This document shows positions 1 through 64,000 of a DNA stretch of 64,000 bases, one piece after another. The notes under the pieces are model-generated. The model was not told the origin of the DNA. It did no database searches and saw only the letters and a list, made by a program, of their open reading frames with translations. This DNA comes from Frondihabitans sp. 762G35 (GTDB lineage Bacteria > Actinomycetota > Actinomycetes > Actinomycetales > Microbacteriaceae). Numbering within the stretch: the first letter of the stretch is position 1; every line of letters begins with the position of its first letter. The translations under genes were made by a program, and so were the position numbers. The DNA is taken from NCBI RefSeq assembly GCF_002074055.1, contig NZ_CP014619.1, forward strand, positions 1,798,001 to 1,862,000. Reading direction: 5' to 3'.

Positions 1-692
1 CCGTAGCCGTCGAACTCCTTCATGCGCCCGCCTGCCGTCGTCCCGTAGCCGAGGACTCCCCCGCCGTCGGTGGCGTTCTTCGCCGCCTGGAAGGAGCCGG
101 GCGAGGTGGCCGCCGTCTGCTCCCCGTCACCGAGGTAGTAGACGACGTTCGCGCGGTTCGGGTCGCTCTTCCGGGCCGCGGCCAGCCGGTCGACGAGCAG
201 CGTGTTCGCCTCGGAGATGGAGCTGCCGCGCGAGTAGTAGGTGACCTCCTGGCGCATGGTGTCGGCCGCCGTGACGATCGCGGAGGCATCCTGCGTGAGG
301 GGGACCCGCTGGATGGCGGTGCTGTCGAACGTGATCAGGGCGAAGCGGGCGCCGGCCAGATCGCCGGTCAGTGCTCGGATGTCGCTGCGGACGCCGTCGA
401 GACGGGGCTTCTGGCCGTCCCAGTCCTCCGCGGCGACGCTGGAGGTGGTGTCGACCACGAAGAAGACGTTGAGCTCGGCGACGGAGGCCGCGGCCGAGCC
501 TCCCGGGAGCCCCGGTCGTGCGGCCATCACGAGGAGGAGGGACACGACGACGCCGCGGCGGACCCAGGCCCCGAGCATCCTGCGGTGGGCGCGCTCGGCC
601 ACCAGCCGCCAGACGACGAACCCGAGGGCGACGACGCCCAGGGCCACCAGGAGGCCGACGGGCAGAACGGGGTTCCAGACGAGGCGGGTCAC
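1..692 (-). CDS. VWA-domain membrane protein, 3' end outside window
   Basis: About 230 codons are visible; the stop lies beyond position 1. The GTG start at 692 overlaps the stop of the upstream gene as GTGA, which indicates translational coupling. Two hydrophobic segments (about residues 8-29 and 41-58) are followed by a von Willebrand A domain. Its metal-site motif reads VDTTSS, so the middle Ser of DxSxS is Thr. Proteins of this layout (BatA/BatB type) sit beside MoxR ATPases and DUF58 proteins and are thought to act in envelope assembly or metal-dependent protein contacts. The exact role here is not known. Confidence 0.8.
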   Translation of the reverse strand, partial: MTRLVWNPVLPVGLLVALGVVALGFVVWRLVAERAHRRMLGAWVRRGVVVSLLLVMAARPGLPGGSAAASVAELNVFFVVDTTSSVAAEDWDGQKPRLDGVRSDIRALTGDLAGARFALITFDSTAIQRVPLTQDASAIVTAADTMRQEVTYYSRGSSISEANTLLVDRLAAARKSDPNRANVVYYLGDGEQTAATSPGSFQAAKNATDGGGVLGYGTTAGGRMKEFDGY

Positions 693-1690
693 AGTCGGAG
701 CCTCCAGAGCAGACCCAGGGACGCCATCACCACGAGGAGGGAGACGACGATCAGCGGGCCCGGATGGTCGGCGACGACGAGCCGCTTCGCCCCGGTGAAG
801 AGGCCGGCCTCGCGCTCGTCGATCTTCTGCACGATGGTCGGGATCGTCTCGGCGCTCGTCAGGCCGAAGAAGCCGCCACCCGTGCCCTCCGCCACCGTCT
901 TCAGCTCGGTGGCGACCGACGGCAGCGAGCCGTCGACCGAGTAGTCGACGGGATCGACCGCGTAGACCCGGACGCCCTTCTTCGTCGCGAGGTCGCCCGC
1001 CTGCTTCAGGGTGAGGAGCGGGCTGCCGTTGACGTAGTTGTCGGTCGCCAGGACGATCGATCGCGGCCGCGAGCTCGACGCGGAGCCGTCGAAACCGAGG
1101 ACGCAGGAGGCGAGGCCGTCACCGATGAGCGAGGCGCCCTGGCCGAGGTCGGTTCCCGTCCAGTAGCGGACGCCGCTCTCGCCCTGGGACCGGAACGAGT
1201 CGCGGTAGCTGCGCAGCTCGGTCTGGACGAAGCCGTAGTCGTCGGTCAGCGGGAACACCTGGACCGCCGAGCTGTCGAAGATGGTCAGGCCGATGCGTTC
1301 CCCGTGCAGCGAGTCGGCGAGCGTCGCGAACGTGTCGACGATCTTCGCGTCGACGTCGGTCATCGACCCGGAGACGTCGAGGCAGAGGACGATGTCGCGC
1401 TTGTAGGACTGCGGGTCGACGACGTCGACGCTCGAGACGCGCGATGCCAGGAGGACCCCTCCCCCGGCCGCCACGACGACGAGGGCGAGGAGCCCCGCGA
1501 GCAGGGTCCGGTAGCGCCGGAGGACACGGCGGTACTCCGGCAGCTCGGTCAGCCGCTCGCTGTGGGCGACGGGGGTGCCGCTCCTCGTCGACCGCTCCCG
1601 GGACCGCTTGCGCCAGGTGACGTAGACGACGACTCCCGCCACCGCGAGGGCGATCGCGACGAGCGGCATCCACCAGAAGGTCAGCTCCAC
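689..1690 (-). CDS. VWA-domain membrane protein (BatA/BatB-like)
   Basis: A 333-residue protein with membrane segments at about residues 5-25 and 62-82, a VWA domain from about 98 to 275 with an intact MIDAS start (DVSGS at 105-109), and a C-terminal membrane segment near 308-330. This places the VWA domain between membrane anchors. It overlaps the gene upstream by 10 nt and the VWA gene downstream by 4 nt, so all are likely co-translated. Family knowledge links such proteins to MoxR/DUF58 modules. The substrate or partner is unknown. Confidence 0.85.
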   Translation of the reverse strand: MELTFWWMPLVAIALAVAGVVVYVTWRKRSRERSTRSGTPVAHSERLTELPEYRRVLRRYRTLLAGLLALVVVAAGGGVLLASRVSSVDVVDPQSYKRDIVLCLDVSGSMTDVDAKIVDTFATLADSLHGERIGLTIFDSSAVQVFPLTDDYGFVQTELRSYRDSFRSQGESGVRYWTGTDLGQGASLIGDGLASCVLGFDGSASSSRPRSIVLATDNYVNGSPLLTLKQAGDLATKKGVRVYAVDPVDYSVDGSLPSVATELKTVAEGTGGGFFGLTSAETIPTIVQKIDEREAGLFTGAKRLVVADHPGPLIVVSLLVVMASLGLLWRLRL

Positions 1691-2157
1691 GAGCGCACCA
1701 CCTCCCGGGCCGTCGCCACGGCACCCGCGGGATCGCCGGGGTGGCGCTTCTGGAAGGCGGGCGGGTAGTACTGCTCGACCGCGCCGGTGACGGCCGGAAG
1801 GGCGGCCTGGCGGAGGTCGGTCAGCGTCATCACCTGGGCGTCGACGCCCGACGCTTCGAAGGCGAAGAAGCGGAGCAGGAGACTCAGGCGGGAGGCGAGG
1901 GCACGCTCAGGGAGGCGTCCGGCGCGGTGCTCCGACTCGACCTCGTCGATCATCGCCAGGTATTTCGCGCGGAGCGCCGGCAGGTCGGGTCGCGGCGCCG
2001 GCCCGGCGACGACGGGCCGGGGGAACCGGCTCCTGGAGAAGCGGACGACGAAGACGTACCAGCCGACGACGAGGGCGAGCAGCAGGATGCCCACCACCAG
2101 GTAGACCGGGAAGTGCGGGTATTGAGCCGGCCCGAAGTAGCCCCTATCGTTCAGCAC
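1681..2157 (-). CDS. small membrane protein of a MoxR-DUF58-VWA module
   Basis: A 158-residue protein starting with GTG inside the end of the DUF58 gene (14-nt overlap). One clear membrane helix lies at about residues 18-38 (VYLVVGILLLALVVGWYVFVV), and the rest is charged and probably cytoplasmic. It occupies the place where DUF4381-type proteins are found in such modules, but no diagnostic motif was recognised. The function is inferred only from context. Confidence 0.7.
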   Translation of the reverse strand: MLNDRGYFGPAQYPHFPVYLVVGILLLALVVGWYVFVVRFSRSRFPRPVVAGPAPRPDLPALRAKYLAMIDEVESEHRAGRLPERALASRLSLLLRFFAFEASGVDAQVMTLTDLRQAALPAVTGAVEQYYPPAFQKRHPGDPAGAVATAREVVRSWS

Positions 2158-3079
2158 GCCGATGCCTCTCGAGGAGGGTCAGCAGCCCGCGGACGACCTC
2201 GGCCTCGGAGGCGATGCGGTTGCTCGCGACGCCGAGGAGGCGCAGGTCGTCTTCGGTGGCGCGGACGTTCCGCTCGGCGACCTCGGTGAAGAGGCCCCGC
2301 AGACGGCGGTTCGAGCGCACGTAGGCGGGGAGGGCCGCCATCTCCTGCACATCGTAGATCTCGGGATCGACGACTCCGCCTGCCCTGTCGGCGCGCGGGA
2401 GGCGGCCGGCGGTCGCCGGGACGGGCTCGCGGACCAGGTCGGCGTCGCCGATCGTCAGCCACAGCACGTCGTGTCTCGCCCGGAGCCGACGGAGGACGGC
2501 GGAGTGCGCCTCGGTCAGCCGGATGTCGTCGGTGACGACGAGCAGGAGGGACCGCGTGACGAGGTGCCGGGCGACGTGGTCGAGGAGGCGGAGCACGTCG
2601 CTCCTGGGGGCGTCGAGGGTGATGCGGGCGTCGACGGCGCGGAGCAGGCGTTCGAGATGATCCTCCTTCTGACCCGTCGGGAAGGCGCGAGCACCCGTCT
2701 CGTCGCCGACGACCATCGACACGACGTCGCCGTGGGCGGCGGCGATGGAGGCCAAGCCGCCGGCCGCGAGGATGGCGACGTCTTTCTTGCTCTCCCCGCT
2801 CTCGGAGGTGGCCGCCATGTTGCGCCCGGTGTCGACCACGAGGACGAGGTGGTGCCGGCGGGAGGCGATATAGCGCTTGACCAGCGGCTCGCCGTGGCGG
2901 GCGGTGGCCTTCCAGTCGATGTCTTTGACCTCGTCGCCGGGAACGTAGGCGCGGAGATCGTCGAAGTCGTGGCTCCTGCCGCGGTGCACGGAGGCGTAGC
3001 CGCCCTCCAGGAGATCGAGGGTCTTCCGGTGGGCGAAGATGCTCATCTTCGTCGAGACGCGACGCAGGAGTCGGGGCAC
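2144..3079 (-). CDS. DUF58-domain protein
   Basis: A 311-residue protein with the DUF58 signature at about residues 42-75 (RAYVPGDEVKDIDWKATAR, then LVKRY) and a VWA-like fold behind it (VVDTGRNM near 82). It has no N-terminal membrane segments, unlike the longer DUF58 protein at 15952-17451, and is probably cytoplasmic. GTG is taken as start; an ATG 11 codons downstream (MSIFAHRK) is an alternative. It lies 55 nt after the MoxR gene, as is typical for these pairs. DUF58 proteins are believed to be MoxR partners or clients; biochemical roles are poorly known. Confidence 0.88.
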   Translation of the reverse strand: MPRLLRRVSTKMSIFAHRKTLDLLEGGYASVHRGRSHDFDDLRAYVPGDEVKDIDWKATARHGEPLVKRYIASRRHHLVLVVDTGRNMAATSESGESKKDVAILAAGGLASIAAAHGDVVSMVVGDETGARAFPTGQKEDHLERLLRAVDARITLDAPRSDVLRLLDHVARHLVTRSLLLVVTDDIRLTEAHSAVLRRLRARHDVLWLTIGDADLVREPVPATAGRLPRADRAGGVVDPEIYDVQEMAALPAYVRSNRRLRGLFTEVAERNVRATEDDLRLLGVASNRIASEAEVVRGLLTLLERHRRAER

Positions 3080-3134
3080 TAGGAGACCTGCACCCGCGCT
3101 CGGCGAGTCGCCGGAAGATGCCCCACGCGGGGAC

Positions 3135-4193
<1,059 letters not shown>

Positions 4194-4199
4194 GCGGTC

Positions 4200-4205
4200 A
4201 GCCTA
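4200..4205 (-). promoter_or_regulatory. -10 box of leaderless moxR promoter
   Basis: TAGGCT on the minus strand, followed by 6 nt and the GTG start of the MoxR gene. The spacing predicts that transcription begins at or next to the start codon. No convincing -35 is seen. Confidence 0.55.
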
Positions 4206-4248
4206 AACCAGCCCTCTGACAGCCCGACCGGAGGCCGCCGACCGGCGC

Positions 4249-5397
4249 TCAGACGGTGACGACCTCGGGCGATCCGAGCTCACCCGGGGGCATCTCGGCC
4301 GCGAGGCGGTTCGCCTCGAAGATGAGCGTCTCGACGATCTCGCTCTCGGGAACCGTCTTGATGACCTCGCCCCTGACGAAGATCTGACCCTTGCCGTTGC
4401 CGGAGGCGACGCCGAGGTCGGCGTCGCGCGCCTCGCCCGGGCCGTTCACGACGCAGCCCATGACGGCGACGCGGAGCGGCACGGTCATGCCCTCCAGGCC
4501 GTCCGTGACGTCGTTGGCGAGCTTGTAGACGTCGACCTGCGCGCGACCGCAGCTGGGGCAGCTGACGATCTCGAGCTTGCGCTCGCGCAGGTTGAGCGAC
4601 TGCAGGATCTGGAGGCCCACCTTGACCTCCTCGGCCGGCGGCGCGCTCAGGGAGACCCGGATCGTGTCGCCGATGCCCTCGCCGAGCAGGATGCCGAACG
4701 CCGTGGCGCTCTTGATCGTGCCCTGGAAGGACGGCCCGGCCTCGGTCACGCCGAGGTGCAGCGGCCAGTCGCCGCGCTCCGCGAGGAGCCGGTAGGCCTT
4801 GACCATGACGACCGGGTCGTTGTGCTTGACCGAGATCTTGAAGTCGTGGAAGTCGTGCTCCTCGAAGAGGCTCGCCTCCCAGACGGCGCTCTCGACGAGC
4901 GCCTCCGGGGTCGCCTTGCCGTACTTCTGCATGATGTTGGGCTCGAGCGAACCCGCGTTCACGCCGATGCGGATGGAGACGTCGGCGGCCTTGGCGGCGG
5001 CGGCGATCTTCCCGACCTGGTCGTCGAACTTGCGGATGTTGCCCGGGTTGACGCGCACGGCCGCGCAGCCGGCGTCGATGGCCGCGTAGACGTAGTTGGG
5101 CTGGAAGTGGATGTCGGCGATCACCGGGATGTTGCTCTTCTTGGCGATGATCGGCAGCGCCTCGGCGTCGTCGCGGCTCGGCACCGCGACGCGGACGATG
5201 TCGCAGCCCGAGGCCGTCAGCTCGGCGATCTGCTGGAGCGTCGCGTTGATGTTCGTCGTGGGGGTCGTGCACATCGATTGCACGCTGACGGGGGCGTTGC
5301 CGCCCACCAGGACCTTGCCGACCTTGATCTGGCGCGACTTGCGACGCGGAGCAAGGGTTTCGGGGACTTTGGGCATTCCGAGATTGACTGCAGGCAC
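4249..5397 (-). CDS. ispG: 4-hydroxy-3-methylbut-2-enyl-diphosphate synthase
   Basis: IspG (GcpE), 382 residues, converts MEcPP to HMBPP in the MEP isoprenoid pathway using a [4Fe-4S] cluster. Cluster ligands are visible as CPSCG (about 279-282) and GCVVNGPGE (about 313-321); the TIM-barrel half begins with [11 protein letters not shown]. The length is normal for the bacterial two-domain form. The GTG start at 5397 is supported by a TACGAT hexamer 6 nt upstream. It follows rseP and dxr in the order common in actinobacteria, which places two MEP enzymes side by side. Confidence 0.97.
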
Positions 5398-5403
5398 GAC
5401 CTC

Positions 5404-5409
5404 ATCGTA
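5404..5409 (-). promoter_or_regulatory. -10 box of leaderless ispG promoter
   Basis: TACGAT on the minus strand lies 6 nt before the ispG GTG. It fits a leaderless promoter and supports the long GTG start over the downstream ATG. Confidence 0.5.
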
Positions 5410-5433
5410 GGCCCGCCTCCCGCGATCTGGCTG

Positions 5434-6780
5434 TCAGCCGCCGAGCTTGATCGGGTTCACGATGTCCGCGTAGACGAGCAGCAGGCTCATGGCCCCGAGC
5501 ACGGTCACGACGACGAGGGTGAGCGGCAGGATCTTGGACGGGTCGACGGGGCCGGGATCGCGCTTCCCGAAGAGCTTCGCGACGGATCGGCGGACGCCCT
5601 CGATGATCGCGCCGGCCACGTGGCCGCCGTCCAACGGCAGGAGCGGGACGAGGTTGAAGACGAAGAGCGCCACGTTGAGCGACGCGAGGATCCCGACCAG
5701 GGCGCTGGCGCGGTCGAGGATCGGAACCGAGTCGAGGCTTGCGACGTCCCCGGCCAGGCGACCGACGCCGACGACCCCGACGGGACCGTTGGGATCGCGG
5801 GTCCCGCCGCCGAACGCGGCCTTGGCGACTCCGACGAGGCGCTCGGGCAGGTTGACGATCAGATGGACGACGCTCCCGATGTTGTCTCCCACCGCCGGGA
5901 GGACGGCCGTGACCGGCTGCTGCACCCTCGCGAGAGCCGCCCCGATGCCGACGAAGCCGACCTTCTCGGTCTCCTTGACCCCGGCGGCGTTCGTGACGAC
6001 GTTGCCCGCCGTGTCCGTGACGTAGCGCTCGGTCAGGAGCGGGGTCATCGTCAGCGTCTTCCGCGCGTGGTCGCGCAGCACGACGATGTCTATGGCGGTG
6101 CCCGGGCTCTTCTGGATGATCGAGGTCGCCTGGGTCCAGCCCGTGACGGCGGTGCCGTCGACGCTGACGAGCTCGTCGCCCGGGCGGATGCCCGCGGCGG
6201 CGGCGGGTGACTCCGCGGCTCCTGCCGGGCACGAGGTGGCGGTGGACGTGGGCGGGAGGACGCACTGGGAGACCGAGCCGACGGTGGTGGACGGCTGCTG
6301 CACGCCGAACGCGCAGAGGACGACGCCGTAGAGCACCACGGCGATGAGGAGGTTCATCAGCGGGCCGCCCAGCATGATCACGATCCGCTTCGGCACCGCC
6401 AGTCGGTAGAAGGAGCGGGCGTCGTCGTCGTGCGACGTGGGCTCCGCCGGGGCCTCCTGGACGAGGGTCTGGAAGACGCCGGTCGTGGCGGTCCGCGAGT
6501 GCGCGCCGCCCGGCTCGGCGGCTGCCGCCTCGGTCTTCGGCGGCGGGTACATGCCCGCCATCGAGATGTAGCCGCCCAGCGGGATGGCCTTCACGCCGTA
6601 TTCCGTCTCGCCGCGTTTCCGGGAGAACAGCGTCGGACCGAAGCCGATCATGTACTGCCCGACCTTGACGCCGAACGCCTTCGCCGGGACGAGGTGGCCG
6701 ATCTCGTGCAGGCCGATCGACAGGACGAGGCCCGCGGCGACGATCAGAATGCCGAGGACGTAGAGCAGGACGGTTTCCAC
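5434..6780 (-). CDS. rseP: RseP-type site-2 protease (M50 family)
   Basis: A 448-residue intramembrane zinc metalloprotease. HEIGH lies in the first membrane helix (about 25-29), a PDZ domain lies around 180-260 (GIRPGDELVSVDG), and the second zinc-site motif LPLDGG is near 382. Membrane segments sit at the N-terminus and around the C-terminal third. Site-2 proteases cleave anti-sigma factors or signal-peptide remnants within the membrane. GTG at 6780 is chosen because TACTGT sits exactly 6 nt upstream; another GTG two codons earlier is possible. An insert rich in Ala and Glu separates the active-site region from the PDZ domain. Confidence 0.93.
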   Translation of the reverse strand: METVLLYVLGILIVAAGLVLSIGLHEIGHLVPAKAFGVKVGQYMIGFGPTLFSRKRGETEYGVKAIPLGGYISMAGMYPPPKTEAAAAEPGGAHSRTATTGVFQTLVQEAPAEPTSHDDDARSFYRLAVPKRIVIMLGGPLMNLLIAVVLYGVVLCAFGVQQPSTTVGSVSQCVLPPTSTATSCPAGAAESPAAAAGIRPGDELVSVDGTAVTGWTQATSIIQKSPGTAIDIVVLRDHARKTLTMTPLLTERYVTDTAGNVVTNAAGVKETEKVGFVGIGAALARVQQPVTAVLPAVGDNIGSVVHLIVNLPERLVGVAKAAFGGGTRDPNGPVGVVGVGRLAGDVASLDSVPILDRASALVGILASLNVALFVFNLVPLLPLDGGHVAGAIIEGVRRSVAKLFGKRDPGPVDPSKILPLTLVVVTVLGAMSLLLVYADIVNPIKLGG

Positions 6781-6786
6781 GAGCAC

Positions 6787-6792
6787 ACAGTA
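6787..6792 (-). promoter_or_regulatory. -10 box of leaderless rseP promoter
   Basis: TACTGT on the minus strand is followed by 6 nt and GTG at 6780. It selects the second of two neighbouring GTG codons as start. Confidence 0.5.
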
Positions 6793-6855
6793 CGGGACCG
6801 ATTCGGTGATTCCGCCGGACGCGCGCCGAGTGGCGGCTGTCGCTCTCGCGCCCGC

Positions 6856-7947
6856 TCAGCGCGCAGAAGACCTGGCATCGATCGCCTGGTCGGCGCGGGC
6901 ACGGGCCCAGCGCTCGGCCTCCAGCACGCCGTCGAGGGAGAGCGCCTCGGGCTCGTGGACGTCGACCACGGCGCGGATCGTGTCGAGGATGTCGAGGTAC
7001 CCGATCCGGCCCGCGTGGAACGCGAGCACCGCCTGCTCGTTGGCCGCGTTGAAGACGGCCGGGAACGTCGCTCCCCGCGTGCCGACCTCCTTCGCCAGGG
7101 CGACGGAGGGGAAGGCGACCTCGTCGAGCGGCTCGAAGGTCCACGTCGACGCGGTGGTCCAGTCGAGGGGGACGCCGACCCCCGGAACCCGGTCGGGCCA
7201 GCCCATGCCCAGCGCGATCGGAAGGCGCATGTCGGGCGGCGAGGCCTGGGCGATGGTCGAGCCGTCGACGAACTCGACCATCGAGTGGACGATGGACTGC
7301 GGGTGGACCGTGACGTCGATGCGGTCGTAGTCGACGTCGAAGAGCAGGTGCGCCTCGATGACCTCCAGCCCCTTGTTGACGAGGGTCGACGAGTTCGTCG
7401 TCACGACGAGCCCCATGTCCCAGGTCGGATGGGCCAGGGCCTCGCGGGGCGTCACCCCGACGAGGGAGTCGCGGCTCCGCCCGCGGAACGGACCGCCGGA
7501 TGCGGTGAGCACGAGTCGCCGCACCTCCGTCTCGGCGCCGGCTCGCAGCGCCTGCGCGATCGCCGAGTGCTCCGAGTCGACCGGAACGAGCTGACCGGGA
7601 CCGGCCGCGGCCTTCACCAGGTCGCCGCCGACGATCAGGCTCTCCTTGTTGGCGAGGGCGAGCGTCGCCCCGGACTCGAGCGCCGCGAGCGTGGGGCCGA
7701 GCCCGACCGACCCGGTGATGCCGTTGAGGACGACGTCCGTCTCGACGTCGCGGACGAGGGCGACCGACTCGTCGGTGCCGAGCGCCGTGTGCTCCACGCC
7801 GAACTCCGCCGCCTGCTCCCCGAGGAGGTCGCGGTTGCTTCCGGCCGAGAGACCGACCACGGTGAAGAGGTGCGGGTTGGCGCGGATGACGTCGAGCGCC
7901 TGGACGCCGATGGAACCGGTGGAGCCGAGAACGGTGATGCGTCGCAT
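6856..7947 (-). CDS. dxr: 1-deoxy-D-xylulose-5-phosphate reductoisomerase
   Basis: Dxr, 363 residues, makes MEP from DXP with NADPH, the first committed step of the MEP pathway. The N-terminal Rossmann motif is GSTGSIG (about 8-14). [11 protein letters not shown] and VDSEHSAI carry conserved substrate and metal contacts, and the catalytic-domain block NHPTWDMG-like region is present as AHPTWDMG. The length is slightly below the usual 390. The ATG start is supported by TAGTCT 6 nt upstream. It is separated from the FKBP gene by 44 nt on the same strand. Confidence 0.96.
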
Positions 7948-7953
7948 CGCACC

Positions 7954-7959
7954 AGACTA
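7954..7959 (-). promoter_or_regulatory. -10 box of leaderless dxr promoter
   Basis: TAGTCT on the minus strand lies exactly 6 nt before the dxr ATG, consistent with leaderless transcription. Confidence 0.55.
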
Positions 7960-7991
7960 GGACGTCGCCCCGGGGCTCCTGCGGCCCGCTG

Positions 7992-8987
7992 TCAGCTGGT
8001 GGCGAGGATGTCGACGACGAAGACGAGCGTGTCGGTGCCCTTGATGCCCGCGGTGTCGTTGCCGGCCGTGCCGTAGCCGTCGGCGGGAGGCACGATCACG
8101 ACCACCTGCGACCCGATCGTCTGACCCACGATGGCCTTCTTGAAGCCCGTCACGACCTTGTCCGTCGAGAACGTCGTCGGCCCGGAGCCCCAGCTCTGGT
8201 CGAAGACCTTGCCGGTGCGCCAGAGCGTGCCCTGATACTGCACGGTGACGTTCGCGCCGGACGCCACCGTGGCGCCCGTGCCCTTCTTCAGGACCTCGAG
8301 CTGGAGGGACGACGGCGGGTCGGTCTTCGGCAGCGTCAGCGCGGGGCGACCGTCGTCGGCGAGGGCGACGGTCGGGAAGCCGGCCTTCGGCGTGACGGGC
8401 GTGCCCGTCGCCTTCGTCGGGACGCTGTCGAGGAGGTCCATCACGACGACCAGGTCGTCGCCCGCGGCGATGCCGAACGACTCGGACCCGTTCGTGCCGA
8501 ACATGTCGGCGGAGTCGGCCACGGTGACCGTGCGGGACCCGATCGGCGCGCAGTGCATCGCCTTGACGAGGCCGGGGAGATAGAGGCCGGTGCTGACGGT
8601 GAACTGGGCGGCGGCCGTGCCCTTGTAGCCGGCGCTCGTGACCTTCTTGCCCGTCTCGGCGTCGTAGATCGTGAAGGCGACGTCGAGCAGCGTGCCCGTC
8701 ACCGCCTTGGCACCGGTGCCCTCGATCGCCGTCGAGCGCTCGGTGGAGGACACCTGGAGGCCCTTCGAGAAGGAGACCTTCGGCTCGACGCCGAGGTCGC
8801 CCTGGACCGACACGGCCTTCGACGCCGTGCCGGCGGTGGGCGCGGCACAGGAGGCCTGAGTCTCGGCGGACGCCGTCGGCGTGGGTGTCGCGGAGGCCGT
8901 CGGCGACGAGGACGACGTGCAGCCGGCCAGTCCCGCCACGAGGGCGGGAACGAGGACGACGGTGGCGAGGAGGAGCGGTCGGCGCAT
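7992..8987 (-). CDS. FKBP-type peptidyl-prolyl isomerase lipoprotein
   Basis: A 331-residue exported lipoprotein. A short signal peptide ends in the lipobox LAGC (Cys about 23), then comes a Ser/Thr-rich linker. Two FKBP-like domains follow. The first is degenerate (about 60-200). The second carries typical features (VTVQYQGTLW, FDQSWG, VVIVPPADGYG) at about 225-331. It should catalyse proline isomerisation of secreted proteins at the outer face of the membrane. No Shine-Dalgarno sequence is evident. The gene is convergent with nothing and precedes dxr on the same strand. Confidence 0.9.
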   Translation of the reverse strand: MRRPLLLATVVLVPALVAGLAGCTSSSSPTASATPTPTASAETQASCAAPTAGTASKAVSVQGDLGVEPKVSFSKGLQVSSTERSTAIEGTGAKAVTGTLLDVAFTIYDAETGKKVTSAGYKGTAAAQFTVSTGLYLPGLVKAMHCAPIGSRTVTVADSADMFGTNGSESFGIAAGDDLVVVMDLLDSVPTKATGTPVTPKAGFPTVALADDGRPALTLPKTDPPSSLQLEVLKKGTGATVASGANVTVQYQGTLWRTGKVFDQSWGSGPTTFSTDKVVTGFKKAIVGQTIGSQVVVIVPPADGYGTAGNDTAGIKGTDTLVFVVDILATS

Positions 8988-9038
8988 CAGGAGCTTTCGG
9001 GATCTCGGGCGGGGGTCCCGTCAAGTCTCGCCGACGAA

Positions 9039-9542
9039 TCAGGCCGGATGCTGGGTGCCGTCCGTCGTCGCCGGCGCGGCGACCCGCACCACGGGCTCGT
9101 GGCGGACCGGGAAGTTGACGGAGGAGGCGATGAAGCACTTCGTCGACGCCTCGCCGTGGAGCGCTCGCGCGGCCTCCACCATCGACGCCTCCGCGACGGT
9201 GACCGTCGGCCGCAGGACGACCTCCGTGAAGTGACCGCCGCCGTCGGCCGTCTGCACCATCGTGCCCTCGGCCCGATCCACATAGGCGGTCACCACGACT
9301 CCCCCCGTCGCGCAGGAGTGCAGGTAGCTCAGCAGGTGGCACTGCGAGAGCGCGCTCAGGAGCATCTCCTCCGGGTTCCAGCGGTCGACGTCGCCGCGGA
9401 ACGGCCGGTCGGACGACCCCTGGATCTCGTGCTTCCCCGCGGCCCGGATGACGTGGTCGCGGCCGTAGGACCGGTAGTCGAGGGTGCCGCTCCCGCGGTC
9501 GCCGGTCCAGGTCGTCTCGATCTCGTAGTGGTGGTCGAACAT
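9039..9542 (-). CDS. OsmC-family protein
   Basis: A 167-residue OsmC/Ohr-like protein. The first conserved cysteine is in SALSQCH. The second cysteine, usually in a CP motif, is absent: the equivalent stretch reads SSVNFPV. It therefore belongs to the OsmC-like subgroup without the canonical resolving cysteine, and thiol peroxidase activity is uncertain. ATG at 9542 (MFDHHYE) is preceded by GAGGAG; longer reading of the frame overlaps the divergent gene. It diverges from the asparaginase gene with only 43 nt between starts. Confidence 0.85.
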   Translation of the reverse strand: MFDHHYEIETTWTGDRGSGTLDYRSYGRDHVIRAAGKHEIQGSSDRPFRGDVDRWNPEEMLLSALSQCHLLSYLHSCATGGVVVTAYVDRAEGTMVQTADGGGHFTEVVLRPTVTVAEASMVEAARALHGEASTKCFIASSVNFPVRHEPVVRVAAPATTDGTQHPA

Positions 9543-9572
9543 GCGCGTCGCTCCTCGGGGTCGCTCCATCGT

Positions 9573-9578
9573 TACACT
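9573..9578 (+). promoter_or_regulatory. -10 box of leaderless asparaginase promoter
   Basis: TACACT lies 7 nt before the ATG at 9586 and supports that start over an in-frame ATG 45 nt upstream. Confidence 0.45.
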
Positions 9579-9585
9579 CCCCCTC

Positions 9586-10614
9586 ATGAACGACCACCAC
9601 CACGCCATCCCCACGCCGCCGGCCGACCGCCATCCCCTCGATGTCGCAGGCTCGGTGGAACTCGCCGTCGTCGAGCGCTCGGGACTCGCCGAGAGCCGCC
9701 ACATCGGAGCCGCCGTCGTCGTCGACGCCGAGGGACGAGTGCTCCGTACCGCGGGTGATGCCGGGGCCACCATCTACCCGCGATCGTGCCTCAAGCCGTT
9801 CCAGGCCCTCACCGTGCTGCGCTCGGGGGTTCGACTCGAGGGGCCCCAGGCCGTGCTGGCCATGGCCAGTCACGCCGCCACGCCGGCGCACCAGCGCGTC
9901 GTGACCGACATGCTCGATCGCATCGGCGCCACCGAGGACGACCTCCTCTGCCCGCCCGACTGGCCCTTCGACCGCGAGACGGCGCGCCGGGCGACCGCCA
10001 AGCGACGCCTCTTCATGAACTGCAGCGGCAAGCACGCGAGCTTCCTCCTCGCCTGCGCCGAGAACGGCTGGGATCCGAAGCGCTACGACGACCGCGACCA
10101 CCCGCTCCAGCAGGCGGCCCGCGACACCGTCGCCGAGTACACCGGCGAGGCGATCGACCACGCCGGTGTGGACGGCTGCGGCGCACCCGTCTTCGCGACG
10201 ACGCTGACCGGGCTGGCGAGGGGTATCGCCCGTCTGGCCGCGTCGGCCACGACGGACGCCGACCCTCTCGCCGGCCATCTCGTCCGGGCGGTCCTCCAGG
10301 ATCCCTGGGCGCTCGACGGCGAGGGCCGCGCCAACACGGTCACGATCGAGGAGCTCGGCGTCGTGGCGAAGCTCGGGGCCGAGGGCGTGCTGGTCGTCGG
10401 CACCACCGACGGCGTCGCCGTCGCGGTCAAGGTGCTCGACGGCAGCATCCGTCCCGCAACCCTCGCCGCCCTTCACCTGCTCGTGGCCGAGGGGGCCGTC
10501 GCGCAGGATGCCGTGGACCGCGTTCTCACGCGGACGACGGAGAGCGTCCTCGGCGGTGGCGTCCCGGTCGGAGGCCTCCGTCTCGGCTCGGGACTCGTGC
10601 CCGCGACCACCTGA
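9586..10614 (+). CDS. asparaginase (rhizobial type II family)
   Basis: A 342-residue protein of the thermolabile/rhizobial asparaginase family (PF06089), which hydrolyses L-asparagine to aspartate and ammonia and is unrelated to the E. coli enzymes. Family residues are visible: the SxxK pair in PRSCLKP (about 65-71) and the Cys/Lys site MNCSGKHASF (about 143-152). The ATG start at 9586 is chosen because TACACT is placed for a leaderless transcript. No signal peptide is seen, so it is cytoplasmic. Its divergent neighbour is an OsmC-like gene; no functional link is evident. Confidence 0.9.
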   Translation: MNDHHHAIPTPPADRHPLDVAGSVELAVVERSGLAESRHIGAAVVVDAEGRVLRTAGDAGATIYPRSCLKPFQALTVLRSGVRLEGPQAVLAMASHAATPAHQRVVTDMLDRIGATEDDLLCPPDWPFDRETARRATAKRRLFMNCSGKHASFLLACAENGWDPKRYDDRDHPLQQAARDTVAEYTGEAIDHAGVDGCGAPVFATTLTGLARGIARLAASATTDADPLAGHLVRAVLQDPWALDGEGRANTVTIEELGVVAKLGAEGVLVVGTTDGVAVAVKVLDGSIRPATLAALHLLVAEGAVAQDAVDRVLTRTTESVLGGGVPVGGLRLGSGLVPATT

Positions 10615-10667
10615 CACCACCGCCTCGCTGCGGCGCGCAGACACGTCGGGAGGACGCGGCTCCCGCC

Positions 10668-11549
10668 TCACCGTCGCTCCTGCGCACCGGGATCGGCTCG
10701 GGAAGCCGGTACGGCGACCGGCACCGAGTACGCCTCGGCGTGGATCCGGGGCTCGACGGCCACCCAGCCGCCGCGTGCCTGGCCGACCGATCGGGCGAGT
10801 GCCGAGCCGTCCGGCCCGATCCAGAGTTGTGCGGCGGGACCCCTTCCGGCGCCGCCGCTGCCTTCGACGGGCCCGCCCGCGACCAGTCGGCAGTCGATCG
10901 GGCGCCCCCGCCAGGGGACCCGCACGACGAGGGCGAGAGTGCCGTCGGCCGTCTCGTGCTCGATCAGGACGGCCCCGGGCACCCGTCGCGCGAGGTCCGC
11001 CGCGAGTCCTCGTGCCAGCCGACGGGCGAGCCGGGGCGGGGCGGAGACGAGGACGCCCCCGGAGGCCGGGACGAGGAGAGGGGCCCGATCGACGACGGGC
11101 CGGCGGTCGGCGTCGGCCCGGGGCTCCTGCGTGGCCGAGGGGCCAGGAGGGACGACCTCGATCGCCGAGACGACGCTCCCCCGCCCGAGCTCGAGGAACG
11201 GCCCGGAGTCGTCGCCCGGAGGCGGACCGGACGAGGAGGACCGGACGAGCTCGGCTCGCTCCCGGTCGAGGAGACGACGCAGGTCGACCGCGAAGGAGTC
11301 GCTCTCGGACTCGAACCGGCGCTCGTCGGCTCGTCGCGCGACTCGGGAGCGGATCAGCGACTCCGACCACGCGGCCGCGACGAGGACGGCGCCCGCTGCC
11401 GCCCCGACGGCGACGCCGGGTCGGAGAAGGCCGAGAGCGGCCGCCACGAGAGCCGCGACGGCCACGATGACGCCGGGAAAGGGTCGAGGGCGAGCAGGAT
11501 CCGGGGGGACCGGACGGTGGAGACGGACGCTGGGCGCGGGGCTGGGCAT
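10668..11549 (-). CDS. unrecognised membrane-anchored protein at end of kinase cluster
   Basis: A 293-residue protein of unknown family. Two adjoining hydrophobic stretches (about residues 20-58, GVIVAVAALVAAALGLL and GVAVGAAAGAVLVAAAW) probably form a hairpin in the membrane. The rest is an Arg-rich cytoplasmic region of about 230 residues with no motif recognised. The ATG is chosen because the hydrophobic segments begin just after it; no strong ribosome site is seen. It is the last gene of the long minus-strand cluster that starts with the Ser/Thr kinase, 109 nt after the zinc-ribbon/FHA gene. Confidence 0.7.
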   Translation of the reverse strand: MPSPAPSVRLHRPVPPDPARPRPFPGVIVAVAALVAAALGLLRPGVAVGAAAGAVLVAAAWSESLIRSRVARRADERRFESESDSFAVDLRRLLDRERAELVRSSSSGPPPGDDSGPFLELGRGSVVSAIEVVPPGPSATQEPRADADRRPVVDRAPLLVPASGGVLVSAPPRLARRLARGLAADLARRVPGAVLIEHETADGTLALVVRVPWRGRPIDCRLVAGGPVEGSGGAGRGPAAQLWIGPDGSALARSVGQARGGWVAVEPRIHAEAYSVPVAVPASRADPGAQERR

Positions 11550-11658
11550 GGAACGAGCAAAGCGTTTCCGCCGCTCAGACGGCGGGGCACGCGTCGATCT
11601 GTGGAGAACCCCGATTCCGTCGGATCCCTGTGGAGGACGCCTACACGGCCGGCGACCG

Positions 11659-13527
11659 TCAGTGCACGATGAAGAACTGCTCGCCGATGTCGACGCGGGA
11701 GCCCCTGACGACCCGGACCCGCTTGCCGGGCTCGCACGGTCGTGCCTCGCTCGACGGCTCTCGGACGACCGAGCCGTTGCCCGACCATCGGTCGGAGACC
11801 CAGAGCGCGCCGTCCTCCTGCCCGAACTCGAGGTGCGTCTTCGACACCGACTTGCCCGGGTCGACGATCCGCACGAGCAGGTCGATGGCCTCACCCGGTT
11901 GCGGTGTCGGGGCGCGCCCGACGAGGCCGCTCCCCTGCACCGTGAAGCTCTCCCCGGTGCTGAACTGCAGCACGAACGGCTCACCCAGCGGCTGGCGTCG
12001 GACGATGCGCGTCTTCTCGACGTCGTCCTCACCCGATCCGACCAGCCACGGCGCGGCCGACCGGGGCGACTCCGGAGCCTTCGGCACCGGGGCCAGGACG
12101 GGCTCGGCGGTCTGCGACGGGGCGGCCACGGGTGTCGCGGCGAGCGGGGCGGGAACGGGGACGGACGGGGTCGCTCGCGGTGCGACGGGCACCTCGTCGA
12201 CGCTCAGCGGCGGCGGGCCGGGTTCGGGGTCCGGCGCGGACGCCGGAAGCGGTCCGCCCGGGATCGGCGGGATCTCGGCACCCGTCGGCGTCGACGGGGA
12301 CGGCGAGGCCGTCGGTCCCGGTGCGGCGGTCGGGGACGGGAAGCCGGCGGCGGGCGTCGACCAGAGCTGCGGCGCGGCGTCCTGACCGCGACGGCCGAAC
12401 AGCCGACGCTTCTTGGCCTGCGGAGCCGCCGGAGGCGCGCTCTCCGGGGCCGGCGCCGGCTCATCGGCCCGGGGCGCGTCGTTCGCGGGGGCTCCGGTCG
12501 AGGGCTCGGCGTTCGCAGGCGCGGCCGGGCGACCCGGCGACTCCCGCGGTGATGCGGCGCTCGTCGGCGCGGGATCGGTGATGATCGGAGTGATCGGTCC
12601 GGTGAAGGACTGCGCGACCGAAGCCCGGACGGCGCCGCATTCGCCGCAGAAGATGTCGTCCTCGTGCAGCGGCGCGCCGCAGTTCGTGCAGTGCAGCCGG
12701 CCGTCGACGAGTTCCGAGGCCGGTGCGACGAGGGGCGCGATGACGTTGGTGTCGCCGGGGCGCGGGGCCTCGACGGGTCGGACGTCCTCCGTGCGGTCCG
12801 GCTGGTCCGACTCGTCGACGATCGGCGCCGGGGCGTCCCGCGGAGTGTCGAGCGGGCTCTCTCCGTGCGCGGCCGACGACTCCGCGTCGGCCCCGGCGTC
12901 GGCCTCGGTGTCCGTCACGGGCGTCAGCGATGCCGTCCAGAGGGGAGCGGACGTCGGCCTGCCCGACGGCGCGTCGACGCCGTCCGGGCGCCGGAGGGGT
13001 GCCGGTCGGGCCGGCTCGGTGGGGGCAGGAGCCCCGGCCCCGGCATCGGGTTCCGTCACCTCGTGACGCGCGGCGGTCCGTGCGCCGGACTCGTCGTCAG
13101 CCGTCGGCTGAGAAGAGGGCGGGGCCGACGAGACGTCGGCGGGCTGCTCCGGCTGTGGGTGCGTGAGATCCATCGGCTGTGAGGGAGACGGCTCCGCGGG
13201 CGACGGCGCTGAGGGAGACAGCTGTGAGGGCGACGGCTCCGCGGGCGACGGCTCCTCCGGGGCGGCGAGCGGGGCGACCTCGTCGACGCCGGCATCGTCC
13301 GGGTCGCGATCGCCGACCCACCACGGCGTACCCGCCGGAACGGCCGCGGCAGGAGGCTCCTGCAGCTGCCACGCGGGAATCGACTCGGGGGCCTCGCCCT
13401 CCGCGACGTCGGCCTCGCTGCCACGGCGTCGGAACGCCGCCCAGTCGGCGCCGGTGATGGACCGCCCGCACTGACCGCAGAACATGGCTCCGTCGGGAAG
13501 GGGACTCGAGCAGGTGGGGCAGTGCAT
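11659..13527 (-). CDS. double zinc-ribbon and FHA-domain protein
   Basis: A 622-residue protein. It opens with a zinc ribbon (CPTC...CGQCG, residues 3-23) and has a second one near residue 280 (CTNC...CGECG). These are separated by long Pro/Ser/Glu-rich, probably disordered stretches. A C-terminal FHA domain (about 520-622) keeps the phosphothreonine-binding residues: GR, S-x-T-H and N-G. It is likely a reader or scaffold for the kinase at 24284-25717 in the same cluster. ATG at 13527 lies 16 nt after the transglutaminase-like gene and uses a GAGGA site there; a longer in-frame start overlaps that gene. Confidence 0.85.
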   Translation of the reverse strand: MHCPTCSSPLPDGAMFCGQCGRSITGADWAAFRRRGSEADVAEGEAPESIPAWQLQEPPAAAVPAGTPWWVGDRDPDDAGVDEVAPLAAPEEPSPAEPSPSQLSPSAPSPAEPSPSQPMDLTHPQPEQPADVSSAPPSSQPTADDESGARTAARHEVTEPDAGAGAPAPTEPARPAPLRRPDGVDAPSGRPTSAPLWTASLTPVTDTEADAGADAESSAAHGESPLDTPRDAPAPIVDESDQPDRTEDVRPVEAPRPGDTNVIAPLVAPASELVDGRLHCTNCGAPLHEDDIFCGECGAVRASVAQSFTGPITPIITDPAPTSAASPRESPGRPAAPANAEPSTGAPANDAPRADEPAPAPESAPPAAPQAKKRRLFGRRGQDAAPQLWSTPAAGFPSPTAAPGPTASPSPSTPTGAEIPPIPGGPLPASAPDPEPGPPPLSVDEVPVAPRATPSVPVPAPLAATPVAAPSQTAEPVLAPVPKAPESPRSAAPWLVGSGEDDVEKTRIVRRQPLGEPFVLQFSTGESFTVQGSGLVGRAPTPQPGEAIDLLVRIVDPGKSVSKTHLEFGQEDGALWVSDRWSGNGSVVREPSSEARPCEPGKRVRVVRGSRVDIGEQFFIVH

Positions 13528-13543
13528 GGGTGGTGATGATCCT

Positions 13544-15955
13544 CTAACGCTTGGATGCTTTCCGGCCATGGTAGCGACGCAGGGAGCGGGTGGAGACGGC
13601 GGCCTTGAATCGCTCCCACCTCGTCAGACGCGAATCGAGCTGGACGCGCATCTCGCCGACGGCCTTCCAGACGCGATCCGCGTCGGCCGGGTCGGCCTCG
13701 TCGGGAGAGAAGACGGAGCGGTCGACGACCCGGGCGAGGACGGCCGGGCGCCGTCCGCCGACGGCTGCCGCGACCTCCGAGCGCGTCGCGGACGCGGGCG
13801 TGTCGATGCCGTGGTCGACGACGGCGTCCTCGAACTCCCGCCACCCGGAGGTCACCCGGCGGACCGGGTCGCGATCGCGCCTCCGACGCAGCCGGCGCCG
13901 GGCCTTCACCGCGACCACCGTCAGGAACGGCGCCATGGCGATTCCGGCCACGAGCAGCACCCACGCGGCGATGCGGACGACCCCGAGGAGCACCCCGAGC
14001 CACGCCGGCTGCTCCGCCGGGTTGTCCTGCTTGCTCTGCGGCTGCGTCTGGTCGACCTGGGGATCCTGCTGCTGCTGGGGCGGCGGGATGACCGACCGGG
14101 GCCGCGAGACCTGATTGGGGTCCTGCTTCGTCTGGTCGGGGATCGCCCGGGGTGCGGGGTTCGGGTCGAGCGTCACCCAGCCGAACTGGGCGGTGTCGAC
14201 CTCGATCAGGCTCGTGATGTCGGAGCCGCGGAACGTCGTGCTCCCCCCGGTCGACGACTCGGAGCGGAAGCCGAGCACGACGCGGGCGGGGAAGCCGAGC
14301 TGGTCGGCCATCAGGGCCGCGGCCGCCGAGTACTGCTCGGCGTCGCCGACCATGAGCTTGTCGGTGAAGAGCTGGGCGAGCCGGTCGGATCCGTGCCCGG
14401 AACGGCTGACCGGCTCTCCCGAGGAGACCCCGTGGCTGATGTAGCCGTTCTTCCGGAGGCCGTCGAGCGCCGCTTGGAGGCGCGCGCCCTGGCCGTCGAC
14501 GCCGTCGACGTAGGACTCCAAGGCGGTCTTGAGCGACGTCGGGACGGCGGACGGCGTCGGGACCGACCGGTCGCCCGGAGTCAGCGCGGCGAGTTGCTCG
14601 CTGGTCGGCTGCGTGGGAGCGACGGTGGTCAGACGGTAGTCGACCCCCTGCCCCACTCCCCCGACGACGGCGGCGGTGCCCGTGCTGTCGTTGTAGAAGA
14701 ACGCGTCACGCAGGCTCGCGGCGTCCGCTCCGGAGAAGTCGACGGTCTCGAGCTGTCCGACCGTCGGCAGCCAGACGCCCGAGTAGCCGTCGACCCGGAC
14801 GCCGACCGTCTGCTGCCGACCCGTCACCTTCGACTGGTCGAACGAGGTCGGGACGCGCGTGAAGGTCCCCGAGGCGGTCGAGGTGCGGTCGCTGCCGACC
14901 GAGAAGGTCACACCGTCGTAGGTGTCGAGGGTCGCGATCCGGACGAACTGCCCGGGCGCGAGCCCCGTCACCGTCAGCTGGGCGGAGTCGACCGCCGGTT
15001 GCTGCTCGTAGGCCCGGAAGCCGCTGAGCGGGCTCAGGTAGTCGCGGGGGTCGAAGGGCTTGATGACGGCCGTCCGCGCGACCCAGCGCGCACCCTGCGG
15101 CGCCAGCACCGACGCCGCACCGACACCGAGGGCACCGGCGACGAGGAGCGTCACGAGGGTCCCGCCCACGGCCCGCCGGGCGACAGCGCGATTGCCGGAC
15201 CGGTGGACGACGACCGCTTCGGCCGCGCGCGAGGCACCCACCGCGACCGGGATCGCTCCGGCCCGGGATCCGAGAGCCGTCTGCCGGGTCAGCCGCTCGA
15301 GAGCGAGTCGCCGCCGGCGGAGGCGGAAGAGCACGAGCCAGAGGACGCTGAGGGCGAGCAGCAGGAGCCCCGTCACCAGCGGCAGCACGGGCTCGCTGGG
15401 GCCGAGCACGATCCCGGCGACGAAGACGACGACCGGCACGACGAGGGCGACCTCGGGTCGCCGCGACCGCAGGGCGACCGACAGGCCGACCACGCCGCCG
15501 ACGAGGAGGAGCACGAACACGGGGACGAGGAGAGCCTGGTAGGCGCCGACGGGCAGCGTGATCGTCACGAGCTGCTTCCAGGCTAGCGCGACGCCGGCCA
15601 CGAGCTCGCGGAGTCCGCCGATCGTCGGCAGGAAGCCGAAGAGCGCCTGGCTCGGCACGGCCAGCCCGACGCCGAACACCCCGAACGCGACGACGACGAG
15701 CAGCAGGATCCAGAGGCTCGACAACCGCAGGAACACCCCCGCCAGCGAGATCACCGCGGCGAGGGCCAGCGTGACTCCGACGAGGACGAGGAATTCGGCG
15801 CTCCGGTAGACCGGCCAGAACGGCACGACGGCGGCCGCGAGGATCGCCACGAAGAAGAGGGTCTGGCCGACGGCCGCGGCCACGGTGAGCCGGCTCCTGG
15901 TCGATCGCGGCCGGAGCGGCGCGGACGGCCTCGCCGACGCGGACACGGCGCTCAC
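13544..15955 (-). CDS. TgpA-like transglutaminase-fold membrane protein, catalytic residues lost
   Basis: An 803-residue protein: about five or more N-terminal membrane helices (residues 30-220), an extracellular DUF3488/transglutaminase-like region, a Q/P-rich linker, another membrane helix near 640-665 and a cytoplasmic tail. In active homologues the core reads G-x-C-E-[HQ]-[YF] and later D-A-H-A-W. Here the same places read GDAEQYSAAAALMA and SDITSLIEV, so the nucleophilic Cys is Ala (codon GCC) and the His is gone. The fold remains but transglutaminase or protease activity is not expected. The GTG start overlaps the DUF58 stop as GTGA. Confidence 0.88.
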   Translation of the reverse strand: MSAVSASARPSAPLRPRSTRSRLTVAAAVGQTLFFVAILAAAVVPFWPVYRSAEFLVLVGVTLALAAVISLAGVFLRLSSLWILLLVVVAFGVFGVGLAVPSQALFGFLPTIGGLRELVAGVALAWKQLVTITLPVGAYQALLVPVFVLLLVGGVVGLSVALRSRRPEVALVVPVVVFVAGIVLGPSEPVLPLVTGLLLLALSVLWLVLFRLRRRRLALERLTRQTALGSRAGAIPVAVGASRAAEAVVVHRSGNRAVARRAVGGTLVTLLVAGALGVGAASVLAPQGARWVARTAVIKPFDPRDYLSPLSGFRAYEQQPAVDSAQLTVTGLAPGQFVRIATLDTYDGVTFSVGSDRTSTASGTFTRVPTSFDQSKVTGRQQTVGVRVDGYSGVWLPTVGQLETVDFSGADAASLRDAFFYNDSTGTAAVVGGVGQGVDYRLTTVAPTQPTSEQLAALTPGDRSVPTPSAVPTSLKTALESYVDGVDGQGARLQAALDGLRKNGYISHGVSSGEPVSRSGHGSDRLAQLFTDKLMVGDAEQYSAAAALMADQLGFPARVVLGFRSESSTGGSTTFRGSDITSLIEVDTAQFGWVTLDPNPAPRAIPDQTKQDPNQVSRPRSVIPPPQQQQDPQVDQTQPQSKQDNPAEQPAWLGVLLGVVRIAAWVLLVAGIAMAPFLTVVAVKARRRLRRRRDRDPVRRVTSGWREFEDAVVDHGIDTPASATRSEVAAAVGGRRPAVLARVVDRSVFSPDEADPADADRVWKAVGEMRVQLDSRLTRWERFKAAVSTRSLRRYHGRKASKR

Positions 15956-17451
15956 GCGGACACCGCCTTGGCCATCGACTTCTGGAGGTCCTCGAGATAG
16001 CCGACCGTCAGGACCGTCATGCCCGCGATCCGCACCATGCCCGGCACGACCTCGGGGTCGCACACGATGGCCACCGCCTCGACACCGGGCGGGAAGGCGG
16101 CCGCGGCCGCACGGAGCTCCGTGATGGTGGTCGTCGAGCCGACGACGAGGAACGCCACGGAGATGCCGCCGACCTCGTCGCCGGTCACCCGGGCGACGTC
16201 GGTGATGCGGAGCGCCGACTCGTCGAAGGTCACGACGGCGAGCTCGTCGAGGAGCCGCGTCCGCGTCAGCGTGCCGAGGGACTTCACCGCGAGCGTCTTG
16301 CGCTTGGCGAACTCCGGGGTGCGCTCGCTCACCACCACGCTCACCTCGCGGGCGTCGCGGATGGCACGGACGCCGAGCGAGGCCGCGACGCTGACCGCGA
16401 GCTCGAACTCGTCCTCGGTCGCGAAGTCGGCGTTGGCCAGGCTGAGGGCGATGACGATGTGGCTCCGACGGGTCTCCTCGAACTGGCGGACCATGTACGA
16501 CCCGGCTCGCGCCGAGGACTTCCAATGGATGTGGCGCCGATCGTCGCCCGGCACGTACTCCCGGAGAGCGTGGAACGAGATGTCGCTCGCCGACAGATCG
16601 CGCGTCGGGTTGCCCTCGAGATCGCGGATGAGACCGGTGCTGGTCGAGGGGATGCCGATCGTGCGGGGATGGACGAAGAGCTCCACCACGCCGGTCCAGT
16701 CGAGCTCGCGGCGGACGAGCCCGATCGGGTCGCCGCGGACGGTCCGGACCGGACCGACGGGGATCACGCCGCGCCGAGCCGTGGGAACGACGAAGGACTC
16801 CTCGACCGTGTCGCCCGCCCGGAGACCCGGCAGCGTGATCTCGGCCAGACCGCGCCCGATCGGGATCTCCACGGTCACGCCGAGCACCCGGCGCCGGGTC
16901 GGATTGGTCACGCGGACCTGCCCCGTCGCCTCCTCGCCGACCGCCACGCGGAGGTGAGGCAGGTCGAGGTCGATCGTGAAGGCGTTGCGGCCCACCGCGT
17001 AGAGCGCGGCCAGCAGGAGGAGGACGACGAGGGCGAAGCCGACGACGACGAACTCGACCCAGGCGAGGGCGTACCCCGCGACGAGGGCGGCCGGGGCGAG
17101 GCCGAGGGCGACCCACCCCGCCGGGGTGACGACGCTCGACGCCGCGCGCGCCCACCCGGCGACGACGGTGGCCACCGCGCGCCACAGGCGGACGGCGAGG
17201 ATCACCACGTCGGCGGTGAAACCCGTGCGCGTGCCGACGATCCGCGTGCGTGCGTTGGTGAGCCCCTCGGTGCCGGTGCCGTAGGCGGCGTCGCCCCGCG
17301 ACTCCTGCGGGTCGGCCCGCCGGGACGAGCGTGTCACGGCCCCACGCCTCTGGCTCGGCCCCGTCAGCGTCGTCGCGCGCACGCCGGGGCGCGGACGATC
17401 GTCGCCGTGCGGCGGAGACGGCGACCGGGTCGGCGGGAGGGGCGTGCTCAC
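15952..17451 (-). CDS. DUF58 membrane protein (second copy)
   Basis: A 499-residue DUF58 protein with a long charged N-terminus, two membrane helices (about 118-160), a beta-rich domain, then the DUF58 signature REYVPGDDRRHIHW (about 295-310) and a VWA-like end. It is longer and membrane-anchored, unlike the DUF58 gene at 2144-3079. The GTG start lies 7 nt after the MoxR stop, and its own stop overlaps the transglutaminase-like gene. This MoxR-DUF58-transglutaminase order is widely conserved in actinobacteria. Confidence 0.9.
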   Translation of the reverse strand: MSTPLPPTRSPSPPHGDDRPRPGVRATTLTGPSQRRGAVTRSSRRADPQESRGDAAYGTGTEGLTNARTRIVGTRTGFTADVVILAVRLWRAVATVVAGWARAASSVVTPAGWVALGLAPAALVAGYALAWVEFVVVGFALVVLLLLAALYAVGRNAFTIDLDLPHLRVAVGEEATGQVRVTNPTRRRVLGVTVEIPIGRGLAEITLPGLRAGDTVEESFVVPTARRGVIPVGPVRTVRGDPIGLVRRELDWTGVVELFVHPRTIGIPSTSTGLIRDLEGNPTRDLSASDISFHALREYVPGDDRRHIHWKSSARAGSYMVRQFEETRRSHIVIALSLANADFATEDEFELAVSVAASLGVRAIRDAREVSVVVSERTPEFAKRKTLAVKSLGTLTRTRLLDELAVVTFDESALRITDVARVTGDEVGGISVAFLVVGSTTTITELRAAAAAFPPGVEAVAIVCDPEVVPGMVRIAGMTVLTVGYLEDLQKSMAKAVSA

Positions 17452-17458
17452 GGTCGGA

Positions 17459-18430
17459 TCACGCGGAGACGCGCTCCGCAGGAGGCGCGATCTCGATCAG
17501 GAGCTGGCTCACGATGCTGGAGGGGGTCACCCCGTCGAACTCCGCCTCCGGGTCGAGGACGATGCGGTGGGCGAGCACGGGCTCGGCGAGGAGCTTGACG
17601 TCGTCGGGCGTGACGTAGTGCCGACCGGTCGACGCGGCGTACGTCTTCGCGACCCGGATGAGCGCGAGCGCCCCGCGGACGCTGACCCCCAGCCGGACCT
17701 CGGGCGCGGTGCGCGTGCCCTCGACGAGTCGGGCGACGTAGTCGGCGACGACCGGGTCGACGTGGACGGTGCGGGCGAGCCGCGCCATCTCGGTGATGAC
17801 GGCGGCCTCGACGACGGGTGAGAGGGAGCCCTCGTGGACCCGGGTCGCCGCCCCCTCCAGGATCCGCAGCGTCGCGGCGTGGTCGGGGTAGCCGATCGAC
17901 GTCTTAAGCAGGAAGCGGTCGAGCTGGGCCTCCGGAAGGCGGTACGTGCCCGCCTGCTCGATGGGGTTCTGCGTCGCGATGACCATGAACGGGGCGCCGA
18001 CGGGGTGGGAGACGCCGTCGACGGTGACGCGCGACTCCTCCATCACCTCGAGCAGGGCCGACTGCGTCTTCGGGCTGGCCCGGTTGATCTCGTCGGCGAG
18101 GACGATGTTGGCGAAGATGGGGCCCGCGTGGAACTCGAACTCGCCGGTCTTCTGATCGAAGATGCTGACGCCCGTGATGTCACCCGGCAGGAGGTCGGGC
18201 GTGAACTGGATCCGGCTGCTGCGGCCCTGCACCGTCTGCGCGACGGCGCGCGCGAGCGACGTCTTGCCGGTGCCGGGGAAGTCCTCGAGGAGGAGGTGCC
18301 CCTCGCTCAGGAGCGCGGTGAAGGAGAGCTTGATCACGAACGACTTCCCGAGGAGGACGCGGTCGACGTTGGTCACCAGGCGCGCGAAGATGTCGGCGAA
18401 CCAGGTGGCCTGCTCGGGCGTCATGCTCAT
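17459..18430 (-). CDS. MoxR-family AAA+ ATPase (second copy)
   Basis: A 323-residue MoxR ATPase. Walker A is FPGTGKTS (about 51-58), Walker B is IVLADEIN (about 112-119), and the IATQNPIEQAGTYRLPEAQ block is typical. It is clearly a paralogue of the MoxR at 3135-4193 but has a canonical GxGKT loop and lacks the 35-residue N-terminal extension. It follows the giant Ig-like gene by 19 nt and precedes the DUF58 gene by 7 nt, so it is part of the kinase operon. The expected role is ATP-driven remodelling of the cluster's membrane proteins. Confidence 0.93.
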   Translation of the reverse strand: MSMTPEQATWFADIFARLVTNVDRVLLGKSFVIKLSFTALLSEGHLLLEDFPGTGKTSLARAVAQTVQGRSSRIQFTPDLLPGDITGVSIFDQKTGEFEFHAGPIFANIVLADEINRASPKTQSALLEVMEESRVTVDGVSHPVGAPFMVIATQNPIEQAGTYRLPEAQLDRFLLKTSIGYPDHAATLRILEGAATRVHEGSLSPVVEAAVITEMARLARTVHVDPVVADYVARLVEGTRTAPEVRLGVSVRGALALIRVAKTYAASTGRHYVTPDDVKLLAEPVLAHRIVLDPEAEFDGVTPSSIVSQLLIEIAPPAERVSA

Positions 18431-18449
18431 CGTCTCGGCGTCTCTTTCG

Positions 18450-21400
18450 TCAGTTCGTCGGGGTCGAGTAGATCTTGTCGTAAGTCTGGCCGCCGTTGGC
18501 GGTGATCCGGATCAGGAGGGTCGGCGCGGCAGCGGGATCTCCGCTGTCGCCGACGCAGGTGTTGCCCGCTCCCGCCAGCGTCGGCTGCAGCAGACCGCCC
18601 TGGCACTGGAACTGCATGTTCTCGTACGCAGGGCCCTGCGGGGCGTTGAAGGTCCAGACCCCGACCTGGGGCCCGGAGACGGGATCGGGGGTGAAGGTCG
18701 CCTGAGCGACGTTCGCGCTGACCGGAACGATCGTCCGGGTGGCGGACGCGGGCCCGCAGTACGTCGTGGTCGCGTCGCGACAGCCGACGAAGGCGTAGGT
18801 CTGCGTCGTGCCGTAGACGCTCGAGTCGCCGCCCGTGAGGACGTCTCCCTCGCGGACGACCGCCCCCGGCTGACCGCCCGAGCTGAGCCGGAAGGACGCC
18901 GCCGTGCCGCTCGTGACGTCGAGACTCCCGACGACGACGTCGAAGGTCCCGCTGCCGGTGCCGCTCTCACGGAGCGAGACCGACCCGGTGGCGGCACCCG
19001 GCGCCTGCAGGCTGACGATCGAGTTCGACCGGGAGCTCGAGCAGAAGTAGCCGTTGTCGGCGTAGACGAAGTAGGTGTAGACCTGGCCGTCCTGCGCCGT
19101 TCTGTCCTGCCCGCCGGGGAGGGAGATGGCGGACGGCTTCGAGGTGGGCGAGCAGGCCGGGGCCGGCTGGTCGGCGCCCGTCGCGCGGCCGAAGCTGTAG
19201 CTGACCTGAGCGGCTCCCCCGGGGTCGGCCGCGCCGTTGGTGATCTGGACCGTGCCGTCGGTCCCGACGAGGCTCGCCGTCACCGACACCTGCCCGGGGA
19301 CGCCGACGGCCGTACCGGTCGCCGGTGCGCTCCGCGACCAGTCCGCCGCGCTCGACACCTGGGAGGCGTTGGTCGCGTAGACCTGCACCGTGTACTGGGC
19401 ACCGGGCGTGAGGCCACCGATCGTCGTCTGCGTGCCGCTCACGGTCTGGGTGCCCGGGGCTCCTGCTCCTGCGATCTCGACGACGTAGCCGCTCACGGCG
19501 GTGCCGCGAGCCGGCTGCGGGACGGTGTTCCAGGAGACGACGAGCGACCCGGGGGTGCTCGTCGACGGGGTCACCGTCACGCCCGTGGGCGCCGAGGGCA
19601 CGAAGTCGGCGCTGTAGGGCACGCTCTGCGGGCTGGACGGCGAGGTGCCGATCGCGTTGACGGCCTGCACCGAGAAGCGGTATCGCGCACCGGGGTCGAG
19701 ATCGGTCAGGGTGCAGACGGTCGAGGTGCCGCAGTCCTTCGTGTAGGTGCCCACGCTCGAGACGCCGGTCAGGCGGTAGGAGGTGATGGCCGAGTTGTTG
19801 GCCACCGGCGGCTGGTACGACAGCGTCAGCTGACCGCCGACGAAGGCGCCGGTGCGCAGGGGGGCCGCAGGAGCCTCGGGGACGTCCTGCACGGAGATCG
19901 TGACGTCTCCCCAGACCGACCGCGCCGGGTCGCCCGTGACGTCGGCCAGCTGGTATTGGAGGTTCGTGTTGAGCGGCTTCGCCGAGGCGGCGACGGACAC
20001 GGTCAGGCGGCTGTTGTCGGCGCTGGGCGTGACCCTCACCCCGGCCGGGAGCGACGAGCCGCTCAGGCCGCGGATGGCCACGACCCGGAGCGGCTGGCCG
20101 GGGAACGGGTTGGTGGCCTGATCGTTCGCGAGCACGTCGATGACCGTGGTCTCGCCGCGCTTCGCGACGGCGGAGTCGGGTGCCGCGATGGCGAGGGGCC
20201 GGGTCGAACCGACCACGGTCAGCGCGATGGTGCCGGACTGGGCCGCGGACACCGCGTCGCGGACGGTGAGCCCGAGGTTGCTCGTGAGGCCCTTCTGCGC
20301 GGACGCGTCGGCCGTCACCGTCAGCGAGCGCCCCTGAAGCGAGTAGCGGAACCCCGGGACGGAGGGGGTCGTGACGGCGTAGCGGAGCTCGCCGGCATCC
20401 TGCTGGCTGGTGTAGGTCGTCAGGCGGGAGAGGTCGAGGGTCCGGGAGTCGCCGGGCTCGAGGTCGAGGGTCGCGCCGGTGAACGAGGGCGGCTGGTTCG
20501 TGCGCGGGGTGACCTCGATCGGCAGGACGAGGGTGGCCCGATGGCCGTTCGGGTCGTTGGCCGACGTGCCGTCGGTCACCTGGAAGGAGATCGACGCCTG
20601 GCCGAAGAACAGCCGCGCCGAGGTGAACGACAGCGTCGTGGCGTTCACGACGAGATTCGCCCCGTCGGCGTGGGTCGCCCGAACGGTGCCGGAGTCGGTG
20701 AGCCGGACCCCGTTCGACCCCGTCGAGACGACGTACTTGTTGAGGTCGATGGTCAGCGTCTTCTCGCTCGACACCGTGAGGGGCGCCGCGGCCTCGTTGA
20801 TCTGCGGGAGGGCGTCGTTGAACCCGGGCACGCGGATGAACGCGTAGGCCCTGATCCGCGGGTCGTCGGGATGCGAGACCCAGAACGGGATGATCTGGCT
20901 CCGGTCGGTGACGGTGACGCGGATCCGGTGGGTGTCGGTGACGACGGCGTCGCGGCCGTAGCCGGGCTGGATGCCGAGCCCGAGCGCCGACACCGAGCCG
21001 TCGGCGAAGAACACGTTGGCGAGGACGTTCACGTCGACGGTCTTCCGGCCGAGGATGTCGGTCAGCGTCAGCACGCTGTCGTCCGCCTCGGGGTAATTGA
21101 GGGCGGAGTTCGGGTCGACCTTGACGGTGATGAAGTTCGAGCTGCTGCCGCCCACGTCGTTGGCGACCGTGTAGACGAGGCCGTAGGTCTTCGGCGTGCG
21201 GGGCGGTGTCACGCGGACGATGCCGCCCGGCAGGATCGTCGCCCGGACGTCGCTGTCGTTGGCTCGCACGCCCGTGATGTGGAGCGCGCCGCCGTCCGGG
21301 TCGGAGTCGTTCGCGAGGACGCGGACGAGGATGCTGCCTCCGGGCCGCATGGTGACGGCGTCCGGCACGGCGATCGGGTTGCGGCTCCCCTGAGCCCTGC

Positions 21401-24287
21401 CGGAGATGCCGATCCGGACCGTGCCGGTGGCTCGAGCGCCCAGCCCGTCGACCACCGTGTAGGTGAAGGTGTCGGTGCCGGCCGAATAGCTGCCCGCCTG
21501 GTAGTCGAGGTAGGTGGCCCCCACACTCGTCACGTTGCCCTTCTGCGGGTTCGAATCGATCCCGAGGAGCTGCACGGAGTCGCCGTCGGGGTCGATGCCG
21601 TCGAGCGGGACCTGGACGCGGACGCTCTGACCGGCCACGACGCGGCCGGTCAGGGTCTGCGGGACCGGCGGGTTGTTGGTCGCCGCGTCGGCCTCCCGGA
21701 CGGCGATCGCGACCTGACCGGTGGCACGCTGACCGTCCGGACCCTCGACGGCGTACTCGGCGGTGAAGTTGCCCGGTGTCGTGGGAGCCAGGTAGCGCAG
21801 CCGGGAACCCGAGACGAACAGGAGCCCGCCGCCCGTCGACACGTTCTTCACGAGGTTCGGCAGGAGCGTGATCGACTCGCCGTCCGGCTGCTCGTCGTTC
21901 GCGAGGACGTCGATGTTGACGGCGTCGCCCACCCGCGCGCTGACCTGGTCGTTGGTCGCGATCGGGGGCTGGAGACGCGTCGGACGCGGGATCTGGACGA
22001 CCGTGACCGTACCCGTCGCCGACGCCAGGCCGTTGGTGATCGTGTAGGTGAACGTCACCGGCCCGCTGTCGAGCGGCGCCGTCAGGGTGATCCGGAGGTA
22101 GCGCTGCTCGAGGGTCTGCACCTGCACGCCCGAGGTCGGGTCGACGGCGCCGACCGCCGTCACCATCAGGACGTTGCCCGCAGGATCCGAGTCGCTCTGG
22201 GTGATGTCGACCGTCTGCGTGCTGAGGCTCTGGACGAAGACCGTCTTGGGCGTCGTGACCGGCGCGGTGTTCGGCTCCGGCGGGGCCTGCACGTCGATCC
22301 GGACCGTGCCGGAGGCGGTCTTGTCGCCGTCCGTCACGGTGTACTCGACGTTGTGCGTCCCGACCTGGGTGCTCACGAAGGTGAAGGTGCCGGCCGAGTA
22401 GCTGGGCGTGATGGTCGCGCCGGCCTTCGCCGGGACGCTGTTCAGCTTGATGACCCCCGTCCCCCCGCTGGCGTAGCGGAGTGGGGTCACGGTCTCGACC
22501 TGGCCCGCGTAGGCCTCGACCGGGAACGACTTCGTGGTGAGCGGGGTCTGCCCGGCGCGGTCGACCGTGATCGTGACGGTGCCGCGCCCCGTCGCGGTCC
22601 CGTCGGAGACGCTGAGGACGATCTCCTGGGTCGACGGGCCTTCGCCTGCGTCCTGGTAGACGACCTCGCCCGTCGGTTTGAACGTGACCGTCCCGCCGTT
22701 CCCGCCGGAGGCTCCGGTCAGGTAGAACGGATCACCGTCGGGATCGAGGAACGACCCGGCGGTGTCGACGGTCACGCGACCCGAGGACGAGACGGCCGCG
22801 GTGATCGGACGGACCTGAGCCGGCGGGCTGTTCTCGCCCGGTTGCCGCACCGTGACCGTCGCCCGTGCCGTCGACGACCCGCCACGACCGTCGGTGATCG
22901 TGTAGTCGAAGGCGATCACACCGGCCGCACCGGTCGGGAGTGTCAGCAGCAGCTGCTGTCGACCAGCGATGACGTCGATCCGCCCCGTCGTCGCGGGGAG
23001 TCCGTCGACCTTGCTGATGACGATCGGGTCGCCGTTCGGGTCGTAGTCGTTGAGGAGCACCGGAAGGACGGTGGCTCGTCCCGGCCGGGCGCCCAGGACG
23101 TCGTCGACGGCGACCGGCGGCTTCTGCTGGACCTCCAGCTTCTGCTGATCCTGCTCGGTCTGCGTCTGCTCCTGCTGCTGGTCGCGCTCGTTCGTGATGA
23201 GGTCGGACCAGTTGTCGATGAGCTGACCGCTGCGCTGGACGGCCCAGCTCGACCCTCCCGCCGTGTCGTTCAGCACCACCCGGTCGCCGTTGACGGCGAA
23301 GGCGAGATCGGCCGAGGCGGGAACGGAGCGGAGCGTCTGGAGGGCACCGCCGGACGACCCGCAGTCGTTCCAGGCGGAGCCGTCGGCCCAGCCGGCCCAG
23401 GTGCAGCCGGCGGCGACGACGGGTCGGGCCGGCGACCCGGCGCGGTCGCGGACCAGCTCGGTCACGGCCCCCGAGAACGACACGGAGAAGAGGCCGTTGG
23501 TGGACGCGACGCGGACGGACGACCCGCCGTCGGAGGACTCCTGCAGGGCGATCCGACCGGTGACGCGCCCGGACAGGTCGACGCGCTTGCCGTCGACGAC
23601 GAGGACCGCGTCGTCGGTGTCGAGGACGGCCCAGTGCGAGCCGACCGAGGCCACCTGGAAGACGTGGGACTTCGGCAGTGCGAGCCGCGCGCTGGCCGTG
23701 ATGCCGAACTGCGCCACGTCGTCGACCCGGGACACGCGGCCGCTGTCGGCGGAGTAGACGGCGAGCGTGCCCGCGGGCGTGATGCTCGCCGTGGCGTCCG
23801 CACCGAGACTGAGATCCGCCTGCGACGAGGCGTCGAAGGCGTTCAGCCCGGACACCGGGACCGACCAGAACTGACCGGTTTTCGCCGACATGACGACGCT
23901 CGTGCCCCCGGCCAGCATCACCTCCGGCTCGTTCGGCGGAAGCGGCACGGTCTGCGCCACGGAGGCGGTCGCGGGGTCGACGACGCCGACGGTCGCGTTG
24001 CTCCGGTCGACGAGGAGGACGTGTGCGGGATCCTGGACGACCGCGAGATCGGCACCCGTGCTCCGCACGGCCGAGTTGAGCTGCAGGACGGACGGGTTCG
24101 CCCGGCCGATCGCGGTCAGACCGTCGTTCGCGACCCACACCGTGCCGTCGCCGAGGTCGAGCCTCTGGGCCTGGTAGCCGGAGCTCGTGATGGCGACCGT
24201 CGCGACGACCGCCGTGACGACCGCCAGTGCGACACCGGTCGCCGCCGACGAGCGGTGACCCCTGACCCAGCGCAGGAGCCGCTTCAC
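18450..24287 (-). CDS. giant extracellular Ig-like/cadherin-like and FN3 repeat protein
   Basis: A 1945-residue protein. The N-terminus has a short basic head and one membrane helix (about 18-36) acting as signal anchor, so the remainder is outside. Residues about 40-370 resemble a beta-propeller (VWVANDG, VLLVDRSNATVGVVDP). A QQQEQTQTEQDQQ linker leads into at least eight Big/cadherin-like domains with NDxDPDGD-type calcium-site motifs (about 390-1460). Two fibronectin type III domains follow (about 1467-1657), then a further degenerate beta domain. No sortase motif is present. The GTG start overlaps the kinase stop as GTGA, so the two are co-translated. It is probably an adhesin-like or sensory rod partnered with the kinase. 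Confidence 0.9.
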   Translation of the reverse strand: MKRLLRWVRGHRSSAATGVALAVVTAVVATVAITSSGYQAQRLDLGDGTVWVANDGLTAIGRANPSVLQLNSAVRSTGADLAVVQDPAHVLLVDRSNATVGVVDPATASVAQTVPLPPNEPEVMLAGGTSVVMSAKTGQFWSVPVSGLNAFDASSQADLSLGADATASITPAGTLAVYSADSGRVSRVDDVAQFGITASARLALPKSHVFQVASVGSHWAVLDTDDAVLVVDGKRVDLSGRVTGRIALQESSDGGSSVRVASTNGLFSVSFSGAVTELVRDRAGSPARPVVAAGCTWAGWADGSAWNDCGSSGGALQTLRSVPASADLAFAVNGDRVVLNDTAGGSSWAVQRSGQLIDNWSDLITNERDQQQEQTQTEQDQQKLEVQQKPPVAVDDVLGARPGRATVLPVLLNDYDPNGDPIVISKVDGLPATTGRIDVIAGRQQLLLTLPTGAAGVIAFDYTITDGRGGSSTARATVTVRQPGENSPPAQVRPITAAVSSSGRVTVDTAGSFLDPDGDPFYLTGASGGNGGTVTFKPTGEVVYQDAGEGPSTQEIVLSVSDGTATGRGTVTITVDRAGQTPLTTKSFPVEAYAGQVETVTPLRYASGGTGVIKLNSVPAKAGATITPSYSAGTFTFVSTQVGTHNVEYTVTDGDKTASGTVRIDVQAPPEPNTAPVTTPKTVFVQSLSTQTVDITQSDSDPAGNVLMVTAVGAVDPTSGVQVQTLEQRYLRITLTAPLDSGPVTFTYTITNGLASATGTVTVVQIPRPTRLQPPIATNDQVSARVGDAVNIDVLANDEQPDGESITLLPNLVKNVSTGGGLLFVSGSRLRYLAPTTPGNFTAEYAVEGPDGQRATGQVAIAVREADAATNNPPVPQTLTGRVVAGQSVRVQVPLDGIDPDGDSVQLLGIDSNPQKGNVTSVGATYLDYQAGSYSAGTDTFTYTVVDGLGARATGTVRIGISGRAQGSRNPIAVPDAVTMRPGGSILVRVLANDSDPDGGALHITGVRANDSDVRATILPGGIVRVTPPRTPKTYGLVYTVANDVGGSSSNFITVKVDPNSALNYPEADDSVLTLTDILGRKTVDVNVLANVFFADGSVSALGLGIQPGYGRDAVVTDTHRIRVTVTDRSQIIPFWVSHPDDPRIRAYAFIRVPGFNDALPQINEAAAPLTVSSEKTLTIDLNKYVVSTGSNGVRLTDSGTVRATHADGANLVVNATTLSFTSARLFFGQASISFQVTDGTSANDPNGHRATLVLPIEVTPRTNQPPSFTGATLDLEPGDSRTLDLSRLTTYTSQQDAGELRYAVTTPSVPGFRYSLQGRSLTVTADASAQKGLTSNLGLTVRDAVSAAQSGTIALTVVGSTRPLAIAAPDSAVAKRGETTVIDVLANDQATNPFPGQPLRVVAIRGLSGSSLPAGVRVTPSADNSRLTVSVAASAKPLNTNLQYQLADVTGDPARSVWGDVTISVQDVPEAPAAPLRTGAFVGGQLTLSYQPPVANNSAITSYRLTGVSSVGTYTKDCGTSTVCTLTDLDPGARYRFSVQAVNAIGTSPSSPQSVPYSADFVPSAPTGVTVTPSTSTPGSLVVSWNTVPQPARGTAVSGYVVEIAGAGAPGTQTVSGTQTTIGGLTPGAQYTVQVYATNASQVSSAADWSRSAPATGTAVGVPGQVSVTASLVGTDGTVQITNGAADPGGAAQVSYSFGRATGADQPAPACSPTSKPSAISLPGGQDRTAQDGQVYTYFVYADNGYFCSSSRSNSIVSLQAPGAATGSVSLRESGTGSGTFDVVVGSLDVTSGTAASFRLSSGGQPGAVVREGDVLTGGDSSVYGTTQTYAFVGCRDATTTYCGPASATRTIVPVSANVAQATFTPDPVSGPQVGVWTFNAPQGPAYENMQFQCQGGLLQPTLAGAGNTCVGDSGDPAAAPTLLIRITANGGQTYDKIYSTPTN

Positions 24288-25717
24288 CGACTGCCCTCGG
24301 GCGTCGCGCACTTCTCGGCGCTGGCGGGGCCGTTCTTCCCGGCCCGGTTGACCGTCACGCTGATGCAGACCTGCTGGCCGGCCTGGGCCGGCGCGACGAA
24401 GCTCGTCGCCGTCTGCGTGCTCGTGTCGGTGCCGGACGTGACGACGTAGGAGTCGCCCGGCTTGAGGCCGGGATCGGTCCAGGTGAAGCGGATCGAGCCC
24501 CCCGTCGCGGACGAGGCGATGTTCGCCACCTGCGGGATGTCGGTCGACGTGGCCCGGACCAGGAAGATCGTGGCCAGGCCACCGAGGGCCAGCACCACGA
24601 CGCTCAGGGCGATCAGGCCCCAGGTGAGGTAGTGGACCCGCCGCGGTGTCCGCGCCTCCGGCCTTGTTCCCGTGCTCCGGGGGATCGCGTTGCTGTTGTG
24701 GCCGGACGCCTCGCGGAAGGCGGGACCCGAGACGGCGACCGGCGCGCGCCGACGCCGGCGACGGGCACCACCGCCGGCGGGCATGGTCTGGACCCCGCGC
24801 ACCCGGGTGCGATCCTCGAGATCGGCGACGGTCGCGAGAGCCCAGTCGTCGACGGCGACCTCGACCGCGGTGGGCGACACCCCGAGCTCCGACTCCACCT
24901 GCTGGAACTCGCGGATCAGGTCGATCGCGCTGGCCTGCCGGTTCTCCGGCCGGTGCGACATCGCGCGCTGGAGGGTCTTCTCGAGGCTCGCGGGGACGTC
25001 GGTGCGCCCGATGGCCTGGATCTTGCCCTTCTCGATGCGGGACATGAGGTCGTGGGACGTGTTCGATCCGCCGAGCACCTCGAAGGGGCTCCTGCCGGCC
25101 AGGAGGGAGTAGACCGTCGCTCCGAGCGACCAGACCTCGGACTCGATGGTGCCGGAGGTGTCGTCGCGGAGCACCTCCGGTGCCGACCAGGGGATCGAGA
25201 GGCCGACGACGTCGCTCGGCTCGCTCTCGCCCAGGGTCGCGGCGATCCCGAAGTCGGAGAGCACCGGATGGCCGTAGGCCGTGGTGAGGATGTTGGAGGG
25301 CTTGATGTCGCGGTGGAGCACGCCCTGGCGGTGTGCGGTCTCGATCGCGCTGCCGATCTTGATCGCGATCCGCAGGACGTCGGGGACGGGGATGCGCTCC
25401 CGCCGGTAGCGCTCGCTCAGCGACGCGGAGCAGAGCTCCATGACGAGATAGGGGCGGCCGTCGGCCGAGACGCTCGCCTGGTAGACGGTGAGGATGGACG
25501 GGTGGGCGCTGAGCTGCGCCATCAGGTTCGCCTCGGCCTGGAACATCTGCCGGACCTGGTCGTTCACGACCTCGCTCAGCATGACCTTGACGGCCACCTG
25601 GCGGCGCGGCATGTTCTGCTCGTAGAGGAAGACGTCCGCGAAGCCCCCCGAGCCGAGGACGTGCAGGTGTGAGAAGCCGGGCAGCACCGGGGGCTGCGAC
25701 GGCAGACGCCGTGCCAT
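24284..25717 (-). CDS. membrane Ser/Thr protein kinase with extracellular FN3-like tail
   Basis: A 477-residue Hanks-type kinase. Residues 14-275 hold the catalytic domain: glycine loop GSGGFADV (22-29), Lys44, HRDIKPSN (135-142), DFG (155-157) and an APE-type motif SAPEV. An Arg-rich juxtamembrane region (RRRRRR near 315) leads to a membrane helix (about 360-385). The outer part of about 90 residues is FN3-like (FTWTDPGLKPGDSYVV), not PASTA. It should be a receptor kinase. A GAGGGGG ribosome site precedes ATG, and a TACAAT promoter lies about 70 nt upstream. It heads the operon with the giant Ig-like gene. Confidence 0.93.
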   Translation of the reverse strand: MARRLPSQPPVLPGFSHLHVLGSGGFADVFLYEQNMPRRQVAVKVMLSEVVNDQVRQMFQAEANLMAQLSAHPSILTVYQASVSADGRPYLVMELCSASLSERYRRERIPVPDVLRIAIKIGSAIETAHRQGVLHRDIKPSNILTTAYGHPVLSDFGIAATLGESEPSDVVGLSIPWSAPEVLRDDTSGTIESEVWSLGATVYSLLAGRSPFEVLGGSNTSHDLMSRIEKGKIQAIGRTDVPASLEKTLQRAMSHRPENRQASAIDLIREFQQVESELGVSPTAVEVAVDDWALATVADLEDRTRVRGVQTMPAGGGARRRRRRAPVAVSGPAFREASGHNSNAIPRSTGTRPEARTPRRVHYLTWGLIALSVVVLALGGLATIFLVRATSTDIPQVANIASSATGGSIRFTWTDPGLKPGDSYVVTSGTDTSTQTATSFVAPAQAGQQVCISVTVNRAGKNGPASAEKCATPEGSR

Positions 25718-25782
25718 GTCGCCCCCTCAGAAGCTTCTTGCGAAACACCTCCGGGCGCTTCGTCGAATTGCGGATCCCCGTC

Positions 25783-25788
25783 ATTGTA
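25783..25788 (-). promoter_or_regulatory. -10 box of the kinase operon promoter
   Basis: TACAAT on the minus strand, about 65 nt before the kinase ATG, is the best promoter hexamer in the 217-nt gap between the phosphatase and kinase genes. The matching -35 is weak. Confidence 0.45.
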
Positions 25789-25810
25789 AGCGGAGGGCCC
25801 CTGGGCGAGC

Positions 25811-25863
25811 AGGGGTGCGGACCCCCTCTGGGGATAACTGCCGCTCCCCCACTTCGGGGGGCG
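25811..25863 (-). terminator. possible terminator hairpins after the PP2C gene
   Basis: Two GC-rich hairpins lie downstream of the PP2C gene: a CCCCC/GGGGG stem at 25846-25860 and a GGGG/CCCC stem near 25812-25826. There is no T tract, so termination would be weak or factor-dependent. Confidence 0.35.
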
Positions 25864-25934
25864 AACGGGTCGACCGCTCACCCCGCGCGAGGGACCGTCG
25901 AGGGCAGGATGCCCGGACCGCCGTCCCCCGAGGG

Positions 25935-26765
25935 TCAGGCGCGCGGCGTCTGCCCCGTCGGAACGGTGGACTCGACGTCGACCGCCTCGACCGTGCCCCG
26001 GACGTCCACCACGACGGCCGTGACGTTGTCGCGACCCCCTGCGGCGACGGCGTCGCGGACCAGCGAGTCGGCTGCATCCTGCGTGCCGGGGTGGGTGACG
26101 AGAGCCGCGGCCAGGGCGCTCGCGCTGAGCTCCTTCGTGAGCCCGTCCGAGCAGATCAGGAGTCGGAGGCCCGGTCGGGCGGGGACGCGCCAGTAGTCGG
26201 GGCTCGGCTCGGCCCCGAAGCCGATCGCCTTGGTGATGACGTTGCTGTCGGGGTGCTTCTCGGCGTCGTCCGGGTGCAGCATTCCGGCCTGCACCATCTC
26301 CTGCACGACGGAGTGGTCGACGGTCACCTGGCGGAGCACTCCGGAGTCGAGCATGTACACCCGGGAGTCGCCGACGTTGAAGATCGTGAAGTAGGGGGCG
26401 TCGCCCTCGCGCGAGAGGACCGCTCCGGTGACGGTCGTGCCGACGCCCAGCTCGGTGCCGATGGCGGCGACGTCGATGTCGTCGCTGGCGAGGCGGAGCG
26501 CCTCCTCGAGCGCCTCGGTGTCGAAGAATTCGCCGTCGATGGCCTCGTCGAGCCGCCGGACCACGGCATCGCTCGCGACGTCGCCCGCGCTGTGGCCGCC
26601 CATGCCGTCGGCGACGACGAAGAGCGGCGAGCGGGCGAGGTAGCTGTCCTCGTTGTGGGCGCGGCGGAGGCCCACGTCGGTGGCTCCCGCCCAGTCGAGC
26701 ACGACGTCGCGCCCGTCGCCGAGAGGGATGGTGTGCGCGGTCGTCGGGCGGCCGATCTCTGTCAC
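25935..26765 (-). CDS. PP2C-family Ser/Thr protein phosphatase
   Basis: A 276-residue PPM/PP2C phosphatase with all metal-site motifs: NED (38-40), VADGMGGHSAGD (51-62), NVGDSRVY, CSDGLT and GRDNVTAVVVD near the end. It has no membrane segment and should act in the cytoplasm, most likely against the neighbouring kinase and its FHA-bound substrates. GTG at 26765 overlaps the stop of the FHA gene as GTGA. The gap of 217 nt to the kinase contains the kinase promoter, so FHA-PP2C is a separate transcript from the kinase operon. Confidence 0.94.
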   Translation of the reverse strand: MTEIGRPTTAHTIPLGDGRDVVLDWAGATDVGLRRAHNEDSYLARSPLFVVADGMGGHSAGDVASDAVVRRLDEAIDGEFFDTEALEEALRLASDDIDVAAIGTELGVGTTVTGAVLSREGDAPYFTIFNVGDSRVYMLDSGVLRQVTVDHSVVQEMVQAGMLHPDDAEKHPDSNVITKAIGFGAEPSPDYWRVPARPGLRLLICSDGLTKELSASALAAALVTHPGTQDAADSLVRDAVAAGGRDNVTAVVVDVRGTVEAVDVESTVPTGQTPRA

Positions 26766-27265
26766 GGGTGTGGTTCTTCCTGGAGGGTGATGCGCGAAAG
26801 GGGGAGGATCTCGAGTCGGTTGCCGTCCCCGATGTCTACTATCGTGCCCGCGAGCACGACTCTCGACTCGCCCTGCCGAAGAACGGCGGGTTGCCTCCCC
26901 GGGACGTCGACGCGGGTGCCGTTGGTGGAGCGGAGGTCGGTCACGACCGCGACCGCGCCGTCCTGGCGGATCTCGACGTGACTCGACGATACCTCGCCGA
27001 GCGGAGACGCGACGGTGACGAGCTGCGGGACCTGGCCGCGGACGACGCGGGGGCGGGAGGGCCGACGCCCGACGACGACCGGGGCGTCCAACGTCAGGAT
27101 GCTGGTCCCGACGCGAACGCGGAGGCGCGGGAGCGGAGCGTGCGGGTGCGGGTCGTGCCCGCGGGAAGCACCGACGCCGGGGTGGCCGACGCCGGGGTGT
27201 CCGGCGACGGGGGCCGAAGCGGCCACCGTGTCCTCGCCGTCGTCGGCGCGTCGATCCGTGTCCAT
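26762..27265 (-). CDS. FHA-domain protein
   Basis: A 167-residue protein with a variable, His/Pro-rich N-terminus and a C-terminal FHA domain (about 60-160). Phosphothreonine-binding residues are intact: VVVGRRPS, SSSH and STNGT. It is a probable reader of the kinase's phosphorylation. ATG at 27265 is preferred; a GTG four codons upstream and an ATG 20 codons upstream are alternatives. A TAGCGT hexamer (27276-27281) sits 10 nt before this ATG, suggesting a very short leader. It is coupled to the PP2C gene by a 4-nt overlap. Confidence 0.85.
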   Translation of the reverse strand: MDTDRRADDGEDTVAASAPVAGHPGVGHPGVGASRGHDPHPHAPLPRLRVRVGTSILTLDAPVVVGRRPSRPRVVRGQVPQLVTVASPLGEVSSSHVEIRQDGAVAVVTDLRSTNGTRVDVPGRQPAVLRQGESRVVLAGTIVDIGDGNRLEILPLSRITLQEEPHP

Positions 27266-27393
27266 GGTGGTCCACACGCTACCAAGTCGGGCGGGGACCG
27301 GCAGGATGCCCGACCGCTCCCCCACAGGTCGGCGACGCCTCCGCGTTCCCCACAGCCCGGAGTCGACCGAGCCGACGCCGTCCGCACTCTCCC

Positions 27394-27399
27394 TAGCCT
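27394..27399 (+). promoter_or_regulatory. -10 box of leaderless ogt promoter
   Basis: TAGCCT lies exactly 6 nt before the ATG at 27406, predicting a leaderless mRNA. Confidence 0.5.
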
Positions 27400-27405
27400 G
27401 GCCCG

Positions 27406-27924
27406 ATGACGACAGCCTTCCTCCCCACCCCGCTCCTGACCACCGACCTCGTGCGGCACGACTCCCCCGTCGGTCGGCTCGAGATCCGCACGCGCTTCGA
27501 CCGACTGGCCGGGCTCGACATCGAGTCCGGCGGCCGCCTCCCCGGCGACGACGACGCGGAGCGGCCCACCTCCCTCCACGACGAGACGCGTCGGCAGCTC
27601 GACGACTACTTCGCCGGTCGCCGGAAGCGCTTCGACCTCCCCCTCGATCGCGAGGGCACGCCCTTCCAGACCGCCGTCTGGGAGATCCTCGACGAGGTTC
27701 CGTGGGGCACGACGGTCACGTACGGCGATCTGGCCCTGCGGACCGGCAGGCCGACCGGCGCCCGAGCCGTCGGCGGGGCCATCCGTGCGAACCGCATCGC
27801 GATCGTGGTGCCCTGCCATCGAGTGCTCGGGGCGACGGGCGCCGTCACGGGCTACAGCCCCGGAGACGGCGTCACCACCAAGACCTGGCTGCTCCGTCAC
27901 GAGGGGATCCCCTTCCGGGAGTGA
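27406..27924 (+). CDS. ogt: methylated-DNA-[protein]-cysteine S-methyltransferase
   Basis: A 172-residue O6-methylguanine-DNA methyltransferase that removes alkyl groups from guanine by suicidal transfer to a cysteine. The acceptor is Cys137 in PCHRV (136-140). The DNA-binding part GTPFQTAVWEIL and the NRIAIVVPCHRV block are typical, and the C-terminal GYSPGDGVTTKTWLL is complete. There is no AdaA-type domain, so it is the stand-alone Ogt form. It stands as a single plus-strand gene diverging from the FHA gene and converging on yaaA. Confidence 0.95.
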   Translation: MTTAFLPTPLLTTDLVRHDSPVGRLEIRTRFDRLAGLDIESGGRLPGDDDAERPTSLHDETRRQLDDYFAGRRKRFDLPLDREGTPFQTAVWEILDEVPWGTTVTYGDLALRTGRPTGARAVGGAIRANRIAIVVPCHRVLGATGAVTGYSPGDGVTTKTWLLRHEGIPFRE

Positions 27925-27965
27925 CGTCTTGCCCGGCTGGCGGGTTTGGCCGGCGGAGCGGGCCG

Positions 27966-28718
27966 TCAGCCTCCCAGGACGCTCTCCGACACCACGACGA
28001 GCTCGTTCCCCTCGCGCTCGACCACGATCCCCCGACCGCGGGCCCAGTCGACGAACTCGCCGACGTCGCCGAGGTCGGGCCTCGACTCCAGAAGCTGCGA
28101 GACGAGGACGCCCTTCGTCTTCTTGTTGAAGTGGTTGAGAGCTCTCCGGCGCCCTCCCTCGTCGGAGACGATCCGCACGAAGGCGCTCCCCTCGGGAGAC
28201 GGTCCGAGACCGACGTAGCCCTCGCTCCGGAGATCGACCACGGGTCGGCCGAGGCCGGCCAGGGCTCGGGAGACCGGTGGCGCCCAGTGCGAGCGCAGGA
28301 CGAGGTCGGGAAGCCGGGAGTCGTGCGAGAGCCGGTACGCCGGGATCCGATCGGTCGCCGACACGGGGCCGAAGAGGGCCGAGTGGACCCCGATGTGCGC
28401 GCTCGCCCACGTCCAGGCGTCGTCGGTGAGACGATCGGCGGCGATCGGGTCGTAGACGACGCCCGTGTAGCGCTCCAGGGCCCGCAGCGTCGGCGACGAT
28501 CTGACGCGACGGTTGCGCGTCACCTCGTCGGCCAGACGAGGGCCCAGTCTGAGCGCGCGCATGGCGGCATCGGCGTCGCGGCTGAGCCGCACCAGCGAAG
28601 TCAGAGCGGCTCGCCGAGGGCGCAGGAGCGACGGGTGCGACAGCGACGCGAGATCGAGCGACGACCCGTCGGAGCCGCCGTCCCGCTTCGTCTCGGAGGG
28701 AGGGAGGAGGAAGAGCAT
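27966..28718 (-). CDS. yaaA: YaaA-family peroxide stress protein
   Basis: A 250-residue protein of the YaaA/DUF328 (UPF0246) family, which in E. coli limits intracellular iron and DNA damage during peroxide stress. It begins with the family-typical MLFLLPPSETK and retains the block FNKKTKGVLVSQLL. ATG at 28718 sits only 8 nt beyond the T tract of the ATP synthase operon terminator and has no ribosome site. It must therefore be made leaderless, from read-through, or from an unseen promoter. Family assignment is good; regulation is unclear. Confidence 0.88.
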   Translation of the reverse strand: MLFLLPPSETKRDGGSDGSSLDLASLSHPSLLRPRRAALTSLVRLSRDADAAMRALRLGPRLADEVTRNRRVRSSPTLRALERYTGVVYDPIAADRLTDDAWTWASAHIGVHSALFGPVSATDRIPAYRLSHDSRLPDLVLRSHWAPPVSRALAGLGRPVVDLRSEGYVGLGPSPEGSAFVRIVSDEGGRRRALNHFNKKTKGVLVSQLLESRPDLGDVGEFVDWARGRGIVVEREGNELVVVSESVLGG

Positions 28719-28726
28719 GGGATGCG

Positions 28727-28775
28727 AAAAGGCCCGGGCGGACGCCACCTCGAAGGTGACGCACCCGCCCGGGCC
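28727..28775 (-). terminator. rho-independent terminator of the atp operon
   Basis: On the minus strand an 11-bp stem (GGCCCGGGCGG pairing with CCGCCCGGGCC) encloses a small inner CACCT/AGGTG hairpin and is followed by TTTT. It lies 8 nt after the atpC stop. Confidence 0.85.
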
Positions 28776-28783
28776 CCAATCCG

Positions 28784-29044
28784 TTACGCCAGCGCGGCGC
28801 TTCGCGACACGATGGTGACCGTGTCGTTCTCGACCGACAGGAAGCCGTCCTCGGCCGTGGCCTCCACGACGGTCCCGTTCGCCTGCCGAACCCGCACCTG
28901 GCCCGAGGCGAGGATCGCCAGCACCGGCTCGTGGCCGGGCAGGATCCCGATCTCGCCCTCGGTGGTGCGGGCCGTGACCTGCGCCGCCTCGCCCGACCAG
29001 ACCTGCTGGTCGGCCGAGACGACGTTGACAGTGAGAGCAGCCAC
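28784..29044 (-). CDS. atpC: F1Fo ATP synthase epsilon subunit
   Basis: An 86-residue epsilon subunit, short as in many actinobacteria and lacking most of the C-terminal helical pair. It starts VAALTVNVVSADQQVWSGEA and keeps GEIGILPGHEP. It links the gamma rotor to the c-ring and can regulate ATP hydrolysis. GTG at 29044 begins 2 nt after the atpD stop, with an AAGGAG site inside atpD. It is the last gene of the operon and is followed by a strong terminator. Confidence 0.95.
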   Translation of the reverse strand: MAALTVNVVSADQQVWSGEAAQVTARTTEGEIGILPGHEPVLAILASGQVRVRQANGTVVEATAEDGFLSVENDTVTIVSRSAALA

Positions 29045-29046
29045 GA

Positions 29047-30540
<1,494 letters not shown>

Positions 30541-31446
30541 TCAGGATCGTTTGGCCGAGCTGAGGGCGTCTGCGCCGCCCACGATCTCGGAAATCTGCTG
30601 CGTGATCTCGCTCTGACGGGCGTTGTTGGCCAGTCGCGTGTAGTCGCGGATCAGGGTGTCGGCGTTGTCGCTCGCCGATTTCATCGCCTTCTGGCGGGCC
30701 GCGTGCTCGGAAGCGGCGGACTGCAGCATGGCGTTGAACAAACGGCTCTCGATGTAGACCGGCAGGAGCGCGTCGAGGACGTTCTCGGCGTCGGGCTCGA
30801 ACTCGTAGAGCGGCAGGATCGCGTCGTCACCCGGCTCCTCGATGCCCTCGACGACCTCGAGGGGAAGCAGGCGGACGACCTCGGGGACCTGGGACACCAT
30901 GTTGACGAACCGGTTGTAGACGACGTGGATCTCGTCGACGCCTCCCTCGCTCGCGTCGGTGAGGAACTTCGCCACGACGGCGTCGCCAATCTCCTTGGCC
31001 GTGCCGAACTCCGGCTGGTCGGTGTTGCCCGTCCAGGTCTGCTCGGAATCGCGCTGCCGGAAGGCGAAGTAACTGGCCGCCTTGCGACCGACGAGGTAGT
31101 AGACGACCTCCTTGCCCTGGCTCCGGAGCAGCGTGGCGAGCTCCTCGCCCTGCTTCAGGACGTTCGACGAGAAGGCTCCGTTGAGCCCTCGGTCGGACGT
31201 GAAGAGGACGATGGCGGCGCGGTCGATCGACTCGGGCTCCGTCGTGAGTACGTGGTCGACGTTCGAGAACGTCGCCACCGCCGAGACGGCGCGCGTCACG
31301 GCTCGCGAGTACGGCCCGGACGCGGTCATCCGCGCCTGCGCCTTCTGAATGCGCGAGGCCGAGATGAGCTCCATGGCCCGGGTGACCTTCTTGGTCGTCT
31401 GGGCAGAGCGAATGCGCTGTCGGTAGACCCGAAGTTGCGCTCCCAT
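30541..31446 (-). CDS. atpG: F1Fo ATP synthase gamma subunit
   Basis: A 301-residue central-shaft subunit. It has the typical N-terminal helix ([20 protein letters not shown]), the [12 protein letters not shown] block and a C-terminal helix ending in the [14 protein letters not shown] motif. It rotates inside the alpha/beta hexamer and couples proton flow to catalysis. The gene is preceded by a CAGGAG ribosome site. A 12-bp stem-loop lies in the 75-nt gap after atpA. Confidence 0.97.
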
Positions 31447-31470
31447 GTGTCTCCTGTTGGTGTCTGGGTG

Positions 31471-31500
31471 CCGGGGCCCCGACTGGTGTCGAGGCCCCGG
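31471..31500 (-). other. intercistronic hairpin between atpA and atpG
   Basis: CCGGGGCC pairs with GGCCCCGG and an inner CGAC/GTCG pair closes a TGGT loop, giving 12 base pairs in 30 nt. There is no T tract, so it is more likely an mRNA processing or stability element than a terminator. Confidence 0.6.
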
Positions 31501-31521
31501 CAGCGAAGAGGATCGGTTCGG

Positions 31522-33159
31522 CTAGCGAGCCGACTTGACGATCTTCTCCTGGTTGACGTCGTCGGCGTCCGTCGCGGTGAACTCCTCGCGACCGACCGAC
31601 GCGAGCGGCTTGCCCTCGCCCGTCTGGAACTCCTTCTTGAAGTCGTCGATGGACGACGTGAGCTCCGTGACGACCTCGTCCGAGAGGACGTTGGTCTCGC
31701 GCAGCGTCGACAGGACCTGGGTGTTGCGTCCCAGGTAGTCGAGCAGCTCGCGCTCGAAGCGCAGGATGTCGGGGACCGGCACCTCGTCGAGCTTTCCGTT
31801 CGTGCCGGCCCAGATCGAGACGACCTGGTCTTCCACGGGGTACGGCGAGTACTGCGGCTGCTTGAGGAGCTCGGTCAGGCGGGCACCGCGGGCGAGCTGG
31901 CGGCGGCTGGCCTGGTCGAGGTCGGACGCGAACATGGCGAACGCCTCGAGCGAGCGGTACTGCGCGAGTTCGAGCTTCAGGGTGCCCGAGACCTTCTTGA
32001 TCGACTTCACCTGCGCGTCGCCACCGACGCGCGACACCGAGATGCCGACGTCGACCGCGGGGCGCTGGTTGGCGTTGAAGAGGTCGGACTGGAGGAAGAT
32101 CTGGCCGTCGGTGATCGAGATCACGTTGGTCGGGATGTACGCCGAGACGTCGTTCGCCTTGGTCTCGATGATGGGCAGACCCGTCATCGACCCGGCGCCG
32201 AGCTCGTCGGACAGCTTCGCGCAACGCTCCAGCAGACGCGAGTGCAGGTAGAAGACGTCACCCGGGTAGGCCTCGCGTCCCGGCGGACGGCGCAGGAGCA
32301 GCGACACGGCACGGTAGGCCTCGGCCTGCTTCGACAGGTCGTCGAAGATGATGAGGACGTGCTTGCCCTCGTACATCCAGTGCTGGCCGATGGCCGAGCC
32401 GGTGTAGGGCGCGAGGTACTTGAAGCCGGCCGGGTCGGAGGCGGGGGACGCGACGATGGTCGTGTACTCCATGGCTCCGGCGTCTTCCAGCGCACCCTTG
32501 ACGGAAGCGATGGTCGAACCCTTCTGACCGATGGCGACGTAGATGCAGCGGACCTGCTTGTTCGTGTCGCCCGACTCCCAGTTGGCCTTCTGGTTGATGA
32601 TCGTGTCGATCGCGATGGCCGTCTTGCCGGTCTGGCGATCGCCGATGATCAGCTGGCGCTGGCCGCGACCGATGGGGATCATGGCGTCGATCGCCTTGAT
32701 GCCGGTCTGCATGGGCTCGTGCACCGACTTGCGCTGCATGACGCCGGGAGCCTGGAGCTCGAGGGCGCGGCGACCGGACGACGCGACCTCGCCGAGGCCG
32801 TCGATGGGGTTGCCGAGGGGGTCGACGACGCGGCCGAGGTAGCCGTCTCCCACGGGGACGGAGAGGACCTCACCCGTGCGCGTGACCTCGAGGCCCTCGT
32901 CGATCCCGGAGAACTCACCGAGGACGATGACACCGATCTCGTCTTCGTCGAGGTTCTGGGCGAGGCCCAGGGTGCCGTCGGCGAAGCGGATGAGCTCGTT
33001 CGCCATGACGCCGGGGAGACCCTCGACGTGGGCGATGCCGTCGGCGGCGTCGATGACGTGGCCGACCTCGGTCGTGGTCGTCTGCGAAGGCTCGTACGCC
33101 GAGACGAAGTCTTTGAGGGCGTCGCGAATCTCATCGGGGCTGATCTTGATGTCTGCCAT
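31522..33159 (-). CDS. atpA: F1Fo ATP synthase alpha subunit
   Basis: A 545-residue alpha subunit with the P-loop GDRQTGKTA (about 172-180) and conserved [17 protein letters not shown] block. It forms the non-catalytic nucleotide sites of F1. ATG start. The C-terminus is extended by a charged segment of about 30 residues after the usual end, as in other actinobacteria. Hairpins lie on both sides of the gene in the mRNA. Confidence 0.98.
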
Positions 33160-33190
33160 TGTGATTCCTATTCGTTTCGAGGCAGGTGCC

Positions 33191-33232
33191 CCGAGTCAGT
33201 GATGTAGCGCGCGGGTTGTAGCGGTGACTCGG
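33191..33232 (-). other. intercistronic hairpin between atpH and atpA
   Basis: CCGAGTCA (33191-33198) pairs perfectly with TGACTCGG (33225-33232) in the 75-nt gap between atpH and atpA. It lacks a T tract and is probably a stability or processing element. Confidence 0.5.
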
Positions 33233-33234
33233 CC

Positions 33235-34029
33235 TCAGCCGGCGAGCTGGAGGCGGAGTTCGGAGAGCTTGGTCGCGACGCTACCGTCGATGACCTGGTC
33301 GCCGACCTGGACACGGAGACCTCCGAGGATCGACGGATCGATCACGAGGTTCACGCGAAGGCTACGACCGAACTGCTTGGCGAGACCGCGCTCGAGCCGC
33401 TGGATCTGCTCGGCAGCGACGGGCACGGCGCTCGTGACGACGGCTACCAGTTCGTTCGACTGGTCGGCGACGATCGCGGCGGCGTTCCGCAGGAGCTCGC
33501 CGATGCGGCGACCGCGAGGCTGCTGGACGAGCTGCGAGACGATGGAGATCGTCTGCTGGGAGGCTTTGCCACCCAGGAGCCGCTGCACCAGCGCCGCCTT
33601 GGCCGGACCGTCGCTCAACTTCGTTCCGACGGCGAGCTCGAGGCTCGAGTCGGACGAGACGACCTCGCCGAAGGAGAACAGTTCGCTCTCGATCTGGAGA
33701 TCGGCCGGGGCGCTGGAGGCGATGGTGCGGATGCCGATCTCCTCGATGCCGGCGAGGAGGTCGCCGTGAGACGACCAGCGGCTGCCGACGATGGAGGTCA
33801 GCAGGGCCCTCGCGGGCTCTCCGAACTCACCGAAGACCCGATCGAGGAACCTCTTCTTGTCGGCCACGTCTTCTGACGGGTCGGCGAGGTAGGACTGCAG
33901 CTTCGACGAGGAGCCGATGATGCGCCCCGCGTTGAGCAGCTGTTCTCCGGTGGCCAGGTCGGCCGAGCCACCGAGGTCGGCGAGCACGCCGCGCGCTGAC
34001 GCGACAGCCTCTCTGGTCATGGATCCCAT
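33235..34029 (-). CDS. atpH: F1Fo ATP synthase delta subunit
   Basis: A 264-residue delta subunit, longer than the E. coli protein (177) but normal for actinobacteria. The C-terminal OSCP-like part (VPVAAEQIQRLERGLAKQFG and LGGLRVQVGDQVIDGSV) is conserved. It ties the peripheral stalk to the top of F1. ATG at 34029 lies 2 nt after the atpF stop; a second in-frame ATG three codons later is possible. Confidence 0.95.
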   Translation of the reverse strand: MGSMTREAVASARGVLADLGGSADLATGEQLLNAGRIIGSSSKLQSYLADPSEDVADKKRFLDRVFGEFGEPARALLTSIVGSRWSSHGDLLAGIEEIGIRTIASSAPADLQIESELFSFGEVVSSDSSLELAVGTKLSDGPAKAALVQRLLGGKASQQTISIVSQLVQQPRGRRIGELLRNAAAIVADQSNELVAVVTSAVPVAAEQIQRLERGLAKQFGRSLRVNLVIDPSILGGLRVQVGDQVIDGSVATKLSELRLQLAG

Positions 34030-34031
34030 CG

Positions 34032-35680
<1,649 letters not shown>

Positions 35681-35851
35681 CAGGGTGATGGCGTTAGCTA
35701 ACAGCGCTATCTCCTGATTCGGGACGCGGGCACTCGGCGACTTTCGATCTGCACAAGGATTTCAGCAGACCGTCGGCACCGCGAGACGCGGCGATGATCT
35801 ATGGGGAAGCGACCCTTCGGCAGTGAACAGGCCGGGGACACGAACACAGAC

Positions 35852-35857
35852 AGCCTA
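35852..35857 (-). promoter_or_regulatory. possible -10 box of the atp operon promoter
   Basis: TAGGCT on the minus strand in the 214-nt gap between the AtpI-like gene and atpB, about 150 nt before the coding start. The -35 side is weak (TTCGTC at about the right distance). Confidence 0.35.
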
Positions 35858-35894
35858 TCAACAGAAATGGTCGCGGACGAACCATCGTGGGCGG

Positions 35895-36365
35895 TCAGAG
35901 GCCTTTTTCTTCGCGGTTTGCACGGTCTGCATCACCCGGGAGGGAGATGTCGCTGACGTACGGCATCCGTGATCGGCTGACGACGAGCACGTCGACGACG
36001 AGGCTCCCGATGACGCCCGCCACGATGCTCAGGAAGAGCACGAGCGTGTTGACCCAGGGCTGATCCTTGAGCAGGATCACGATGACCAGGAACACGATGA
36101 ACTTGAGCAGCCAGCCCCCGAGAACGATGCCGAAGAAGGCGCCGCTGATGAGGGTGCCGCCGGAGACGCGGAGGCCCAGCAGGATGCTCGCCGCGGTGAG
36201 ACCCGTGAAGACGAGCGCCAGCGCCGTCCCGATGAGGGCACCCACGATCCCCTCGACCCCGAAGGCGAGCCCGCCGACCACGCAGCCGACCACCGCGATG
36301 GCGAGGGCCAGGAGGCTCCCCAGCCGGATGATCGAGGTGAAGACGCGGTTGTTGGCGGGGTTCAT
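35895..36365 (-). CDS. AtpI-like four-helix membrane protein
   Basis: A 156-residue protein with four membrane helices (about 15-35, 40-62, 75-97, 103-130) and a charged C-terminal tail. Its place just upstream of atpB matches AtpI (UncI), an ATP synthase assembly or Mg-transport accessory protein. The sequence itself is too divergent for certainty. ATG overlaps the stop of the WecA-like gene as ATGA, so it is translated with that gene and not directly with atpB. Confidence 0.75.
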   Translation of the reverse strand: MNPANNRVFTSIIRLGSLLALAIAVVGCVVGGLAFGVEGIVGALIGTALALVFTGLTAASILLGLRVSGGTLISGAFFGIVLGGWLLKFIVFLVIVILLKDQPWVNTLVLFLSIVAGVIGSLVVDVLVVSRSRMPYVSDISLPGDADRANREEKGL

Positions 36366-37744
36366 GCGGATCTCTCTGTGTCGGTGAGCGTCGTTCGCTC
36401 ACCCGTCGGTGCGGTCGGCGCGGGCTCCTGCGGTCCGGAGCGGTCCGCACCCGCGGCGGGGCGACCCGCCTGCTCCGCGGAACCGCTGTGGAGGGCCGTG
36501 ATGGCCACGCGCTCGTCGTCGAGGGTCGGCTTCGGCGAGACGGCGACGCGCCGGCCCTCCTCGTCGAGCGGATCGAAGCGCGTCACGTCGGCGCCGGAGG
36601 CCGACTCGGGCGGCGCGCTCTGCACGGCGATCTCGACGCGCTTGCGCCGGCTCAGCGGAGCGAGCGTCAGGCCCGTGCAGATCACCAGCCCCACGATCAG
36701 GAACACGATCACGAGGTGCGCCGGCACGAACACGAAGAGCAGGCAGCCGACCGAGACGACTGCGGTCCAGCCGTAGAAGATCAGGACGGCGTGGAAGTGG
36801 GAGTGCCCCATGTCGAGCAGGCGGTGGTGGAGGTGCTTCCGGTCGGCGCTGAACGGGGACTTGCCGGCGCTCACACGGCGGAGGACCGCGAGTCCGAAGT
36901 CGAGCAGCGGGACGATCAGGATCGCGAACGGCAGCAGGATGGGGATGAACACCGGCAGGAGCGTCGTCTTGTCGGTCGTCGCGGGGTCGATGTTGCCCGT
37001 GACGGAGATCGCGCTCGTCGCCATGATCATGCCGGTCAACAGGGCGCCGGCGTCACCCATGAAGAGCTTCGCGGGATGCCAGTTGAGCGGAAGGAAGCCC
37101 ACGGCGGCACCGATGAGGACGGAGGTGAGGAGCGCCGCGAGGTTGAAGTACTCGTACTCCGAGGCTCCTGCGAGCACGAAGCTGTAGATGAAGAAGACGC
37201 CGTTGGCGATGATCGTCACACCCGCGACCAGTCCGTCGAGGCCATCGATGAAGTTGACGGCGTTCATGACGAGGACGATGGCGAGCACCGTGAGGATGAG
37301 GGACATGTAGCTGGAACCGACGGTGAGGCCGCCGATCGGCAGCGACACGAGCTGGACCCCCTGCCAGGCGAGGAGCCCGGCCGCGATGATCTGGCCGGCG
37401 AGCTTCGTCATCCAGTCGAGATCCCAGAGGTCGTCGATGACTCCGATCACGACGATGATGGCCGCGGCGCCGAGGATGGCGATGATGTGGCCGGGCTCCG
37501 CGAAGACGAGGCGGAAGTAGTCGACCTGCGATATCAGCGGGAAGACGAGCCACGCGGCCAGGAGGGCGACCACGATCCCGGCGAACATCGCCACTCCCCC
37601 GAGCCGCGGCGTCGGGTTGACGTGGACGTCGCGCTCCCGGATCTTCGGGGCGAGGCGGTACTTCGTTCCGAGCCGCCAGGCCAGGACCGAGAGAGCGAAG
37701 CTCACGACGGCCGAGATGGCGGCCGCCAGGAGGTAGTACCTCAC
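36362..37744 (-). CDS. undecaprenyl-phosphate N-acetylhexosamine-1-phosphate transferase (WecA/TagO-like)
   Basis: A 460-residue polytopic membrane enzyme of the MraY/WecA family with about ten helices. It joins a UDP-sugar phosphate to undecaprenyl phosphate to start glycopolymer synthesis. Catalytic Asp-rich segments are visible (GVIDDLWDLDW, NFIDGLDGL, FMGDAGALL), and KHLHHRLL is the WecA-type histidine motif that separates it from MraY. The C-terminal 90 residues are hydrophilic and poorly conserved. GTG start, 10 nt after tsaC. Confidence 0.92.
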   Translation of the reverse strand: MRYYLLAAAISAVVSFALSVLAWRLGTKYRLAPKIRERDVHVNPTPRLGGVAMFAGIVVALLAAWLVFPLISQVDYFRLVFAEPGHIIAILGAAAIIVVIGVIDDLWDLDWMTKLAGQIIAAGLLAWQGVQLVSLPIGGLTVGSSYMSLILTVLAIVLVMNAVNFIDGLDGLVAGVTIIANGVFFIYSFVLAGASEYEYFNLAALLTSVLIGAAVGFLPLNWHPAKLFMGDAGALLTGMIMATSAISVTGNIDPATTDKTTLLPVFIPILLPFAILIVPLLDFGLAVLRRVSAGKSPFSADRKHLHHRLLDMGHSHFHAVLIFYGWTAVVSVGCLLFVFVPAHLVIVFLIVGLVICTGLTLAPLSRRKRVEIAVQSAPPESASGADVTRFDPLDEEGRRVAVSPKPTLDDERVAITALHSGSAEQAGRPAAGADRSGPQEPAPTAPTGERTTLTDTERSA

Positions 37745-37754
37745 CGGGGGGACC

Positions 37755-38432
37755 TCATACGACGACGTCGTTCCCGGCCACGCGGCGGATCTCGTCGTCG
37801 GAGATGACCCCGTGCCGGACGATGCGCAGCACGCCCTCGTCGGCCGCGGTGGCGTCGACGATGGTGGAACCGGAGTTGGCGCCGGGGCGCCGCTCGTAGC
37901 CGGTGCCGACCGTGCCGCCGTCGAGGTAGATCTCGACCGAGTCGCCCAGCATCTCGCGGGCCTCGGCGGCGGTCGTGGCGGCCGGGAGACCGGTCTTGTT
38001 GGCGCTGGAGACGGCGAGGGGACCCGTCTCCTCCAGCAGCTCGAGCACGAGCTTGTTGCTCGGCATGCGCAGGGCGACGGTGCCTCGCGTCTCTCCCAGA
38101 TCCCAGACGAGCGAGGGCTGCGCCCGCAGGATGACGGTCAGCCCACCGGGCCAGAACTCGTCGATGAGCGGCTGCACGAGGTCGGGCACGGTCTCGGTCA
38201 GCGCCTGGAGCGTCGCGGGCCCCTTCACGAGCACGGGGGGCGGCGACTGGCGCGACCGGCCCTTCGCGTCGAGCAGTCGCTGCACCGCGAGAGCGTCGAA
38301 CGCATCGGCCGCGATGCCGTAGACGGTGTCGGTGGGGATGACGACGAGCTCGCCGCGGGCGATCGCGCCGCGCGCGAGGCGCATACCGGTGAGGAGTTCT
38401 GCGTCGACGGCGCAGTCGTAGAGGGAAGCCAT
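37755..38432 (-). CDS. tsaC: L-threonylcarbamoyladenylate synthase
   Basis: A 225-residue Sua5/YrdC/TsaC protein that makes the intermediate for t6A at position 37 of ANN-decoding tRNAs. The nucleotide and threonine pocket appears as IPTDTVYGIAADA, FWPGGLTVIL and SSANKTG. It is the short form without the Sua5 domain. ATG at 38432 has a TACAAT hexamer (38442-38447) 9 nt upstream, so the leader would be a few nucleotides at most. prmC lies upstream on the same strand. Confidence 0.94.
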   Translation of the reverse strand: MASLYDCAVDAELLTGMRLARGAIARGELVVIPTDTVYGIAADAFDALAVQRLLDAKGRSRQSPPPVLVKGPATLQALTETVPDLVQPLIDEFWPGGLTVILRAQPSLVWDLGETRGTVALRMPSNKLVLELLEETGPLAVSSANKTGLPAATTAAEAREMLGDSVEIYLDGGTVGTGYERRPGANSGSTIVDATAADEGVLRIVRHGVISDDEIRRVAGNDVVV

Positions 38433-38441
38433 GGCCTCGCA

Positions 38442-38447
38442 ATTGTA
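38442..38447 (-). promoter_or_regulatory. -10 box upstream of tsaC
   Basis: TACAAT on the minus strand, 9 nt before the tsaC ATG, in the 61-nt gap after prmC. It implies a near-leaderless internal promoter. Confidence 0.45.
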
Positions 38448-38493
38448 GTCCGCCGAGCCGGAACCGCCGCTGAGGGCTCGCCCGGAGCGGTTC

Positions 38494-39360
38494 TCAGCGG
38501 ACGGCGGTGGTGGCGCGATCCCGCCGGGTGAGGTCGAGGTGGGTGGCGGCGAGGCGCCAACCGTCGCGGGTGAGCAGGTCTCGGATGGCGGCACCCTGCT
38601 CCTCGCCGTGCTCGATCACCAGGGTGCCGCCGGGCTGCAGGAGCCGCAGCGCCCGGGCGGAGAGGGAGCGTACGACGTCGAGGCCATCCGCTCCCCCGAA
38701 CAGGGCGAGGTCGGGGTCGAACAGCCGCACCTCGGGATCGCGTGGCACCATCCCGACCGGGATGTACGGCGGGTTGGAGACGACGACGGACACGGAGCCG
38801 TCGAGTTCCGGCAGGGCGTCGGCCAGGTCGCCGACGACGAGGTCGACGCGCGCACCGGTGGAGGCGATGTTGCGGGCGGTCCAGACGGCCGCCTCCGGCG
38901 ACAGCTCGACGGCGAAGACGTGCGCGTGCGGGACCTCCGTCGCCAGGGCGAGGGCGAGCGCCCCGCTGCCGGTCCCGAGGTCGACCGCGATCGGCGACTC
39001 CTGCGGCGCCGCTCGGAGGGCGTCGATGGCGATCTGCGCGACGCCCTCGGTCTCGGGGCGCGGGACGAAGACACCGGGGCCGACGTGCAGCTCGAGAGAG
39101 CGGAACGGGGCGAGACCGGTGATGTGCTGCAGCGGCTCCCGGGTGGCGCGACGGGACACGAGGTCGTCGAATCGCGCGGCGTCCGCGCGGTCGAGGGCCG
39201 TGCCGATGACCTCCTTCGTCGCGACCTCGCCCCGGGAGAGTCCGAGGACGTGACCGAGGAGGAGCGCCGCGTCGACGTCCGGCTGCGGGATCCCCGCCTC
39301 GGAGAGCACGGATCGCGCCGACCCGAGGGCCGACGCGATCGTCGTCGCGGCAGGAGTCAC
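38494..39360 (-). CDS. prmC: release factor glutamine methyltransferase
   Basis: A 288-residue PrmC (HemK) that methylates the glutamine of the GGQ motif in release factors. It has the N-terminal helical domain, the SAM motif VDLGTGSGALALALA (about 121-135) and the catalytic NPPY (about 184-187). GTG start 6 nt after prfA, its substrate gene, as in many bacteria. Confidence 0.95.
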   Translation of the reverse strand: MTPAATTIASALGSARSVLSEAGIPQPDVDAALLLGHVLGLSRGEVATKEVIGTALDRADAARFDDLVSRRATREPLQHITGLAPFRSLELHVGPGVFVPRPETEGVAQIAIDALRAAPQESPIAVDLGTGSGALALALATEVPHAHVFAVELSPEAAVWTARNIASTGARVDLVVGDLADALPELDGSVSVVVSNPPYIPVGMVPRDPEVRLFDPDLALFGGADGLDVVRSLSARALRLLQPGGTLVIEHGEEQGAAIRDLLTRDGWRLAATHLDLTRRDRATTAVR

Positions 39361-39366
39361 GGCTCG

Positions 39367-40449
39367 CTACTCGCCCGTGTCGCCGATGTCTGCGAGGCGT
39401 GCCTCTTCGTCGGCCTGGATGCACGACTCGATGACCGGCTCCAGGGCCCCGTCCATCACGGCGTCGAGGTTGTACGCCTTGTAGCCGGTCCGGTGGTCGG
39501 CGATGCGGTTCTCCGGGAAGTTGTACGTGCGGATGCGCTCCGAGCGGTCCATCCCGCGGATCTGGCTCTTGCGCGCGTCGGACGCGACCGCCGCCTGCTC
39601 CTCCGCCTGGCGGGCGAGGATGCGGGCGCGCAGGACGCGCATGCCGGCCTCGCGGTTCTGGAGCTGGCTCTTCTCGTTCTGCATGGCCACGACGATCCCG
39701 GTCGGGAGGTGCGTGATGCGGACCGCGGAGTCGGTCGTGTTGACCGACTGACCGCCGGGACCGGAGGAGCGGTACACGTCGATCTTGAGGTCGTTCTGAT
39801 TGATCTCGACCTCCTCGGGCTCGTCCACCTCGGGGAAGACGAGAACGCCCGTCGTCGACGTGTGGATGCGGCCCTGCGACTCGGTCGCCGGGACCCGCTG
39901 CACGCGGTGGACGCCACCCTCGTACTTGAGGTGCGCCCAGACGCCCTGCGCGGGATCCGAGGTGTTCGACTTGATCGCCACCTGGACGTTCTTGTAGCCG
40001 CCCAGGTCGGATTCGTCGCGCTCGAGCAGCTCCGTCTTCCAGCCCTTGGACTCGGCGTAGTGCGAGTACATGCGCAGGAGGTCGGCCGCGAATAGCGCGC
40101 TCTCGGCACCGCCCTCGCCGCCCTTGATCTCCATGATCACGTCGCGGCCGTCGTCGGGGTCGCGCGGGATGAGGAGGCGACGCAGCTTCTCCTGCGCGGT
40201 GTCGAGGATCTCCTCGAGCGCCGGGACCTCCTCGGCGAAGGCCTCGTCCTCGCGGGCGAGCTCGCGCGCCGCCTCAAGGTCTTCGTCGGCCTGCTTCCAG
40301 GCGGCGTGGGCGGCGACGATCCGGCTCAGCTCGGCGTAGCGCCGGTTGATCTTCTTCGCCCGGGCCGCGTCCGCGTGGACGGCAGGATCAGCGAGCTGAT
40401 TCTGCAGATCCTCATGCTCGGCCAGCAGCACCGCCACCGACTCGAACAC
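39367..40449 (-). CDS. prfA: peptide chain release factor 1
   Basis: A 360-residue RF1 that reads UAA and UAG. The peptidyl-tRNA hydrolysis motif GPGGQSVN is present and the recognition loop has the RF1-type PAT (VPATESQGR). GTG at 40449 begins 2 nt after the rho stop. A longer upstream reading of the frame lies inside rho and is rejected. Confidence 0.97.
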
Positions 40450-40451
40450 GC

Positions 40452-42863
40452 TCAGTCCTCCTTGTGGCCGTTGGCCGCAGGCACCGACTTCTGGACCTGC
40501 ACGAGGAACTCCACGTTCGACTGCGTCTCCTTGAGGTTCCGCAGCACGATCTCGAGAGCCTGCTGCTGGTCGAGCCCGGCGAGGGCTCGGCGCAGGCGCC
40601 ACGTGATCTTGACCTCGTCGGGGCTGAGCAGCATCTCCTCGCGGCGCGTGCCGGAGGCGTTGACGTCGACGGCGGGGAAGATGCGCTTGTCGGCCAGGTG
40701 GCGCGAGAGACGGAGTTCCATGTTGCCGGTGCCCTTGAACTCCTCGAAGATCACCTCGTCCATCTTCGAACCGGTCTCGACGAGAGCCGTGGCGAGGATG
40801 GTGAGCGAGCCGCCGTTCTCGATGTTGCGGGCGGCTCCGAAGAAGCGCTTCGGCGGGTAGAGCGCCGACGAGTCGACACCGCCCGAGAGGATGCGGCCGG
40901 AGGCAGGAGTGGCGAGGTTGTAGGCGCGTCCGAGGCGGGTGATCGAGTCGAGGAGCACGACGACGTCGTGACCGAGCTCCACGAGTCGCTTGGCGCGCTC
41001 GATGGCGAGCTCCGCGACGGTGGTGTGGTCCTCCGCGGGACGGTCGAACGTCGAGGCGATGACCTCGCCCTTGACCGTCCGCTGCATGTCGGTGACCTCT
41101 TCGGGCCGCTCGTCGACGAGGACGACCATGAGGTGGACCTCGGGGTTGTTCTTCGCGATGGAGTTGGCGATCGCCTGGAGCACGAGCGTCTTGCCGGCCT
41201 TCGGCGGGGAGACGATGAGGCCGCGCTGACCCTTGCCGATGGGCGACACGAGGTCGATGATGCGCGTCGAGAGCTTGCCGGGCTCGGTCTCGAGGCGGAG
41301 TCGCTCCTGCGGGTAGAGCGGCGTCAGCTTCGAGAACTCGACGCGCTTCGACGCCTCATCGACCGTCTGGCCGTTGACCGAGTCGATCCGCACGATGGCG
41401 TTGTACTTCTGGCGGCCCTGCTGGCTCTCGCCCTCGCGGGGCTGGCGGATGGCGCCGACGACGGCGTCGCCCTTGCGGAGGTGGTACTTCTTCACCTGAC
41501 CGAGCGAGACGTACACGTCGCTCGCACCCGGCAGGTAGCCGGTGGTGCGGACGAACGCGTAGTTGTCGAGCACGTCGAGGATGCCCGCGACCGGGATGAG
41601 GACGTCGTCCTCGGTGATCTCGGGCTCGTCGATGTCGCTCTGGCTCGAGCGTCCGCGCTTGCGATCGCGCTGGCGATTGCGACCGCGGCCGCCCTCGCTG
41701 TCGTCGCGCTGCTGCTGGGCCTGGCTCTGGTTGTTCTGGCCACCCTGCTGGCGACGGTCGTCGTCGATCTCGGGAGCGCTCTGCGGCGCCTGGCCGGAGC
41801 CCGCCTGCTGGGGGCTCTGCGGGGCCTGCTGCGCGGCGTTCTGGCCGTTCTGCTGGCCGTTGTTCTGCTGGCCGCCGCTGTTCTGGCCGCCGTTGTTCTG
41901 GCCGCCGTTGTTCTGGCCGCCGTTGTTCTGGCCGTTCTGCTGGCCACCGTTCTGGCCGCCGCGGTTGCGGTTGCGGTTGCGCCGCCCGCCACCGGAGGAC
42001 TGCTCGCCCTGGCCCTGCTGACCGTTCTGGGGCTGCTGGGCGTTCTGGCTCTGCTGGCCGTTCTGCGGCGTGCCCTGGTCGGCCTGGTCGCCGGCGCCGG
42101 CGGCCTCGTCGACGCGGTCGGCGGCGGCCTCGGCGGCCGCCTCCGCTTCGCGCTGCTCCCGCAGGCGGGCCTGCTCGGCGCGCGTGCGGTCGGCGCGGGA
42201 CTGGCGCGGCGGGAGGTCGAGCGTGATGTCGGGGGTGGTCTCGGCGGGCTTCTCCGAGATCGCCTGCGGCGAGCCGCCGGCATCGGTCGCGCGACGCGAG
42301 CCGCGACGGCGACGCGACGAGCCTTCGCTCGGAGCGGCCTCGGTGGCCTCGGTCGAGTCGGCGGCGGCCGGCTCGGCTGCCGGGGTGTCCGTGGACACGG
42401 GGACCGCCGAGGGGACCTCGGTCGGGAGCTCGAGGAGCGGGGAGACGCCCGACTCGGCCTGGTTGGCGTGGCCGGCGGCGGCGCGCGGCTCGGGTGCCCC
42501 GGCGGCGGCGGTCGCGCGACGAGGGGCTCGCTTCGCCCGAGCGGGCGCTGCGGCGGGAGCCTCGGTCGCGGCTTCGGCGGGGGCGCTGGCGTCGGCGGGA
42601 GACTCCTGCGCGACCGCGTAGTCCGAGGCGGGAGCCTCGTCGACGGTGGACTCGGCGGCGGGCTCGGCGTCGACCGGCGCATCGACGCCTCCGCGACCCT
42701 GCGCGGCGGCGATGGCGGTGACGAGGTCGCCCTTACGGAGCTTGGAGATACCGCTGATGCCCAGCGTCGAGGCGAGGGCCTGGAGCGCGGGGAGTCGGAG
42801 CGCCGTGAGGTCTGCGGTGGAATCGGTGCTCGAGGCAGGGGTTCCGGGGGTGATGTCGGTCAA
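40452..42863 (-). CDS. rho: transcription termination factor Rho with long Q/N/G-rich insert
   Basis: An 803-residue Rho, about twice the E. coli length. A Rho_N domain (about 22-58, [13 protein letters not shown]) is followed by roughly 360 residues of low complexity: Ala/Glu-rich, then a Q/N/G/R tract with NNGGQ repeats (about 313-380), then [12 protein letters not shown]. The RNA-binding cold-shock domain starts near 424, and the ATPase has Walker [11 protein letters not shown] (about 552). TTG at 42863 is chosen because GAAAGGAAA precedes it and the conserved domain starts soon after. Rho-dependent termination should be normal; the insert may drive RNA binding or condensation. Confidence 0.95.
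41881..41925 (+). repeat. 15-bp tandem repeat in rho (3 exact copies)
   Basis: Three exact copies of TTCTGGCCGCCGTTG, flanked by degenerate copies on both sides. On the coding (minus) strand it encodes NNGGQ repeats. Confidence 0.9.
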
Positions 42864-42884
42864 GGGTGTGGTTTCCTTTCGCTC

Positions 42885-42903
42885 CCCCGCGAAGAAGGCG
42901 GGG
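42885..42903 (-). promoter_or_regulatory. hairpin in the rho leader
   Basis: CCCCGC and GCGGGG form a 6-bp stem with a 7-nt loop in the 187-nt gap between thrB and rho, just upstream of the rho ribosome site. It could affect rho translation; rho genes are often autoregulated through their leaders. Confidence 0.4.
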
Positions 42904-43050
42904 CTGAGCAGGTCGTGCCTCTGGCAACGACCGGGCGCGTTCCCGGCTGGCAGGAAGTGCCGCATTCGAAGGAGCTGTACGGATGCACAACCGGTCAAGA
43001 ATGAGACGAGCGCATGGGTGAATACAGAAGGTGAACTAGCAACCCGGGCT

Positions 43051-44034
43051 TCACGAGGGTGGAACGGACGTGGTTTCTACCGGGTGCGGCACCACTGTAG
43101 CACCCTTGAGATCGACGGCCAGCATCAGCGCGCGCCATGTCGAGACGGAGTGCTCGTCGACCAGGGAGGCCGCGAAGAGGCGCTGGGCGGGGTCGCTGCC
43201 GAGGACGAGCAGCGACGGGCCGGCACCCGAGACGACGGCCGCGAGCCCCGCGTCGCGGAGCATCCGGATGAGGACGTCGGTCTCGGGCATGGCGCTCGCG
43301 CGATAGCTCTGGTGGAGGCGGTCCTCCGTCGCGGCGAGGAGCAGCTCGGGGCTCTGGATGAGCGCCGCCACGAGGAGCGCCGAGCGCGAGACGTTGAACG
43401 TGGCGTCCTCGTGGGGCACCGAGGCGGGCTGCAGGCTCCGCGCCAGCTTCGTCGAGAGCGTCGACTCCGGCACGAAGACGACGGGCGAGACGCCGCGGTG
43501 CACCAGCAGCCGCTTGTGCGAGGGGCCCTCCGACGTCGTCCAGGCGATGGTGAGACCTCCGAAGAGAGCCGGAGCCACGTTGTCGGGGTGTCCTTCGAGC
43601 TCCGTGGCGAGCCGGAGCAGCGTGGACGCGTCGACCTCGACGATGCCCTCCAGCAGACCCTTCGCGGCCATGATGCCGGAGACGATCGCCGCGGCGGACG
43701 AACCGAGGCCCCGGCCGTGCGGAATGGCGTTCGTCGCGCGCAGCTCCAACCCGGGCACCTCCTGCCCCAGGGCCTCGAACGCGTAGACGATGGCCTGGAC
43801 GACGAGGTTCGAGGAGTCGGTGGGGACCTCGCCGGCGCCGACGCCGGTGACGTGCACCGCGACTCCTGCGCCCGGGGTCGCCGTCACGACGAGCTCGTCG
43901 TAGAGCGAGAGCGCGATGCCGAGCGTGTCGAAGCCAGGGCCGAGGTTCGCCGAGGTCGCGGGGACCTTGACGAGCACGCGCCGCCCGACGACGGTCGGCG
44001 GGGCCGCCGCGTGCCCCGCAGGGCCCGTGGTCAT
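43051..44034 (-). CDS. thrB: homoserine kinase
   Basis: A 327-residue GHMP-family kinase that phosphorylates homoserine for threonine synthesis. The ATP motif is PHGRGLGSSAAAI (about 103-115) and the N-terminal VPATSANLGPGFDTLG is diagnostic. ATG overlaps the thrC stop as ATGA. It is the end of the hom-thrC-thrB unit. Confidence 0.97.
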   Translation of the reverse strand: MTTGPAGHAAAPPTVVGRRVLVKVPATSANLGPGFDTLGIALSLYDELVVTATPGAGVAVHVTGVGAGEVPTDSSNLVVQAIVYAFEALGQEVPGLELRATNAIPHGRGLGSSAAAIVSGIMAAKGLLEGIVEVDASTLLRLATELEGHPDNVAPALFGGLTIAWTTSEGPSHKRLLVHRGVSPVVFVPESTLSTKLARSLQPASVPHEDATFNVSRSALLVAALIQSPELLLAATEDRLHQSYRASAMPETDVLIRMLRDAGLAAVVSGAGPSLLVLGSDPAQRLFAASLVDEHSVSTWRALMLAVDLKGATVVPHPVETTSVPPS

Positions 44035-45113
44035 CGGGTGGCTCGCACCAGTCCGAGAACGCCGGCGACCTCGTCGGTGTCGACGGCGACGACGGTCGGC
44101 GTGACCTCGCTGCCGTCGGCTCGCTTGAGAGCCCACTGGGGATCCTTCAGGCCGTGGCCCGTCACCGTGAGGACGACGGTGGCGCCCTTCGGGATCTGGC
44201 CGGCGTCGGCGCGCTCGAGAAGACCGGCGACGCTGATCGCGGAGGCCGGCTCGACGAAGATGCCCACCTCCTGCGAGAGGATTCGCTGCGCGTCGAGGAT
44301 CGCCGCGTCTTCGATGGCGCCGAAGTAGCCGTCGGTGAGCTCGCGGGCCTCGAGGGCGAACTGCCACGAGGCCGGGTTGCCGATCCGGATGGCGCTGGCG
44401 ATGGTCTCCGGGTGCTTGACGACGGAGCCGCCGACGATGGGGGCGCTGCCCGCGGCCTGGAAGCCGAACATGCGCGGCAACTTCGTGGTGCGGTTCGCCT
44501 CGAGGTCTTCGCGGTAGCCGCGCGTGTAGGCGGTGTAGTTGCCCGCGTTGCCGACCGGGAGGAAGTGGAAGTCGGGAGCGTCTCCGAGCACGTCGACGAC
44601 CTCGAAGGCGCCCGTCTTCTGGCCCTCGATGCGGTCGTTGTTGACGGAGTTGACGAGGTGCACCGGGTAGTTCCTGGCGAGGTCGCGCGCGATGTCGAGA
44701 CAGTCGTCGAAGTTGCCCTGGATCTGCAGGAGCTGCCCGTTGTGCGCGACGGCCTGGCTCAGCTTCCCCATGGCGATCTTGCCCTCGGGGACGAGCACGG
44801 CCGCCGTGATGCCGGCGTGCGCCGCGTACGCGGCCGCCGAGGCCGAGGTGTTGCCGGTCGACGCGCAGATGACGGCCTTCGCGCCGTGTTCGACGGCCTT
44901 GGAGATGGCCATGGTCATGCCGCGGTCCTTGAACGACCCGGTCGGGTTCATCCCCTCGTACTTGACGAAGACGCGCGCGCCGGTTCGGTCGCTGAGAGCC
45001 TGCGCCGGGATGAGCGGCGTGCCTCCCTCGCCGAGCGTGATGATCGGGGTGGCCTCCGTCACGTCGAGACGGTCGGCGTATTCGCGCAGGACACCCTGCC
45101 ACTGGTGGGCCAT
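44031..45113 (-). CDS. thrC: threonine synthase
   Basis: A 360-residue PLP enzyme converting O-phosphohomoserine to threonine. The PLP lysine is in NPTGSFKDRGM (about 61), and STGNTSASAAAYAA and the C-terminal VVLTVTGHGLKD are typical of the short actinobacterial form. ATG overlaps the hom stop by one base (TGATG). Confidence 0.97.
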   Translation of the reverse strand: MAHQWQGVLREYADRLDVTEATPIITLGEGGTPLIPAQALSDRTGARVFVKYEGMNPTGSFKDRGMTMAISKAVEHGAKAVICASTGNTSASAAAYAAHAGITAAVLVPEGKIAMGKLSQAVAHNGQLLQIQGNFDDCLDIARDLARNYPVHLVNSVNNDRIEGQKTGAFEVVDVLGDAPDFHFLPVGNAGNYTAYTRGYREDLEANRTTKLPRMFGFQAAGSAPIVGGSVVKHPETIASAIRIGNPASWQFALEARELTDGYFGAIEDAAILDAQRILSQEVGIFVEPASAISVAGLLERADAGQIPKGATVVLTVTGHGLKDPQWALKRADGSEVTPTVVAVDTDEVAGVLGLVRATR

Positions 45114-46432
45114 CAGGCTCCTTCGACTCTGAGCACGCTCGTGACGGAAAACACGACGGCTGTGGTGGTGAGGTCGGCGACTGTCGCCGCGAGAGCGGAC
45201 TCGCGGGCGCGGTGCGTTCCGATGATCAGCGTAGCGGTGGCCTGGCCCCCGGCCTCGCGTGTGACGCCCGCGGTCTGCTCGACCGTCTCGACGCTCACGT
45301 CGTGCTGAGCGAGCAGGCCGGCCACGGTCGCGAGCACGCCGGGCTGGTCGGCGACGTCGAGGGTGATCTGGTAGCGCGTGGACACCTCGGCCATCGGCAG
45401 GACGCGGAGGTTGGCGCGGTTCGACTCGGCGAGGCCGGGGCCGCCGATCACGTGCCGCCGCGCGGCCGAGACGAGGTCGCCCAGGACGGCCGACGCGGTC
45501 TCCACTCCCCCGGCTCCGGCGCCGTAGAACATGAGGTCGCCGGCGGCCTCCGCCTCGACGAACACGGCGTTCTTGGCGCCGTGCACCGCCGCGAGCGGGT
45601 GGCCGAGGGGCACGAGCGCAGGATGCACGCGGGCGGCGACCCCGTCGACGCCCTCGTCGTCCACGAGCCGCTCGCAGATCGCCAGGAGCTTCACGACGTA
45701 ACCGGCCTTGCGCGCCGCGACGACCTGCTCCTGCGTGACGCCCGTGATGCCCTCGCGGTGGACGGCGACGAGCGGCACGGTCGTGTGGAACGCCAGGCTG
45801 GCCAGGATCGTCGCCTTCTGCGCCGCGTCGTACCCTTCGATGTCGGCGGTCGGATCGGCCTCGGCGTACCCGAGGGCGGTCGCCCGCTCGAGCGCCGCCT
45901 CCAGCGACTCGCCGAGGGTGTCCATCCGGTCGAGGATGAAGTTGGTGGTGCCGTTGACGATGCCCATGATCCGCTGGATCCGGTCTCCCGCGAGGCTCTC
46001 GCGGAGCGGCCGGATGATCGGGATGGCGCCCGCGACGGCGGCCTCGTAGTAGAGCTGGGCGCCGACCTGCTCCGCCGCGTCGAACAGCTCCGGCCCGTGA
46101 CTGGCGAGGAGCGCCTTGTTGCCGGTCACGACGTCGGCGCCCGAGGCGAGGGCCTGGAGCACGAGGCTCCTGGCGGGCTCGATGCCCCCGATCAGCTCGA
46201 CGACGATGTCGGCGCCGAGGATGAGCGACTCGGCGTCGGTCGTGAAGAGCTCACGAGGCAGGTCGACGTCGCGGCGGGCGTCGAGATCGCGCACGGCGAT
46301 GCCGGTGAGCTCGAGACCCGCACCGGCGCGCCCGGCGAGTTCGCCGCCGTGCTCGAGGAGGAGGCGCGCCACCTGGCTGCCCACGGATCCGGCGCCGAGG
46401 AGGGCCACCCGGACGTTGCGATATTCGATCAT
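45113..46432 (-). CDS. hom: homoserine dehydrogenase
   Basis: A 439-residue enzyme reducing aspartate semialdehyde to homoserine. It has the N-terminal Rossmann motif (LLGAGSVGSQVA, about 11-22), the catalytic KALLASHG block, and a C-terminal ACT domain (about 350-430, VADQPGVLATVAGLL) that usually mediates threonine feedback. ATG overlaps the lysA stop as ATGA. Confidence 0.97.
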   Translation of the reverse strand: MIEYRNVRVALLGAGSVGSQVARLLLEHGGELAGRAGAGLELTGIAVRDLDARRDVDLPRELFTTDAESLILGADIVVELIGGIEPARSLVLQALASGADVVTGNKALLASHGPELFDAAEQVGAQLYYEAAVAGAIPIIRPLRESLAGDRIQRIMGIVNGTTNFILDRMDTLGESLEAALERATALGYAEADPTADIEGYDAAQKATILASLAFHTTVPLVAVHREGITGVTQEQVVAARKAGYVVKLLAICERLVDDEGVDGVAARVHPALVPLGHPLAAVHGAKNAVFVEAEAAGDLMFYGAGAGGVETASAVLGDLVSAARRHVIGGPGLAESNRANLRVLPMAEVSTRYQITLDVADQPGVLATVAGLLAQHDVSVETVEQTAGVTREAGGQATATLIIGTHRARESALAATVADLTTTAVVFSVTSVLRVEGA

Positions 46433-47850
46433 GAGGTGCTTTCTGCCCGGGTGATCCCGGCGTCGCGGGCGAGGAGGTCGTCTTCGGTCTCGCCGTGCAC
46501 GATCACTCGCGCTTCTCCGTCGAGGACGGCGATCACGGGGGGACGACCGACGTGGTTGTAGTTGCTGGCGAGGCTCCAGCAGTAGGCGCCGGTGACCGGG
46601 ACCGCGACGAGGTCGTCGGGCGCCACGTCGCCGGGGAGGTAGTCGGCGAGGACGACGAGGTCGCCGGACTCGCAGTGCTTTCCCGCGATGCGGACGAGCG
46701 CCGGGTCGGCGCCCGAGCGGCGGCCGGCGAGCCGCACCGTGTAGTCGGCGCGGTAGAGCGCGGGGCGGGCGTTATCGCTCATTCCGCCGTCGACGCTGAC
46801 GTAGCGTCGGACCGCGGTCTCCCCCGACTCCGCCGTGACCTGGACGTCTTTGATCGTGCCGACCGTGTAGAGGGTCGTGCCGGCGGGCCCGGCGATCGAG
46901 CGGCCCGGCTCGACGGCGACGGTCGGGACGGCGATGCCGAGCCGCGCGCACTCGGAGGCGACGACCTCCGCTATGCCGTCCGCGAGGTCGCCGATGTCGG
47001 CCGCGTCGTCGACGCTCGTGTAGGCGACGCCGAAGCCGCCGCCGAGGTTCAGCTCGGGGACCTCGCCGCCGTCGAGGAGGTCGGCGTGGACCTCGAGCAG
47101 GCGCCTGGCGGCCTCCGCGAAGCCGTCCGTGCCGAAGATCTGCGACCCGATGTGCGAGTGCAACCCCAGGAAACGGAGACCCGGGTGCGACCGGATGGCC
47201 CCGACGGCGTCGGCCGTGTCGCTGAGCGCGATGCCGAACTTCTGGTCTTCGCGGGCCGTGGCGAGGTACTCGTGGGTCGAGGCGTGGACGCCGCTGTTGA
47301 CGCGGAGGCGCACCGGCTGGACGACGCCGTGACGAGCCGCGGCTCCGGCGATCCGCTCGATCTCGACGAGGCTGTCGATGACGATCGCACCGACGCCGAT
47401 CCCGACCGCCCGGTCGATCTCGGCTCGCGACTTGTTGTTGCCGTGGAACCCGATGCGCGCGGGAGTCACGCCCGCGGCCAGGGCGACCGCCAGCTCTCCA
47501 CCGGTGCACACGTCGACGCGGAGCCCGGCGGCGGTCACCCAGCGGGCGATCTCGGCCGAGAGGAACGCCTTCCCGGCGTAGTAGACGATCGCCCGGGAGC
47601 CGATGCCCGCGAGGGCGCGGTCGAACGCGGCCCGGGTCTCCTCGGCACGCGAGCGGAAGTCGGCCTCGTCGACGACGTAGAGCGGTGTGCCGAATCGAGC
47701 GGCGAGGTCGGCGGACGAGACCCCGCCGACGGAGATCACGCCGGCCTCGTCGCGCCGGGCCGAGCGCGACCAGACACGCGGGTCGAGCGCGTCGGCGTCG
47801 TCGGGGACCCGCAGCCAGGCGGGCGCGAGCGGGTTGGCTGTCACGGGCAC
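46429..47850 (-). CDS. lysA: diaminopimelate decarboxylase
   Basis: A 473-residue PLP enzyme, the last step of lysine synthesis. The PLP lysine is in YYAGKAFLS (about 95), HSHIGSQI is present, and the substrate-site CESGD lies near 395. GTG at 47850 is taken; another GTG two codons later is equally possible. It leads the lysA-hom-thrC-thrB unit. Confidence 0.96.
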   Translation of the reverse strand: MPVTANPLAPAWLRVPDDADALDPRVWSRSARRDEAGVISVGGVSSADLAARFGTPLYVVDEADFRSRAEETRAAFDRALAGIGSRAIVYYAGKAFLSAEIARWVTAAGLRVDVCTGGELAVALAAGVTPARIGFHGNNKSRAEIDRAVGIGVGAIVIDSLVEIERIAGAAARHGVVQPVRLRVNSGVHASTHEYLATAREDQKFGIALSDTADAVGAIRSHPGLRFLGLHSHIGSQIFGTDGFAEAARRLLEVHADLLDGGEVPELNLGGGFGVAYTSVDDAADIGDLADGIAEVVASECARLGIAVPTVAVEPGRSIAGPAGTTLYTVGTIKDVQVTAESGETAVRRYVSVDGGMSDNARPALYRADYTVRLAGRRSGADPALVRIAGKHCESGDLVVLADYLPGDVAPDDLVAVPVTGAYCWSLASNYNHVGRPPVIAVLDGEARVIVHGETEDDLLARDAGITRAESTS

Positions 47851-47914
47851 CTCGGGAGTCGGATCGGGAGACGGACCGAGCTTATCGGGAGGGCGGCCGG
47901 GGTTCGGCCGTGTC

Positions 47915-48682
47915 TCACGAGCACGAGCCCGTCTCGGTCAGCCCCGCGGAGGTCAGCGGCAGGCCGGGGCTCCGCAGATCGAGGGCCAGCGACCCGTCGG
48001 CGACCGTCACGCGGCTCACCGTCGCCCCCTGAGGGAGGTAGTCGGCGGCGCAGACGTCGAAGGACAGCGTCTTGAGGTAGGTGAGGAGCGCAGCACCGGA
48101 GATGGCCGAGTTCGAGGACGAGATCGCTGCGTCGGTGGGCGTGATCCGGATGGTCTTCCCGTCGGCTGCGAGCGATGGCTTCGCCGTGACGGCCGCGGTG
48201 AGATCGAGCCCGAGGACCTTGACGGTCTTGTCGAAGACGACGTCGCCGGGTTTCAGGGTGACGCGGCCCCCGATGTCGGTGACGGCCTTCGTGGTGTTCA
48301 GGGCCTCCTGCGAGACGGTCAGGGTGGCGTCGACCGGACCCGTCGTCGCGCCGCTCTGGAGCGGCACCTGCGTCAGGTCGGCCGTGAAGGCGAGGGGGAC
48401 GCCGGAGACGACGAGGTCTTCCGAGGAGAGATGGACGTCGTCGAGCGACCCTCCGAGCGCCTGCAGGATCACGGAGAAGCCGCGGATGTCGACGCCGACC
48501 CGACCTGTCGTGCCGCTCGGCAGCGACGACTCGATCTCCTTCTCGGCGCGCCCCTCCGCGTAGGACCGGGCGGCGAACTCGGCGGCCACGGCGAGCACCA
48601 CCAGGACGATCAGCAGGACCGCGATCACGATGAGGGCCGTGCGGCCGCCCCGGCGACGCTTCGGGCCGTCGACGAGAGCCAC
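47915..48682 (-). CDS. DUF2993 (LmeA-like) membrane-anchored protein
   Basis: A 255-residue protein with a basic N-terminus, one membrane helix (about 15-37) and an extracytoplasmic DUF2993 region. In mycobacteria LmeA of this family binds phospholipids and supports lipoglycan maturation; the role here is inferred by family. Two cysteines near the C-terminus (FDVCAAD and GSCS) may form a disulfide. GTG start, within a few bases of the argS stop, so it is co-transcribed with argS. Confidence 0.85.
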   Translation of the reverse strand: MALVDGPKRRRGGRTALIVIAVLLIVLVVLAVAAEFAARSYAEGRAEKEIESSLPSGTTGRVGVDIRGFSVILQALGGSLDDVHLSSEDLVVSGVPLAFTADLTQVPLQSGATTGPVDATLTVSQEALNTTKAVTDIGGRVTLKPGDVVFDKTVKVLGLDLTAAVTAKPSLAADGKTIRITPTDAAISSSNSAISGAALLTYLKTLSFDVCAADYLPQGATVSRVTVADGSLALDLRSPGLPLTSAGLTETGSCS

Positions 48683-48686
48683 TCGG

Positions 48687-50369
48687 CTACATCCTCTCCG
48701 GAGCGGACACGCCGAGGAGGGTGAGCCCGTTGCGGATCACCTGCCCGGCCGCGTCGTTCAGCCAGAGGCGCGTGCGGTGGAGGTCGGTGATCTCCTCGTC
48801 GCCGAGCGGCGTGACGCGGCAGGCGTCGTACCAGCGGTGGTAGGTGCCGGCGACCTCTTCGACGTAGCGCGCGACTCGGTGGGGCTCGCGGAGCTCCGCC
48901 GCCTGCTGCACGACGCGCGGCAGCTCGGACAGGGCCCCGAGGAGGGCGGCCTCGGTCGGGTGCGTGAGGAGCGAGGCGTCGAAGGCGCTTCGCTCGACTC
49001 CGGCCGCCTGGGCGTTGCGAGCGACCGCGCAGGTGCGGGCGTGCGCGTACTGGACGTAGAAGACGGGGTTGTCGTTGCTCCGGCGGGTCAGCACGTCGAG
49101 GTCGATGTCGATCGACGAGTCGATGGGCGAACGGACGAGGGCGTAGCGGCCCGCGTCGACGCCGACGGCCTCGACGAGGTCCTCCATCGTGACGACGGTG
49201 CCCGCGCGCTTCGACATGCGGACCGGCTCGCCGTCGCGGACGAGGTTGACCAGCTGGCCGATGAGGATCTCCAGGTTGACGCGCGGCTCGTCGCCGAACG
49301 CGGCGCACATCGCCATGAGGCGGCCCACGTAGCCGTGGTGGTCGCTGCCGAGCATGATGAGGTTGCGTTCGAAGCCGCGCTCGCGCTTGTCGAGGTAGTA
49401 GGCGAGGTCGCCGGCGATGTAGGCGGCTTCGCCGTCGCTCTTCACGACGACCCGATCGCGGTCGTCGCCGAACTCGGTCGTGCGGAGCCAGGTCGCGCCG
49501 TCGGCCTGATAGACGTGCCCGAGCGCGTCGAGCCGCGCGAGGGCGCGATCGACGGCCTTCGACTCGAAGAGGTCGTTCTCGTGGAAGTAGACGTCGAAGT
49601 CGACCCCGAAGTCGTGGAGAGATGCCTTGATGTCGGCGAACATGAAGTCGACGCCGACGCTGCGGAACAGCTCCTGGGCCTCCGCCCGCGGGAGGTCGGT
49701 CACGTCGCCGTCGAACGTCTCGATGACGCGCGCCGCGATCTCCTGGATGTAGAGCCCGCCGTAGCCGTCCTCCGGCGTCGGCTCGGACAGGGCCGCGGCC
49801 ACGAGGCTCCGGGCGAACCGGTCGATCTGCAGGCCGTGGTCGTTGAAGTAGTACTCGCGGGTGACGAGGCCGCCGACCGCCTCGAAGACCCGGGCCAGGC
49901 TGTCGCCGACGGCGGCCCAGCGGACACCGCCGAGGTGGATGGGCCCGGTCGGGTTCGCCGACACGAACTCGAGGTTGATGGTGACGCCGTCGTAGTAGAC
50001 GCCGCGGCCGTAGAGGTCGCCCTGCTCGACGATCGATTTGGCCAGGGCACCGGCGGCGGCGGCCTCGAGCGTGATGTTGATGAAGCCCGGACCGGCGACG
50101 TCGACCGCGGCGATGCCGTCCTCCTCCATCAGCTCGGCAGCGATGGCGGTCGCGAGCTCGCGGGGGTTGGTCGCGACGCGCTTGGCGAACTTCAGCGCGA
50201 TGTTCGACGCCCAGTCGCCGTGGTCGCGGTTCTTCGGCCGCTCGAGGACGGCGTCGGCGATCGTGACCTCGACCGCGGGGGCCTCGGTGTCGCCGCTCTC
50301 CGCCCGTCGACGCGCGAGGACGCCCTGGACGACGGCGAGAAGGGAGGCGGAGAGTTCGGCGGGAGTCAC
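48687..50369 (-). CDS. argS: arginyl-tRNA synthetase
   Basis: A 560-residue class I synthetase. The HIGH-type signature is PIHLGGVR (about 134-141), the KMSK-like motif is MSKRAGT (about 386), and the C-terminal anticodon-binding domain ends [19 protein letters not shown] at 50369 begins after the short divergent gap; TAGGAT (50378-50383) is 8 nt upstream. argS heads the long amino acid/termination gene run. Confidence 0.97.
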
Positions 50370-50377
50370 GGTCGACA

Positions 50378-50383
50378 ATCCTA
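50378..50383 (-). promoter_or_regulatory. -10 box of argS promoter
   Basis: TAGGAT on the minus strand, 8 nt before the argS GTG, consistent with a leaderless or 1-2 nt leader transcript. Confidence 0.4.
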
Positions 50384-50467
50384 CCGGGCGGCACCTTTCC
50401 TCTCGGCGTTCTCCACAGGTGCCGTGGACTCCCCTCCCGCTCTCCGATTCCACGACAGGATGGACGC

Positions 50468-51124
50468 ATGACCCCGGACCTCCGATCCCCGCTCGTCCGC
50501 TCGGCCGCCGGCAACCTCGTCCGCACGGCTCCCCGAAGCCCTGCCCTCCGGGCGGCCGGCGCCGCAGTCGTCGTCGCCGCCCTCACGGTCCTGACCGGCT
50601 GCACCGGATCCACCGCTCCGCGGGCGGACACCTCGGCGTCGCCGCGGGCAGGAGCCACGGGCCAGGCGTCGCCCCGTCCCTCCGGCGTCGGCGCGCTGAC
50701 CTCGACCCCGCTGACGGTCCCCTGCGACGAGCTGGCCCCCGCCGCCGCCGTCTCCGCCGCGTACGGGGGCATGACCCTCGACGGCACCCCGACGGCTCCT
50801 GCCGACTCCGACGCCGCGGTCATCGAGGCCGAGGGCGGCACGGTCTGCTCCTGGACCGGGCAGGCGGGCGCCACGATGACCCTCGCCGTCGGGAGCTTCG
50901 ACAAAGCGAGTCTCACGACGTTGAAGAACAGCCTGGTCACGACGAGCAACCCGGTCCCGACCTACCACGGCGAGGGCTACTTCCAGCTCGACGGCACGAC
51001 GGGGATCGCCGAGGCGTTCAGCGACCCGTACTGGATCGTCGCCCTCTCCGGGACGTTCAGCGAGCCGGGCGCGGCCGAACCCCTCGTCGACCAGGCCATC
51101 TCGGCACTCGCCGCCCGGGGCTGA
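50468..51124 (+). CDS. putative lipoprotein of unknown function
   Basis: A 218-residue protein with a long signal peptide ending in the lipobox LTGC (Cys about 46), a Ser/Ala/Pro linker and a domain with two cysteines (VPCDEL and VCSW) that may pair. The pattern recalls small actinobacterial lipoproteins such as DUF3558 proteins, but the family was not recognised with confidence. It diverges from argS across 98 nt. A CAGGAT hexamer 6 nt before ATG is one base from the leaderless motif seen elsewhere. Confidence 0.8.
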
Positions 51125-51172
51125 AGGCTTCGACGACCCTCGCGGGCCGGCTCGCAGGAGTCGCGCGCCGCC

Positions 51173-51913
51173 TCACGCCGCGCGGACCTGCTCGCCGAGG
51201 TGGTCGAGCAGCCGGAGCAACTGCCCGGCGGGAGCCTTGCGATCCTCCGGGTGCCACTGCACGCCCGTGATCGGGGCCGTGTCGTGCTCGACGGCCTCGA
51301 CGACGCCGTCGCTCGCGCGCCCGACGACCCTCAACCCCTCGGCGACCGTACCGAGGGCCTGGTGGTGGGCGCTCTGCACCCCGATCGACTCGCCGAGGAC
51401 GGCGGCCAGGCGGCTGGTGGTGCCGAGGTCGACGGAGTGAGCGTGCATGAGCTCCTCGACCGGTGCGCCCGTGTTCCGGTGCTGGGTCTCTCCCGGGATG
51501 TGCTGGAGGAGCGTCCCGCCGAGCGCGACGTTGATGAGCTGGTGACCGCGGCACACGCCGAGCAGTGGGGTGCCGCGACGCAGGGCCCGATGGACCGCCG
51601 CGATCTGGCCGGAATCGGCCTCCTCGTAGTGGCGCCCCTCCTCCTGGTAGCCCGAGTCGCCCCCGTACCACTCGGGGGCGAGGTCCTCGCCGCCCATCAG
51701 CACGACGGCGTCGGCCGCATCCGTGGCGCGCAGCAGCTCCTGCTCGCCGAGGTCGGCGGCGGCGAAGCGTTCCGACTCCCAGCCGGTCACCTCGGCCAGG
51801 GCCGCGATGCGCGCGTTCAACGTGTCGACGTAGGCGTGATACGAGGGAGCGTGCGGCCGGAACCGGGTCACTTCGATCACCGCCAGACGAGGACGGGCTG
51901 AGGGCGAGGTCAT
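51173..51913 (-). CDS. class I glutamine amidotransferase-like hydrolase (PuuD family)
   Basis: A 246-residue peptidase C26 protein. The nucleophile Cys is in GVCRGHQLIN (about 121), and the His/Glu pair is in GVQWHPED. Homologues hydrolyse gamma-glutamyl bonds, for example gamma-glutamyl-GABA in putrescine breakdown. No other putrescine genes are nearby, so the substrate is open. It converges with the lipoprotein gene. Confidence 0.88.
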   Translation of the reverse strand: MTSPSARPRLAVIEVTRFRPHAPSYHAYVDTLNARIAALAEVTGWESERFAAADLGEQELLRATDAADAVVLMGGEDLAPEWYGGDSGYQEEGRHYEEADSGQIAAVHRALRRGTPLLGVCRGHQLINVALGGTLLQHIPGETQHRNTGAPVEELMHAHSVDLGTTSRLAAVLGESIGVQSAHHQALGTVAEGLRVVGRASDGVVEAVEHDTAPITGVQWHPEDRKAPAGQLLRLLDHLGEQVRAA

Positions 51914-52009
51914 GTGTCGATTCTCACCGGAACGGAACCCGGCCGCCCCGGAGTTGCGCCGTGTTACGCCGAGCGAAGACGCGCGGCACTCTCACCCGAA
52001 GAGAGCGGC

Positions 52010-52678
52010 CTACGGCCAGAGCGACGCCTTCGACCAGGATCCGTCCGCCTCGAGGTCGTAGCGGAGCCGCACCTGATCGCGGCCCGTCGTGGCCTGCCAG
52101 AACTCCACGACGGTCGGGGCGACGCGGTAGGCGGTCCAGTCGTCGGGCGCGAAGTCGTCGTCGGCCGCGATGCGCTCCTTGGCCGCGTCGAGGCGGGCTC
52201 GGGCATCCTGCGGGCTGTCGATGACGTCGCTCTGCGGCATCGCGATCGCGACGGCGCGGGAGTCCGGGTGCCGAGCGGTGAAGTCGGCGACGCTGACATC
52301 GCGAGGGCCGGGTGCCGCCGGGCCCGTCACACGGATCTGACGGCCCTGCTCCCGCCAGTAGAAGGTCAGGGCGACCGCAGGATGCCCGGCCACCTGCTTC
52401 CCCTTGGGGCTCAGCGACGACGTGGCGAACCAGAACGCGTCGTCGAGGTCCTTCAGCAGCACCGTGCGAGCCTGGGCCGACTCCCCGTCGACAGTCGACA
52501 GCGTCATCGCCTGAGGCTGGACGACTCCCCCGTCGACAGCCCGCTCGAACCACTCCCGCGCCAGGGCGAGCGGGTCGGCCGGAGCCGCGTCCTCGTCGAA
52601 GGAGGGAGAGGTGGCCTGATCGGGACGTGCCGCGCGGCGCAGCAGCGGCCGGATGCCCGGGGTGGAGTCGTCAGTCAT
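52010..52678 (-). CDS. PdxH-like FMN-binding oxidase
   Basis: A 222-residue protein of the pyridoxamine 5'-phosphate oxidase family. The FMN parts are recognisable (RTVLLKDLD, SLSPKGKQ, VALTFYW). The C-terminal substrate motif RxHDR of true PNP oxidases reads RDQVR here, so the active-site His is Gln. It may be a PhzG-like or otherwise diverged flavin enzyme and not the vitamin B6 enzyme. ATG start; single gene. Confidence 0.85.
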   Translation of the reverse strand: MTDDSTPGIRPLLRRAARPDQATSPSFDEDAAPADPLALAREWFERAVDGGVVQPQAMTLSTVDGESAQARTVLLKDLDDAFWFATSSLSPKGKQVAGHPAVALTFYWREQGRQIRVTGPAAPGPRDVSVADFTARHPDSRAVAIAMPQSDVIDSPQDARARLDAAKERIAADDDFAPDDWTAYRVAPTVVEFWQATTGRDQVRLRYDLEADGSWSKASLWP

Positions 52679-52775
52679 GCCCCCAGCCTGCTCTGCCGAC
52701 CCCCGTCTCGCCCGCCCCGGCCCGCCCGGACGCTCCGTCGCGCGCGACCTGTTCGGAACGGCTCCCCGGGACTGC

Positions 52776-52781
52776 TAACGT
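52776..52781 (+). promoter_or_regulatory. possible -10 box of the tRNA-Arg promoter
   Basis: TAACGT lies 14 nt before the tRNA, with only a weak -35 candidate (TTCGGA) at 52752-52757. Confidence 0.3.
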
Positions 52782-52795
52782 TGAGCGCACTCCGG

Positions 52796-52867
52796 GCCCC
52801 CATAGCTCAGGGGATAGAGCACTGCCCTCCGGAGGCAGGGGCGTAGGTTCGAATCCTACTGGGGGCA
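52796..52867 (+). tRNA. tRNA-Arg (anticodon CCG)
   Basis: A full 72-nt cloverleaf: acceptor GCCCCCA pairs with TGGGGGC, D stem GCTC/GAGC, anticodon stem CTGCC/GGCAG with loop CTCCGGA (anticodon CCG), T arm GTAGG-TTCGAAT-CCTAC, discriminator A. CCA is not encoded. The 3' end continues straight into an approximately 80-bp repeat array that repeats the last five tRNA bases. Confidence 0.96.
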
Positions 52868-53108
52868 CTTATTGTCGGAAGCCTGCGGCTTCCTCCCGTC
52901 CGCACGAGGTGCTTGTTGCGGCGCACCCGAGGGTGCGCCGGCGGGCACTTTCTGGTCGGATGCCTGCGGCTTCCTCCCGTCCACACCAGGTGCTTGTTGC
53001 GGCGCACCCGAGGGTGCGCCGGCGGGCACTTATTGTCGGAAGCCTGCGGCTTCCTCCCGTCCGCACCAGGTGCTTGTTGCGGCGCACCCGAGGGTGCGCC
53101 GGCGGGCA
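52868..53108 (+). repeat. about 80-bp tandem repeat array after tRNA-Arg (3 units)
   Basis: Three head-to-tail units of 80, 81 and 80 bp, about 95% identical, each ending in GGGCA, the last five bases of the tRNA. Each unit carries a hairpin GGAAGCC-tgc-GGCTTCC and a 9-bp hairpin GGCGCACCC/GGGTGCGCC. The 324-nt stretch between the tRNA and the next gene contains no credible coding region. The apparent open frames here are translations of the repeat and of the tRNA. Confidence 0.9.
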
Positions 53109-53136
53109 CGCCCTGTCGGACGACTGCGGCAGGGCG
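53109..53136 (+). terminator. possible terminator after the tRNA repeat array
   Basis: CGCCCTG pairs with CAGGGCG around a loop that resembles a fourth, degenerate repeat unit. There is no T tract, so strength is uncertain. Confidence 0.35.
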
Positions 53137-53191
53137 GCTCCTGGCGGCTGTCCCGTGGCCTGGGATGACCGGGGTGCGGGAGACTCGGGGT

Positions 53192-53536
53192 ATGGGCATC
53201 CTGCGCATCGTCATCGTCTTCGTCCTGGCCGCGATCGCCGAGATCGGCGGGGCCTGGCTGATCTGGCAGGCCGTCCGCGAGGGCCGGGCGTGGTGGTGGG
53301 CCGGCCTCGGCGTCATCGCGCTGGGGCTCTACGGCTTCGTGGCGACCCTGCAGCCCGACGCGAATTTCGGCCGGGTCCTCGCGGCGTACGGCGGGATCTT
53401 CGTGGCCGGGGCCCTCGCCTGGGGTGTGATCGTCGACCGGTTCCGACCCGACCGCTGGGACCTCCTCGGTGCCACCGTCTGCCTCTTCGGCGTCGCCGTG
53501 ATCATGTTCGCGCCACACGCGCGAACCGACGGGTGA
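53192..53536 (+). CDS. YnfA-family (UPF0060) four-helix membrane protein
   Basis: A 114-residue membrane protein with four helices, beginning [21 protein letters not shown]. The family resembles small multidrug resistance exporters; transport activity is described for some members but the substrate here is unknown. ATG at 53192 is used; an ATG nine codons upstream is possible. The last ten codons lie inside a 31-bp tandem repeat, so the native C-terminus may have been replaced by repeat-encoded APHARTDG. Confidence 0.88.
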
Positions 53537-53616
53537 CCGCGCGCCACACGCGCGAACCGACGGGTGACCGCGCGCCACACGCGCGAACCGACGCGTGACC
53601 GCGCGCCCCACGCGCG
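53511..53616 (+). repeat. 31-bp tandem repeat (about 3.3 units)
   Basis: Units begin at 53511, 53542, 53573 and partly 53604, each starting CGCCACACGCGCGAACCGAC. The first unit supplies the end and stop codon of the YnfA-family gene; the others are non-coding. CACGCG/CGCGTG-like palindromic pieces recur in each unit. Confidence 0.88.
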
Positions 53617-53633
53617 AGGTCACCCTCGACGAC

Positions 53634-53665
53634 CGAACGGCCCGACGAGATCGTCGGGCCGTTCG
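53634..53665. terminator. bidirectional terminator hairpin
   Basis: A perfect 15-bp inverted repeat (CGAACGGCCCGACGA with its complement) separated by two bases lies between the convergent YnfA-family gene and the small minus-strand gene. There is no T tract on either side. Confidence 0.6.
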
Positions 53666-53702
53666 AGCACTCACCTCGCCGAAGCGAGGCCGCGCATCGG
53701 AC

Positions 53703-53918
53703 TCAGGAGTAGGTCAGCGCGATCACCGCGACGTCGAGGCTCCCGTAGGCGCCTTCGGCTCGCGTGGCGCTCCGAACACGGCCGCGCAGCACGTGGAAGC
53801 GCCCGCTCTCTTCGCGGACGAAACCGATGACTCCTGCGGTCGGCGTGGACACGCGCGAGTAGCCGTCTCCCAGAGGGATGACCTCGGCCTGCGATGTGCG
53901 TTCCAGAACAGCTCCCAT
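53703..53918 (-). CDS. small hypothetical protein
   Basis: A 71-residue soluble protein, predicted beta-rich (VIPLGDGYSRVSTPTAGVIGFV). No family recognised. ATG at 53918 has an ideal GGAGG site five bases upstream, which favours it over a longer upstream start. Codon usage is like the neighbours. The leader contains a possible hairpin near TACCCC/GGGGTA. Confidence 0.7.
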   Translation of the reverse strand: MGAVLERTSQAEVIPLGDGYSRVSTPTAGVIGFVREESGRFHVLRGRVRSATRAEGAYGSLDVAVIALTYS

Positions 53919-54047
53919 GATGTCCTCCCAAACAACGTTGTCGGGCCCGGGCGCACCCGGAACCTTCTGTCCACAGACTACCCCTCGGGTGGGGTACACC
54001 AGCTGGGGATTCTCCCCAGAATCCGCTGAAGGCGGGCGTTTTTCGGG

Positions 54048-54923
54048 TTACACGGGCTCGATCAGCGGCGCTCTGCGGCCCCGGTCCGCCCGCCCGAGGG
54101 TGACCGCCACGCTGGCCACCGACACCAGGACGAGCGCCGCGATCTCACGGAGCGCGAGCGTCTGTCCGAGCACGATCAGCCCCGCGATGGCGGCGACCGC
54201 CGGGCCGAGGCTCGACAGCACGCCGAAGACCCGCGTCGGCAGGGTCCGCAGCGCCACGAGCTCCAGGGCGTACGGAAGGGCGGACGTCAGCACGGCGACG
54301 ATCAGGAAGACGATCACGAGCGACGGGGTCGACACCAGCGCCGCCGCCGCTCGTCCGCCGCCGAAGGGCGCGACGAGGACGGCCGCGATGACGATCGCCA
54401 CCGCGAGACCGTCGATGCCGCCGATCTGTCGGCCGACCCGGGAGCTGGCGAGGATGTAGCCGGCCCAGAAGAGACCCGCGCCGAGTGCCAGCACGACACC
54501 GGCGAGCACCACGGCGCCGCTCGAGCCGACTCCCAGGAGGACGACTCCGGAGAACGCGACGAGCGCCCACAGCGCGTCCCGCCACCTCCGCGTCTGCACG
54601 AGCGCGAGGACGAGCGGGCCGGTGAACTCCAGCGTGACGGCGACGCCGATCGGGATCCGGTCGAGGGCCAGGTAGATGAGCGAGTTCATCCCGGCCAGAG
54701 CGATGCCGAGGAGCACCGTGGACAGCCACTGCGCTCGCGACCAGCGCCACGCCCGAGGGCGGACGACGGCCAGCAGGATCAGGGCGGCGAAGACGAGACG
54801 GAGGGTCGCCGCTCCGACGGGCCCGACCTCGTCGAAGTGCGTCCTGGCGAAGGCGCTGCCGAACTGGACGGAGACGATCGCGCCGACCGCGAGGGTGGGA
54901 GCGGGGACGCGGGGCACGCTCAC
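54048..54923 (-). CDS. EamA/DMT-family transporter (RhtA-like)
   Basis: A 291-residue permease with ten membrane helices in two EamA repeats. The sequence resembles RhtA-type exporters of threonine/homoserine and other small metabolites; the substrate cannot be read from sequence. GTG start (VSVPRVPAP). It is divergent from the TPM-domain gene. Confidence 0.88.
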   Translation of the reverse strand: MSVPRVPAPTLAVGAIVSVQFGSAFARTHFDEVGPVGAATLRLVFAALILLAVVRPRAWRWSRAQWLSTVLLGIALAGMNSLIYLALDRIPIGVAVTLEFTGPLVLALVQTRRWRDALWALVAFSGVVLLGVGSSGAVVLAGVVLALGAGLFWAGYILASSRVGRQIGGIDGLAVAIVIAAVLVAPFGGGRAAAALVSTPSLVIVFLIVAVLTSALPYALELVALRTLPTRVFGVLSSLGPAVAAIAGLIVLGQTLALREIAALVLVSVASVAVTLGRADRGRRAPLIEPV

Positions 54924-54954
54924 GATTAACTCACGTCCGCGTCGGTCGGTCTCG

Positions 54955-54960
54955 CTAGAC
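54955..54960 (+). promoter_or_regulatory. possible -10 box for the TPM-pspA unit
   Basis: TAGACT in the short gap between the divergent transporter and TPM genes. It would give a leader of about 65 nt to the preferred GTG at 55034. Confidence 0.35.
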
Positions 54961-55033
54961 TCCCCGAAACGCTGTCCCCTCGGTGATCCGGACGGCGGAG
55001 ATCAGCGTCGAAACAGCAGAAACGGGGAACACC

Positions 55034-57109
55034 GTGGGAGCCACCTCAGCCCGGCAGCATCGAGTCGGGACGACCGGCACGGGGCGTCCGTCGCTCCTTG
55101 CCCGCCTCGCCGCCGCAGGCGTCGTCCTCGCATCCGCCCTGGCCCTCGCCGTGGGCCCCACGGCCGCCGTCCACGCGACGGCGCCCGTCGACTTCTCGGG
55201 CAAGTACGTCGTCGACGACGCGAACGTCATCAGCGCGTCCGACGAGGCACGTATCACCGCGTCCTTCGACAAGCTCCAGAAGGACACGGGGATCCAGCTC
55301 CTGGCCGTCTACGTCCCGTCGTTCAGCGATCCGACCGACCGGGCCGCCTGGGGCGCCGCGACGGCCGAGCGCAACTCCCTCGGGACGAACGACATCCTGC
55401 TCTCGGTCGCGGTCGACGACCGCCTCTACGACGTCTCGAAGGCCTCGTCGTCGACCCTGACGACGGCCCAGCTCTCCTCCGTCGAGACGAACGACCTCGT
55501 CCCGAAGCTCAAGAGCACGCAGTGGGCGGACGCCGCCGTCGCTCTCGCGACCGGCATCGACAAGGCCAAGGGCCCGGCCGACCTCAGCTGGGTCCCGATC
55601 GTCCTCCTCGTCGTCGTCCTCCTCGTCGTCGCGGTGATCGTCGTCTTCTCGGTGCGCCGGAGGCGTCGCCGGGCCGAGGCTCTCGCGACCTCGCGCGCGG
55701 AGCAGGACGTCCTCGACCGCCGGGCGGCCACGCTGCTCGTCGGCATCGACGACCAGATCACGCAGGCCACGCAGGAGGTCGACTTCGCCCGTGCGCAGTT
55801 CGGCGACTCCGCGGCGGCCCCGTTCGCCGCGGCGGTCGACTCCGCCAAGCAGAAGGTCCGGCAGGCCTTCGAACTCCGGCAGAAGCTCGACGACGAGATC
55901 CCGGACACCCCCGAGGAGACCCGCGCCTGGACGGAGCAGATCATCGCTCTCTGCGAGGGCGCCCACACCGACATCGAGGCGCAGTCCGAGGCCTACGCGA
56001 AGCTGCGCGCTTCCGAGGCGACGGTCGAGGACGACGCCGCGCGCCTCCGCACCGACGCGGCCGCCCTCGCGGCACGGCGCGGCCAGTCGCAGTCCACCCT
56101 CCAGGCGCTGTCGGCCACGTACTCGGCGCGCGCCGTCGCGAGCGTCGCCCAGAACCCGGACCAGGCCGACCGGCTCCTGCAGTTCGCGGGCGAGCGGGCG
56201 GCCGAGGCCGACGCCCTCATCGCGGCGGACAAGAAGGGCGAGGCCGTGGGCGTCGTCGACGCCGGCCGTCAGGCGCTCGTCCAGACCGACCAGCTCCTCG
56301 ACGCCATCGACCGCGCCTCGGAGTCCCTCCGGACTGCGCAGGCGTCGATCGACGCCGCCTCGGCCGATCTCCGCTCCGACCTGCAGGCGGCCGCGCGGGT
56401 CCCGGCCGGATCCACGCCGCAGAGCGCGGAACTGCCCGCCGCGGTGGGCGAGGTGCAGGCCGCCCTCGCTTTCGCCGAGGCCACCCGCGACGATCCGCTG
56501 GCGGTGCTCGACCGCCTCGGTCAGGCGAACACGCGCATCGACACGACGATGGCAGCGGTCCGCGACGCCGAGGTGTCGCGGCAGCGAGCCCAGGCCGCCC
56601 TCGACCAGGCCTTCCTCAACGCGCGCACCCAGATCAGCGCCGCCCGCGACTTCATCGAGACGCGCCGGGGCGCCATCAGCGCGACCCCGCGGACGCGTCT
56701 GTCGGAGGCCGAGCGCCACCTCCAGACCGCCGTCGGTCTCGCGACGACCGACCCGCAGTCGGCCCTCGTCGAGGCGCAGCAGGCGGCCAACATGGCCTCG
56801 CAGGCCGCCAACGACGCCAACAACGAGGTGGGCAACTTCCAGCAGCAGGACCTCTTCGGCGGAGGCGGCCTCGGTGGTCGCGGCATGGGCGGGGCGAACC
56901 TCGGCGGGATCCTCACCGGCGTCATCATCGGCGGCCTGCTGAACGGCGGCGGACACGGCGGCGGCTTCGGCGGGTTCGGCGGCGGAGGAGGCTTCGGCGG
57001 CTTCGGCGGCGACGGTGACGGCGGCGGGTTCGGCGGCGGCGGCGGCGACTTCGGCGGAGGCGGCGGCGACTTCGGCGGCGGCAGGGACGACAGCGGCGGG
57101 CGGTTCTAG
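55034..57109 (+). CDS. secreted/membrane TPM-domain protein with coiled coil and Gly-rich tail
   Basis: About 691 residues. A signal peptide (LLARLAAAGVVLASALALA) leads to a TPM domain (about 45-175, YgcG/Psb32 type), a membrane helix (about 187-208), a long Ala/Arg/Glu-rich predicted coiled coil (about 215-600) in the cytoplasm and a Gly/Phe/Asp-rich tail of about 70 residues. The GTG at 55034 gives a normal signal peptide; a GTG 17 codons upstream is possible. It lies 125 nt before pspA, suggesting a membrane-stress function. Confidence 0.87.
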   Translation: MGATSARQHRVGTTGTGRPSLLARLAAAGVVLASALALAVGPTAAVHATAPVDFSGKYVVDDANVISASDEARITASFDKLQKDTGIQLLAVYVPSFSDPTDRAAWGAATAERNSLGTNDILLSVAVDDRLYDVSKASSSTLTTAQLSSVETNDLVPKLKSTQWADAAVALATGIDKAKGPADLSWVPIVLLVVVLLVVAVIVVFSVRRRRRRAEALATSRAEQDVLDRRAATLLVGIDDQITQATQEVDFARAQFGDSAAAPFAAAVDSAKQKVRQAFELRQKLDDEIPDTPEETRAWTEQIIALCEGAHTDIEAQSEAYAKLRASEATVEDDAARLRTDAAALAARRGQSQSTLQALSATYSARAVASVAQNPDQADRLLQFAGERAAEADALIAADKKGEAVGVVDAGRQALVQTDQLLDAIDRASESLRTAQASIDAASADLRSDLQAAARVPAGSTPQSAELPAAVGEVQAALAFAEATRDDPLAVLDRLGQANTRIDTTMAAVRDAEVSRQRAQAALDQAFLNARTQISAARDFIETRRGAISATPRTRLSEAERHLQTAVGLATTDPQSALVEAQQAANMASQAANDANNEVGNFQQQDLFGGGGLGGRGMGGANLGGILTGVIIGGLLNGGGHGGGFGGFGGGGGFGGFGGDGDGGGFGGGGGDFGGGGGDFGGGRDDSGGRF

Positions 57110-57234
57110 CCTCCCCGCGGATCGGCCGACGCCCGCGTCCCGCTCTCGGCGGCACGCGACCAGCACCCCGACCACACCTCGACCACACCACGACCACCCT
57201 GTCCCCCGGGGGACACCACGAAAGGAAAGCACCG

Positions 57235-57993
57235 ATGGCAAAGCAGTCGATCTTCGGACGCATCGCGCAGCTCACGAAGGCCAACGTCAACAACCTGATC
57301 GATCAGGCCGAAGACCCCAAGCTCATGCTCGACCAGCTCGTCCGGGATTACACGAACAGCATCGCCGACGCCAAGAGCGCCGTCGCCGAGACGATCGGCA
57401 ACCTGCGACTCCTGGAGCAGGACCACCGCGAGGACGTCGACGCGGCCGCCGACTGGGGCAACAAGGCGCTCTCGGCCAGCAAGAAGGCCGACGAGCTCCG
57501 CACGGCCGGCCAGGCGGGCGAGGCGGACAAGTTCGACAACCTCGCGAAGGTCGCGATCGGCCGCCAGATGGCCAGCGAGAAGGAGGCCAAGGACGCCGAG
57601 CCGACCATCGCTCAGCAGACCGAGGTCGTCGACAAGCTCAAGAAGGGCCTGACCGACATGGAGGGGAAGCTCAACCAGCTCGCCTCGAAGCGGAACGAGC
57701 TGGTGGCCCGCTCGAAGATGGCGGAGGCGCAGTCCCGCGTCAACGACGCCATCGGCAGCATCAACGTGATGGACCCGACGAGCGACCTCGGCCGCTTCGA
57801 GGACAAGATCCGGCGCGAGGAGGCGAAGGTCCTGGGCCAGCAGGAGCTGCAGGCCTCCAGCCTCGACGAGCAGTTCAACAGCCTGGAGGACCTCAACGCC
57901 CAGACCGAGGTCGAGGCGCGCCTGGCGCAGCTCAAGCTCGGCGGCGGTTCCGCCCCGGTCGACCACTGGGAGTCGAAGCCCCTCAGCTCCTGA
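57235..57993 (+). CDS. pspA: PspA/IM30-family membrane-stress protein
   Basis: A 252-residue, almost fully helical PspA/IM30 (ESCRT-III-like) protein that coats and stabilises damaged membranes. The N-terminus SIFGRIAQLTKANVNNLID and the DPKLMLDQLVRDY block are typical. An AAAGGAAAG ribosome site precedes ATG. It pairs with the upstream TPM-domain protein, whose cytoplasmic coiled coil could be its partner. Confidence 0.94.
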   Translation: MAKQSIFGRIAQLTKANVNNLIDQAEDPKLMLDQLVRDYTNSIADAKSAVAETIGNLRLLEQDHREDVDAAADWGNKALSASKKADELRTAGQAGEADKFDNLAKVAIGRQMASEKEAKDAEPTIAQQTEVVDKLKKGLTDMEGKLNQLASKRNELVARSKMAEAQSRVNDAIGSINVMDPTSDLGRFEDKIRREEAKVLGQQELQASSLDEQFNSLEDLNAQTEVEARLAQLKLGGGSAPVDHWESKPLSS

Positions 57994-58028
57994 CCCCTCC
58001 AGCGTCCTGCGGCGTCCTGCGGCTGACT

Positions 58029-58056
58029 CGCCCGACGACCTTCGATGGTCCGGGCG
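58029..58056 (+). terminator. possible terminator after pspA
   Basis: CGCCCG and CGGGCG with an inner GACC/GGTC pair and a TTCG-containing loop form an imperfect hairpin 35 nt after the pspA stop. No T tract. Confidence 0.4.
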
Positions 58057-58081
58057 GGTCCGCCGTGCAAGACTGTCGCGC

Positions 58082-58906
58082 GTGAGGTTCGTAGCGGTAC
58101 CGCAGTGGCAGGGCTCGCCCTCGCCGCGAGCGATGAGGCTGGCCGACGGCGCGGACGCCATCTTCGGTGATCTACCGGCCCGGGCCAGCACCATGATCGA
58201 GGTGCCCGTCGGGGCGGGCGACGCCCTCGGTACGACCGTCCATCGGCTGTCGGCCGTCGCCGCGGTGACCGAGCTCCTGACGACCGAGCTGGCCTCCTCT
58301 CCCGAACCGGCGCTCGTCGTGGGCGGCGACTGCGGTATCGAGCTGGGAGCCGTACGCCACGCCCTGCGCGACGACACCTGCGTCGTCTGGTTCGACGCGC
58401 ATCCCGACGTCCACTCCCCCGACGACAGCGAGAGCGGTGCGTTCAGCGGTATGGTCCTCGGGGCCCTGCTCGGCCGCGCCGATCAGCAGTTCGTCGCGGG
58501 CGGCGTGCCGACGGCGGCCGCTCTCGCCCCGTCCCGCGTCGTCCTGGCCGGGACGCGCACCTTCGACGACGCCGAGGACGCCTTCGTGGAGGAGTCCGGC
58601 ATCGTCAGCCTGTCCGCGTTCGACCTCGTGCCCGACGAGGTCGTGTCGGCCGTCGCCCTGACCGGAGCCACGTCGGTCTACATCCACGTCGACCTGGACG
58701 TCCTCGACCCGTCGTCGTTCGACGGCCTCCTCGATCCCCAGCCTTTCGGCCTCGAGCCGGCGACGCTCGTGGCCACGATCACGGCTCTTCGCGCGCGGTT
58801 CGAGCTGGTCGGAGCCGGTATCTGCTCCTTCGCGCCGGCCACCGACGCGGCGGCCGCCGACGACCTCGGGACGATCCTGCGGGTCGTGGGCGCGCTCGCG
58901 CGCTGA
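58082..58906 (+). CDS. arginase/agmatinase-family protein
   Basis: A 274-residue ureohydrolase. Metal motifs are GGDCG (81-85), DAHPD (105-109) and DLDVLDP (about 198-204). The first motif has Cys where arginase has His (GGDHS), a variant known in some actinobacterial members of the superfamily, so metal binding and substrate may differ. GTG start. No urease or polyamine genes are adjacent. Confidence 0.88.
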   Translation: MRFVAVPQWQGSPSPRAMRLADGADAIFGDLPARASTMIEVPVGAGDALGTTVHRLSAVAAVTELLTTELASSPEPALVVGGDCGIELGAVRHALRDDTCVVWFDAHPDVHSPDDSESGAFSGMVLGALLGRADQQFVAGGVPTAAALAPSRVVLAGTRTFDDAEDAFVEESGIVSLSAFDLVPDEVVSAVALTGATSVYIHVDLDVLDPSSFDGLLDPQPFGLEPATLVATITALRARFELVGAGICSFAPATDAAAADDLGTILRVVGALAR

Positions 58907-58919
58907 GAGCGGCGACCCG

Positions 58920-58925
58920 TAGCAT
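58920..58925 (+). promoter_or_regulatory. -10 box of leaderless crotonase promoter
   Basis: TAGCAT lies exactly 6 nt before the ATG at 58932, overlapping the short gap after the arginase-family gene. Confidence 0.5.
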
Positions 58926-58931
58926 CGGGGC

Positions 58932-59750
58932 ATGAGCTCCCGTTCCGCCACCGCCCGTCTCAGCGACGACCGTCCGCGCGTCAGTGTCGAGCGAGACGGC
59001 CACGTCCTCCTCATCGGCCTCGACCGGGAGGAGAAGCGGAACGCCGCCGACCTCAGGATGCTCCGCGAGCTCGCCCTCGCCTTCGGCCGGCTCGAGAGCG
59101 ACCCGGAGCTGTGGGTGGGCCTGGTCTTCGCCCACGGCGACCACTTCACGGCCGGTCTCGACCTCGGCGACGTCGCCGCCGCCGTGACCCCCGAGGGCCT
59201 CGACATCACGCCCGAGGGCGGCATCAATCCGTGGCAGGTCGACGGCGTCCAGCTGACGAAGCCGCTGGTCATGGCCGTCCGCGGCACGTGCCTCACCCTC
59301 GGTGTCGAGCTGGCGCTTGTCAGCGACATCGTCGTCTCGGGCCGATCGTCGCGCTTCGGTCAGATCGAGGTCCGCCGGGGCATCCTGCCGTTCGGCGGCG
59401 CCACGATCCGCTTCCCCGCCCGCTGCGGCTGGGGCAACGCCATGCGCTGGATGATCACCGGCGAGACCTTCGACGCCCGCGAGGCCCTGCGCATCGGACT
59501 CGTCCAGGAGGTCGTCTTCAACGACCAGGTCTACAACCGCGCCTACGACATCGCGCACCGGATCGCCGCTCAGGCGCCCCTGGCCGTGCAGGCGACGCTC
59601 GCGAACGCCAAGCTCGCGGTCCGGGAGGGCGACCGGGCGGCCGAGGCGCGCCTGCAGTCGGAGCTCGTGCGGCTGATGCGGACGGAGGACTCCCGACTCG
59701 GCATGCAGTCGTTCCAGCAGCGCGGGGACGCCACGTTCACCGGCCGCTGA
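58932..59750 (+). CDS. enoyl-CoA hydratase/isomerase-family protein
   Basis: A 272-residue crotonase-fold protein. The oxyanion-hole regions are present (HGDHFTAGLDLGDV and GTCLTLGVELALVSD). At the usual catalytic Glu positions it has EVRRGILPFGG, so the precise reaction (hydratase, isomerase or other CoA chemistry) cannot be fixed. It is a single gene with its own leaderless-type promoter. Confidence 0.88.
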   Translation: MSSRSATARLSDDRPRVSVERDGHVLLIGLDREEKRNAADLRMLRELALAFGRLESDPELWVGLVFAHGDHFTAGLDLGDVAAAVTPEGLDITPEGGINPWQVDGVQLTKPLVMAVRGTCLTLGVELALVSDIVVSGRSSRFGQIEVRRGILPFGGATIRFPARCGWGNAMRWMITGETFDAREALRIGLVQEVVFNDQVYNRAYDIAHRIAAQAPLAVQATLANAKLAVREGDRAAEARLQSELVRLMRTEDSRLGMQSFQQRGDATFTGR

Positions 59751-59754
59751 CACG

Positions 59755-59790
59755 GAAGGGCCCCGCGCGCCTGAGCGAGCGGAGCCCTTC
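59755..59790. terminator. bidirectional hairpin between crotonase and csbD-like genes
   Basis: GAAGGGC (59755-59761) pairs with GCCCTTC (59784-59790), with further GC pairs inside. It sits between convergent genes and probably serves both. Confidence 0.55.
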
Positions 59791-59822
59791 GAACGCTCCC
59801 CGGTGAGAGCGGGCGCGAAGAC

Positions 59823-59993
59823 CTACTTGAAGACGTCCTTGACGTCCTCGCCGACCTTCTTGGCCGAAGCCTTGGTCTGGTCGTTCTGGCCCTCGGCCTC
59901 GAGGCTCTCGTTGTCGGTCTTGTTGCCGACGACCTCTTTGGCCTTGCCCGCGATGTCTTCCGCTGCGTTCTGGATCTTGTCGCCGAGTCCCAT
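59823..59993 (-). CDS. CsbD-family stress protein
   Basis: A 56-residue hydrophilic protein, MGLGDKIQNAAEDIAGKAKE at its start and EDVKDVFK at its end, matching the CsbD family of small general-stress proteins of unknown mechanism. Lys/Asp/Glu-rich, helical. ATG has a GGAGG site six bases upstream. It is convergent with the crotonase gene. Confidence 0.88.
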   Translation of the reverse strand: MGLGDKIQNAAEDIAGKAKEVVGNKTDNESLEAEGQNDQTKASAKKVGEDVKDVFK

Positions 59994-60120
59994 AGAGAAC
60001 CTCCCGTGTCGAAGAAATTCGGACCCGAACGAGCCCGTGCCCAGGAACCTACCCGCACGACCGGCGGTCCGCTCACAGGGAATCCGAGACTTTGCCCAGA
60101 CCCCGCTGTCACCCGGGCGC

Positions 60121-60126
60121 TACGTT
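60121..60126 (+). promoter_or_regulatory. -10 box of leaderless reductase promoter
   Basis: TACGTT lies exactly 6 nt before the ATG at 60133 and selects that start over a longer reading frame. Confidence 0.5.
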
Positions 60127-60132
60127 CTCCCC

Positions 60133-61533
60133 ATGACGACTTATGACCTGATCGTGATCGGAGCCGGCGCCGTCGGCGAGAACGTGGCCGACTACGCCAC
60201 CCGGAACGGGCTCGCGGTGGCCCTCGTCGAAGCCGAGCTCGTGGGCGGCGAGTGCTCCTACTGGGCCTGCATGCCGTCCAAGGCGCTCCTGATGAGCAGC
60301 ACGGCCCTCGACGCGGCCAAAGCCGTCGGCGGTGCACGCGAGGCCGTGACCGGCGATCTCGACGTCAAGGCCGTCCTCGATCGCCGCAACTCGTTCACGA
60401 GCAACTGGGACGACCAGGGGCAGGCCGACTGGGTGACCGGCGCCGGTATCGATCTCATCCGCGGCCACGGGACGATCACCGGGGTCAAGGAGGTCACGGT
60501 CGACGGGACGGTGCACACCGCCCGGCACGCGGTCGCCGCCGTCACGGGATCGGCCGCGCTCCTGCCCGACGTCCCCGGTCTCCTCGACGCGAAGCCGTGG
60601 ACCAGCCGCGAGGCGACCAGCGCCCAGACCATCCCGCAGAGCCTGATGATCATCGGAGGCGGCGTCGTCGCCGCCGAGATGGCGACCGCCTACCAGCAGC
60701 TCGGCGCACGCGTCACGCTCGCCTCCCGTCACTCCCTCCTGGGCGGGCAGGAGCCGTTCGCGGGCGAGTTCGTCGCCGACTCCCTCCGCGACCTGGGCGT
60801 CGACCTCCGCCTCGAGACCTCCCCGACCGGTGTGACGCGCACCGAGCACGGCCTCGTCGAGACCACCCTCTCGGACGGCACCACGGTCACGACGGACGAG
60901 ATCCTCGTCGCCACCGGTCGCGTGCCTCGCACGGGCGACCTCGGCCTCGAGAACGTCGGTCTGCAGCCGGGCGAGTGGCTCGACACGGACGACACGCTCC
61001 TCGTCACCGGCACCGACTGGCTCTACGCCGTCGGCGACGTCAACCACCGCGCGCTCCTCACGCACCAGGGCAAGTACCAGGCGCGTGCGGCCGGCGAGGT
61101 CATCGCGGCCCGCGCGAAGGGCGAGGCGGTCCGCGCGGAGCCGTGGGGTGCGCACGTCGCGACGGCCGACCACGCGGCGGTCCCGCAGGTGACGTTCACG
61201 AGCCCCGAGGTCGCAAGCGTCGGGCTCACCGCGGACGCCGCCGAGAAGCAGGGCATCGACGTCCGGGTCGTCGACTACGACCTCGCCGCCCTCGCCGGCT
61301 CCGCCCTGAAGTCCGACACCTACCGAGGTCAGGCGCGCATCGTCGTCGACGAGAGCCGCAAGGTCATCGTCGGCGCGACCTTCGTCGGCCCGGAGGTGTC
61401 CGACCTCCTGCACGCCGCGACCATCGCCGTCGTCGGAGAGGTCCCGATCGACCGCCTGTGGCACGCCGTCCCCTCCTACCCGACCGTGAGCGAGATCTGG
61501 CTCCGCCTCCTCGACGCCTACGGTCGGCCGTAG
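60133..61533 (+). CDS. FAD-dependent pyridine-nucleotide disulfide oxidoreductase
   Basis: A 466-residue flavoprotein of the dihydrolipoamide dehydrogenase/MerA family. FAD motif GAGAVG (10-15), redox pair C41-x4-C46 in GGECSYWACMPSK, NAD(P) motif IIGGGVVAAEMA (about 176), and a C-terminal dimer domain. The active-site base of class I enzymes lies in an H-P-T motif; here the stretch is SYPTVSE, so that His is Tyr. The substrate is therefore unlikely to be lipoamide and is unknown. Confidence 0.88.
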   Translation: MTTYDLIVIGAGAVGENVADYATRNGLAVALVEAELVGGECSYWACMPSKALLMSSTALDAAKAVGGAREAVTGDLDVKAVLDRRNSFTSNWDDQGQADWVTGAGIDLIRGHGTITGVKEVTVDGTVHTARHAVAAVTGSAALLPDVPGLLDAKPWTSREATSAQTIPQSLMIIGGGVVAAEMATAYQQLGARVTLASRHSLLGGQEPFAGEFVADSLRDLGVDLRLETSPTGVTRTEHGLVETTLSDGTTVTTDEILVATGRVPRTGDLGLENVGLQPGEWLDTDDTLLVTGTDWLYAVGDVNHRALLTHQGKYQARAAGEVIAARAKGEAVRAEPWGAHVATADHAAVPQVTFTSPEVASVGLTADAAEKQGIDVRVVDYDLAALAGSALKSDTYRGQARIVVDESRKVIVGATFVGPEVSDLLHAATIAVVGEVPIDRLWHAVPSYPTVSEIWLRLLDAYGRP

Positions 61534-61555
61534 CGGACGGGTGGGGAGGCCGCTC

Positions 61556-61912
61556 GTGTGGAATCCACTGGTCGACTCCTCGATCTCCCGGGCGGGATGC
61601 TCGGTGGCGACCGCCCTCGGCCTGCTGATCGGAGTGCCCCTCAGCACCGGTCGCGTGCGCGTGCGGGGCGACCTCATCGTCTGCCGCGGACTCCCCCGCT
61701 GGGCCTTCCGGCGGGGCGGCACCTGCATCGGCCGGGTCTACCTGACCCGGGACAACGACGGCGAGGGCGTCCTCGACCACGAGAGCGTCCACGTCGAGCA
61801 GTGGAAGAAGTACGGCATGCTGATGCCGTTGCTCTACGGCATCGCGGGCCGGGATCCGTTCACCAATCGTTTCGAGATCGAGGCTGGCCTCGAGAAAGGC
61901 GGCTACCGATGA
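61556..61912 (+). CDS. small HExxH-motif protein
   Basis: A 118-residue protein. A hydrophobic stretch near the N-terminus (SVATALGLLIGVPL) is followed by a region with HESVHVEQW, an HExxH zinc-site motif typical of metallopeptidases. No family recognised beyond this. GTG at 61556 is preceded by GGGGAGG at good spacing. The stop overlaps the start of the following SDR gene as ATGA, so they are coupled. Confidence 0.75.
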   Translation: MWNPLVDSSISRAGCSVATALGLLIGVPLSTGRVRVRGDLIVCRGLPRWAFRRGGTCIGRVYLTRDNDGEGVLDHESVHVEQWKKYGMLMPLLYGIAGRDPFTNRFEIEAGLEKGGYR

Positions 61913-62736
61913 CGGAGCCCCGAACCATCGTCCTGACCGGAGCATCGAGCGGCATCGGGCGGAAGGCCGCGGTGACGCTCGCGAAGGGCGGCGCGACCCT
62001 CGCGATCGTCGGCCGCAACCCCGATCGCACGCGCGCGGTCGCGGAGGAGGTCGGCGGCGTCGCCCACGTCTGCGACTTCGATCGCCTCGACGACGTGCGA
62101 CGCCTCGCCGACACCCTCCTCGACGCGCACCCCCGTATCGACGTCCTCGCCAACAACGCCGGCGGGCTGGTCAGCCGCCGCGAGACCACCACGGACGGCT
62201 ACGAGCGCACCCTGCAGTCGAACCATCTCGCGCCGTACCTCCTCACGCGGCTCCTGCTGCCCCGTCTCGTCGAGAGCTCCGGACGGGTGGTGTCGACCTC
62301 GTCCGCGGCCAACCTGTTCGGCCGGGTCCGCCTGGACGACCTCAACTACGGGAAGCGGGCCTGGCTGGGTGGCTGGGGCGCCTACAGCCAGGGCAAGCTC
62401 CTGACGAACATGTTCATCAGCCAGCTCGCCGCCCGGTCGAGCGTGTCCGCGTTCGCCTTCCACCCCGGCTTCGTGTCGACGAACTTCGGCATGGACACCT
62501 CCGTGATGCGCCTGATGAACACGGTGACGAACGGGAACTACGGGATCAGCGCCGAGGCCGGGTCGGTGCCCCTGGTCCAGCTCGCCGGTCCGACGACGAT
62601 CGACGTGCCGAGCGGCACCTATTTCGACCAGCTGAAGCCCTTCGGCCGGCAGAACCATCAGGCGAAGAACGTGCTCCTCGCGGAGGCCGTCTGGGATCGC
62701 TCCGCGGAGCTGGTGGGTCTCCCCTCGACGCTCTGA
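61909..62736 (+). CDS. short-chain dehydrogenase/reductase
   Basis: A 275-residue SDR with the cofactor motif TGASSGIG (10-17), NNAG, and the catalytic Ser and YSQGK (YxxxK). Asn/Asp pattern after the second strand (RNPDR) favours NADP(H). Resembles retinol dehydrogenase/WW-oxidoreductase-like SDRs. Substrate unknown. Translationally coupled to the HExxH protein. Confidence 0.9.
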   Translation: MTEPRTIVLTGASSGIGRKAAVTLAKGGATLAIVGRNPDRTRAVAEEVGGVAHVCDFDRLDDVRRLADTLLDAHPRIDVLANNAGGLVSRRETTTDGYERTLQSNHLAPYLLTRLLLPRLVESSGRVVSTSSAANLFGRVRLDDLNYGKRAWLGGWGAYSQGKLLTNMFISQLAARSSVSAFAFHPGFVSTNFGMDTSVMRLMNTVTNGNYGISAEAGSVPLVQLAGPTTIDVPSGTYFDQLKPFGRQNHQAKNVLLAEAVWDRSAELVGLPSTL

Positions 62737-63086
62737 GAGTGAGCGCTCCCTGAGTGCCGTGTACCCCGGTGTCCCCCTCATAGCCGACACCCTGCTTGGG
62801 GGATGTCACGGCCCCGGAAACCTGGTTCTCTGGACCCAGGAAGAACAAGGCGGCACCGTCCACTGGGTAAGCGGGCGCGGTACCGCCCCTCCGGCTGTCG
62901 CGCGGTGACGTTTTCGGGAACGTCGCCGCGCGGGCCGAGGTCCGAAGGGCTCCCCGGTGTTCGGGACGCCGAGTCGGTCCCGGGGTCCCACCTCGGCGCC
63001 ACCTCGACGTATCCGGGGAGCCTTCGGCGACCCTTCCGCGATCCGTCGACTCCGGCGGGGTTCCCTCCCGAGACGAGGAGCGGACC
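62737..63086 (+). promoter_or_regulatory. 350-bp structured leader upstream of the GH16-like gene
   Basis: No coding region is credible here. Helices seen: GTTCT/AGAAC with an inner CTGG/CCAG (about 62825-62846); GGCGG-C-ACCG with CGGT-A-CCGCC (about 62850-62887); a 13-bp hairpin CGCGCGG..CCGCGCG (about 62899-62932); GCCGAGGT (62934-62941) with ACCTCGGC (62990-62997). GGCTCCCCGG (62948-62957) can pair either inside the last helix with 62980-62985 or, over 10 bp, with CCGGGGAGCC (63013-63022). These alternatives exclude each other and suggest a regulatory RNA. No known riboswitch consensus was matched. Confidence 0.45.
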
Positions 63087-64000
63087 ATGCGGACACCGAT
63101 CAGGCTCGTCGCCGCCGTCGCCGCGGTGCTCGCCGGCCTCGCGGGGCTGAGTCTCCACCCGGACCTCGCCCGCGCCGCGGCGGTCCCCTCCACGGACGCG
63201 GCCCTCGTGGCTCACGTCGGACGACTCGTCTCCGGACTATCGACCTCCGCCGCCCGGCAGGCGCTCTCCGACTCGACCGCGGCCGTCTCCACCCCCTCGG
63301 CCGCCGCACGCTCGACCTCGGCCGCCCCGACCGCTGCGCAGACGTCCGCGCAGTCCGCCCAGCGCGCGGTCACGCAGCAGATCCGCGCCTCCGTCCGCAC
63401 CCCCTCGACCGCTCGCCAGAAGGCCCTCCCCGTCCCCGTGTCGGTAGCGTTGCCTCCCGTGGGAGACCCCGGAACACCGACGACCGATCCGACGACTCCG
63501 GCGGCCGGGGACACGCTGCCCCGGGGCGACGTCACCTCGAACGGCCGCACCTGGACCCAGAGCTACGCGGAGGACTTCTCGCGCGACGCCCCGCTCGGCC
63601 GCGTGTCATCCGTGTACCCCGGCATCGACACTTACGACGGCTTCTCGGACACCTCCGGTCAGGGCCTGTACGCGCCGGACCGCGTCCTCAGCGTGGCGAA
63701 CGGCACCCTGGACTTCTGGCTGCACTCGGAGAACGGTCGACCCCTCGTCGCGGCGATCATGCCCGACGGCTACGCCCCGCACACCACCGGGCGCGTGTCG
63801 ATCCGCTACCGCTCCGACACGACGGCGGGCTACAAGTTCGTCGGGATGTTCTGGCCCGTGAGCGACGACTGGAACGAGGGCGAGATCGACTGGCCGGAGG
63901 CGGACCTCGGTCGGACGCCGCGCCCCGCGTCGGCCGTCCCCGGCAGCTTCCGCAACGGCGGCATGACGTTCCGGCCCGCCACCGAGGCGTTCGCCCCCAC
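63087..64000 (+). CDS. secreted GH16-like glycoside hydrolase, 3' end outside window
   Basis: The first 304 codons are visible. A signal peptide (residues 1-30, RLVAAVAAVLAGLAGLSL) is followed by a Ser/Ala/Thr-rich linker to about residue 150 and then a beta-rich domain. GEIDWPE matches the ExDxxE active site of family GH16 (endo-beta-glucanases, laminarinases and related enzymes). The ATG has GAGGAG seven bases upstream. It is preceded by the structured leader. The exact polysaccharide substrate is not known. Confidence 0.85.
   Translation, partial: MRTPIRLVAAVAAVLAGLAGLSLHPDLARAAAVPSTDAALVAHVGRLVSGLSTSAARQALSDSTAAVSTPSAAARSTSAAPTAAQTSAQSAQRAVTQQIRASVRTPSTARQKALPVPVSVALPPVGDPGTPTTDPTTPAAGDTLPRGDVTSNGRTWTQSYAEDFSRDAPLGRVSSVYPGIDTYDGFSDTSGQGLYAPDRVLSVANGTLDFWLHSENGRPLVAAIMPDGYAPHTTGRVSIRYRSDTTAGYKFVGMFWPVSDDWNEGEIDWPEADLGRTPRPASAVPGSFRNGGMTFRPATEAFAP

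Follow-up and report, generated by a model that had tools for sequence, protein, structure and literature searches.

The window is a 64,000-nucleotide stretch of the Frondihabitans sp. 762G35 genome, in which nine genes occupy positions 10668 to 27265, all on the minus strand. Read along that strand, the cluster begins with an FHA-domain protein of 167 aa (26762 to 27265; Pfam FHA, 25.5 bits) in which the phospho-binding pattern GR...SxxH...NG is intact, followed by a 276-aa PP2C Ser/Thr phosphatase (25935 to 26765), recognized by Pfam and scoring 195 bits as Stp1/IreP-like, short of the cut-off of 230. Next come a membrane Ser/Thr kinase of 477 aa (24284 to 25717; Pfam Pkinase), a 1945-aa protein with six Big_9 and two fn3 stretches in Pfam, here called the rod (18450 to 24287), and a MoxR-type AAA+ ATPase of 323 aa (17459 to 18430; AAA_3 at 209 bits plus AAA_lid_2). 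A DUF58 protein of up to 499 aa, its start codon being uncertain (15952 to 17451; 46.9 bits), precedes a TgpA-like membrane protein of 803 aa with a transglutaminase fold (13544 to 15955; Transglut_core and TgpA_N). The next product (11659 to 13536) combines two zinc ribbons (Zn_Ribbon_1), a long linker and a C-terminal FHA domain at 20.4 bits against a cut-off of 20.7. The last gene, X (10668 to 11549), has no Pfam match and resembles the N-terminal, non-ATPase part of a short EssC/EccC-like ATPase. A preliminary description had placed eight genes here, including an extracellular Ig/FN3 protein of 1945 residues; all are where it put them, on the minus strand and in agreement with Pfam, and it overlooked gene X and the predicted beta-propeller of the rod. 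The GTGA stop/start overlaps that it had named can be read directly at the FHA/PP2C, kinase/rod and DUF58/transglutaminase junctions, and suggest coupling of the genes. A consensus promoter scan of the cluster gave no match, and a terminator scan was uninformative.

By motif patterns that we take to be diagnostic, the kinase and PP2C each have a full set of catalytic residues, and the FHA motifs are intact in both FHA proteins. The transglutaminase-like protein carries Ala (GDAEQY) at what we take to be the catalytic Cys position. Indeed, the Cys expected of an active transglutaminase or cysteine peptidase is absent from every aligned sequence, in sets of 20/20 and 16/16 that each include the window protein, which upholds the earlier view of a dead enzyme; five rows of the second set come from the Bifidobacterium group. 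The rod consists of a TM helix (residues 16 to 35), a beta-propeller at its N-terminal base predicted by fold search (46 to 353), a helix (360 to 388), Big_9/cadherin-like repeats, the two fn3 stretches and a C-terminal region. A profile built from the rod N-terminus retrieved no PDB sequence up to E 1. In the AlphaFold2 model of the kinase, the catalytic domain is followed by a TM helix (360 to 390) and an extracellular seven-strand beta domain (about 395 to 477), and two Cys residues of this tail, C451 and C470, are invariant in an alignment of 49 sequences. From its seven predicted strands and its sequence, the tail is described as FN3-like. Co-evolution of tail and rod had been put forward beforehand as a check. 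Across 31 clusters, with correction for MoxR distance, the tail tracked the FN3 end of the rod at 0.18 (permutation, 0.022), compared with 0.58 for the rod Ig part and 0.53 for the transglutaminase ectodomain, so no specific tail/rod co-evolution signal was found.

Gene order in relatives had been set beforehand as a refutation test, and it is largely kept. All five core genes (kinase, rod, MoxR, DUF58 and transglutaminase) are present in each of the 20 regions fetched around transglutaminase hits in the family, Microbacteriaceae; this argues that the cluster is not a chance grouping. The order rod-MoxR-DUF58-transglutaminase holds in all 20, with the kinase immediately upstream of the rod in 17, and kinase, rod and MoxR follow one another in 62/62 named loci. 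Matches to the transglutaminase protein occur in 100 of 120 Microbacteriaceae genomes, and homologous clusters are found in named Frigoribacterium, Clavibacter, Microcella and Planctomonas deserti. The search was extended to the order with a shortened transglutaminase alignment as query. Judged by sequence, the set of kinase, rod, MoxR, DUF58 protein and Cys-less transglutaminase is retained as a group in Microbacteriaceae, in Bifidobacterium and in further families.

The preliminary description had likened the cluster to the PFNA operon of bifidobacteria, and the likeness holds against named Bifidobacterium loci, the published gene list and the gene order in that group's genomes. The published accounts assign this operon to bifidobacteria alone. 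They list pkb2, fn3, aaa-atp, duf58 and tgm, followed in some species by prpC, a hypothetical gene and fha, and present a selection analysis made without an outgroup, none being known. The window cluster has kinase, FN3 protein, MoxR, DUF58 and transglutaminase in the identical order and direction. A Bifidobacterium rod profile pulls out the Microbacteriaceae loci, and the window proteins are homologous to the Bifidobacterium rows at the rod N-terminus (19 to 27% identity) and in the kinase (30 to 38%). Also shared are the invariant Cys pair of the kinase tail, the Cys-less transglutaminase (five genomes of the Bifidobacterium group), and the size of the rod and place of its fn3: the B. longum FN3 protein has 1994 aa with fn3 at 1494 to 1671 (PMC10688814), and the window rod has its best fn3 match at 1486 to 1555. 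The flanks differ, in that the window has PP2C and one FHA gene upstream of the kinase and the zinc-ribbon FHA gene and then X after the transglutaminase, and its relatives have an EssC-like ATPase at the place of X. We regard the cluster, on homology and gene order, as the version of PFNA carried by Microbacteriaceae. The restriction of that operon to bifidobacteria fails, since it is present in environmental actinobacteria.

Outside Microbacteriaceae and Bifidobacterium, the region around the core contains an EssC-like ATPase in 13 of 21 core-bearing genomes (11 family groups), which were picked from strong transglutaminase hits and are not a random sample. Eleven of the 13 ATPases lie on the core's strand and 10 are accompanied by a WXG100 match, one of which (G417) comes from a separate region annotation. 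The 13/21 is a hand count: a listing with rod, MoxR and transglutaminase gave 20 genomes, 12 of them with ATPase, to which we added the ATPase of G431, which spans two stretches, and G537 on its MoxR; three of 24 genomes were excluded, G290 having no rod match and G445 and G530 being fragments. A stricter tally demanding DUF58, which the overlap filter often removed, leaves 12 cores, 6 with ATPase and 7 with WXG100. Presence was counted from all open reading frames because codon-model gene calling picked the wrong strand in some GC-rich regions, among them those of G590, G541 and G592. A tree of the ATPases, with 11 core-linked sequences in its first version and nine more in the final one, unites all 13 with seven from Microbacteriaceae in one clade (support, 0.987). 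Five of 16 full-size ATPases near a core or transglutaminase hit (L123, L124, L129, L131 and L139) fall outside it, near a bifidobacterial T7SSd-like ATPase. The core-linked loci of relatives have the type VII hallmarks of an EssC/EccC-type ATPase with a Walker A motif and an adjoining WXG100. Three full-size ATPases score 519 to 534 bits as EssC and 348 to 366 as EccC_a in NCBIfam, under the equivalog cut-offs, and the WXG100 protein reaches 28.0 bits in L127 (cut-off, 27.3) and is under the cut-off in L119, with further profile matches elsewhere. The G499 locus reads rod-MoxR-DUF58-transglutaminase-FHA-PP2C-FHA-kinase, a 239-aa protein, ATPase and WXG100. The linkage of a PFNA-type core to these putative type VII secretion genes is new here. 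The preliminary interpretation, supported in part through the PFNA relation and gene order, had missed this link along with the propeller, the likely relic nature of X and the absence of motor and WXG100 from this genome, discussed below.

Within Microbacteriaceae the ATPase is short. The transglutaminase and short-ATPase searches took the best E-value per genome over all matching genomes, with borders of our own: 68 listed genomes with a short ATPase at E 4.6e-70 or better, plus nine weaker matches on shorter open frames; 60 with a close core (transglutaminase E 3e-135 or better); and 85 with a WXG100 of the type beside groEL (E 2.1e-22 or better, the next match being 3.2e-13). The short ATPase is within 20 kb of a transglutaminase hit in 45 of 68 copies, downstream and on the same strand in all 45; the other 23 are away from any such hit, some of them on short contigs. 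The WXG100 protein is of one distinct type that lies beside groEL and is not linked to the core (seven loci inspected, one of them with Pfam). The 60 close-core genomes have both short ATPase and groEL-type WXG100 in 46 cases, neither in 14 and only one in none, with no correction for a genome tree; tallied by genus, the counts are 56, 22 and 7 (n = 85). A close core is modestly associated with the ATPase over the 120 genomes (46/14 against 31/29; Fisher, 0.007, likewise uncorrected). Core and motor are not strictly interdependent, since the core occurs without the motor in 14/60 genomes, the short ATPase without any transglutaminase hit in four family genomes, and PP2C with ATPase but without the core at L157 to L160. 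Bifidobacterium has its core, its short ATPase and its WXG100 at separate loci, the tree places its short ATPase outside the Microbacteriaceae short-ATPase clade, and one genome of the group (G570) has ATPase and WXG100 and no core match.

The window's genome belongs to the 14 that have neither the short ATPase nor the WXG100. No significant ATPase-domain match was found in positions 8901 to 12100 or in the window's open reading frames, and the best match to the short ATPase in the whole genome reached 2e-16. The WXG100 family PF06013 had no match at 0.001 in this genome, and the groEL-type profile gave at best a partial match at 0.018; groEL and its histidine-kinase neighbor are conserved and the WXG100 slot beside groEL is empty. 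Gene X matches the N-terminal profile of the short ATPases at E 1e-9, with biased composition, and its L039 orthologue does so at 1.3e-17. In dN/dS against G087, MoxR is lowest (0.12), followed by PP2C and DUF58 (0.23 each), the kinase and FHA protein (0.26 each), the transglutaminase (0.30), the rod (0.34), the zinc-ribbon FHA protein (0.46) and X (0.62), with 0.31 for the neighboring OsmC gene; against G110 values are higher, 0.20 to 0.48 for core genes and 0.83 for X. The core genes of this genome are thus under purifying selection. We judged it unlikely that X is independently maintained, as it evolves fastest and matches the ATPase N-terminal profile; it is likely a relic of the N-terminal part of the ATPase. 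The type VII-like motor appears to have been lost here and the operon kept.

We propose, with a probability of roughly 0.6, that the cluster is a phospho-regulated envelope module which, when complete, acts together with a type VII-like motor, and which is kept here without it. The kinase would sense the state of the envelope or rod and phosphorylate partners, namely ligands of the FHA readers and MoxR, the latter as reported for the Pkb2 kinase of B. longum and its operon's MoxR (PMC8430577), and PP2C would reset the signal. MoxR, DUF58 protein and pseudo-transglutaminase might build or gate a membrane complex that takes the rod across the wall, and in genomes having both, the EssC-like ATPase could power the export of WXG100 proteins by way of this complex or alongside it. 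For the window's genome, where the ATPase is apparently cut to X, the WXG100 is gone and the core is under purifying selection, a stand-alone envelope sensor or scaffold is most likely. A wider reading, to which we give somewhat less than an even chance, is that the core-linked EssC clade together with MoxR, DUF58, pseudo-transglutaminase and propeller/Ig rod constitutes an undescribed type VII subtype of Actinomycetota in which the PFNA core supplies the envelope part and its phospho-control. The forms seen in Microbacteriaceae and bifidobacteria would then be split or reduced ones (WXG100 at groEL, ATPase shortened), with an envelope part that is motor-independent in some lineages, the window's included. 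If so, the bifidobacterial "immune-sensing" operon would be a domesticated envelope complex of a secretion system.

The core might instead be an independent module for envelope-stress or cell-wall sensing and assembly, made up of the receptor kinase, PP2C, FHA readers, the MoxR-DUF58-TgpA-like group and the surface rod, with type VII genes as frequent neighbors that take no part in its function. The purifying selection on a core that lacks ATPase and WXG100 in the window's lineage and the unlinked arrangement in Bifidobacterium agree with this, as does the frequent occurrence of DUF58 and transglutaminase genes after MoxR in other bacteria (PMC6803598). We nevertheless consider it unlikely, because a single EssC clade adjoins the core not just in Microbacteriaceae but also in 11 further family groups, and the nearby short ATPase is invariably downstream on the same strand.

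Far less probable is the role published for the bifidobacterial operon, that of a host-immune sensor and adhesin whose rod captures cytokines and whose kinase passes on signals from the host. FN3 fragments of B. longum GT15 are reported to bind TNF-alpha, which reportedly also induces the operon (PMC8430577 and PMC10688814), but the homologous clusters in the genera named above and the transglutaminase matches in most genomes of the window's family make an animal-immune ligand unlikely as the general function. The least probable reading is a biological-conflict (defense) system of the MoxR-vWA-beta-propeller kind. Although a propeller is present and two MoxR proteins of the window exceed the Pfam bpMoxR cut-off (40 versus 27 bits), both score far higher as AAA_3 (203 to 209 bits), and DUF58 and type VII are absent from the main text of the paper on such systems (PMC7159879).

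The presence of PFNA in environmental actinobacteria recasts the question of the operon's purpose, provides outgroups and connects it to type VII secretion genes; if the link holds, the complete form would be a type VII variant under kinase control, equipped with a surface rod and with an assembly group of chaperone and pseudo-enzyme. Among known systems with kinase, phosphatase and FHA components, T7SSc to T7SSj (PMC11217815), T7SSd is nearest to the core-linked loci. These systems share with the relatives' loci an EssC-like ATPase with N-terminal FHA, WXG100, a membrane kinase, a PPM phosphatase, FHA proteins and a large Ig-like envelope protein. As for differences, the main text of that paper uses none of the words MoxR, DUF58, PP2C and transglutaminase and names the phosphatases PPM, the window rod has an N-terminal TM, and the window cluster has neither an ATPase domain nor WXG100. 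Moreover, the T7SSd-like locus L316 of the Bifidobacterium group lies apart from the PFNA core and encodes a 1401-aa Ig protein that the rod profile does not match at 1e-3. The MoxR-DUF58-transglutaminase (MRP) triads likewise place DUF58 and then a TgpA-like membrane protein after MoxR. The usual TgpA proteins keep their active site, whereas here no aligned sequence has the Cys, and a receptor kinase and a rod accompany the triad.

Nine genes run on the minus strand of the window from 27265 to 10668, in the order FHA, PP2C, kinase, rod (a 1945-residue extracellular propeller/Ig/FN3 protein), MoxR, DUF58, transglutaminase-like membrane protein (TG), zinc-ribbon/FHA and X (10668-11549). The preliminary description had recognized eight of these, all of which stand, and its count was short by one, X. 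The GTGA overlaps it described are indeed present in the window sequence at FHA/PP2C, kinase/rod and DUF58/TG. A second MoxR locus (689-4193, minus strand), some 13 kb away from the MoxR of the PFNA type, has a MoxR gene (3135-4193) followed by genes for a DUF58 protein (2144-3079), an uncharacterised 158-residue protein and a VWA protein (689-1690).

The kinase and PP2C retain their catalytic motifs, and the phospho-binding pattern is intact in both FHA domains. Across 49 kinase sequences, from the window to Bifidobacterium, K44, H135, D137, N142 and D155 are invariant, as are C451 and C470 of the outer tail, which AlphaFold2 models with high confidence as seven strands; the nearest named kinases, from Frigoribacterium, share 66-71% identity with that of the window. 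In a second type of cluster, FHA is fused to an RDD membrane domain (L053:15676-16815 and L054:3404-4969). Core-linked loci also carry a protein of ~245 residues, usually close to the kinase (e.g., L127:5737-6468, with no Pfam match and an N-terminal sequence that is FHA-like by eye). The description of TG as a dead transglutaminase is borne out: the catalytic Cys position holds A, G, D, E or S in all 20 rows of an alignment including the window, next to an invariant Glu-Gln (20/20), and is likewise non-Cys in all 16 rows of a second alignment, which includes the window and five Bifidobacterium-group sequences. From these alignments, TG looks like a family-wide pseudoenzyme. PMC8430577 terms the bifidobacterial protein "presumably a cysteine protease".

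TG was matched in 100 of 120 Microbacteriaceae genomes, and 14 of the 20 unmatched genomes are no larger than 1.8 Mb. All five core genes (kinase, rod, MoxR, DUF58 and TG) were found in each of 20 regions selected among the TG matches; the kinase immediately precedes the rod in 17 and sits further downstream in three (L053, L054 and L056). A TG-ectodomain profile finds matches with an E-value of 1e-15 or lower, many of them weak, in 178 of 198 genomes sampled across the order.

The next gene downstream of TG or of the zinc-ribbon FHA in Microbacteriaceae often encodes an FtsK/SpoIIIE protein of ~800-1100 residues, nearest to EssC/EccC at scores below the equivalog cut-offs. Among those listed, 45 of 68 such short ATPases are no more than 20 kb from a TG match, and every one of the 45 is downstream of TG and shares its strand, with a median gap of 1.6 kb. 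A different kind of locus near the core combines an EssC-like ATPase of ~1430-1525 residues with WXG100 proteins; FHA domains occur in all three put through Pfam (L121, L127 and L137). EccC-size ATPases sit at most 20 kb from a TG match in 18 of the 62 cases listed in Microbacteriaceae, 10 of these being downstream on the same strand. Outside Microbacteriaceae and Bifidobacterium, the fetched stretch holds an EssC-like ATPase in 13 of 21 core-bearing genomes (11 family groups; ATPase and core share a strand in 11 of the 13) and a WXG100 match in 11 of the 21, these genomes having been picked from strong TG matches and some stretches stopping at contig ends. All 13 ATPases form one clade with seven from Microbacteriaceae (support 0.987). 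Five full-size ATPases near a core or TG match (L123, L124, L129, L131 and L139) fall outside this clade and group with a bifidobacterial T7SSd-like ATPase; cores of this kind therefore have EssC neighbours from more than one lineage. In one core-linked locus the gene immediately after WXG100 encodes a 365-residue protein (L127:11432-12529), which gives a weak WXG100-like match and is a candidate secreted substrate; proteins of 323 and 365 residues with weak WXG100 matches are likewise placed in G499 and G549.

A distinctive WXG100 of ~95 residues adjoins groEL, a convergent gene of 536-543 residues in 7/7 loci, confirmed as Pfam Cpn60 in the one locus tested. Its profile separates cleanly, matching 85 of 120 genomes at E 2.1e-22 or better, with the next match at 3.2e-13. 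In raw counts that ignore the kinship of genomes, 67 of the 120 have both this WXG100 and the short ATPase, 1 the ATPase only, 18 the WXG100 only and 34 neither (76, 1, 9 and 34 when nine weaker short-frame ATPase matches are added); the same four classes number 63, 0, 1 and 29 among the 93 genomes larger than 2 Mb with a completeness of 90% or more, and 56, 1, 6 and 22 at genus level. On the same uncorrected basis, the 60 genomes with a close core (TG match at E 3e-135 or better) comprise 46 with both, 14 with neither and no discordant case.

The window genome, a single contig at 100% completeness, appears from its sequence to have lost motor and WXG100 while retaining the core, since a search for WXG100 found none, the short ATPase as query gave a best match of only 2e-16 (the level of FtsK), the slot carrying WXG100 in relatives is empty beside groEL (L324, 498252-499868; histidine-kinase neighbour conserved), and Nei-Gojobori dN/dS against the congener G087 is low across FHA, MoxR, PP2C, kinase, DUF58, TG and rod (0.12-0.34). 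Zinc-ribbon FHA and X give 0.46 and 0.62 in that comparison; against G110, core genes give 0.20-0.48 and X 0.83. The N-terminal part of the short ATPases is matched by X at E 1e-9, with biased composition, and by the X orthologue in L039 at 1.3e-17; a search for an ATPase remnant at X gave no significant match. G087 itself has two core clusters (L037 and L052), one without an ATPase, as in the window, and one with WXG100 genes upstream and a nearby EccC-size ATPase of a different clade.

From anatomy and linkage we infer that a kinase/PP2C/FHA circuit may control a rod-bearing envelope complex, which the MoxR-DUF58-pseudo-transglutaminase group would assemble and which would partner a type VII-like motor. 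Reported support comes from two papers: the B. longum operon's MoxR is phosphorylated by its kinase, Pkb2 (PMC8430577), and phospho-control has been proposed for other T7SS variants (PMC11217815). Against a motor partnership count the occurrence of cores without motor and motors without core, and the position of the bifidobacterial short ATPase outside the Microbacteriaceae clade. Our search of open-licence PMC papers turned up no report connecting PFNA-type clusters with type VII secretion.

In the Bifidobacterium group, WXG100 (12/14 genomes) and the EssC-like short ATPase (12/12) lie at loci separate from the core, WXG100 being beside a 536-539-residue gene in three of four loci inspected (groEL by Pfam in both tested). 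The short ATPase adjoins genes for LytR-CpsA-Psr cell-wall polymer ligases in L308 and L310, a hint of a wall-linked role. One genome (G487) carries a T7SSd-like locus, L316, with WXG100, a 1401-residue Ig protein and a 1523-residue ATPase on the contig of its PFNA core, the WXG100 ~24 kb and the ATPase ~33 kb from the TG match.

The likeness to the bifidobacterial PFNA cluster noted in the preliminary description holds. Five Bifidobacterium-group genomes have kinase-rod-MoxR-DUF58-TG (MoxR uncalled in one), and a profile of their rod N-terminus retrieves 62 named loci, mostly Bifidobacterium but also Frigoribacterium, Microcella, Clavibacter and Planctomonas deserti, with kinase, rod and MoxR in that order in all 62 (flanks stop short of TG in some); gene order is largely conserved across Microbacteriaceae and Bifidobacterium. 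In two of the five, TG is followed by PP2C, an unknown gene and FHA, a tail like that of the eight-gene list in PMC8430577, except that FHA is called on the opposite strand. Published statements limiting the PFNA operon to bifidobacteria do not hold.
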